Shown in pieces: positions 1 to 64,000 of a DNA stretch of 64,000 bases. How positions within the stretch are numbered: the first letter of the stretch is position 1; every line of letters starts with the position of its first letter. A program made the translations under genes and the position numbers. Source of the stretch: Campylorhamphus procurvoides (lineage: Eukaryota > Chordata > Aves > Passeriformes > Dendrocolaptidae); contig WBMV01008391.1 in assembly GCA_013396655.1 (NCBI GenBank), positions 248,001-312,000 of the forward strand, written 5' to 3'. The notes under the pieces were generated by a model. That model made no database searches. It was not told the origin of the DNA and saw nothing but the letters and a program-made list of their open reading frames with translations.

Positions 1-5932
<5,932 letters not shown>

Positions 5933-7400
5933 ATACCAGACATTTTCAAAGACTGCAGTGTTTGCTTGACAGAGCCTGGTCCTATTCATTTTGAAGGCTG
6001 TCTCTGCATTAGTGGGAGCATGGTCTGAGTTGGCAAAGAGGGAGAAAACATGAGGGTAAAATTATTCCAGGAAGCTGTGTCAGATGTTAAACTTAATTTG
6101 TGACTGCATTCAATTGATTCAGGGTCTGATCCTGTGAATTGCTGAGCATTCTTGACTCTTCTTTAATATTAAGAGTTGAATGTCTAGTGTCCTATAGGAT
6201 CAGGAACATTCAAACAGATGTTTATGTAAATAGGGCAATTGTCTCTCAAACTGAAGAGAGAGAACAAGTATACTTAATAGTGTGTATAAGCACCTATCCT
6301 TCTGTTATATTTTGTATGGTATATGTGGTTAATATAGAATAAGATCTAGACTGAAACTAGACAACTAAAGCTGTAGATGATCTTTTGTCTAGAAGCACAC
6401 TTCTTGTGTGTGCATAGATCAAGGTCAGCTTATGGTTTTTTGGATGTTTTCTTTGTATGTATGATGATCTGTTAGCATCAGCAGTATGTTAAGGGGAGGG
6501 GAGATCAGAGGTGTATGGGGGTTTTCTAATGCGTTGAAATATTGTCATGGGCTTGCTGCTGAATTGAGTACTCCTTTGTCTGAAGAAGAAAGCTAGGAAA
6601 TGATGCTATACTGTATTGGGTAGAAGCGAGTTACGTTTTACTGGAGTATGGTTTAGCTAGCTGAGAATATATCTTTCCAGAGTACATAGAAACATTTTAA
6701 CTTGCCTCTAAAATAGTGTTTCATAATATTCTCCTTGACCCCAACACTCCTCTGTGAATGAAATAATTGTACTGCGGGTAGGCTGCCTATCTGGCACTTT
6801 TGACTTCAGACTTTTGTGAATGTTTACAGACATGGGTCAAGTTCTTCTCTCCCTTATACTCACAGACAAACTGGTTCTCTTTGCTTTTCAGCTGTAAACT
6901 GCAACTTGATGGTGCTTATGTTATCCTGTGAATATAAGTGGGAGCAGAATTTGGACCATGGATTTTTTTTTTTTTAGTATTTTTCCTTGGAAAGGAAAAG
7001 GCATATAGCTAAATTAACTGTTACAATGCAGCACATAGAAAGGTCTTGCTTTGTTAGTGAAATTCAGTTGTGCACTCTTCTAATAATGTTAGCACCTGTG
7101 GCAATGTGTAACACATCATTGAATATCATCTATTTAACATATACTCTTGGTCACGTTCCAGAGACAATAGAGATGAATGATATTCAATCATGTGATTAAA
7201 TTAAAATTTAGAGGATACTACAGTGTAGAAAAGTTATGCACCTAGCTAGAGTTTTACTTTTGTAAAGATTGATTCAGCTGGGAGATGTTGCTAATGTATT
7301 TTCTTTCAAGATGTGAACAAACTTTTTTAGAACATTAATGGAAATTACTGTATTGGTTTTTAACGTAATTTTTTTAAATAAAAAGTTTACAGTCATGGCA
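5933..7400 (+). other. PROSER1: PROSER1 3' untranslated region
   Basis: AT-rich, no coding potential, directly after the stop codon and ending near a canonical AATAAA at 7377-7382. Further AATAAA hexamers occur downstream (for example 8844-8849), so a longer UTR isoform is possible. The exact cleavage site cannot be seen from sequence alone. Confidence 0.6.
7377..7382 (+). terminator. Candidate poly(A) signal of PROSER1
   Basis: Canonical AATAAA about 1.45 kb after the stop codon. A second hexamer at 8844-8849 is an alternative. Confidence 0.5.
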
Positions 7401-10400
7401 AAAAGACTTTGCTGACTATTTACATATTTGCCTAAAATACAAATTAATAAACCTGTTTTTACTAAGATACTTCTAATGTTTGGTCTTGCTTATGCTGTTT
7501 CTTTATGATGCAGAATTCTGTCCAGAAGTATAAACTTGACTTCCTAAAGAGTGACAATAGAAATATCCTATGAATTTTTTAGATGAAAAATTTGGCAGCA
7601 ATTGAGTAGTCTTATATTTCAATAATCAAATTCTATGTATTATGTTAAATCTAAACATAAAGACATTGCACTCTTTTTTTATTTATTTTGTGAAACCTGT
7701 TGAATTCTGATGATTCTCCACTCTGAACTGCTTTTAAAGTTGGTTCCTTGTATCGTGTCTCAAGAAATCTGTGGAAGAAATCTACCATCTTTCATTATGC
7801 TATCCTTCTCAATCTTTTCAGAACTTGTTCTTTATCTGTAAATCAATTGATGAAGGAGAAAATAAAGATGCGGGTATCTTGTCAAGAGCAAATTGACTTT
7901 TGTCCCACAGCTGTGAATGTAAAGTAGTTCAAAGTCAGTAAGCATTTTGTAACCATACTTTGGTCCTAAGTTTGATAACCTACTTTAACCCTAGTTTCCC
8001 CACTAGGCTGTTGAATTTTGAACTAATCCATGTTACCTTGTAGTAAAAAACAAGTAATATGCATGAAGTGTTTTATCAAAAAGTAGGCAGTTCACCTCTG
8101 TTTCTGAAAATGTCTATTGAATGACCATGGGGTGTGGGGTTTTCTGTCTGAACACGGGACAACGCAAAGATACTGCAGAGACTGTAAAGCCTCGTTTCTC
8201 CAAATGAAAACAGGTGAGAAGTAGTGAAATCCACTATATTAAATGCTCTTCTCCTGAAACAGCATAGTTACTGAGTGGTGTCCAGCCACTTCACTCAGAG
8301 AAGAGTATTTCATGCATAGCTGGTGTAGTTTTACAGACACACTCCCATCTGTGTCACAAAGGTGAATAAGAAGTGTTAAACTGTCAGGTTCTTGTGTCTT
8401 GAGTGGGCTCTCTGGTTCTTAGTAAAACATTGAACAGAATTTTGTAAATTGAACTTTTCAGTGGTTAGAATTAAGATAAATATAAATTCCTTAAGTGTTT
8501 CTCCTGATGTAAAATTATTCTTTATTAATTTTTTTTTCTCTTCAGGAATAGTCTGTGTTCTACATTGTAGCAAACTCCCGTGACCCAGCCTTGGAATATC
8601 TGAAGGGAGTGATTTGTCCTGAGCTCTTTCATGCTTTCTTGAACACCATTTTTAAAAAAGCAAGGAAAAGTCTGCTCCTGAGGCAAACCACCTTACACTG
8701 AGCCTGTGCTGGGAAAAGCCTCTTGCTGTATGACTTCAATTCTGAACAAACTGATTTTTTTCACTGTTCAAGTTATCTATTACTGCTGTATTTCGTCTGT
8801 GTTGACAGACTGCAAAGATAAGGTGTAGTAAAATGTTCTATGAAATAAAATAATTTTTGGAACTAAAAACGTACTGGGATTGTGTTTGCAAACATGTTTC
8901 AATGTTTCTTTCAAGTACCTTAATTGCAGCTGCAGTGAATATAAGAGAAACAGTGCTTTTCTGTCCTTCTCTTACACTTATTTGCAAATGAGTATTATGA
9001 GTTTGGTTGGGTCTGAAAGGAAACTTGCCCTGGTGTGAATGTTCTTATTTTCTTGCAAATTGCCTTTCTTTCTGGATTGAGACGGGAGCAGTCCCTTTGA
9101 TTCACTCTCTCGTATTTACTTATGCTCTAGTGAAGCGCAGCCAAAGTGGGGCTTTCCTGTTCTCTCTGATCCTCAGCTATTGAAAGCCGATGCCATTTCC
9201 ATGAGGAGGAGCAACAATATGGGGACATTCCTACATGCAACAGGACAGTACTGTTAATCTACTCTGTCCTGTCTTCTGAATTTTGATTTGGGGGAAGGGA
9301 ATGATGAGCCTGAAGCAAATAGGCTAGTGTCTATTCTACAGGCAGAATTCAGGGCCAGGGAAGGACTAAGCTGAGAAATCTTTAGGGAATGGCCAAAGCG
9401 CAGTGCATGAGCAGGAGAGTAGTATGGGCCTGAAAAGGTCAGAGAAAGATAAACCTACAACTTTCTTCGTAAATCTCGTGGGCACTGATTGGTGATTCTT
9501 TTCTATACCTTTGGGTTTGGCACTATTTAGAAATGGCTGTGGGTAAGAATTGCCCCTCTGGTTTTAACAGACTTTGAAGTGAGTGTTTGGTCTGTAGGAT
9601 TGTCTACAACTGGATGATGAGGTAAGTGGGAGCAACTGGACACTGTAGAGACGTTGCAAAGGGCTGGTGCACAGAAGTGCTGGAGAATGGCATGCTTACA
9701 GGTAAGCACCTAATCTTGCCTAACCGGAGCCTTTATGCTGTTTTTGGAATAGAAGTTGAAGGCTTTAGTTATATCAGCACTTTGAAGAAATAGCTGGATT
9801 GCGACTTGCCCAAACCACACTCATCTGATGTTGCTTCTAAGTAAGTCCTGCTAAAGCAGCTTTGAACTCAGTCTGGTTGCCTTTGTGGTAGTGCCCTGTG
9901 ACAGAGGACTGCACCAGGCTGTTCAGCACCAGTGAACTTGCAGCTTGTAAACTGCTTTGCCCCAGGGCTCTCGTGTATTTTAATCTCTGAGTGTTCTATA
10001 GCACTTTGGGACATGAGTTATTCACATGCCCCAGTATAGTCCCAAGGAGAAATGATTACTATTGCCTTGCCTTTGATTTCAATTTTTTCAAAGGGGGAGT
10101 AAAGTACATCTGAGGTTAAAATGAAGAAACTAATACTGTGATGTTCCTGAACACAAAAACACCATCTGCTTTATTCACCTTTTAAGGACTATACTTACAG
10201 AGACCTCAGGGAATTATCAATAAACAGCAGGGAGCAATTATTTTTGTTACATTTTAATGTTTTGCTCATTTATCTGATACTATAAGCAGCTGTGTAAATT
10301 GTGGCATTCAAATGGATCAGAATTAAGTTATTTTCAATAAAAAGTTGCTCTAAAATGAAAAAGAAGATTGTTGTGATGGTTTTGCATATTATGTTTTTGC

Positions 10401-11246
10401 TTCTGATATAATTAAAACACATTTTTCTTGTAACTGTTCATGCTAGCTACCCTACTATTAAGCATCTGTCTTGAAGACGTTTGATCTTATAACTCAGTGT
10501 TCAGAAGCCAAATAATGAGGAAAATGCTACAAATGACTTAAAAATGGATATTGTTACACATTTGGAAGTAGCATGTCAATCCCGTTTTTTTCAAGCTGTT
10601 TGTGCTTATGGCTTTCACTATGATTTAAAATGTCATTTTAGTGGTGTTTCTTCTTTGTGAGTCTGAGAAGGGATTCTCTGGGGAGCAGTCAGCTTTGAAT
10701 GACCCATCTGGGACCAGCGTGATTATTGTCGGGCAGAAAGACTTATCTGAAGTGAAGCAGGAGCTAGATCTTCAGAGTTATTCTGGATGACAAATGCCCC
10801 CAGAAAACAGCCAGGTGATTAATGCAGGTGTTTGTCAAACTCATAAATTACATATGAAAACCCACCTCTTGTTATCTACTCAAATAACAAGTAGCAGCTT
10901 TGTCCTTTGAGAAGGTTGCCCTCCACTCCTGCAGCCTTCAGAAATGACAGTCTGAAATGCCATGCTTAGTTTGATCATCAAATTATTTTGTAAAAAATAC
11001 TCTTATTTGGGAGACAATTTTAAGCTTTCGAGCTGAAATGCTTCTGGCTCTGGTTTTTAGGTTACCTAGTTCAATAGGGCTCAGCCTATACTGATGGACA
11101 GTATGAACAAGAGTATGGTGAGCTATTTACACAGCATGAAGACCTCACCTGGAGGTTTATTTATGTTGCTGGTGTTTGAGATCTGAGCAGTAGCTGAGCC
11201 CCAAAACAGCAGAGGAGCAGTACTCAATCTCTACCTTCTGGCTTTA
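7401..11246. other. Intergenic DNA between PROSER1 and STOML3
   Basis: I see no gene, RNA or recognisable transposon here. It may include a distal PROSER1 3' UTR (AATAAA at 8844-8849 and 10336-10341). Confidence 0.5.
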
Positions 11247-11610
11247 TGGAATCATACTTTGGAAAGGCCCTCTTAAGGTCATTGAGTTCAACCATTAACC
11301 CAGTAGTGCCAAGTCTAGCACTAAGCCACATCCTGAAGTGTCACATCTACATGTCCTTTAAATGCCATCAGGGAGGGGGACTCAACAGCTCCCTTGGGCA
11401 GCCCTGGTCCAGTGTTTGGCAACCCTTTTGGTACAGGAATTTTTTCCTAACACCTGATCTAAACCTCCTCTGGCACAACTTGAGGTCATTTCCTCTTGTG
11501 CTATTAAATGTTTACCGGGAGAAGAGGCTGACCCTCTCTTCACTACGACCTCGTTTCAGATAGCTGTAGAGAGTGAGCCTCCTTTCCTTTGGGCTAAACC
11601 TCAGCTGCAA
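11247..11610 (-). repeat. CR1 non-LTR retrotransposon fragment
   Basis: Reads as the reverse complement of an avian CR1 3' end. It begins 'GGAATCATACTTTGGAAAGG', then 'GAGTTCAACCATTAACCCAG' and further on 'CTTGAGGTCATTTCCTCTTG'. The 3' end is at the left, so the element lies on the minus strand and is 5'-truncated. It sits about 400 bases before the STOML3 start codon. Confidence 0.9.
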
Positions 11611-11988
11611 CTTTTCTTTTTATCTTCTCTTGCTGTCTTGTCTTGCTTGCATTTTTTTCCTCTGTGGTGACAGATTCACAGAAATTACTTCCAGCTGGTA
11701 TTTTGTGGGGTCTAAAACCAGCTGAGCCAATTGCACACCCAGGCAGAAGATGGCCACAGAAGACCATGGAGTTACGTCAGAGACAGCCCTGATACACAGG
11801 ACTTTGTGTTTGTAAACATCCTGTCCTCACCAGGGTAACTAACTCCTAGAGGACTTTCATACAGGGGATTTGGGGATTTCTCCTTCTCTCACCCTGCCTC
11901 CCTCTTCAGCATTTTGCATGAGCACTGTACAGTTTCAAGGTACACTGCTGTCTCGTCTGTCAGGGGAGCAGAGCTTCTCTCAAATGAG

Positions 11989-14900
11989 ATGGATCTTCAG
12001 AAGGAGACACCCAAAAAAACCAACATGGAACATCTAATTGGTAAGCCTTGTTTTGTGTGTGTTAGTTTCCTTGGTCTCTTTCCACTGACTAAAGGCACTT
12101 GACTGCTGGTACTTTCTGTACCTAGTGTAGCCTGACGTGCCAATAGCGTAATGTGAAGTACGCTGTGTGGCAAACAGACAGCAGTGAAAGTGTTAAAGGT
12201 TTTCACATTAAATCCTAAAAATCCTGTCTTCATACATATGACCTTAAGGTTTGCATGGTAATTGGCTCAGGGAAGCCACTCTAATTTTTACCGCTGATTG
12301 TAGAATAGCTGATGATGCCTCATGAAACAACTAGGGATTTAAAATTGCTGGGTTTTTTTGAAAAGAATGAGGAGGAAAGCTGGGCTCCCACTACACCAGT
12401 TCTGTGCCCAGCTCTCACAGAGGCCTGACACCGGAGCCTTTTGGAACAAATGTGTTTTAAGTGTGAGTGATTCAATTTGCAGCAGGGACCTCAAGGTAGG
12501 ATGGGCAAAACTGCAAATAGCAAAAGGTTTGATGTAACACCCAGGTGTGCCGCTACCATTGCCAGTAGGCACAACCCAGCCCTGCACAGGTACCCAGGAG
12601 AGGCAGGAGCTGCAGGAGGGCTGTGGTGTTTCCTTCTTCTCCGGCATTGCTGGAAGTTTTCTGACAAATCTGCCAGTTCTGCTCTGTTAGTCTGTTGGCT
12701 TGTGCCTTACAGGTCAGGGAGCCTCGTTCTGTTTCACAGCGTGATAAGTTGGTTTTTGGGTTTTTTTTTCAGACAGTATAAATTGAATTATTTCCTATTC
12801 ATTAGTTTCTCTCTGCATATGAACTTTATTTGATGTCAGAAGTTCTCAGTGCTGCCCTACACCTTTCAGATAACTTACACAAAACACCTTGCACCTTTCC
12901 TTCAGCATGGGGGACGTTCTCTGAGGAGACCTCTGAGACTTTGTCCCTTTGTTCTGCCTCTTCCTCTTGTGCTGGGAAACATAGGCTGTTGTGGCATTCA
13001 GCTAATCTGCTGATGCTCATGCCTGCAAAAATCCTCTTCTGGCCCAAATCAGGCAACTGGGTAGTCCCTGGGCCTATCTCATCCTGGATCCTTGCTACTT
13101 TTGCTTTCCCTGTGACTCTCCTGATGCATTTCTACATTTAACAAAATTCAGTTGATCAGCACCCTGTCCTGATGACAAGAGTGTCCTGTTTCATTCCTTG
13201 CCTAGTCTTTGAGGACATCAGCAACTCTACCTGTTCTTCTCTTCAAAGATCAGCTGCTCCTTGGTCACACTTTCCTTGCAAAGAGCCTCCCCAGCTTTTA
13301 TCATTTGAACAGCTACTCACTAGTGCCTTCCCTTCAGGCACCAAAATAATGACATTTATTTTTATAATATTTTTATTTAATTGTAATGAAATTTTGGGAT
13401 AAGACAATCTGAACTCACAGAGACAACTGCTTAAAATGTATGGGCATCCATTTTGACAGGCACTGATTTTGAAGTTTATGGTTCAGTGAATGAACTGGTC
13501 CATCAATATTCCTCAAAATGTTAATCTAAAGGCAGTATGACTTCCTTTCATTTTCCTTGTTACCTGTTTCATACAGACCAAATCTTTTGCCCCAGCCATG
13601 GCACACTGACAGGTTCATACTCATGGATACTCCACCCAAGGATTTATTTTGCCTTCACAGCCCCCAGCTTTGGCAATATCTTATGATTTTTCTCTTTCTG
13701 TTGCAAAATGTATTTTCTTAACCTTTTTTGACCTTTTGGGCAGAAGGGCCATACTACTGGATATTTGGTTAGGTCTGATGTTTTTCTTGGAGCAGTGGGA
13801 GGGGGGAAGAGGGAGCGAGTCCTTGTGAACTTTGTGGTCCCTTATGATTGCACTGGGCTAGACCTGTGGCCCTGGCATAACTCTTCAGATTTTGCATTCA
13901 TTGCTCTTCTACCTTATATCTTTTTATAGCTGACAGGCAGGAAGGAATTGGTGTCTGTGGCTGGATCCTCGTTTCCCGTTCATTCCTCCTGGTGCTTATT
14001 ACCTTTCCTATTTCCATCTGGGCATGTATGAAGGTAAGAGGGATTTGAGGCACATAAAGAATACTGTTATCATCTTTGTTACTGTTCTATTGATTTAGTT
14101 AAGACAATGCACTTTGCATTCACTTTTTGGAAATCATAAGGGCTTGTAGCAAAGATGCATTCTGGGACTGAGATCTGTGTTCTGGGACTGAAATCCATGT
14201 TCTTTCACTAACTTTCTGTATCACCACAACTTCCTGGTTTAGCTTCTTCCAGTCTCAACTTACATCATCAGTTAAGCTTCTTGGATTTACAGCCCTGGGA
14301 GAATAAATCTACAAACTTTCCTAAAGAACTCCTATTTGATGCTGCCAGCAATAGGGATTAGCACAAGAAGCTGGGAACATGTGGCCCTGTATTGAGAAAC
14401 TGCATAACCTAAACCCACAAAATGCCCCTTCAAGACAAGGGCACAATAATTTAAAGCAATTTTGAGGTGTGAGTTACCAGACTGATTGCCCTGAACTCCA
14501 GACCTTCAGTAGTTGTGATGCCCTAATTGAAGTAGTTAGCTGAGGTGAGACATGGTTTGCCTACAGCTCTTCTGAGTGTGGTACTGATGCTGAGAAAACT
14601 GGGGGGTAGCCTCATTAGAATAGTGGTAATTCTTTCATATTTGATCTGTTTTGTAGTATATTTTCTGGGCCAGGGTCTGAGTTTTTCCAGCAAAACATGA
14701 AATAAGTAGAAGATGTAAAACACCTAGTGATATACGGCTTTGTTTCTTCATATATTATCTGTTCTTTTTTCACATTTAATATGGATGCAAAACATTAAAG
14801 AAAACAGACCAGAGAGTGAGAACAGAATTAGTTGTGAAATTCTAAATTTAAAATATATTCCTAGGTTATCAGAGAATATGAACGGGCTGTTGTATTTCGT

Positions 14901-17900
14901 CTGGGACATATACTGTCTAAGAAAGCAAAGGGACCAGGTAAATGCATGCAGTTTAATTTTTTTAAAATCCACCAGGTTGATTTATTTTATTATGATGCTC
15001 TCCAATCACATAGAGAATTGCAGAGGTTCATGAGATCCTTCTTCGTAGCATAGAGAGGAATGAGGTCCTCTCTACTGCTGTTCCTTTACCTGCAGACTGT
15101 TTCCTTTTCTGACGAGAAGATAAAGCCACTCTCCAGTCACAGCACAGAAGTTTGAGTCCCTTGATACCAGGTATGCTTTTGCTGTTGAGTAGGCTGGACA
15201 ACAAAAGGTTGAGCTCATGATGCAGGCACTGGAAGGGGATGGCAGGGAGATTTAAATGCAGTGTTTAGGTCTGCCACAATCTTTTTTGAGTGACTGTGGC
15301 CTCTCTCCCTGTATCTCCCTGTATCTCACGTCCAACTTTGCTTGTTGCTGCCAGCTCCTTAGCTGTCTTCTGCTCTGAAAATGGTAGATGTGCCAGGCAG
15401 GGCAGAGACACTTAGCATCTATGCAGAGTTTGTTACAGTCACCTAGGACCAGGTTACAAATCAGAGACTCAACCCAAACCCAGCATCAGGAGGTGTTTGT
15501 GTTGGTGCAGTTACCACTTCCGTGTGATGAAACTGAGCAAACTGGAAGTTGAAATAACAGGAAAAAGTCCTTTTCAGGTACTATACTTCCTCTAGAATAA
15601 TAATCAGGTGGTCCAAAGAAAAGGTGGGCCTGGTGCAGGGCTATTCTGTGTGGCCTTGGGCACCAAAGCAAGATGCTGAGATTAGAACAGTTGTGTCCAG
15701 TCTCCCTCTCCAGTGAGGGAGACTGGGGACTCCTTATAGGATGTGTCATATCTCGGGACAATGTTCCTCATGTGGGAGCCATGCAGGAATCTGGATCTGG
15801 TGGATGTCTTTCCTGAGTACACACATACTGAACCATAAATGATTTATGATTTAAAAAGGGGAAACTGAACAAAGGCAAGGAAAGAATTTTTACCAGAAGT
15901 TTCATGGCAGTTTTGAGACCAGAGTTGCAATCTGCCCATTGCCAGACTAGGGTGCTATGTCATTAAGCTCTAACGAGTTCACATTATTTGCAGATATCTA
16001 TATTTCCCTTTGTTACTTGAAAATGCAAAACCTCATTGTTGCCACCTCTTGTAGCAGAAAGGACATTTGTAGTAATAAGGTGGGCTCATTCCCTATTATG
16101 TAGGTATTTCCATCTGTTTGTTTTGTACAGCATACCTGGTTCTAGACTTAAATTTCAGAGGTGTTTCATCTAATTATTTTTATTTTTCAGGTATGATCCT
16201 CATACTTCCATGTACAGATACATTTATCAAGGTTGATCTTAGAATGGTTACCTGTAAGATTCCACCACAAGAGGTAACTATTCTCTAGGAGCCATCTAAG
16301 ACAGAAACAAAAGATGCAGCTGATGGCATGACTAAAAATAATAAAAATGCACGTTTTATTATCTTGCAGCTCTGAGGTATCATAAAAAACTAGCTTCTTT
16401 GCTGTACCTTGACTTTCAAACTGCTTCCAAAATTCCTTCTTGCCCGAAGGAGTTGTGGATGCATCATCTGTGGAAGTGTTCAAGGCCACGTTGGACAGGA
16501 CTTGGAGAAATTTGGTCTAGTGGAAGCTGTCCCTGGCCATGGCAGCAGGGTTGGAACTAGTTGTTCTTTAAGGTCCCTTTCAACCCAAACTGATCTATGA
16601 TTCAGCTTATGAAAATTTGAGAGTGCACCATTGCAGGTCAAGCTGATGTTCAGGACTGTGAGATAAAAGAAAAGGGAGAGCAGGTACAAGTGCGCATGGG
16701 AGACAACAAGAGAGGAGTGACTACAAAATTACCAATTGTAAAATGAATGTCCTAATAGAATTGGATCTGACATGGAGCTCACCCTTCAAAAGAGCCTTCT
16801 ATGTATTTCTGAAAAGCCAAATTACATATGGGTAACAAATCTTAAATTAACAGGAATTAGCAGACAACATCCACAAAACTCATATCTAAGCAAGAATGGA
16901 GGGGTGTATCGTTAGGCATTTTATTGACAAACATTGACTAAAGAATTCAATCTGATGAATCGGTTGGTGAGCAAACCTGTCCTGATCAAATTTTAGCTCT
17001 TTGTGACCCCAGCCCTATGGCAGGGCAATGCTTCTGCTTGTGGAGTTGGCACTGCTGCCCCCTTATACAAAGAGAAGAGGGGAGACAACTCCAGCACCCC
17101 TTTTACACCAATGATTGTTTCCCACTGTTTCTGGGACTATTATCTTTCCATAAGCACAAAGAGCCTTTTCTCAGAGCACAGGTTGCAGGGATGCATGGGT
17201 TGAAATGAAATATTGCTCCGCCAAAGCATGAGGCTGGAAAGAAGATGGTTGCAGTACTTGTGCTGTACAAGGCTTAGCAGGTCTTGTCAAGGCTCCCGCA
17301 GTGAGTGGCAGGGCTTCTGTGAAGCATTTACTTGCAGGCAAAAGATGCTGCGGGGAGAAGAGGTAGTGGAGCATCATCAGTGCTCTGCTGAGGCACAGGG
17401 GACTTGTCTGGCAAAAGACACAGCTTTTCTATGAATGCTTAAATATTTTTTTTCAGTTTCTTCTCACAATTCCTTTCACTTTTCATTTTTGTTTTAATTT
17501 GCTGGTGTTTCTTACAAATACATTGTTTAAAGGAAATAGCACAGATCTTCCAAGCTGCATGTAATGTATAAAATCATTAATGATCCCTTCTACAGGAAGG
17601 GAAGGGGATAACCATCATCTATTATTGCAGAAGAAATTAATTCAAGTTATGAGATTCCCTTACTATTGAAACAGTAGCTTAAAGGCTGTGTACAACATTT
17701 CTCCCCAGTTTATACCTCGGTGGTGCTGGAGAGCTGTCTTGAATTATTCTCTTGAGGGAATGACAAGGAAATCAAAAGAAATTCTTAGTTTCTTTGAATT
17801 ATCAGGGCCTTTTGCTCACTAAGAGGTAAAAAAAAATAATTCCTGTTTCTAGACAAAGGATGTGTTATTGGGTCCTTCTCTAGTTCTTTACATTTCTCAT

Positions 17901-19887
17901 ATGCAGATTCTCACAAAAGATGCTGTTACTGTGCAAGTCGATGGGGTGGTGCACTACAGGATCCACAGTGCCATCAGCGCTGTTGCTAACGTCAGTGATG
18001 TCCACTCAGCAACCTTGCTTTTGGCACAGACAACCCTGAGAAACATTCTGGGTACACAGAGCTTGGCTCAGCTGCTGGCAGGTCGTGAAGAGATTGCATG
18101 CAGTATCCAGGTAAATCTGCCTCTCAAAATTCACTGACAAGCACTGACAAGGGAGATGTTTTCTGGGGAGTTGCAAATTAGCAATTTTATCTCTTTCTTT
18201 CTTCAACAATTAAAGAAATATCTCCCTTTATGGATTTTTCAATTATACATCTCATTGCTTGGATGAGAAAAGAGTTAGAAAGTTAGTTAGAAAGAGTTAT
18301 TCTAAAGGTATTTCCCTAGGTTCTTGTAGCAGAGTTATCTCCTAGCAAAAAGCAATTAAGATTCTGAAATTATCCAGTGACCTAAATAAATGGGTTTAGT
18401 CTTTGCACAGAGGCCACTGCAAGAATGGAGAAAGGTTTGCTGGGTGTGGGAAGCTCTGTCTTGAGCTGACCCTTGATTGAGGCATGGCTTGTATCTTCTG
18501 TCTTTACAACTAAGAGTACAGAACAAAGCTGTTTAATGCTTTAAAATGCCATCTGGTTTCTTTTCTTATTTGGCAGTCAAGGAGGGAGCAGAGAAGAAAT
18601 CCAACACCTGATTTACTACTTTCAGTCAGAGACAAAGCATAGTCAAATCAAAGAGAGACTCTACTCCTCTCCAGCCAAGACAGCAGCCATGGGCAGAGCC
18701 AGGGTCATGATGGTGGTGTGAATTGGCAGGAGTGCCCAGAAGCCAGAGCACAGATGAGTGTCTCAGTGCTGCAGGGCTTTGTTGTGTCTTTGATCCATAG
18801 TGTACTTTTACATGCTTTTACAGTGTTGTGCTGTTTAAGGAAGTTGCTGTAGTGTTTCTTTGTAAAAGGGAGAAGTTGGGTAAGTGCTCAGCTGAAGAAA
18901 GGATGGGGATCATCATTTAGGAGGCAGTGGAGAAGCCGCAGAGGTGACACTGGTGTTGCTCAGCAAGTGTTTCATAAGGCTGTAGTACTCAACGTGTGCA
19001 CACCATGTTGAATGCTTATGCCCCTAGAGGGTCTGTATTTCTGCTGTCCAAGTTTGCATGCTGCCTGTCCTTCTGTGCAAGTGTCAGAGTACATTGTGTG
19101 GCTTTATCACTGTGCTCTTCATGGTGTGTTGTGTGTTTGTCCCTAAGGCAATGCTCGACAGGGCCACGGAGCAGTGGGGAGTCAGAGTGGCCCGTGTGGA
19201 GATCAAAGATGTCAGGATTCCTGTGGCCATGCAGAGGGCAATGGCAGCTGAAGCAGAGGCTGCTCGAGAGACAAGAGCTAAGGTGAGACGCAGAACAGTG
19301 TCTACCCCTGAGCTCTCATTTCCCTGTCACAGAACCACAGAATCACTGGGGTTGGAAAAGACCCCTATGATCATCGAGTCCAACCATTAACCCACCACTG
19401 CCAAGTCTGCCACTAAACCACATCCCTTAGCACCACATCTGTGTGTCCATTAAATCTTTTCTGGGTGGATGACCCCATCAGTTCCCTGGACATCCTGTTC
19501 CAGTGCTTGACAACCTAACTTTTCCTAATATCCAATCTAAACCTCCCCGGGGGCAACTTAAGGCCATTTCCTCTTGTCCTCATGTTCCAGGCATCCAAGT
19601 GCTTGTTTGTTTTCTCCTCATTGTAAAGGTGGTTTTCCCCACTATGGGCATGTCACCATGCCATTTCCATTTCTCTTCCTTTGCAGGTTGTGGCAGCAGA
19701 AGGAGAAATGAATGCTTCTAGAGCTCTCAAGCAGGCCTCCATGGTGTTGGTTGAGTCTCCGGCAGGTCTTCAGCTGCGCTACCTGCAAATATTAACAACC
19801 TTGGCAGCAAAGAATAATTCCACCATTGTCTTCCCTCTCCCTATGAACATGTTTGGGAATTTGGGGCAGAAAAGTAAAGGGGCATAG
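11989..19887 (+). CDS. STOML3: STOML3, stomatin-like protein 3 (complete, 7 coding exons)
   Basis: Exons 11989-12040, 13930-14033, 14865-14937, 16191-16273, 17907-18110, 19148-19282, 19687-19887 (TAG). Phases all agree; 283 residues against 291 in human. N-terminal cytosolic tail 1-23; a hydrophobic hairpin about 24-51 with the family Pro (P44 in ITFPISIW); then the SPFH/PHB domain (REYERAVVFRLG, PCTDTFIKVDLR, VDGVVHYRI, LAQTTLRNILGTQ, WGVRVARVEIKDVRIP) and the C-terminal oligomerisation/lipid-raft segment (STIVFPLPMNMF). Family knowledge: a membrane scaffold in sensory neurons that sensitises mechanically gated channels, including Piezo, and is found in olfactory cilia. The start at 11989 has good context (GAGATGG); an in-frame ATG at 11914 would add 25 residues but has no family support. 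The C-terminal tail differs from human. An Arg (R34) interrupts the hairpin. Confidence 0.97.
12041..13929 (+). other. STOML3: STOML3 intron 1
   Basis: Bounded by ATTG|gtaagc and ttttatag|CTGAC. Short open frames occur on both strands but none has splice or family support. No element recognised. Confidence 0.6.
16447..16604 (+). repeat. CR1 3' end fragment
   Basis: Plus-strand CR1 tail: 'GTGGAAGTGTTCAAGGCCAC', then 'GGCAGCAGGGTTGGAACTAG' and a terminal 'GATCTATGATTCA'. It lies in STOML3 intron 4, about 170 bases after the exon 4 donor. Confidence 0.9.
19327..19590 (-). repeat. CR1 fragment in the last STOML3 intron
   Basis: Starts 'CACAGAACCACAGAATCACT', then 'CATCGAGTCCAACCATTAAC'; a reverse-complement CR1 3' end, 5'-truncated. 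It fills much of the short intron between STOML3 exons 6 and 7, beginning about 45 bases after the exon 6 donor. Confidence 0.92.
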
Positions 19888-22184
19888 AGATTGTTCTATG
19901 GTTGCAACTTTGTCTGAGATATTTAAAGGTTTTCGCAGCAAGTAAGGAGTTTCACATTGCCAGAATTAAAGTAGAAGCATGCTTGGGTCCTCTGTCCCAA
20001 AAATAAGAGTAAAATTAGTTTAATAATCATACATAGCTCCCATATTATGAGTCTGCATTTGCAAAGTTCAGATGCTGAATAGTTTCAGCTTCAAGTAAAA
20101 CGGAAGAAAATATGTAAAATGCATGCTAAACCTAATATAGAATTTTAATGATGCTTTTGCCACACTTTACAGTCTTGAGTGTGGCAATTATTTGGTGTTT
20201 ATCTGCTAAGCAGGAACCTCTGAGTTGTTGATGTACTTCATACAGCAGAAGGGTCAGACACTGGCATTTAACTCAGGTCCTGGGGAGTGGAAAAGAAGGA
20301 TTTGTCTCTTAACCTTAGAAGTATTCTTTCATAAATAATAGCAGAATTACTGGATAATTGGTATGTTAGTGGAGCAACCTATTCTTTATCTTATATGAGT
20401 AGAAATTAGTATATGCTTTATGGACCTCAGCTGTATTTTGCCATATCATTGACATTTATACGAGCTCTGTAATAAAAGAAAGAGAATATATGACCAGATA
20501 TTACAGTGATATTTCCTAAACGTGAAAGCTGGGGCAAACCTCGAGGTACTCTGTTATTTAAGTGGCTGTCTTATGTCTTTGGTAGGTTTCTTATCTTTGC
20601 AGATACCATGAAGCAGTGATGCAGGTTTTCTTAGAAACCTTCCCACCCTCCATCCATGCAAATCCTGGCAACCTAAAAGAAGACAGTGCTGATATTTGAG
20701 TTCAGCAACGAGGTGTCTGCTGTGAATCTGAAAGCTCTCATGGTGGAGCTGTTCTGGTAGGTGCTGCTGCCGTGTAAGGTTTTGTCCATGCAAGGCTCAC
20801 TGCTGCTCCTACTATCAGTGGGGTCATTGGACTCCAAATTAACCCCATCAGCATGGACCCACTAATCATCACATCATTGATATAGGCCCTTTTACTACAG
20901 TGTAGCACTAGTGGTCCAGGTGGCAAATTGTTTGTGCTCAGTAGCAGCTGGCAATGTGGTAGATAGACAGCAGTATGAGCCTCTGAGGATAGTGACTTAC
21001 TGAGCAAAACCAGCTCTTTGTTGCAGCTTTTCTCTGCTTCAGGTATGACTTCCAAATGGCATTTTTCTGGCAAACCAAAGTTGTAAAACCTGTATTTGCA
21101 AGTCATCTCCTTATCAGTCTGATCAAAACAGTTTCTACAGACTTTTTCTTGTCCTAAGAAAAGAGAAGTTTTGAGTTTTGGGATAATTTTTCTTTGGCAG
21201 CTTAGGCTGATATTTAGGGAAGCCTATATATACATACATATATATATGTTCATATATATAAAACATACATGCAACTGCAGCAGTGAAAACTCCACCTTTC
21301 CCTGTCAAATACCGCTCCTCCACTGCAGAGCTGTTTGCAAAGCCCCAGAAGCAGCAATGCTTTAGGAAAATGCAACCTCAGATTTCATCAGGTTGTGTTT
21401 CTTTTTTTGTTTTGTGGGTTTTTTAAAGTAATGCAAATTAATTAAATTTAAAAAAAAAAACAACAAAACAACTTGAAAGACATGACTACAGCATGCAATT
21501 AAAAGCAATTCTGTGCCCTCAGTGAGCTGCCAGCCCTAACTAGCCTGTGCAGGTTTCCCAGGTCAGCCATAGGACATATCCAATGCAGTTAGCTGTCCCT
21601 GATGTGGGCCAGCTATCCTTCCAGCTTCAGGCATGTATATGGGAATCCTGCTGTGCTACAAGTGGGGTCATTTGTTCCACCACATCAGGATGCACAATTA
21701 AACCCAGAAGCTATCTGGTGGGTTGAAGCATGAGTGACAGTATATCTTCTCTTTCAGCACCAGTGTAACACAGACTGTACTTGGTAAGCCCAGGAAAGGC
21801 CAGTCTTCTTTCTGACCCATTGAAATTTCTTGGCTTCTTTTTCACAGTACTGCAGGAAATAATCAGCTCTGTAAGCACAATGTTTTTCCATTTGGCCCTC
21901 TACAGGGTAATTGCACTGTTGTATAATGGACCAGGGAGACAAATTCCTGCTCTCTCGTTGTCAGTGTTAGGTAAAATAAACGCAGTAACATGTAGAGTAA
22001 CTGCAATTTTGTTGTATTACTCACACACACACATCTACAAGAGATAACCCCAAGAGCAAAACAGCCACAGAAGCAGCCCTGCAATGTTACAGGTGTCACT
22101 GGGATGCATAGGCTTTGCAAGAAAAATTTGGGAAGGAGGTGAGCTACAGTCACACAGATAGAATGTGGGGATCAGAGCGATCAT
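19888..22184. other. Convergent intergenic region, STOML3 to C4-like gene
   Basis: Holds both 3' UTRs in a tail-to-tail layout of 2.3 kb. Contains a TA/CATA-rich tract near 21231-21262, an A-rich run near 21451-21470 and a short CA tract near 22020-22032. No canonical AATAAA or ATTAAA for the minus-strand gene was found in the 1 kb beyond its stop codon, so its polyadenylation site is unresolved. Confidence 0.5.
20471..20476 (+). terminator. Candidate poly(A) signal of STOML3
   Basis: AATAAA about 580 bases after the STOML3 stop codon. No closer canonical hexamer noticed. Confidence 0.45.
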
Positions 22185-25100
22185 TTAGAGAAGGCACAGG
22201 CTGTCAGACGTGTTCAGGAAGTCCTGCAGGTGAGCACAGCTTTGCCGACGCAGGGTGCTGCGGCACTCACTGGTGTCTGGAATTTTCTCTACCCAGGCTT
22301 GTGCATCAAGGAAGTACTGCATCCTGAGTGAAAATGGGACAGGCAAAGAAGGTGAGTCATTATTGCTGACAGGGAGCAATGGGAAAGCGTAATCCCTGAG
22401 ATGCTGCATCCCTCCACTGAGGCACATCTGAGATCAGGAGTTATGCTAGCCAAGAAACTTGCCTGAAAGTTAGTTTCACCAGCAGGTTAACTGAGCTTTG
22501 AGTAAAGTTTGGACAGTGTCAGTGCCAAGCTGGGACAAACCTGGTTGTACTTGTGTCTTGGGTGTGTCGGATAAGCTTGGGCTAAAGTTTCTATTAGACT
22601 TTTTCAGAGTGGCACAAAGGACCCCAGTGCACATCAGTGGGACACAGTGAGAGTGAGTTCAATTTCAACAGAATATGCCAAAATGTTTCCGAATCTGTGC
22701 TGAGAAGCCATGTAACTTTGAGCATTTTACAAATAGACTGGAGAAGACTTTGGAGGCAACACCTCCTCCAGGAGATCCCAGTCTTTAGCAGACTTCTGTT
22801 GAACCAGGTCCCTGACTTAGGCACTCTGGTGTCATATAGAGATGGGGATGGGACTTTTTAAGGTTTTAGGAAGTGGCACTCACAATTTGATGGTTTCCCC
22901 CCTGCAAACTTTCAGAGGCACTACCTTTCTCCACTTCTGTGAAGGGAAATGTTTAAGATGTCTTCCTCCCTGAATATTTGATTTTGTCATACTAAATTCC
23001 TGCTCAGATAAATTCATTTTTTTCATTAAAGTGTGACAATGAGAAACGAGAAGAATATACTATTTATATGCATGATATAAGAGAAACTTTGGGAACTGCT
23101 CTTAGTCACGGTCCCACTGTTTTCTTTTGCAAACACAGGAGCTGTTTAAGGCATCTGCAGTAGATGGACCGTGTAGCTTTCCTCAGTTTCCTTTTCTAGC
23201 TGTGAGTTTTTAACCCAATAGAGTCAGGGCCAAATTTGATTCTGAGAAGTCTGGGAACCAGGCTCTGCACAGATACATGAGCTGATATATTTAGGTGGCT
23301 CAGCTGTTCCCCACAACTACCCTTTGCCTATGGGGCAAGAACTCTTTGTATTTTAGTAAATCCAGCAGAAACAGTCTGAGAAATTTGGTCCTGCCTTTGC
23401 TCTCTGGAGGTATTCTTATAAATTAGAGTATCCTGTGGATTAATGGTCCATGATATCAGCCACTGCTGCTCAGAAACGATTACACTTACTTGTTATTGCA
23501 ATCAACTGTTTCCCCATCCTTCCCCATCAGGAGGTATCGTTTGCCAGGGACCATGTTTAACTTGCATATGGAGCGTGTTAGGAACTGTCGGTGGGCACCC
23601 ACTTGGATGCTCTCATCATCAGCTGGGGGACAAGAAGAGAAAATTCCATGAATTTTCCGAGTGAAGTAGAACTGTAGCCCACAGGACACAATCCCTTCAG
23701 ATCATTTGCCCCACTGCTAAGACAAAGTGATATTTCACTTGAAAATTGTAGTTTGACGTGGGGATACATGGTACGGTAGGATACATTTCCCTTAGCATTA
23801 CTTGACAAAAAGCAAGGCACATTTGCCTTGACTGATTGTCTTGGCCTCTGCAGTAGTTATTGAAGGAGCTGTTTTCTATAGACCTTAGGACCTTTCAGAC
23901 CTTATGGAGTTTGTTTAGATCTCAGAAACTGAAAGAAAAGCCAAGGAAAATAGAGAACATGCTGTCTTCTATTTCAGATTTCTCAGGCTCAGAGTGGTCT
24001 TAAAAGCTAGCATACTAAGTTCAAATATCTTGTGGATCAACAATACTTCAGGCAGCACTAAAATCTTCCTCCCCTTAGTACATCTGACTTGAACTTCACT
24101 GATGTAGCCTTTACAATATTTCCTCTAAATCCAATACATAGGACATGTTCCTGATGTTCTCCATGTTAAAATATCATAGAAGCTTCTGGTCTGGATTCTG
24201 GCCCAGAAGATTATTCATTCAGAACTGCATTGCCCACCACAGAAGTGAGCATCCAAGGCAGATAAGAGCTGGAAAGATGCTTGCTCATCAGAACAGCCTC
24301 AGTTGATGAGGATGCTGTGTTGTTTAACTTGAACAAAAGTTTTCCAAATCCATTTGAAAAAAAAAAAAAGCAAATAACAGCAATATTCTAATTGCTTACT
24401 ATCTTTCAAACTATAATTTGAAATGTCCTCCACAACTCTGGTGTCAAAATCAACATTGAATGAGCTTAAATTATGGGGAGTGCATTACAGTCTTCTATCA
24501 GTTAAGGGAAATGTATGCAGCTTCTGCTCTCCAAAGTATCACATTACAAGTATTGCAGATCTAGTATTCAAAATAAAAGCAGAATAAAAACATTAATAAG
24601 ATTTCAGAGAATTTGACATGGATAGCTAATTTAGCTTTAAGCACATCCAAAGCACATGCAGTAATTCTATTATTAATCAAAGTAATCCAAAACCAACACA
24701 TATGCAAAAGTCTCTTTTGCTGACTCACAAGCACAAATAAGTGTTTCTGTCTGTCTTCTGAACCAATGCTTTCTTTCAAGGATTGATACTGGAATAATTA
24801 CAGCATTCCAGATAATGAGATTTTACCCTACTAATTTTCACCTATCCTTAGTGATGGCAACAGAAGCCAAACTCACTCAAAAGAGCCACAGAGAATGCAA
24901 AAAATAACAACTCTAGTTCAATCACAAGCTGATTTGGGTACAACACCTTGCTTTTTCTTTATCAACGTGGCTTTGTGCCTCCTGTCAGCCTATCCCAAGA
25001 TTGCTGAAAGCCTACTAATGCTCAGAAGCTGCATCAGACAGCAGAAACCAAAGGGGATTTAAAAGTATGTGGAAATGGGAGAAGACATCTTTTCCCTTCA

Positions 25101-28100
25101 TATTCACATTCAAAGTTTGTTTCTCTCAGCTACCAAGAAACAAAATTTTTCCACTGCTTGCTTGAAAGTTGTGAGTACAAATGCATTGGGACCCAGAGCT
25201 CTAAATCCTTTAAATCCTGTAGGTATTCTGAAGAGATTAATGAAACTTTCCATCAGGATACCAGAACCTCCCATAGCCAATATTTTGATCATGGAGTACA
25301 TTATCATTGGGAAAGCCTGTGTATGTCAGATGCTCTCTCTGGACTCATAAAGAGTGGACCTGATTTTCTGACAGGAGCTGAACATTGGGAACAAATCACA
25401 AGTTGTGTGCCATAAAGTACTGCATGGCATTGCCAGTCTCCTAATGGAATGAGTTAATTATTCAGTTTCAGACAGGGAAGAATTCAAAACCTTTGAAGTC
25501 GTTTTTTAAAGGCAGTCTCTGGCTGCCAGACTCAAAACTGGCAACTGCATGATACCACAGTGGCTGAAGTCTGAGATGTCATATGAGAACTTCCCCAGAA
25601 ATTACTTTGACGAGTATCACTGTACACTGATGTTCCTGATTAAGTTCACGTGGGGGCAGCTGGGATGGCAAGCCTTCAAAAGGACATTGTCTAAGAGCTG
25701 TGCAAATCTTTACACTGCACTTAAAGAAATAGGAAGGTTTCTTTGTTATCACAGTTATTAAATTGAAATTCTAGAAGCTCTCCTGGCTTCACTGACTTCA
25801 AGCAAGTCATTGTGGACAACTCAGCTGGTTCTGCAAGGGTTGCAATTGCTTAGTTGCCTATTACTCAATTAATAGGCACTTCAAATCTTCATCTAGTATC
25901 AGAACAGGAGTCAGTGGATATGTCTACACTAGATCTATCATCAGTCTTTAAAGTGAATGCAGGAGACCTAATATCCACACAATGTACGTTTTTTGCAGGG
26001 TTTATCTTAAAAGTAGCTCCAGTTTGGAGCCACAGACTCCATGCAGCTGAAGTGTCTCTTCTGGTTTAGTTTCATCTGAAAGTATAAAAGCTCACGTGCT
26101 CTGGGGTTGCACAATGTGAACCAAAAAACTACCCCTGAGCTTAATTGAACAATGAGGCAGCTACACCAAATGAACCTTGCAATAAATCAGTCTTCCTGAG
26201 AGCCTAATGTAGAAGTGTATCTGACCCTACTTGATGCAGCAAAAGAAGGTATCTGCATGGCTCATACTGGCTAAAATTTAATCAACCTAGTTTTCTTACA
26301 GGTGAAGGAAAGGAGTCAAACATTTTGACACTTACTGGCTTTAAGGATTCTGTGGATTTTGGCCTCATAGTAATCAAAAACATTCTTCTTTGTACTGTTG
26401 AGGATCTCCACCTCGTACACTGCAACAGACATCAGACAGAAACATGAAATTGCATCCAAAGACTGAAAAATAGATATGCTTTTACCAAGTGTCTGTGCAG
26501 AGGCCACTGTACCATCTATTCAAAAATCATGGGAGTATGAAAGACAACAAGGTTAGTAATCCTGTATATTTATTATGCTTTTAGAAACTCAGGTATTAAT
26601 CAAGACCTTCTAGATCTGTATTCTTTTTCTGTATTTTTTCAAGGAAGCTCCTCTATGATTAGCTTTTCACTCTTTTTCCTGTCCTACTGTTAGTATCTAA
26701 CTTACCAAAGCTCAACCAGTCTTCCTTCAGTAAGTTTTTCTTCCAATTTTCCAAAGAAGAGGTCAGAAAGGCAAATTAACAAAGCAGAAAATGTTCTTCT
26801 AGTTCTTCAGAAGTTGCTGCTGAGCTATGGTAGCTGAAGCCTACTCTTTATCTACATCCTGTAACATGAGGGATGTAGGGGAAGGTGGTGCTCACACCAT
26901 GTTTTTTCCCAAACCGTGTAACATAATGTTGTCCATCCTTTCTTCCCCCAGCATCCCGCTGCATCTTTCCAAGGCCCTTACTTTCCATTTCACATCCCTG
27001 ATGGCTACAATAGCACATGCCTTCATTTCATCTCCTCAGCCTCTAGGCCACATAGAGAAACCCTACTCAATTCAGGAGAGGTCTGGGCATATAAAACTAC
27101 AAATCTATCCCTATTAAAAAGAGCTATGTTTAGACTAAATTGACAGTTGCCTGTCATGCCTCACCATAATCTGCAGTAGGTTGATAGCAGACAAATCTAA
27201 GGCGTGTGGTTTCTGTTACAGCTTTATTGAAAGTTGATCTTTGTCTTGGGCAGGGACCTGGAGTGAAGAAAATAAGTGATATTTCTGTCTCTGTAGACAT
27301 GGATATGTAGATATAGTTTATACATGCACATTCACACAACAGTATAACAGAGCATAAAATGGGAGAACAACTTTCTTAGAGGTGTGGTAGAGGGATTTTA
27401 CATATGCGTTCACACACACATGTATATTGCATTCAGCTACCAAAATATCAATTTCAATTTGATACCAAACATATTAGAGGATGCATCGTGTCCTGTATTA
27501 TGCATTAGGATAATTGTAATAGTCCTTTCTGGGCCCCATGTTAAAGGCTCCTAGAAGTAACTATCTTCTTTTAGACCAGCCTATGGTTAGTTATTCCTTA
27601 CCTTCTGCACACTGGCAAACATTGGCATGGCACACCTTTGAAAGCATGGCACTGTGCTTGGGAGCACTGTAGAATACACTGCATTTTCTGTCTGTGGAGA
27701 AGAAACAAAACAGCTTGTCTCAGAGGGCTCAGGTGGAAAAGCCTATACAGTAGAATCTACATTTGCAGCCCAGCTTTTTTCCCTGGTCCAGAGAAGTCAG
27801 AGCACATCAGCAGTCCACAAAGACCTATAGCTTAGGTACCTAGAGTAGAAGAGATCACCTTGCCTTTCAGCTGGGCAACATTTTGTGGGGTTTTTTGTTT
27901 AATTTGGTTAAATCTTTTTTGGGCTTTTTATTTTTTTTTTGTTGTACTTTTTAGTCCCACTCCCGCGTTTTTTTTTTTTTGTTCCCTGTGAAAAGCATCC
28001 ATCTTATAAACATCTTCGACCATAGAACTACAGTGAGCACTCCACAATTTCAGAAGAATAAAAGAGGATCACCAGTAATTCATGGTTTAAACCCAGTGTA

Positions 28101-31100
28101 AACTGTCTTGGACCTCTCAGTTTAGGCAAAGTAGAGATTTCACCTAATTTTCAAATATTGTTTGTATAACTCTGGCAAATGGGGATTATTTGCATTTAAT
28201 CTTCTTTGAATGGGAAAGAAGAGTGACTTCCCCAGCAAGCACAGCACATAAATCAAACCTCTAAGGTTGCCTATCTTAGATGCATACAAAGGCAGCATAA
28301 TTGAAAACAAAATGTGAGTGACACATAAGCTTAAAACCACCATGAGAAACAGGAACTTAGGAAACCTGATTTAAAAATCTCTGAGTGTAAAAGTTCTTAT
28401 TTTCCGTCCATTTGCAATACTGAATCCTTCTTTAGAAGATCTCTATTTAGATAATCTGAAGTAATGGGTGTAGAAGACACCATGCAAAACAGGTTATTTT
28501 ATCACTTAACAAAATCACGTGGTTTCATGCATTACATGAAACCTTTCTATAGACAGAAGGCATTTTTTGAGGGTCTCAACTTCAACCAGTTATATATCAC
28601 TTTTCTGTGCCCTTACCAGGATTGTAAAAATCATAAAGGATGGCATTTGCTGGCTGAACCAAGCCCATGGGATTGATTTGCTTTGCCCCAAATGATATAC
28701 AGTCTGGGTCTGGTCCTCTTGTGAGCTGGAGGAAAAAGGAACAATAGTTTTGATGAGAAAACTAATTGTCTCTCCTCAGTCAATTCGTTATTCATTTGTG
28801 CCTGTGCTAGTTGTTGAACACTTGTTTCTGATGGCATAGGTGAGTTAATACTGATATCTATACCATCAACTTGAATATGGCTTTTCCTTCCATAATTTTA
28901 CTGGGAGATTTTGTGCATGAACTAAGACAGATAAAAACAGTTTTGTAAGATGTATGCAGGTCTTCTCTGCCTGCAGCTGTCTGATCTGGACTCACATCAT
29001 TGCTGCTTTGGGGTTTACTTTTTAGCTTTTGCTTAAAGTCACCTTACAGGAGTAATGGGTGTTAAATATGTTCCCCTGTGCCAGTGGCCACCAGTATATA
29101 CACTTTATTCGGTGAACTGCTAAAGTCAGGGACAGATTTTGACATATGTTAAATGAAAAAATCATCTAGGATAGTCATAGCAATAATGGCATTCACATTT
29201 TTTCATTTGTCTATTATCTTATCTTTATAAACAAAAAAAGAAGAAAAATCACTGCCCTGTGTGTGGAGGTGAAGCAATTCAAGTGGGTGTACATGGAGTC
29301 ATTACCCAATATACTGGGAAATATACACAGAAACTGTGAGTGTTGATGTTTACATTTGTTTATCACTATAAGGATTTTGACATACGAGATGTCCACGTGT
29401 AATCTACAGGACCACTGGTTAACATTTTTGTTAATCATGTAGTCATGTAGTCATGGACAAAAAGCATCCCTAGATGAAGGAGAGGCAGACATTTATTTGG
29501 GTCAATGGTCAAATCTCAAATATGGACTACATATCCTGGAACATAAAACGGTGGAAGATAAAGGTGTATGTAAAGGTGAAGATGAAGGTGTGTGTTTCTC
29601 TTCTTTCCACCCTCTGTTCTTTCAACTAAGCCATTCAATAATATATGACAAAAATTACAGAAAGGTAATGGAGCTTGAAAAATATAATCATTACCTTATA
29701 ACCCCCACAATTCTATATGTTATCTGAAATGTCAGGTATTAGAAAATAATTGGGTTTGCTTACCTCACCAAAATAAAGCAAAACCCTTCCTTCCTTGTAC
29801 TCATAGTGCTGAATGTACTGGTCTGAAGCAGTCACCAACTGAAGGAAATCGAAGAAACAAACAAATCAGAACAAAACCCTGGGAGAACAGGAATACCCTT
29901 GCTACCACTCCCTATACGCTGGCTTGTTTTGTTCAACTGTTTGCTTCATTCTGTCATCTTTCTTCCTTCCTAAAGAAGACAGTCCCTTAGAGCATGGAAG
30001 TGGGCAAACGCCCCTCAGCTGAGCAGGCTCCAGAACCCAAAACCTTCACATTTTCAGAGGACTGTGTTTCCCCATCTCCTTGTCACTGTGCCCTGACATC
30101 AACCACCTCTAAAAGATGTACTTGTCTTTCTTCCTGCAAGCACAGGGTGCTCTGTCCTGGCACAGTGTAGGACAACAGTGCCAGTGGGGACAGCAATATA
30201 TGTTAAGGACAGGCACATATTTAAGTGCCCTGCTGAGCCTTGCCCTAATATCTGTTACAAGGGACTAAGAAGGCTGGACTCTGTTCACCACAAGCTTTGC
30301 ATTTGTTGTATATATTCAGCAAATATTTTATCAGAACAAGAATAACGAAAATCTACCTATCAAAAATCTGTTTTCCCTTATTTATTCTATGGACTTTGGA
30401 AAGATTTTGAAAGACAAATTTTTTAAATGGGCTATAAAAGATTGCACAGAAAAGTGTGTTTCTAACCTGTTCAAGATCCTTCATGTCAGGCTCCAAGCCA
30501 CTCAGCAGGGTGAGATCAACCAGGGACATCTTTGGTGCCTTGGAACCTGTGGCCCTTTACAAGGGAGATGGTCAGCAGTGAACATCTGCACTGAACAGCC
30601 AGATTGCTTTGAAGAGTTGGCTCTTCAGCCTTGCTAATCATGAAACAAAACATTCTGCTGCACTTAACTTTCTTAAGTGAATTTGAAAATTAGCTGCCTA
30701 CTTCATTAGGAACCATGAGGCAAAATGAGTCATCTAAACTAGTTAAGTGATGCTCCAAAACCCAGGTGTCTTGCATGAGTTTTTCATATAGGCTTTCTTT
30801 ATAGCTGACAGGTAGAAACAATCACCTACATAGGACATTTCATCCCACTTTAAAAGCACTGTTGAAGACAGGGAGGTAAACAACACTGACAAAGTATGTT
30901 CACTGTTACCTAGAGAGTGGAGATAGTCCATGAAGAATTTGAATAAACTTATTTCCTAAGTCAAATTTTTATCATCTTTGCTGGCAAAGGCAAAAATCCT
31001 CACTGCTATAACTATCCACCATTTATATATAGGACTGACAATCTTTCTGCTTTCACCTTCTCAGAAATCACATAGTTCTGTCATTGCTGGAAAATGAAGT

Positions 31101-32258
31101 TGTTCTGCACTGTGCCTTGACATTAGATATCCTACCTACACTTAGTGGTACTTCAGAAATTTTTATTTTAGCACCCAGCTTTTCCCATAAGGGATGTACC
31201 AGGGAGTAAAGAAGAAGAATGGTGATGTAGTTTCTGCCTTCAATTTTATTCCCATGTCTTAACTACAACAAAGGAAGCTTCATTATTGTTTAAACCTCAG
31301 CCTAACACTCAGCAGTGTGTTGTGGAGCAGTGGGTCTGGTAGTCGATAAAGGTTACATAGCAATTAATGGGGAAAATGATGCTTTGGCCAGTACATAATT
31401 CACTGAATATATGTTTAAAGGGGGGGAGGGGGGTAAAACATGGAAATTACAGTAACTTCAGTCCTCCCCTGCCATTGTTCATGCCACTGTCTTGGTAGAG
31501 GGGACAAAAGCACTGTCTTCAAGTCTTTGCCAAAAGTCAGCGGAAAAACAAAATTCTACTGGGGAGTAAAATCTTCTTCTGCCACCCTGCACCTCTCTAG
31601 AAGGGGGATCCAGAACAGCCATCACTTGGTGCTTCCAAGACCCATGCCAGACTGTTAACAACAGCAAAACCAGGTGTTTTCAGTGTCATTTTGCATGGGA
31701 GGATTGCTTTCTTACTACCTCTGCCCTTGCCAGCTTCTAGATTGTCACAGCAGGATATTCCATCTGCCTCCTCTGCTCTCTCAGATAGTAGTAGACATCT
31801 TTTCAAATTATTTATTTATTTTTGATAAGGCCTGAATGTGATCATGAAGGAAGTAACAACATCTTTCCAGAAAGCAATGAATTTCTGTAAATGTGTTACT
31901 ACTGTATTCCAGTTGTATTTATTTAATAAAAAACTTCTTTCAAATGATTACCCTTGTCAGGCCCTTTAGAGTGTCCTCAGACTCTCATGGGACAGAATCT
32001 GCAGTGGACATTTGAAGTCTGTGCAAATCATGTAAACCTCATACATTGTGTGGAAATATTTTCCGCTGCCATGGGGCAGAGGACACAGCCTCATAGTGTA
32101 TGCAGGCTCACAGAAAATCACCAGGGTGAATGTTGAATTTGTGGATATGAAGAAGGTGACCAAGAAGAATTGCAAACAAATGAAGAGCTGATCTTAAAGA
32201 CCTACCTGACACAGACTTTGTACCGCAGAGATTCTGCTTTACTGGGAGTGATCACATC
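22185..32258 (-). CDS. C4-like gene: gamma-chain exons (human exons 30-41)
   Basis: Exons: rest of 32206-32371, then 30467-30554, 29764-29838, 28617-28725, 27602-27691, 27165-27257, 26336-26419, 23490-23622 and 22185-22323, encoding residues 1250-1536. The first part finishes MG8 ([33 protein letters not shown]). The rest is the C345C/netrin domain with its cysteines ([61 protein letters not shown]). The acceptor of the 30467-30554 exon is set by phase: only gtaaag|GGCC keeps the frame. In C4 the C345C domain takes part in convertase assembly (family knowledge). Confidence 0.93.
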
Positions 32259-35200
32259 TCTTCTTCTTCTGCTGTGGATATCAAACCACTCTATTTCAGA
32301 CAGGGCCTCAAATGTGCTGTTTTCTGCGGTAATCAAGTCCTCATCATCGTTTTCAGCAGAGTATTCATCTTCTGGAGGTGAGAGACACAATTAGCCATGC
32401 ATAAATTTTCTTGAGGATCTGGTATTTTGGCTTCTTTTGGTGTAAAAATAACTATCAGTTGGCAGTCATGCCATCATTGTGGGTTCTATAAAAATTTGCT
32501 GTACACTGCCTCAGTATTCCCAACTCATTCAGAGTTAGAATTTTAGGCATAACTATAGTAAGAATAACAAACCAATCTAGGTAAGAATGGGGTTCAGGCT
32601 GTGCATAAATATGTAAAGGACAATCCCTCCCTCCAAGAAGTAACTATTTGAAGAGAAAGAAAAAAAAAAAAAGGCAGACATAGACAGAGATGACGATGAA
32701 AACATACTTCAGGGGATGGAAAATACATTATTGCTCGTATGAAAAACCTATGACAGATCTGTCTCAAAGAGTTTTAAGGCCACATTGTAGGTCCCTTGTT
32801 AGCCAGGGAACTAAGCTGGGCTTTCCCTTCTGTGAAGGGAGTTCACCTCCCATTCTTCAGAGAGAGTTTCTAATAGTACCTGTGTAACTGTTAAGTACCT
32901 GTTACACCTACAGTCGTTCAGATGGTTATTATGCTATTTAAAAATAATAATGAGCAAAATGAAAAATAGCTGGGCAGAGCTCAGGACCGTCTCTCTTTTC
33001 TTGTTTCATTTGTTTTTCCCCACTTTCTGAGGTTGGAAAGCTATAAAATTATCATTAGCAGCTGGCCAAATGTGTCACCTTTGACACACAACCACTGTCC
33101 TTTCCACTCACCAGAGTACTTAATGCTTCCTTCCATTTCCACTGTCAAAATCAAATCATTGCAGGTATTGTTCTTCAGCTCAGAAGACCAGTATACCTTT
33201 AATATCTAAGATGAACACACAAACATCAAGCCACCAAAAATACCATATAAATGACAGGGGATTTACTCATCCAGGACTTCAGCAAATGTTGATGGGACAT
33301 GGAAGTGCGGAGAGAAGGTCCAGTCTCACAGAGGACTGTCATGGGTATAAGCAGGTCCCATGTGTGGGACCCCTTTGAGATAACTCTCCATTCCCAACCA
33401 CAAAGAGGTCTTTCAAACTCCACTTGCCTCTCTCAGCATTGACATTTCATAGATGTAATAAACTTAAAGACAAGAAAAATCGACCGCCCATAAGGGCAGG
33501 ATTTAGGCCACAAATTTAGGAATTTGGAGGTAGGAACACAAAGGTTGATGTCATGGCAAGTAATTTTTCACTCCATTTTCAAAAAGGGATTAAAAGTAGT
33601 CTAGTTGGACTGTGGATTTTGAATTTGCAACTTACACTCATTGTCCCGTTTCCTCTGCCGTGTACAGATACTTCAAGTTTTCTCCCAAGTTCAAACTGCA
33701 AACCAAGGGAAAAAAAAATTAGTCTGGACTCAGCATTTGAACTATTGTTTTTCTGTCATTTTGACAGTCTTCTATGCCTTTATCCCTCCAAACCTGGGTG
33801 GGGAAAACTTTTAGCTGTGAAGTTATGAGACGTCAAGTCTCATAAGATTTTAAATGTGCTGAGCTGGTGCATCTTACTCTGCTGTTTTACAGCCCCGTAG
33901 GCATATTACCAACTTCATTCTTCCCTCTGTAGCCTGGATTTGATATTTTCACAGTTCTCAGCATACTGAAGGCTGGAATAGTCCTCTTCTTCCTCATTCC
34001 CTAGCAAGACTTGGTCTCCTGGCTGCTCTTCACTGTTGGGGGAGATTCATATCACCAAAGCCCTTGAAGAGGCAGGAAAGCACCTCTAAAATGTGCTGCT
34101 TAGCACCTGGTTATTTTGTTTGTTTTTCAAAAAAGATTCAGTTGTTTTACAGATGAAATTATTTAGTGGTATTATAAGCCAATTATATAATGGTTGCTTA
34201 ACATGAAAAAACCTAGGCCAGATAATCCAGTTTCTCCTATTTGAGGGGGAAAAAAAAAGCTTGAAACTTTTGAAAAGATTGTTGTGTACCTCTATCTGCT
34301 TCTGAAACTCTTCATCGCTATCAGTCAGAATAATGCTGTAGTGATTTTGTCTGCCAGGTGTTCCCAGGTTGACAGTCAGGTCAGTGGAAGCAGTGTTCAG
34401 TGTCTGTATGCTGTATGCTGACAGAGCTTCTAAGGCCACCACTGTGTCCTAGGTGAGAAAGAAATGCAAAAAACCTAACAATTATGCCAGGTTGTCTCAA
34501 CAACATGTTGGATGGCATTATCAGTCACCTTGAACTATGCAATTTTATGCTTTTTGTTGCTTTGAAGTTCTCTTTTATCTGTCTGTTCCTACCTGCACAG
34601 ACTATTAATTTTATTTCCTAGTACTTTTAGCACTAAAGTTGTAAAATCACTGGAGTTCTGCCCTTAGATTATCATAAGGCTTCATGACCACAAAGAATCT
34701 TCTTTCCTGGCTTTTAACCATTTTATTTGGGCTCATTGTTTATTAATGAGCCCAGATCTTTAGTACTTCATACACCAAAGAAGTTGAATATTAACTGTTG
34801 TAATGCTTTCAAATCTAAACGAAAAAGCCTTTATGAGGCTTCTGTTTTCTTCCCTCCCCAAGAAGTGGTAGACAGGCACCTGTGTAGAGCAGTACCCTCC
34901 ACCGTAGTTCCTTCTTTCTGTCAGCCATGTAGCAATTGGCCTTGTGTACTCCACGTCTTTCAGGAGCAATGTCTGCAGCAGTGCATAGGCCGTGGTTTCC
35001 ACCGACACTGCGTCATTGCCATTTCCCCAGTAGCGTTGCTGCTTTGCTGCAAGAATAACTCACTCTTGAATCCCCTTTGTCAAAAATCAGTATTGTTCTA
35101 CACAAGTAGATATTTCATGTCAGAGCACTGAGGGACCACAAGACACAGATGCTGTTCTGAGACCAACAAATCAGCTGGGAAGCAAAAATAATGGAAAAGG

Positions 35201-38200
35201 AAACCCAAAATGTTCAATTTTAACTTATCCAACCATCACAGTCCAATGATCCCATTGTAGAGTGGTAGCATTATGTCTGGTGGTCCCCAAGAGGTAATAG
35301 TATTAATTATGCCCATATATCCAGCCTTGATTAAGGAGAACCATATTTCCTATGTTTAAAACTATGGCTATTAGGCCATAATGTATAGGGAGAAATTTAC
35401 CAAAGGTATTGGGAGAAATTAATAGCATGACAATGCAGCCACAGAGCCAGCTAACACGGCAGTCACCACAGGCACATGTGGGGAGGTGACATCCAGTGAC
35501 AAAGCACTCAAAACTGGCAAGGGGCTTTGAAAGCAGGTGGGCTGGAAGAGACACTTCACCTCTTGATATGCAACCCAGTCTGGGCTACTACTGTACGTAG
35601 CTATTTTCTCATCTGAAGTTTCTTCTTTCTCATTTGGCTTGGACTTTGGTTTTTTCCCACCAAGGGAAGCAGGAAATATAAATGAATATTTACTGTGATA
35701 TTGTCCCAATTTCAGTCTCAGAGAAGATCATGATCCACACTTCATTATGGTGTCACTTTATAGTGATATTAATTATGCATATTACATATTAAAACATCAA
35801 TGCTATTACACATATATATATACTCACGCCTATATAAAATGAAACATTCCTCATTTATGCGAATCTGCTTTGTTCATGCAAGTGTGCTCAAAGTGTTTCA
35901 ATTAGGAAAAGTGCTTTCTAAAGGAACTTTTAAGAATGGTTACAAGTACCTGCATCAAAAACAGAACAGTCCCTTAATTTTTCTTTCACAAATTGGTCTT
36001 CTTCACTATCAGACTGCGCAAGTGTCAGAGCATATGAAGTGATGACTGTAGAATAGCAGTCAGTACTTCTTGAAAGTTGATTTTTCATGTAAGCCACTGC
36101 TCCTCTAACCACTTGTACCTGTAAAAACAGAATGGATCCATTTGAAAAGATCACTGAGATCTAGTAACTCTTAGTGTTGGTGAGAGTACTAAGAAATTAG
36201 AACACTTCACTGTAGCAATTTTTGAGACTATTTTAATCATTTTTGCTTAGGGATTAAAGCCATTGATGATAGACTATGTAGCTCAAAGTATCTTGTACAT
36301 TAGGTCACAGCATTTTTTCCTATCCACCACAGATGTTAACAGATTTTAAACTCCTCATTTGTAGTACTTAAAGGCATAGTAAGTTGGATATAACATTGTG
36401 CAATAGTGCAATTGTGCCTTTAGACTTAAAAAGTCAAGCTTCCTACCACATCAGGTAATTTGTAGACACGGATGGTCTGTTGCAATGCTATAGTTACAAA
36501 GGCTGTCATAGCCAAATCCTCTTCTGCTAACTTAATGCCACCCTGCAAGATAAAACATTAAAAAGAAAAGTTAAATGTACAATTATATGTTTATGGTTAA
36601 ATTTAGAAAATCACCTTTCATAAAGTCAAGGATCTTGACAAACCATCTGACCACATCCCATGCAGCTTTAGCCTTTAATTTTTCTCAATAGTATGTGTCC
36701 ATCAAAAGTATATCTTCTATTCTGGCAGGCAGTTTGCATGAAAGAGTGTGAGAGATTAGGAACCCACCATGTCCTTCCGCTGATAATGAAATATTTAATT
36801 ATTTAACTTACAGTTAAAAATCTACAATTTCTCATTGAATTATTCATGGATTCAATTTCTAAGCATTAGCGGGGTGATTTTTTTTAAATTTCTCTGCTAC
36901 TCTGCATACACTAACTTGCACACAGAACTTCTCTCCTATAAAGGTGTTTGTACACCAATACTAGATCATTCCTTACCCCTCTTCTTGATAAATTAAATAC
37001 AGTGTGCCCTCATTAACTTTTTTCCCCCTGAAAGCTCTTGAATTATATGTAAAGTAGAAGATAACAATCTCAGCATGAACATGGGTCAGAAAAAACCAAA
37101 ACCCTTCGGCCAGTTCTTGAGCTGTTTGTTTTTTTTCCCCCAACAGTGTTACATCGACTGTAAAAGTTACTTTGAGGGTAAATGCTTCACTAGTTATTTG
37201 ACACAGGTCATTAATAATATTAATAGATGCTTTTTTCATATATACTCACTACAAAGGTAACTGCATTTTCAGTTAGTTTTGGAAGATGCACATTATTTTC
37301 ATAGTCTAGGTTCACGAACTGCATAAAAATTTCATGTTTCTGGACAATTATAGGGGATGTGCAGACTAAGACACTCAACTGGAAATTCTGCTTAAGTATT
37401 AATATTTTCTCTTCTCACCATGGGAGTGGTGACATACTAAAACAGGTTACCCAGAGAGACTGGGAGGTACTTGAAACTCAACTGGATATGACCCTGTACA
37501 ATCTGATCTAACTAGAACTGTTCTGAGCAGGGTCACATTTGACCAAACATACAGACCTCAGAATTAATTTTCTAAGTGCTCTATATGTGTAGCTGCAAAA
37601 ATTATCTAAGACTGGGTGAAAAGATAAAGGTGGTGAAGTGCTAGCTATGTATCTCAGACACAAAATACCTTTCAACAAATTAATTTTACATTACAGATTT
37701 TGTACTTTTTATATTGCAGATTTATTTTCTTTTGACACATTTCTTGTTACTCAACAACTCACGATATTCCTTTCAATTCCCAGTAGCCCTAAATGAGCAA
37801 CAGATTCTTCTAAATATCCATTACCCACCTGCATTGACCTGTCCAATACTGGGTGATGGTCGTGGAATGAACCATCTGCCTGCTGTTGATTAACTAAGTA
37901 GGATATCGAGCTGAGTATGTGACTGTCTTCGACACTAATGTATTCTCTGCATCTTGTGAGTACTTTAACAATGAAGGCAGTTAACCTGCACAAAAGAAAA
38001 TTTTCAAAACTTGTGCTGACATATATTTATAGAAGGCTATATAGACAGGAAAATAAGCATACTAATTTTGTACGCAGACTTATATTCAATACAGTCCACT
38101 CACTGAAACCTAGTGAGTTATTATTCAACATCCACACAAGTATTTCTACTCTGTGGCAAATACGAAATAATCAGCAGGTTAGTAATTAATCTTCTTCATC

Positions 38201-41200
38201 AAGGAACAAACATGCTTAGAGACTTTTGTGACCAACTATTCATGACAAAAGTATACGGGCAACACCATGCCCACCAGATTTTGAAAATCCACCCTCCCCC
38301 CACCAGAAAAAAACCAAAAAACTTCTGATGCATCAAAAAGTAATAGAAGTCACTTGGAAAAACCCAATCAGATAAAGAAACAAAACAAAAAGAAAACAAA
38401 CAAAAGCAAACCAAAACAAAACCATGGGGGAAAAAGAAAACACCTACCATACGCTACTGGGGGTTTCTTTAAATGTTCCATACGAGCCATCTACCTTCTG
38501 AAATTGAAGTAGTCTAGTGTAACCTAGTTGAATAGGAGAGCATATAATTGTTCAGAGAATATCCATATTTATTGGGCATTTTCCTACATCACTTATATTG
38601 ACATGAACATGTTCTCTTTCGACTGGTGGAAGAGTTCATGGAGGTGTTCACTGGTGCATTAAGGAGGAAGTGACTGGTTCAGCAGACTGACACAGAAAAA
38701 GCTCTAGGCTTAGAAGGTCCTCTGTCTTGTTTGACTTAATGGAGGCATGAAAATAACCTGAAAACTGCAGATACCTGTGGTTACAAAGCATTTTCTGAGT
38801 AGTGAATCTTGGGAAACTTATTTACCCTTATTGACAACTTTTCAAGCTGTTGGCTTTATGGGCACATTGAATCAAGCAGTATACAAAACATCATCTATTG
38901 GGTCAGACACAGCCTTAGAAATAATTAGCTGTGGCCTCTGATCTTTACTGCTATTATCATGACAAAGTCTGTATAACACCCACACAACACATTTTCCACA
39001 GTAATGAACTTCCATAAGAATATATGAAATCAGAATATAGGGATTAAATGATGCTGATAATACCAAATACTTAGGAGCAGGACCTCATGTCACTTTAGGC
39101 CATGTTAGATAAATAGGTAAAGACCTTCATGAAGCAACAGTAGCATGCTTTTAATCTCTATTTATATACTTATTTTTCACTAATGAAATGTGTGACACAT
39201 GTCTGAATATCAGGAAGACAGGCACGTTATATTGCTTTGTGCTAGAAGCACACCACTACAGTTAGAAAGATCACCTGTGTGTGCTGCTACACTGAGAATT
39301 CTCAGGCTCTGTGTTAGTATCTGTGAGCTGGAATACCGTGGGTCCTGGCTTTGCTGTACATTAAATACCACCTTTGGATCACATCTTGGAGTGGACTCTT
39401 CAAGAAGCAGACTTGAAGGTGTCCTGTCCTTAGGGAAATTTCCTCCCTGGGTTGGTCCAAGGCTGCTGAAATCATTCTAACTTATGTAATGATGAGTACA
39501 GGAATGTGGAAAGGAAAGTGTCACTATCATGACTAGCACTGGGAATTTCTTTTGGGATACTTCTGTTGATAGCCACAGACAGAGATATTTACATCCCAGC
39601 TGTGCATCCTAAGCACTGTCTGTGATCAATGGGGAGAAATAAGTATTTTTAGGATATAATTCATCTTTATCCATTTCAAACATCTACATTAGGAGGAAAT
39701 GAACAACTGGCCTTTGCTATCCATTTCCTCCAAAAAGAGTTGACACTGATCAGCTCAGATTTTACTTTCTACTTCTAAATTCAACGATAGAGAGGATGGA
39801 TGGTGAATGTCGATACTGTCCAGTGTCAGATGTTGGCAAATAGTCTCCTAAGTCCTCCTTACAAATTCTGTTTCTCATGTTTGTTTGCAGTTTGTCAGAG
39901 GTATTTCTTTGTGGCTGTGACATTGGTCACTCTGTTAGCAAGTAACAAGTCAGTGTGCGGTGCAAAAGGATAACAAAGATCCCATCCTTTGGACTCTGCT
40001 TTGTTTTGTGGTTTGGTGGAGGGTTTTTTGTTTTAGTTTGCATTTTTTGTTTGCTTGGTTTTTTTGCATACCTTGTTCAATCATACTAATGGCTTCCTGC
40101 TTCCTTTCAGGGCTAAAGTTCACCCACTGCTCACTGGCATCCAAGTACTCAATGGCGTAGACTGCAGGGGCCATTTTCACCATTGTTTGTTCTGCACAGC
40201 CTGTGGGCACTTGAATAAGTTTCTCAACTCCAGTGAGACTAAGACAATTTTCAACAGACTCACCCATAGTATTCCCTGTTGTAAAAAAAACACAAGCCAT
40301 AGTACATATTGTATTTAAAGCTGGCTGGTATAATACGAAAAAAGGTAGTGCTAACTATAGGTTGACATTCCATCATGGCTAGATGCTCCTCACTGTTAAA
40401 CACTGTTTTTAGCTACCTAAGACTTTGTTAAACTGAAGAAGAGCAAGGATGAGGTGCTAGGCCTTGGGAAAGCTGAAGAAAGGAGGCTGGGATAGTGAAG
40501 GAGCATGAAAGAGAAAACATCCTGAGGCTACTGGAGGCAGGGAAGCAAGGAAAGTGGGGAAAACTGGTGCATCGAGTTTTGTCTGGAAAATTCCTGTCAA
40601 ACCAGACCTGACCCTCCCACAGAGGTAAAGAAAGACTGTGCATTTATCAAACAAAACATTTTGTGCATGTTTTTTCCCTCTGTGGAATTATTTGATAATT
40701 GATGTTTGAATTTTCTTGTACGTCCTTGTACAACAATGAGAAACATCCTTGTACTTTAGAAAAGGGATTTGAAATGGAAGCCAATATCATTTGTGTCACA
40801 GATGAATTATTTTGAATTTTCTAGGAAAAAAAGTATTTATCACTAATAAAATTACTTGCTAATAAATCTTTCTAAAATATTTTTGCATGAGTATATATAC
40901 GTATGTTAAACAGTTATTTGATTAAATGAATATATGATTGTACATCTTCTCTTTAGAAAAATGGAAATTTCCAGAATTTATACATCAGAGTCTGGCATTC
41001 TTATTTCTGAAAGCTAAACCAGAATTTTAGAAACCTAAATGCTGTGTGGGGTTATTAGAGAAGCTGAACTCTTCCCTTCACCTCTGGCCTTCCCATAATT
41101 TTAGTCTGAGCACAGTGAGGAAGATTAATCACATCAAGCCATTATATCCATTACAAGTAAGAAGAAGTAATTAGAAAGAGGAAAAGGTACTGGATGAACC

Positions 41201-44200
41201 CTGGGGCTGTTTTGTTTTGTGACCTGGTCATGTAGGACAGACCATTTGAGTCATAACATTAAAACTAGAAGGGAATGAAGATTTGACATGCAGGAATGAG
41301 CAGCACAAAGGGGCCTGTCCCTTGTCACCTATGGAGAAGTTGTTGACAAAAAATTACATTTACCTTTCAGACTAATAAACACATGACTAGCAGAACCTGG
41401 AACCATATCAGATGGTCTGTTCAGGTCCAGTGTATGGGATTTTACTGTAAATAAACAATAAATAGAGATTTACATCCAGGCTTTTTAAACACAAACAACA
41501 CACAGTGTATTTTCAGATGAGACTTTTCCTTAAACATTTCACTACTGACAGCAATTATGACAGAAATGTCACCAGAAACTTTAAATGAAGTTCAATGGAA
41601 AAAAAAATGATTTAATATTCAATCTTTAGCAATATTTTAGGCTTGAAACAAAACTTGGTTTTAATAAGTTTAGGACCTATCAGTAAGTGCAATAGATGGC
41701 TACGTAATATGAGGAATGCTACCTTAAAACACAAAACTAATATAATCAATTTGAAATATTTTGAATTCGACAATTTTTCTTTCCTGAGTCTTTTGCTATG
41801 TACTGGATAAATTTATTTATGACAAGTTCTGGTTAACAAAAGCAACATCTGCACATTAAGAAGTATTTGGCTGCACCCATAACTCACCCCTCTTCCTACC
41901 CCAAACCTCAGCTGTATCTAAGTCTTCTGTATAACTTACAGCCATTGTTAATGCAAATAGTCTCATCTTCTCTCTGTAAAACACCTTCTGCCTGCACAAT
42001 TGAGGGGAAAAAAGTCAAAAATTTTGTTAGTATCATACGTCAATTTAAGCTGCACAAAACCCATGAGCTCCATCCTGGCACTAAACCAGCAGGTGGCATA
42101 AATAAGTGATTTTGAAGTGAGATTTCTCTCCACATAAAACTTAAGCTTCAAATCAGAATTTCAGTCTCTCAATTGAAATACTAATAAGCTCTACTGACTT
42201 TTTGTGTTACTATTGAAATATTTCCCTGGATGAAATTCCCTTAAGTAAAACTAACCCTAAAAACTAAACTTCAAAGTTTATTCTCAGCTTTGTGAACCAT
42301 GCAAGTCAATTCAATGAGGGATGCACATTTATAAGTCTCTCCTGTATGAAATCCATGAAGTTCTGAATACATCTTTTTGGTAAGATTTAAACTTTTTTCC
42401 TTCTGATTTCCACACATCCTTTTCCCTACAGTTTCAGTTTTATTAAAGCTGTTTTTACAGTTACATTTAGTGTTTTGGTGCAACACTGAACTCTGAGACC
42501 GTGTCTATCTCTAAAAAAGTTATGGCCTGTAAGAACAGCAGGTTCCCAGCATTCTATGGCTTATCCTTATGTACCTGGTTATCCCCTGACATTAGTGGTG
42601 TAAGGATTCATATTTTGCACTCAATGGGTGACTTGAGTGCTCTTGAGAAGTCACCTTTTCTAGAAAGCTCCCTCCTTTTTTAATTTCGAAAGAGAACTAA
42701 GCTATTAAATAAACAATACAGCATCTTTTTTTTTTTTTGCCTGTCTTACCCATGCAATCATTAAAACTGAGGATTCATTAACCAGAAGCAATAAAACAGG
42801 GTTTAACTTTACTACTAGCAGAGAGTATTTCCTTCACAAAATATTGGTAGATGGACATCTTCAATCTTGTCTTTGTAAGGGAAAAAGAATTTTCACACAG
42901 AATTCACTGAATATGCTGAGCTGGAAGGAACCCACAAGGATCATCAAGCCCAACCCTCAGCCCTGCACAGGACCTTCCCTAAGAGTCACACCAGGTTTCC
43001 TGAGATTGTTTCCAGACTGATCTTTGTACAATTTCACTCCCTCCTTGAAAGCTCCACATGTTTGTGAAGTGCCTGCCCTCAACTAGTTACACCTACCACA
43101 ACATTGAGATTCTTCCTAATGCTGTCACTATGCCCAGAAACCTTGTCGAAGGCAGTAATAGTAATTGGAATTTGTCCCACAGTCAGAGGGACAACTGAGA
43201 AGTAGGCTGGTGTTGCAGAGTTCCCCTTAGCCACCAGTGGCAGCTGCACAGCCTTCTCTGTTGTTTCAGCAGTGCACAGCTCCTTCACTGCGTCCATCCT
43301 CACTGTAACCTGTGGGGACAAGGCAATGCCTGATTTCAGTCTTAGCGCATCACTGCACAGGAAAAAAAATACTCCAGTTCCACCATGTCTAGAGAAGCAT
43401 GAGAAAGAAGAAACAGATAAAACAGGAGACTAACTTTTGCTTAAGAAGGAAAGAGCAATGAAGACATTTTGCAAGATCATGTTTTTCACTTTGCTCTCCT
43501 GAATTTGCTGTTTTCCATTTATAAAGTGGGAAAACCTTTTCATCAAGACATGATTGAATGCTGGCACAGCTTGTCCAAAGAGTTTGTGGGGTGTTCCCCA
43601 AGCAGGAAAAAAGTAACTGACTGCTTCAATGCAGGGGAAGAAGTCATACCTAAAGACAAGGAATATGGCTGTGTAACATGGTACATAAAATCTGTTTTAT
43701 ACAGTAACTTTGATTAGCAAATAGAACTGGATCCTGTCCCTGGGAAAGCTTCCAAGATGAGAGCATCATATCTGGGCTGTAAGAGGGCACAGTAAGGTGG
43801 CCAGGTAATTTACACTAAATTGACTATATATTTAGCTAGCTAGGCTTGTAAAGTAAAGCCGTTGTTGATAATACTACCTGGAGATCCTTGGGCAGATAGT
43901 TGTAAACCACTGCTTTTATTTCCAGTTGCTCATGTCGTCTGACTGAGTAGGGTAATCTCAAGGACACAAAAAAGTCTTTGAAAACTGTAAAGGTGTGGGG
44001 GTCAGCTACACAAAACCCTGGCATGGGAAAAAAATAAGATTGAGAATTACACCCTTAACGACAGCTGATAAGAAGCTAAATGTCTAATCAAAACTCATTG
44101 CCTGAGCTCTCCTGAGGTCAAGAGCAGAAGAGGAAAACAGGCATATTCAGAAAACATTTCAACTCATCTGCACTATGGACCCATCTCAGGGGTAGCAGGT

Positions 44201-47200
44201 TTGCCCTCTGGAGTCACTGCCATGGTTTTTGATAGGTAAAATTTGGCAGGAGTGCTTGTAGCTTTTGTGAGTGTAATGTGGCCCGGTTAAAACACAAATG
44301 GTTGTGTTAAACAATGGTTAAAACACAAGGACTTTCCTGGCTTTCTGAAAATAGACTCCATGCCCATCACTGTTCCCCTGGAAGAGCCTTCCTTTCCAAA
44401 GAGGAGTGGTCAGTACCAAATGGACCCTTTGTCCCTCCTGCATGGTCCTGGTCAACTTCCAGGAGCATCCAGAGAGTACCACCTGGGAACCTGGGTTCTC
44501 TGTCCAGCCCTTGCTGGTCCTCTGCCGGTTTCCTAGTGCTCTTCTCTGTCTTTCTTTCTGACCACAGACTTTCATGTTTTCATATGGCCAGAACTTGGTC
44601 CCAGAATTATTCAAAGAAAAGCAGTGTTACTACTACTACCTTTCTTATGGCCATGTGAAAGCTAAAATGAGGTGCTTTATAAAGAAAAAAAGAGTAAGAC
44701 AGTTCTGACTGTATTATCTATTTTCCTTTAGATCTCACTTCATGTTGCTTTTATAACTATAAATCTAGCCCATAAATTCCAGCTGGGCTTTAATATGACA
44801 TAAAAGAGTGAAGGAAGTGTCATGATTAGAACACTTAGTGTTTGTTCACTACAGGCTATTTTACTCTGTCAACATAACACTATATCTCTCTTTACAATAC
44901 TTATACCTTTTTCAGGAGATATGCTTATTGCCTGAACTTCCCAGGTAGTTATAGAGTCAGGAGCAAAGTTTTCTACTCTGAAGAAACACAAAATAAAATA
45001 CATTAGGAAGGATGTACAAAATGTATTAGGAAGGATGTATAAACTATAAACACTGTCATTTGCTAAAATTAAGTACTGCAAGGGAAAAACATATTCCATT
45101 GGTTGTGGAGACCAAGTACTTGCAGATATACTGAAGTCCTCTGCATCAGATAACACAAAAAGTTGACTTTATATATATATATATTACTGTACAAATTTAG
45201 ACACACAGAGTCAGGCAATACCGTACCTATGGTTTCCAGGGTTTTCCACTTCTTCAAAATGCCACCACCAGCTCTCAGGAAAATAACTACGCAACTTGAC
45301 AGAGGTTTCATCAAAGAATTCTTCATGTTCGTTGTATTCTGCAAAACAGCAGTGGAGTTTCTGTCTGTGAGCCCTTGGCTGCTACCCTTACGCTGTCTTG
45401 CAGGGAGTCAGCCTGTCAGAGCATGAAAAATGCTCTGAATGAAAAGACTTTCCTTTGTTTCATCTTCTACATTAAAAAAAAAATAAGTTGAAAAAAGGAG
45501 AAGCACTGAGCAAACCTTGTCAATGAACAAGAGATAATGCCTTTTTCCAAGTTCAATAACTACATGCTACCAAATGAGAAATCAGTTCCCTTTAATAATG
45601 CATAGGAAAGTTGTTCCCATGGTCCCATATTTGTGAAAGAATGAAGGGAAATCTGTGAGAAATTGTAACAGAAATTGCACTTAGAAAGGGGTCTTTTCTG
45701 TGCAAATTAATTTTTTTTTTTTTGTAACACGAAGTAAAATGTAAACATGCATAGTCAGACATAGACTGCTAAGAAGAAAGGAAGAGAGAGAGAAAATTAT
45801 TCCTGGCTGAAGTGGCCCCTTCTCATGACAAGGTGTTATGAAGGTACTCGGGTGTTATAACAGTAGTAGCACTAATAAAACAGTCATGAATCTGAGACCA
45901 CTTAGACCCCTGACAACCACCCCCTTCTCTGCTCCACTGCCTGTGGCCTCCCTGGGGCCATCAGCTCCTCCACAAGGCTGTTCTGGGGCCAGCAGTGGCT
46001 AAGGTGATTCCTGCCTTTTCTCACTCCAAGAAATTATCCGACTCCCCCCTTCCCAGTGTGCGGGTGTGAAGATGCCATGCTGTGTGGGCGCTGCATTACA
46101 CCTGTGCCCTCTGCAATGATGCTGTGGAAATTTCCTCCCCAGCCCCACAGCAGTAAATGTCCCCCAACCCTCCCTTGCCACCACATGAAGGGTAAAAGGT
46201 GTGGCAGCTGTATGCCACTGTTCTTTACGTCGTGCCAAGCCCACTCTGTTCCTCCTCTTCGCCTGCCTCCTGAGGGCTGTGGCTTTCTCACAGCAGTCCT
46301 GGAACGCGTTCCTGCATTGGCGGGAGCCAGACACCTTTGTTAGCCTTTTTGCACAAGGAAGCCTCATGGGATTTAACTTCATTCCATCTTGACAGCATTT
46401 TTGTAGATCAGTGTTTTGGTATCTGCTGGCTGCAATACAATTAAAGCCCGAAATTAGTGCTGTGTGAGTAGCAATAAGTGTAAAAGTGTTCATTGTGCTC
46501 ATTCCTGTCATTCTTTGCCATTAACATTAGTTTCTATTGCAACAGTCAAGCTTCAGCAGGGACCTGTTCTCCATCCTAAAAAGAGTCCACAAACACAGGA
46601 GGAAAGCACAGGCCTTTTGGCATCCTAGATATTCTGTTCTAAGGTTTCTCTTCACAGTCAGACTGTGAAATAAAAACACTTCCTTGGCAGGTTGGAATTA
46701 GATATCTTGATAGAAATATCCATGGAAGTATTTTCCTTCTTGAAGAAAGAGCCTGACTTCAAAAGTAAGGAAAATCCCAGCTTCAGGCTGTTGAGTCTTC
46801 TGTCAAGGAAATGTCAATGCATGAATTTTTTTTTCCAATTTAAACCAAGTATTATAACAACTCGTCTCTTAATTGATGCACAAAGTCCAGAATTAGTATG
46901 ACTTTGAAGAAAAATATCAGGAAAAAACTAGGATCTATGAAACATTTTCTGGCCATATAAATAATTTTGGAAAGCCTCAGAGCCATGATGTTTTATCTAA
47001 TAGAAGCACTTAACACTTGAGATTGTAAAGGGGTGAATTATTTTCCATTTGCAGCCATTCTTTGGGGCTTTTTGGCTTTGTTTATTTTTTGTTTGGTTTT
47101 CTAGTTTAAGGGGGGGAGTGCAAGTTGTGCTTTTTTTTTTTTAGCTGCTTTGATGAAGGATGCATCAGGTCACACTGAATAGCATAAACGGCTGTGCTAG

Positions 47201-50200
47201 GTTATGTCACTTAATGCAAGAACTGGGACTAAGGACATCTTGGTATCCTCTACTGTGCCATCACTTCTAGCCCTCTAGATCCCAGCCAGATCCCTTTGCC
47301 TCCCCCTCCTAAGCCTTTCAGGGCACTCAAATGAGCAGACGTACCAATTCCTGACATTTTCTTCTGAAAATCCAAAGATCTCTTCTGCCTTCTTGTACCG
47401 TGGAGGCATTTATATCCTAGGAAGGCAGAACAGAAGAGCTTGTCATGGTAAGATGACAGGAACAGCCTGATCATTCATGAAGACCCATTTTAGGACTCAT
47501 CTCATTCACAGAAGACTGACAGTTTGATGAGTTACTTTCCAGCACTGGCCAAATGTTGCCTGCCCCAGCTGAGGTGGTCACTGAAGGACCAGCACCCACC
47601 ATCTGGGCTGTCAGCATCCATTGGAAGAACAGAAAATCCAAAGGCAAAGGAGATTTTACAACATGATGATAATATGTTCTGGGTTTTAAGCAATCAGTTA
47701 TGACAGATCTATAGTGGACTTCTACAAACATGTTAAGTAAAGGGAAGAGTGCACTTACCTTCCCGAACACTGGATTGAATTGTATCTGATAAAAAAGCCA
47801 GGCCAACATCAGTAAAAACTTGAACACTATTTGCACCACCACCCGCAGAACATCCAAGATCATATGAATTCATAGCATTAAATACCTGCCAAATAAAATA
47901 GCCCAGATGGACTGTACATGCTTGTAAAAGGTTTATATATATATAAGAAAAATTCTTGTAGCCTTTAATTTGCACAAACAAGACAAACTAGTGGTACAAA
48001 CTGCTCTTGGAAATTGAGATTAAAGCTGAGGGATGTTTTACTTAGGGAGTGCTTTCAAGTAATGCTTTTATAATTTAAAGACTTGTCTGCCATAGCATGG
48101 AAATTCCCGTCTTAAACATACCATTCATCTGAAATAGATGATAAATTGGAAAAGAAAAAACATTTTCAAGTTTTGCAATCTGTGTTTAAGCAATTAATAG
48201 CCATTAATTACATTTTGATCCTCTTATTAGTCATGGAAAATTTTGCTTGAGTAGTAGATACGATATTTTCTTTTACAAATATCTTACTTTTTTGGCTGTA
48301 AGCTTATTTTTCTTATTCAGAATAAAAACTGCTTTATCAACCACAGCTAAGGCAACTTTTCCCACATGGTCCATTTCAATCTGTAACTTGATGAGGTCTG
48401 TTGGTTCATATGTGTCTCGTTCTGTTCTCACTTTAATCTAGATAGAAAAGATTGAAACAAAAATATCAAATTTTTTAATGAAAAGTGAAGACACTTTGGG
48501 CCAGGAATGCTGTCAACTGTGACTGTCAGCAGTCAGATGTTGGGGGATGTTCCTGTTTCACGGTGCTTCTGCCTGGGATCCTGCATTTTGGAAGAAAATA
48601 GGTGGAAATATTTCCCACTGGAAGAAATCCTGAGGAACTAAAAGAGGTGTCTTGCAGAATATTGGATGATGACTTTCAATGACACATAAACACCAACACA
48701 AATTAAAAGTATATGTAAGGGATTTGCTGAATTAGGGTCTGCAACATAATTTTCCAGTGGAAAAAAAATTGCCATGAAATACAGGAAAAGACTAATTAAT
48801 ATGCAAAATTAACTGACTTAAACCAGTCTGTAATAATACTACCTGCTTTCAATTGCACACTTGAATTTTTTAACATTACTGGGTAAACTCAGATCTGATT
48901 CTAATGTAAACACTTCTGTGGTTTAGGAAGGAGTAACCATGGTGATTATTAAATTAATAGGGAATCAGTAATAGAAATGCCAGCTTGAACATAACTGAGT
49001 TTTGTCATCGTATAAACGAATTGGTTTGCGTGTTAGAGATGGATAATTTTTCTTGAGAGCTTTTTTCCTCCCAATGGACTACCACATTCTTTTTCCAAAA
49101 CAAATATTTTCATTGGAAAACCCCCAACATTTTAGACAGCTGACATTTTTCAGCAGTTGTGTTTCATGCTATTGGGAAAAATTCCCATGTCTTTTTTTTT
49201 TTTTTCATTTTACCTTATGGTCTCAAAAAGGAGGAGGAGGAGAAAGGTGGAAGAAAGGCTTAGAGGTGCTCCTATTTTATCCATTTTATAACGTAAAATA
49301 ATTTTTAAGTGTTTTTGAGATGCTACCAAATCTCGGAAAATTACTTTTAAAAGAAATAAAAATTTTGAAAAACTACTTCAAATTTGTATTTTTTCCCAAA
49401 AAAAGGCTTTACTTTCTTTCATGGGACACATCTACAAAAAGACAAAGTTATAAAGAGAATCTACCCCTCAACAATCCTATTGGAGTTTCCTTGTGGATTT
49501 CTAATCTATAGACACTCACAGAGGGAGATTGATCTGTACGAAACAATATTTTTCATCTCTTTGAGGCACAACCTGTCCAGTGGAAGAACAGTATATCTCT
49601 GCCATAACTCTTGTGAGCTTTTCTGAATTATACCTTCCAGCATGAATACTGATGACTCCCTTTTGTCAATAAAAATTATGTCTTTCACTTTTTAACCCCA
49701 GGCCTTCACTCGCTTTGCTCATCCCCCATGTTTTTGTTTTCAGTTTGCAATACAATAGCAGAAGCTCTGAGCATGGAAGTACCTTTCCTTCACAGACATC
49801 CATAACATCCACCCATACAGAATCAGCAACAATGTCTCGACGGCCCTCGTTTTCAACAAAGTAGTAAGCTAAAAAGCGAAAGGCGGGCACCATCTTCTCT
49901 GTGATTTTAAGGTTTATTATTTTATTTGAAGATGGAACCCTTCCCAAAAGCTCAGCTTGTCCCTTCACCACAACCTGCAAGGCAGAAACAAACAGAAATA
50001 AAGTACCGTCATACTGTGAATACACTGCAGAATGGGCATTATGTTGCATAATTTTACATACACCCCCATATATATATATAAAATTTTCTGACACAATTTC
50101 TGTTTAAAATATATTCTCTGCTAATGGTTGGCACTTAACCTTTTTAACTCTTGCCTGTATCCCAGTAGCCTGGAGATGACTAGCACACAGTGTGATGGTT

Positions 50201-53200
50201 AGCCTCTTCTGCACTGTTCCTGTGGCCCAGGTTTAAACACAAATCCTCCATCCTCCACTCAATCTTACAGCCTGAGAAAGGGTACCCAGCTGGCAGCCTT
50301 ATCTTTGTCTTCTACAATGACTGGCCACCACACCTGGGAGGATATCAGCTTTGTTTAATCAGTACTGAATCAGATGGTGTGAAAGGACTGGAGTAGGAGG
50401 ATATGTTCAAAATTATTATTCAGGGTAAAGTATCACAGAATGGCATTTATTTCAGGCCATCTTTCACTATTCACCTCCTTTCTTCTCCCATTATGTTAAC
50501 TATATTTGTGGGTTGTCAGATGAATGAAAACAGACACAGTGACAGGATGGATAGTGCTCTTCCCTGAGCAAAACACATGAAGCTTTCCTAAACACGTAAT
50601 GAATTGGCTCCAGGAGGAAACAAAGACATGAGGCAGCCTGGTCTGAAATCCTCGCTGCCTTCATTAAGAAGGTCAAAGTCTGGGAGAGCCTCACTGCTTA
50701 GCCCTAGCGCTGTCTCCCACCATCCCTCCCACACACCCTGCCTGCCCAGCACTATGCCCTCCCAGAGCCTGGCAGCACCAATTCCAACCCTTTGCTAACT
50801 CACCCAATGAAAATTAACCCCCAAAGCTAAACTTAACTCCCAGAGACACAACTATTACAATATATCAGAATCCTATCAAAAATAAATGTGAACCGGTTGA
50901 TCATCCTGGGGAATTTAAACTGCCCAAGGAAATTAGGACAAAGAGAGGGAGAAGGGGATTAAACATATTTCACATGCAGAAGGTTCACTCCTGCATTGTA
51001 CCCATGAATATATTTGCCTCCTTCAGCAATATGAATACTGTGCATTCCTGATCCCAGGCTGCACAAGATAGTTTCCTCACTTTTGTATCTACAGATCGGC
51101 TTTTTAGTTGTAGGATATTATTTAGGGCCATAGCAGCCAATGCCTTCAGCATCATTCATGACAATCTTTGCCAGAGATAACACTGACCTACCAGTTAACT
51201 AACATCAAAAGCAGGTAATATGGAGCCATCGAAATAAAAAATTATGTGTTACTGGTGGAAAAAAAAAGTTCACCATAAAAAACGTTTTTTGATATATTCA
51301 AGGTCTGCTAGGATAGGTTTAGGTTTTCTGTTACAGGGACAGAACCTTCTGTATATAGTCAGCCACAACAAGGTGGGCAATTCTGTAATAGTTGAGAAAA
51401 AAAAAGAAAACCTGTATGGGAATCAGACCAGTAAAAATAATATTATGAGGAATGAATACAGACAGGAGTATGCAAGAACAAGATCTGGCTTAAGACCAAT
51501 TTGTATTAAGATAAAATTGTCATAGATATAGAAGTTATCTGCCTGGGATTTGAGCTTTCAAGGCTGTCACTTCTTTTCAAAAATATCCACATAATTATGT
51601 AGATGAACATTACTCTATATGGATCTTTTTGCTTTAGACTGCAGGCTAAAATTTGTACTTATGTCTCCTTCAGGAAAAAAACTTAAAAATATTTGTGTTT
51701 TACATGCTCCCAAAGTATATAAATGCATAAAAACAATAGAATCATAGAAATAGTTTCTGGAAGGGACCTTTGGAGATCTCTAGTTCAACTGCCTGCTCAA
51801 CATGAGACATCACCAGTGTAAGATCAGGTCAGATGTGGTTACTCTAACTGAGTATTGAATTTTTCTGAGGATAGAAAATCCCTAAAATTTCTGGGGAACC
51901 CCTTCCAATATTGCATTCATCCCTAGTGAATAGATCTTTCCAAAACGAAGCTTCCAGGCCATAATTTTCAACCTTGGTTCCTTGTTATATTGTGTGGCAT
52001 CATCTAGGAAATTTTGTCTCTAATTAAAGTTTGAAAGTTTGCCTCTCATTATGTCTGTAATTCCTCTTCAAGTAATTTTAGGCTGCCAGTAACTCACTCT
52101 TAGTCTCTTCACCAAATTAAACAAGTCCACTTCCCTCAGCCTATCTCAGTGCCAGAACATTGATCTTCTCACTTGCCCTTTGCTGGACCCCCTCTGTTTT
52201 CCCCTGTATTATTAACTACATAAATATTCTGTGTTGTATAATTCCTAAAAGAAATTACTAGTATGATACTATTCTGTTTACCATATAATAGAAATAGTCA
52301 ATCTTTCCACTGCCAGACTGATGAACATCATTCAAGGTGATGTGCAAGGTATCTCCAGGTGCCACAACAGTATGTGGGATGCTGATGCTGAGGTAGTCTG
52401 GGGAAGCAGACTGGTATCTTTCAGCTTTGATCCTGGCTTCAGGTGATTCTAATTTTTCTTTTCCCTCTTCAGCCTTCACCTGTCAGGGAAGAAAAAGACC
52501 AAGTGAGTAAAGTGGACAGGAGACAATATATAGTGTCACCATGAATTCATGTCTTGCTGAATTATTTGGAAAATGCTTTGAAGTGAGATGAATCATTGCC
52601 GAGACATCATTAGAACCTGGCACCAAAAATCAGGATTTTAATCGTTTTATTCTTTTACCCCATTTTGTCTCTGCTGTATTTTAATTTGGCATTTTTCATC
52701 CTCGGCTCTTCTTAATGAGAATCAAAGCCTCAAAATGACTCAAAAGTGATTTTGTACTCGGAAAAGTTTTTTTTTTTCCATTTTATATTGTGCACTTAAT
52801 TGAACCCTATGAGTGGGCAGATGTAGCCTACTCCCTGCATTTCTCAGGACCTTTTCCTTCACCTTCTTTTCATGATTTTCTGTCACTTTGAATGGTGATA
52901 GTCCTTACAGTGCCATTTCTTTCCTTCATGCCAGGAAAATGCACATCTGAATGAAAAAAATAAAAGCATCACTATAAAAAAATGCATGTTCTGCCAAGGC
53001 TCTGATGCACCAGAGTGTCCTTTGCTTCAGTGGACATCCCTCAGGCCACTGGTCTCTTTAACCTGTTTTACACAATCTGGACAAAGCTCTGCAGATGGTG
53101 TAAGAAATCACATTCCACCCCCTTTGCTAATTTAATGAAAACTCATCATCTTCACAGTCACGTGTAAGAATATCTTCTGAGTCCTTCCTGGTGGTATACT

Positions 53201-56200
53201 TTTAAATACGTGTCTTTGGGTTTTCTTTACCATTATTTCAAGGCTCTGAGCATCTCTGGGGATGTCGAATATAAAGAGGATTAGGCCTCCTTCATTAGAG
53301 AGTGCAGTCTTCTTCACTGGGGGTTTTCCAGGCAAGGTAATAGTAGCACTAACAGGCACAGAGCCAACAGGAGAACCATCAACCAAACTGAGGGATGCCT
53401 AGTGGAAAAAAAATAAACGTTTTTCCGTTACTTAAAGGAAATCCTGCATTTAAAAAAGGCTCACAAATAAGAAGCAATTATTTTCATACACTGAGAAGAA
53501 AAAAAAAATGTACATGTTAGTGTTCAAAAAATTGAACCTGGAGAGAAGGGGGTAGAAAGGTAAAAATCTGTGAATAAGGATTAAAAGCTGGCCCAGATAT
53601 TCACTTGGCATCTATCTGATCTAGGCTGATCTCAAAGATATTTTTCTTTAACTATTACAAGATAAATTTATGACTCTAACTTGTTGCAGAAAACCCTGTA
53701 GAACAGCTTGAAGGTATGAAGTTTAAACGAGCAAAAATTTAAATGCATTTTTTAAAAAAAGGCAATACACTGGTTTAGTTTTCAGAATCCTAATTTAACA
53801 AGTGATTAACTTGATACAATATTATTATTTTGATATGGAAGTCAGAAACTACTGTTTTATGAAACCTTGTAGGACAACAGTGCACATCGACTCCCAGAGC
53901 AGAAATCCAGCATTTTCTGGCTGCTCATGCTCTGAGTATAAAGAAACAAGACAAACCAGACACACAAGTAAGTCTGAAAGTCTGCTTTGGACCTATTCCT
54001 GGAGGTCTCTGTCCTTTAGAGCTCCCACTGGATCAGATAAGGAAAGAGGACATATATAAATGCATTGCTATGGAGGCAAACAGATACAATGGGTTAAACA
54101 CTACATACCACAACTGAGAAGGGGGCTCCAGGCACAAAATACTTTTTGGTGTTAGACAGATCAACAACATAAGGAGATTTCACAAACTTCACATTGCTGA
54201 GTTCTTCTTCTCTCATCTCACCACCTGTTCATATGAGACAGTATGTGTTGCTATGGGGGCAATAACTATGGACTTGCATATTACCACAACATCCATAATT
54301 TCTGTTTTGAAGATTAATTTGATTTTTAGCAGCATATATAAAGTGAAATATGATCCTTACACAAGAATTTCAGTCTTTAGAAGAGGATGAAGAGAAGTTC
54401 CTCTCTAATACATCAGCTGGAACAAGGTACCTGCAAACAAAGGGCACTCTGCTGCAGGAGCCAATGCAGCCATGCTCCTCCCTTTCCAAGATGCTGGGGC
54501 TCTGTTCCTGGGCGAAGGTTCTATCAAAGTTTGACGTAGAAGACACTCAGAATCAGTAGGGAGTTTGGGAGGGTTTGGGACCTTAGATCTCTAATTTTCT
54601 GAAGGATATTTTTTTTTTCATTTTCAACTGCTGGTGAGGGTTAACATTACCTAATGCCATCTGCAACTTGAGCAACTGCTTTCCATCTAAGATTCTTCTA
54701 GTTAAAATCGTGATTCTTCTAGTTAACTTTTAGTTACACCACTACCCATAACTGTATCTAAGTTACACAACTTGTTTTAAAGTTAATGCATTTAGAAACA
54801 TTCCACTGTAACAATTCAAGGTTGAGAGGTGTCAATTAAGCCCACCACCCTTGCCCTGTCATGCATATAATTAGTTTCAAGCCCAGCAAATACACAGATG
54901 TGAGTGTAGCCTGCCTGTGGCAGAAAGAGACAGCGTGCAGAGTGTGGTAGAGACCATGTCTCACCATGAGATCTGTGCTAGTCATGATAGGGTGGTAACA
55001 GGAGTTCTTCCAGACCCTTTTGCTCTTGCCATAAATGTTGTGGCAATAATGTATGCTAGTACCTATAGTAGATTATACTACAGAACTACAGATGCAATGC
55101 ATTTGTCTTAAGTTTAGGATTCTAAGGAATCCGACTTATTGTACAGGATTTTTAGGAATTTATAGAATTTTTGTAATTCTCAGCTAAGAAGCTAGAGTCC
55201 TTCTGTAGCTATTGGGAACAGACACCTCTGGAGTGCAGTTTAACTCATCCATTCTCTATACTGACTACACAAAGTGCCTGAGCTCTGAGTAGATACTTTA
55301 CTTTCAGATAACTAATATAAAGGGCATTAATTTCCCTATGAAGAACAAGAAAAATTTTGTCCATGTTGGAAAGGCCAGCTTTGTCAAAGATCCAGCTTCA
55401 GAGGCTAGCTCTGCTACAGCAATTATCTGTCCTCTAGGAAAACAAAGGCAAACAGCCACTAGAAGCTCTGGATAGGCATGTTCCAGGCTCACGTCCCAGA
55501 TGAACAGCAAGACCAATTCATCTGGACTATATTGTACTTGTGCATATGCCAAGTATCACAGTCTGTGGGAAGACAAAAGAGGACAAGCAGGACTCACAAG
55601 GGCTAGGTCATCCTCTGCATCACATGGCTCTGACACATTTGCATTACCTTTAACCTGACAGCTTAGCCAGCTGAGCTAGAAAGCAAGCTAAGATACCAAG
55701 TGCAACTAATAACTTTGTACGTATGGAAAGAGTAGATGAGGCTAGGGCAAGTGATCCAACAAGGTCTTACGGGGAGCAACTTATTTGCATTCATACGTGT
55801 GTGTGATAACACTTCAGAGGGACTAGGGTACCTCAGATATCCTCACAGGGCTATTTCATATGGGACACACCCTGTAGGAGAGTACTTACAGCAGCCCTGA
55901 GCACTTGTGGAGCAGCGGTGGAAGACCACACAGGACCATATAGCATATTTAAAGTGGTACTGGATATTTAAGTTCAGGTAGGTGAATCCCACCCAAGATG
56001 AATTTTTTTGTACAGAAGGGGGTCAAATGACTGTCAGACACTATAGCATGAGCAAACTTTGCAGAAAAGACTGGCCCAGTGGGACAAGATTTCCCACATG
56101 AAGGATTACACTAGACAAAAATCCATGTAAATATTACAGGCTTTATCAGCTAAGCCATAGTGTACTCACTTGCAGTTTCTACAGTGGTAACAGCAACATA

Positions 56201-59200
56201 TAAATGAAACCCTTCCAGAGTGGAAATACTCTTCCTTAACTTCTCTTCCAAAAGTGGTGTGCTTAAAGTAACTCTTCCTTTTCCATTTCGAATCTAAAAC
56301 AGAAGTGAAAAAAACCAAACAAAGAAGAAAGTGACAAGCCTTTACTGGTTTGTTGCCATTCAAAACAAAAAAGTGCTGCTTGTATCATTACTACTTTATT
56401 ACAGCGTTCTCAGTTTCCAGAATTTCTTACAATATGCAGCTTAAGTATGATAAATGGGATTAGTTCTATTGAATACTTACTGATAGCTGTTGCTCCAGGC
56501 CTGGAATAAACACTTTGTTCTCATTTTCATCAATTATGCCAAATCGCACGTATGCAGCACCTTGAATCTCTTTTCCATAAGAGTGTCTTTGGAAAGAAGA
56601 GAAGTGAGGAGATGGATAATTAACTTAATAAAAAGCAAGCATAAATCAGACTAATCATTTTATGCTGAAATAAAATTGGAATATTTGGAGGCATCCTATT
56701 TGTAACTAATAGCTTGAAAACAAAAATTAGTCCCACTCACTCATAGCTCAAAGACTTTTACTGACCTGTGTACCAAGGAGTGATTTCAAATGCAAAGATA
56801 TATATGGAGTAAATCACATTGGCAGAATCACATTGAGATACCACCTGTCAAAGTTTGCACCAAAGTGATTAAAACTTCATTTCAATTTTTTTTAACAAAT
56901 TAATGAGCACTTTAGCTGCATAGTGAGGTCTCACACAACTCATCCCCTTCAGAGGGAACAAGGGAGGTATCCAGTTTATTTAGCTTGGATGAATGCCTAA
57001 TTCCTTTCTATGAGACCTAATTAGCAGAGCTTTTAAAATAAGGAACCATAGAATCATTTCAGGGACTGATATGAAGTATTTGGTGCCTCTGAAAACCTCC
57101 AGAGACAGATGCTACCAGCTGAAATTTTAATTCCTGCAATAGGTAGAGCAGATATCCTCTACCCCATGTCTCTCCTACAGATTTAGGCCGTATAGCATAA
57201 GGTCCTCTTGTAAATGAAATACTTATCAGGTAGGTATCTGGCTAGAACACTTCTGAATGTTCTATATAGGTCATAGAGAGAGAGGATAGGGCATGTTGTT
57301 GCGCTTGGCTCCTTACTCAAGGAAACCCTGGCAGATGGCATCCTCCCACAGAACAACGTGCAATGTGCTACATGAGACCTGTCTTGGCCATGGTGTTGAC
57401 TCTTGCTTGTGGAAAACCTGCTTCGTCTCAGTTCTGCAATGGCTTATCTTTGTTTAAGCAAAGCCTCTTTCAAATTGACCTGATCAGCAGCACTGATATA
57501 TATCAATGAAAGCAACTGAGAGGCAGTTCTTATGAAAACTGCATTAAATGCGAGAACTAATAACTGTGGAAAACAATAGTCAATATACCAAGTAACTTCA
57601 TTACATGCATGGCCAGTTCAGAGAAATAAGTTCAATTATCAGGAATTCCATATGCTGATTTTGATAAAAGTCAGTCAGCACCGCTAGGACGTTCTCCAAT
57701 AGAGAAAAGAATGGTATCCAGTTATTAAGCCCCAATTTTTCTTCTTAATTATGATGGTAATGAGTAGTCAAATATATATGAAGTTCGTAAACTCAAAATT
57801 GAATGCTGCAATAGCATTGAGAAAACTTTAGCAAGGATTAAAATATTAAAGCCAATGATTTAATATCACTTCATATCAAAGTATCAACCAATCATGACTA
57901 AAGCTAGTAATGATTCAACAGAACCAAATAAAGAATTGAAGGTGACCCAGAGGAAATTAGAAGAGTTGAGTTTGTTCAGCCAAGCAAAAGGAGGTGGTTA
58001 CAGGATTCTGTCTGCTCTCTCAAGGTGTGCTGAGAAAGGAAGGACCAGCATGATCAAGGGCAGATGGCAGAAGTCCAACAGGGTATAAACTGGCCAGGGA
58101 TCAATTTAGATTACAAATAAAACTTGAGAGAACCAGGGCAGTGGGGGATCAGTCTTGCAGTTTGATACAGTGCCAGGGTCCATGCAGCAATTCTAGCAAC
58201 CGCAGCCTGTTTGGACCAGGTTAATTAAATTAAATGAGTACAGTGCTGTGTTGGAGGTTGCAGTCACCTGGCAGAGCCCAGCCCACTCCTGATCTACTAA
58301 ACGCCACTGCCCTCCACAGCAAGGCAGTCACATGAATACCTCGGGTTGACCTTGGTTCATGCTTCTTCCCAAAAAGCTTTCAGAAATTGTTCATGGAGTA
58401 CTGTATGGATGAGGTCAAGCCTGTGCCATGCACCAGCTGAGCCATTGGTAGCCATGCTCTGTGGCTCAGGATTCTGTCCTGGAACTGTTAATTTACTGCC
58501 CAAGTGGATAGAATAACTTCTCTGGTATCATGCTCAAATGAAGACAAAATTCCTAATGTATGAGGATAATGTTTGAGTACAATAGTATATTGTTTGCTGT
58601 TCTTATCTTGGAGGGCTTTACAAACACAAGGTGAAATATGCATGATTGCAGCAGTAATGATGCATTAGTCACATGCACTCAGCTTGAACTAGAGAATCAT
58701 TAAGTCTGCAAAATGTTCAGCTATTAGCCCAGCACTGCCAAGTCAACCACTCAACCAGGTTCCTAGGTGCCACATCTTCATATCTTCTAAATATCTCCAG
58801 GGATGGTGGCTCATCCACTTCCCTGGGCAGTCTGTTCAAATGCTTGACAGCCCTTCCAGTGAACAAATTTTTCCTAATATCCCAATATCCAACCTCCCCT
58901 GGTGCAACTTGAGGATATTTTCTCTTGTCCTGTCAATTGTTACCTGGGAGAAGAGACCAACCTCCACCTCACTACACCCTCCTTTCAGGTGGTTGTACAG
59001 AGTGATAATGTTCCCCCCGAGCCTCCTCTTCTCCAGGTTAAACAATCCCAGCTCCTTCAGCCACTTCTCATAAAACTTGTGCTCCAGAACCTTCCCCAGC
59101 TCTGTTGTCCTTCTTGTAGTGAGGAGCCCAAAACTGAACACAGGATTTGAAGGGCAACCTCACCAGTGCCAGTACAGGGAGACAATCACTACCCTGGTCC

Positions 59201-62200
59201 TGCTGACCACAGTATTGCTGACACAAGCCAGGATGTCACTGGCCTTGCTGGCCACAGATAAATGTTATTAATGATTACTGGATATTTAACTAAAGGCTAC
59301 TATAAGCTGACTGAATTACAAGGTTAGTTATTGTCAGTGTTAACAAAGGCTCAAAGTTTGGTTGTACAGACTTAGATTTTTTTATTCTTATTTGTGTATC
59401 ACATTAGCAATTTCTATACTTAGATCTCTCCACCCTTCTGTATTGACTATCTTCTCTCTTCCATGCCCATCAGCTACTGAGATAGACACAAACTATCCAA
59501 CAGTGACTTATCAATAAGATATTCGTATACTCTTCAATTATGTGTATGTTCCTAAAAGGCAATACTCAAAGAAGCTTTGACTATGAAACAATGAAATATC
59601 TTAATAAAATTAAACAAGATATTCTGTAAAACTAGTAAGTTATAAGAACTGAACTTCACTACGAAAGTATCTCCCAACAATGTCACATGTGTATACTTAT
59701 ATATTATTCAAAAATAATTGCAAACCATTAATACTTAAAATACTAAAAGTGAATCATATTAATAAACTTTACAGGTCAAATGTAAATAATCATTACCTAG
59801 TAAAATATAAACAGTTTGCTTTACACTATCTTGGGTAATTGCTACCATACAAAAATTTGCCCAATATTTAACACTAAATGTACTTAACAGTACTATCTGC
59901 AATAACTGTGTGATCCTATTGTTGGTTTTGTGGTAAAGAATGTTAAGGGATATGGTGAATCAACCTCAAAAGCAATGAGGTGCTGACTTCTTTTTTAAGG
60001 AGTTGTCTTTAGAGCCAGTCTAACATTACTTGCTGATACTGGGTGTTTAGCTCTCTGCTGACACATCAGAATTACCTGGAAATAAATCTTAGCTTTTGTC
60101 TAGATAGGGAGAAATAAATAGAATAACAATTTCAGTGTTATGCAGATAACGCAGAGTACCTCATTTTAGAAGATATGCTTCTTCCATATCAACTATCCAG
60201 TGTGCTTGACACTATCCTAAAAACCTACTCTATTTGTTGGCATTAACTAATATTTTAAACATATAAAAATTAGGAACACACAGAAACAAACAAAAAAATA
60301 TTAAACATGAGCAAAAAGGTGGTTGGACTCCTTGTTCCTTTGAAACTGAGTAGATTTCTCCCAACTATAAAAGAAGGCCAGCTGCTTCCACCTGCCTGTT
60401 CTCATTTAATAAAATTTACCAGCCACAAAGCACAACATGCTTATTCAATTTCAGTTCAGTCTGATTCTTCAAAAATACTAAAATTATTTTGATGGGTTTT
60501 CTGACAGATTGATTGTCTGACTTCTTATGTTACTCTTTGTTTGATGCCATTCTAATTTGGCATGGGACCAGGTGTAACTTATTCTCCACTGAGCCCTGCC
60601 CCATGGTCTAGTCAGTCTGAGAGCTTTGTAGCCATGTCTCATCCAGACTAGTGTCACACTACTGTGCAGCAACAGAGGTGTGTAGTGATGTCCATGGAAA
60701 CTCCTCTGATTAATTGTATTTGTTCACCTGGAAACATTTCTGCATAAGCTCATTACTCTAAAGAAAGCACCACCTTATTATTTGCAAACTTTACTGGGTT
60801 TTGAAAAAATTCCATGCCCTAACTTGAATCCATCTATACCTGAATGACTTTAAATAGCGCATTAGAACATTTCTAAATGTTTAAACCAAAGAGGATAAAG
60901 AAAACCAGGTGATCAGTTTGCCTGGAATCTTACCTAGCAACACAGAGGAGCCACCTTTACTAGCAAACTAAAATGTTCAGAAAATCTTGTTCCAGCTTGA
61001 TCACCATGACTTGGATCCAGGTAGAATTTTACACTGATATCTCAAGTCAGTAGTGGACACAGAGATTATATAAGATTAGTCAGACTCAAGTAAAGCCAGA
61101 AGAGAACTGTTAATGACAAGAAAAAGGAAGAAGCTGCAAAGTTCACAATCTACTTATCCGCCTCCTGAAACAGTCCAGCTGTGAGCACACCTACTTTGCC
61201 TCGATATCAAACACAAAGTTTTCATTCCAGATGTGGTAGTATGGCTGAAGTGGGATGAGTCTGACTTCAAAAGATGGAAGTTCTGCATGGAAAAAAGAAG
61301 GTGAAAGGTCATAATATGTGAATTTCAAACATACCTTAAACTCCTGGCATCTGTCAACACTCTCTGAGAGGATGTGGCTGCACTCATGGGGTGTTTTAGT
61401 TTGAATCAGCGATGCACTTCTGAAACAAATTTGATCATCCTCCCTTGTTCTGCTTTGCTTCACATAGCAGAGCAGGCTTTGAGCACACAAAATTTATTTA
61501 TTTACAGTGAAATTAAGCTAGAGGATAAACTCCAACAATGACTAAGCATCAAGTGCCCTAGACTAGAAGCAGTCTCAAGTAAACCCACCCTGAGTTGGGT
61601 GGAGTGGGGGCATAGGATCCTCAGCATCAGCTGTGTCCCTCTGAATTGGCTCCCATTAAGCCAAAATATTTGCTCCTGTGGATATAGTCAGGGTAATTTG
61701 CTCCTGCACACGGGTGTTTGTAGAGTCTCCACTATTCTGTTACACCTGTTAGCTAAGGCAAAACCAGTTTTGACAAACAGAGATTTTCATACAGTCCTGA
61801 GATTTTCTTTTGTCTTTAAGAAAAAAAACCCAGCAAAACAACTAGCCCACACTGAAGTTTAAAAGAAGGCATAAGTTCAGTGCAAATAAACTAAGCAATT
61901 TCTTATCCCAAATTGTTAGGATTTTACATTTTTACTTTTCCCACAGTGTCCTTACTGCTTCTTAAAAAAAGCTTCCTTGAGTATAGGAAGTATAGTATAG
62001 GAATAATTAATAAACGTCCAGACTAAAATCTACTGAGAGAAAATGGGCAGGGTTTTTTGGTTGGTTGGGTTTTTTTGGGTTTTTTCCTTCTCCTAATCTT
62101 CACTGGAAACTTTAGGAGAATTGCAATGACTTTAAAACTGAGCTAATATCTTTTTGTTTTCTTTTTTTTTTTCCCCTGTAGTGGGAGAGCCCTTACAATG

Positions 62201-63705
62201 TTTTGTGAAAAATGTTAAAAAAGTTACTAAGTGTGTATAGAAACCAAAGGTGTTTCCTTTTGAAAATAAAAGTGGAAGCCACACAGAACCAGAGTTTTCC
62301 TTCTGTGCATCAGAGCTAGCAAAGATGCACTGAAACACTATGAAACTTGTCCTTAGTACCTAACTACAGCCAGGTTTAATCACTGCAGTATGTCTTTTAA
62401 CATACAATGGGTAACTTCATATATTTAAAATGCAAATTTAATATTCTCTTACCGTATTTTTTAACTTCAAATTCAGCAGAAACATTAGACATTTCATGTT
62501 GATGAAACCAGGCTTTGATTTTCCAGGTTCCAGGGCTTAAGTTCAGATTCAGCACAAAATAGTTAATTAGCATTCCTCAGATATTTTATGATGCCAATAT
62601 ATAAATTATCACTAAACATTAATATTTTCCTTACTTTGATCTCATCCCAAACTAATTTTTTTAATAGATTTCTCTTTGCTGGGAGGAGCCAGCAACATAT
62701 TTCCAAATGTCCCAGGAAACACCTAAAATAACTGTATGAGGAAGTGCAAGGTAACATACTTGCAAACCACATGTAACACATATTACCTCTAGAAAGTCCT
62801 CAGAAATAGAGAACTTATCAAATATTTCCTATAGTTTATCTTCACTGTGATATCAAAATCAACCTAGTATGCAAGAGCACACTATTAAGTAAAAGCCTGA
62901 GTGTTTGAAATAATTAATATTTAATAACTAAGAGGTAATTAATGACACTTTGCAAACTAAGGCCTTGCAGAAGTGCTCTCTTGAATGAAGCCATACATTT
63001 GAACAGATATTTAAGCAGTTTGTTAAATTGTTCCTTATCAGGATACATGTTGCCAATTATAGCCTATTAACATTAAATTCTGGACTTATCTCTCCAAGAT
63101 GTGGTGCTTCAGGGTAAAAAGATATTAACCATAAGCTCAATCTTTGCCCCACGGTGAGAGAATGAAAATTTTGAAAGGCAATTCTATCAATTCAGCAGTT
63201 AAAAATCTTAATCTACAGGTTTCCATGCACAAGGCCCAGCAGTAACGTACTCAGCAACATCTGGTATTTCAAAATGTTCACTGAACACTGCTTTTATTTT
63301 CCGGTCTGACTTTTTAACCACCATTCCTTTTGAATTCTGTTGAGAGAGAAAAAGCAAACGTGATGACGTACCAAGTGTCAAACATTTACATCCAAAAGCT
63401 CAAGTTCATATACTAGTCCCATGGAAGACAAAATGCTTTGCTTACTTTCCTACTTTAGTACTCACATGTCACATTTCCCTCCACGCTCCTGATATGGGCC
63501 AAAAATGACTAGACTTTTCTCACTATGTGTAAACTCTGAGGGGAGTCATAGCTATAGTTTTGTTTTTGGATCCTTTTTGCAAAGCTTTCATAGTGCTGAA
63601 GAAGCACTCATCAGCAGTGTTTTTGCATACTTACTAGCACGACTACTGTAACCGTGTCATCTGCTGGCCTCATAGCATTGTCCAGAATGAAGATCCTGTA
63701 TCTTA
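22185..63705 (-). CDS. Complement C4-like protein, 38 exons (5' end outside window)
   Basis: Minus-strand gene, 4610 coding bases, 1536 residues, stop TAA at 22185-22187. All 38 exons have GT-AG borders and matching phases. Domain order: macroglobulin (MG) domains, beta-alpha site RRQKR, anaphylatoxin, more MG, CUB and thioester domain (GCAEQ), MG8, acidic linker plus RRRR, C345C/netrin domain. Identity as C4 rather than C3, C5 or A2M rests on the two processing sites (three chains), the motif QQQADGSF followed by PVLDRSMQ, and a C-terminus aligning with human C4 ([20 protein letters not shown]). The 71-base first exon seen corresponds to human exon 4, so three exons with the signal peptide lie beyond 64,000. 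Family role: a secreted plasma protein, cleaved by C1s or MASP-2, whose C4b fragment bonds covalently to targets and builds the C3 convertase. The exons are listed under the chain entries. I give no symbol because orthology to MHC C4 is not established. Confidence 0.95.
32206..32371 (-). CDS. Exon with acidic Tyr segment and alpha-gamma site RRRR
   Basis: Begins [12 protein letters not shown], an acidic run with one Tyr, like the tyrosine-sulfated part of human C4 although with fewer Tyr. It also has an NST sequon and then HSRRRRDV; the four Arg codons are at 32259-32270. Human C4 has RRRR followed by EAPK at the same place. Cleavage would give a gamma chain of 287 residues (291 in human). 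Confidence 0.92.
32259..45338 (-). CDS. C4-like gene: alpha-chain exons (human exons 15-30)
   Basis: Exons, in order of translation: 45227-45338, 44907-44977, 43878-44017, 43097-43309, 41940-41991, 41364-41444, 40072-40275, 38448-38523, 37829-37985, 36447-36542, 35950-36118, 34880-35046, 34290-34448, 33636-33695, 33112-33205 and 32206-32371. They encode residues 595-1249. The chain begins [11 protein letters not shown], matching the acidic start of human C4b alpha', then [22 protein letters not shown] and [22 protein letters not shown]. The thioester domain follows ([20 protein letters not shown] to [20 protein letters not shown]). Between exons 25 and 26 the roughly 25-residue Pro/Ser-rich loop found in human C4 is absent; AKQQRYWGN joins directly to VETTAYALL. 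The donor of exon 28 is GAGT|gtaagt; a GT two bases upstream would break the frame. Confidence 0.93.
37440..37550 (+). repeat. Degenerate CR1 fragment
   Basis: 'AACAGGTTACCCAGAGAGAC' followed by a line of CR1 3' region words ('AATCTGATCTAACTAGAAC'). Plus strand, within the intron between C4-like exons 23 and 24. Diverged, with ragged ends. Confidence 0.65.
37829..37985 (-). CDS. Exon with the isotype-determining residue (PVLD)
   Basis: Encodes LTAFIVKVL, then [12 protein letters not shown] and [10 protein letters not shown]. The final residue of PVLD (Asp959, codon at 37841-37843) aligns with Asp1106 of human C4A (PCPVLD), the position that is His in C4B (LSPVIH). An Asp at this place favours direct attack by amino groups, so amide-bond formation is predicted. 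Borders: tgtgcag|GTTAA and ATGCAG|gtgggt. Confidence 0.9.
40072..40275 (-). CDS. Thioester exon of the C4-like gene
   Basis: 68 residues containing [15 protein letters not shown]; Cys844 and Gln847 of the visible protein (codons within 40187-40201) would form the internal thioester. C3, C4 and A2M usually have GCGEQ; here the middle residue is Ala (GCA). Both bond-forming residues are kept, so the thioester is probably functional. Downstream [20 protein letters not shown] is typical of C3/C4. Borders: acaacag|GGAAT and GAACAAG|gtatgc. Confidence 0.93.
42893..43045 (-). repeat. CR1 fragment beside C4-like exon 18
   Basis: 'GAGCTGGAAGGAACCCACAA', then 'CAAGCCCAACCCTCAGCCCT': a minus-strand CR1 tail of a subfamily different from the copy at 19327. 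It ends within about 50 bases of the exon 18 donor at 43096. Confidence 0.85.
46229..47378 (-). CDS. C4a-like anaphylatoxin (end of exon 13 plus exon 14)
   Basis: Exon 14 (46229-46429) plus the end of exon 13 encodes residues 517-594: 78 residues between RRQKR and a C-terminal ...VGLAR, close to the 77 of human C4a. The six-cysteine anaphylatoxin pattern is intact: CCQDG, then RLPC, SRQC and QDCC. The C-terminal Arg needed for receptor-type activity and for C1s/MASP cleavage is present (R594, split from the next residue by the exon 14/15 junction). The segment is very basic towards its end ([11 protein letters not shown]). Exon borders: ttgcag|CCAGC and GCACGAC|gtaaag. Confidence 0.92.
47379..47393 (-). 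other. Beta-alpha chain processing site RRQKR
   Basis: Five codons AGA AGG CAG AAG AGA (residues 512-516), followed by SLDF. It aligns with human C4 RKKR followed by NVNF, the furin-type site that separates the beta and alpha chains. It fits the R-X-K/R-R rule and should be functional. Confidence 0.85.
47379..63705 (-). CDS. C4-like gene: beta-chain exons (human exons 4-13)
   Basis: Exons, in order of translation: 63635-63705, 63251-63336, 62453-62535, 61195-61282, 56481-56586, 56170-56293, 54109-54224, 53231-53398, 52282-52479, 49783-49974, 48288-48437, 47759-47885 and 47345-47416. They encode residues 1-516 of the visible protein, covering most of MG domains 1-6. Diagnostic stretches: [71 protein letters not shown] and [14 protein letters not shown]. 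The largest intron (56587-61194, 4.6 kb) carries a CR1. The chain ends at the RRQKR processing site. About 155 N-terminal residues are missing, judging from human C4. Confidence 0.93.
51735..52200 (-). repeat. CR1 fragment in a C4-like intron
   Basis: Starts 'ATAGAATCATAGAAATAG', then 'TCTAGTTCAACTGCCTGCTC' and ends near 'CTGGACCCCCTCTG'. Minus strand, several hundred bases, diverged. It ends about 80 bases from the donor side of exon 9 (52282). Confidence 0.85.
57038..57130 (-). repeat. Possible short CR1 remnant
   Basis: 'ACCATAGAATCATTTCAGGG' resembles the CR1 terminus in reverse complement; the rest is too diverged to be sure. Confidence 0.35.
58691..59260 (-). repeat. CR1 fragment in the largest C4-like intron
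   Basis: About 570 bases of minus-strand CR1. It begins 'AGAATCATTAAGTCTGC', continues 'TTTTCCTAATATCCCAATAT' and 'GAGCCTCCTCTTCTCCAGGT', and ends 'GGCCTTGCTGGCC'. This is the longest copy in the window and includes part of the region upstream of the usual 3' tail. Its sense strand keeps a 101-codon open stretch (58836-59141), which is not a gene. Confidence 0.92.
59261..61194 (-). other. Rest of the 4.6 kb intron between C4-like exons 7 and 8 (human numbering)
   Basis: AT-rich, no exon with both splice sites and C4 similarity, no further repeat recognised. The exons on either side (61195-61282 and 56481-56586) join in frame to give EAK-HSYGK, matching the human QARYIYGK region, so nothing is missing between them. 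Confidence 0.6.
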
Positions 63706-64000
63706 CTGTTAAGCAGAAGAATAAATACATTCACATATTTTTTTTTCCTGGCCTTTCTAGATAGCAATTATTACAAGCTGTAAACTGAGTTACTGAAATT
63801 AGGACAGTTATTAGGACAATTATTACTTTCTTTTAATGAAAATAAGTCTGCAAAATTTCAAAACAGAACTGCATTCTTGCGCTGGCTTTGCATCTTACCT
63901 GACCAGATAACCTTTTGAAGAAAATTCTGAAAATTACTCATAGAGCTCACTCACTTTTGTATTCCTTCAGCAATCTAGGCCTGTAACAAAACTCAAGAAC
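63706..64000 (-). other. Intron upstream of the first visible C4-like exon
   Basis: The acceptor cttaacag lies just above 63705. No exon for the conserved segment that precedes VRYRIF in human C4 (QTDQPIYNPGQ) was found here, so it must lie beyond the window. Confidence 0.6.

Follow-up and report, generated by a model that had tools for sequence, protein, structure and literature searches.

The C4 gene and its neighbours

The window, by which we mean the whole stretch of 64,000 nucleotides analysed here, corresponds to positions 248001-312000 on a contig of 1.14 Mb, part of the 1.02-Gb assembly of Campylorhamphus procurvoides. Along the contig lie PROSER1 (plus strand), STOML3 (plus strand), a complement C4 gene (minus strand) and then a putative 3'-end exon of FREM2 (minus strand). 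The mapped gene parts are:

1789 to 3777, plus strand: open frame with the large PROSER1 exon (protein search with 587 residues of the frame)
11989 to 19887, plus strand: STOML3, seven exons, Band_7/SPFH domain (spliced alignment; Band_7 E-value 1.6e-31)
63705 down to 22185, minus strand: C4 exons 4-41, 38 of the 41 exons (spliced alignment, Pfam, best solved match human C4-A)
66700-66636, 65769-65577 and 64563-64383 in extended window coordinates, minus strand: C4 exons 1-3, past the window edge on the same contig (gene model)

The C4 gene model was obtained by spliced alignment of human C4A to the window and the continuation of the contig, followed by correction by hand. The query, taken as human C4A, has 1744 residues, the length of PDB chain 9qj4_A. 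The automatic model had 44 exons, of which four were rejected (two at the 5' end, one at 35174-35127 with a GC donor, and a spurious last one) and two were extended (36118-35950, and the final exon to its stop at 22185), while one was added. Exon 1 was picked from a signal-peptide scan in which it ranked third, and both its N-terminus and the hand-set junction of exons 28 and 29 match all eight bird orthologues shown, with few substitutions. The corrected gene has 41 exons, presumably the same number as human C4, and encodes 1684 residues with a single stop at the end. All 40 introns are GT-AG, and the two alternative frames of the spliced sequence hold 86 and 143 stops. The structure of the C4 gene is thus intact, and the model reproduced the earlier description of the window as holding 38 exons in one frame between 63705 and 22185, with no internal stop.

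As the first-pass annotation had stated, PROSER1 and STOML3 are the neighbours. The 587 residues searched from the PROSER1 frame are 92-96% identical to their ten best matches, which are bird PROSER1 proteins (one labelled hypothetical protein), and 68% identical to a human PROSER1. For STOML3, 280 of the 291 residues of the human protein align to the window without a gap. The plus-strand STOML3 ends 2.3 kb from the stop of the minus-strand C4 gene, so that the two genes are arranged tail-to-tail, as had been noted. On the other side, past the window edge and some 20 kb further on than C4 exon 1, lies an exon that is probably the 3' end of FREM2; the two putative FREM2 exons had no Pfam match. 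The C4 gene therefore has the neighbours expected of a non-MHC C4: STOML3, identified (like PROSER1) by search or alignment, and a putative FREM2. By inspection, no MHC gene was recognised in the listed open frames around the C4 gene.

Two further features were observed. A minus-strand exon at extended coordinates -15983 to -15498 is NHL-repeat-like, with no Pfam match; it is perhaps NHLRC3, which would lengthen the gene order shared with human chromosome 13. A short minus-strand open frame at 58720-58932 appears to resemble the terminal part of a protein from an avian mobile element.

The encoded protein

The following features were placed on the encoded protein, all on the minus strand:

47379 to 47390: RQKR beta/alpha processing site, residues 659-662 (gene model; predicted from sequence)
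46230 to 47378: C4a anaphylatoxin, residues 663-740, 78 residues from two exons (gene model; ANATO domain at 685-720)
40187 to 40201: thioester motif GCAEQ, residues 991-995 (gene model and bird alignment)
37841 to 37843: catalytic residue Asp1107 (C4A / D-type), within a ten-residue stretch (alignment)
32259 to 32270: RRRR alpha/gamma processing site, residues 1394-1397 (gene model; predicted from sequence)
22188 to 32258: gamma chain, 287 residues, with the C345C/NTR domain (gene model and Pfam)

The protein matches 11 Pfam families (MG1-4, A2M_BRD, ANATO, A2M, TED, the C4 CUB, the receptor-binding domain and NTR), which together give all the domains of the C3/C4/C5 family, among them the anaphylatoxin, thioester, CUB and C345C domains. 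The C4-specific CUB model, CO4A-B_CUB_C, scored 28.1 bits against a cut-off of 27. The lengths first reported for C4a (78 residues) and the gamma chain (287 residues) are unchanged in the corrected model, and the second basic site that would give the gamma chain is present as RRRR at 1394-1397.

The sites were compared among 121 bird C4 sequences. RQKR is found in 111 and a near-identical basic variant in the remaining 10, while the alpha/gamma site reads RRKR in 110, RRRR in three and other basic variants in eight. GCAEQ is common to all 121. The window C4 protein has 33 cysteines; at 30 of these positions cysteine is found in at least 100 of the 121 sequences and at 29 in at least 115, the positions below 100 being Cys11, Cys1071 and Cys1682.

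Relation to known C4 genes

A protein search covering 5.8 billion proteins returned 608 matches to the window C4. The 120 listed are all bird proteins with 75-92% identity, named C4 in 116 cases, uncharacterized in two, CO3 in one and hypothetical in one. These 120 listed bird proteins show that this gene is widespread in birds. In a tree, the window gene clusters with those of Sakesphorus, Grallaria and Formicarius (support 0.998), a placement that makes a suboscine passerine the very probable source. A bird and mammal tree was built from 121 bird sequences, the window's included, and 21 mammalian C4 sequences (20 of the 120 listed, and human). All 121 bird sequences group together (support 0.932), as do all 21 from mammals (support 1.0); a tree of bird C4.2 and mammalian C4 of this kind does not date the duplication.

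The window C4 is 77% identical over 1682 aligned residues to the chicken non-MHC C4 (chromosome 1; C4.2 / D-type). Like the window gene, the chicken gene has an Asp catalytic residue and GCAEQ, and it lies, as does chicken PROSER1, on a contig of chromosome 1 size; the two proteins differ by ordinary divergence, and no other difference was seen between them. Chicken C4 is annotated on a 196.2-Mb contig and chicken PROSER1 on a 196.4-Mb contig, sizes that fit chicken chromosome 1 in two assemblies. Human C4A/C4B has the domains and processing sites of the window C4, and human C4A shares its Asp; the human sequence is 39% identical to the window C4 over 1637 aligned residues. The human genes lie at a different locus, MHC class III.

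The chicken gene has been published. A 2021 review places a non-MHC C4 on chicken chromosome 1, reports that it is expressed better in blood than the MHC C4, and states that the lineage leading to placental mammals lost it; the review also cites Nonaka et al. 2017 (PMC8813856). A 2020 paper names C4.1 and C4.2, maps chicken C4.2 to chromosome 1, describes the homologous human chromosome 13 region as being without C4, and says that very few species keep both C4 genes (PMC7768046). The legend to its Figure 5 names STOML3 and FREM2 among the C4.2 neighbours, FREM2 being listed for both loci. The paper also describes a C4 tree, and reports that gar and zebrafish c4.2 lie in similar surroundings to chicken C4.2 and share its thioester motif. 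It favours one early duplication of C4, citing Nonaka et al. 2017 for the alternative of two duplications (PMC7768046). In a duck MHC paper, a C4-A-related expansion is reported in duck (PMC10845735).

Taken together, the window gene is almost certainly the usual non-MHC complement C4 of birds (C4.2 / D-type), orthologous to the gene on chicken chromosome 1. Since the non-MHC C4 is published in chicken, the gene is already known, and what is added here is this species alone. The earlier suggestion that a second C4 lineage persisted in sauropsids and disappeared in mammals holds in outline; this lineage has been published, and it is older than the sauropsids, as the gar and zebrafish c4.2 genes indicate in the published account (PMC7768046). 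The value of the locus is mainly confirmatory: it shows the ancient non-MHC C4 of birds, their second C4, with gene and neighbourhood intact in one more species.

The search for a second C4 and the alternative readings

The first-pass annotation had also allowed that the gene might be a relocated only copy, that is, the MHC C4 moved here as the sole C4 of the species. Three genome-wide scans agree with such a reading, as they found C4-like exons on the window's contig only: one with the A2M domain (18 of 18 candidates scored), one with the TED domain (63 of 63 scored) and one with primate C4 protein (27 of 36 scored). However, C3 likewise went unfound in these three scans of the whole assembly. 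Every bird should have C3, which makes it probable that the assembly lacks sequence, and the failure to find an MHC C4 there says little. Moreover, the chicken has both the orthologue of the window gene and an MHC C4, as the review states (PMC8813856), and the gar and zebrafish c4.2 genes sit in like surroundings according to the 2020 account (PMC7768046). The relocation is thus unsupported, and we consider it very improbable. An NTR scan listed 10 matches, all of them on other contigs; because it missed the window's own C345C domain too, it has no bearing on other C4 copies.

Several contigs were tried as the site of a second C4 and rejected. By best solved match, the piece on contig C2610 is C5, that on C1576 is CD109 and that on C1895 is A2ML1-like. 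On contig C1846, three of the seven distinct A2M-domain exons were searched, with A2M or A2ML1 the best match for all, and the seven are nearer to each other than to the exons of C4, C5 and CD109. Contig C1214 is presumably CPAMD8-like. Contig C1846 carries, between 198732 and 477929, eight A2M-domain matches of A2M/A2ML1 type (L001-L008). The exons of L001 and L002, some 29 kb from each other and in opposite orientation, encode the same 81 residues, owing either to a recent inverted duplication or to a copy made in assembly.

The chance that the contig is chimeric, or that the gene is a retrotransposed or decayed copy of C4, is negligible, and no point in its support was found. The 40 introns refute the retrocopy, the frame is intact, and the 120 bird proteins listed of the 608 are 75-92% identical to the window C4. 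That chicken C4 and PROSER1 both lie on contigs of one size class, about 196 Mb, is evidence against a chimeric contig, as is the published legend that puts STOML3 and FREM2 near C4.2 (PMC7768046). Neither of the observations that had been named as fatal to the first interpretation was made, the one being a sole C4 adjoining MHC genes and the other a chimeric contig; the neighbours identified are PROSER1, STOML3 and a putative FREM2. Equally negligible is a misreading of another thioester protein (C3, C5, A2M or CD109) as C4: although the domains are common to the thioester families, the best solved-structure match is human C4 at 1142 bits, above C3 at 894 and C5 at 673, and the protein has the RRRR alpha/gamma site and matches the C4 CUB model.

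Predicted function and the catalytic residue

For the avian non-MHC C4 in this window, processing, specificity, expression and role would be expected to follow those of the named families and the chicken reports. The C4 precursor would be secreted, with cleavage at the RQKR and RRRR sites yielding the beta, alpha and gamma chains. The predicted C-terminus of C4a is at GLAR, which we take to be the C1s/MASP-2 cleavage site; a cut there by C1s or MASP-2 would release C4a and expose the thioester at Cys992. In C4A, a catalytic Asp favours amino groups. The window C4 has Asp there and not His, so its thioester would likewise attack mainly the amino groups of proteins and immune complexes; the resulting C4b would nucleate the classical/lectin C3 convertase. 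C4A-like chemistry has been described for the chicken gene in one of the two papers on it. The review describes the human C4A/C4B pair as a recent duplication that re-made a lost specificity (PMC8813856). The window gene offers a clean example, with no new principle, of C4A-type chemistry on an unlinked gene, a chemistry that the human MHC pair evolved anew at a later time.

The GCAEQ motif, in place of GCGEQ, was considered as a novelty and dropped, because it stands in all 121 bird sequences and also in 34 of the 120 mammalian C4 sequences listed, and because a Gly-to-Ala thioester change is reported for ray-finned fish and elephant shark in the 2020 paper (PMC7768046). A literature search for GCAEQ together with thioester returned no paper, which shows that the string is not spelled out in the papers searched.

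The catalytic residue, Asp1107, is the one expected of the non-MHC C4 (C4.2 / D-type). Among the 121 bird sequences, which are predicted proteins, this position is Asp in 117, His in two (Notiomystis cincta and Panurus biarmicus) and Asn in two (Catharus ustulatus and Phaenicophaeus curvirostris). Among the 120 mammalian C4 sequences listed of 899 matches, a primate-rich sample, it is His in 114, Asp in four, Gln in one and a gap in one. It is possible, though we hold it rather doubtful, that the non-MHC C4 has no fixed catalytic isotype in birds and that repeated, independent, lineage-specific switches of target chemistry have occurred; if so, they may fall in lineages in which the MHC C4 changed or was lost. 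In a shark, a D-type C4 is reported from within the MHC class Ia region; D-type and a non-MHC location are therefore not always coupled (PMC10751288).
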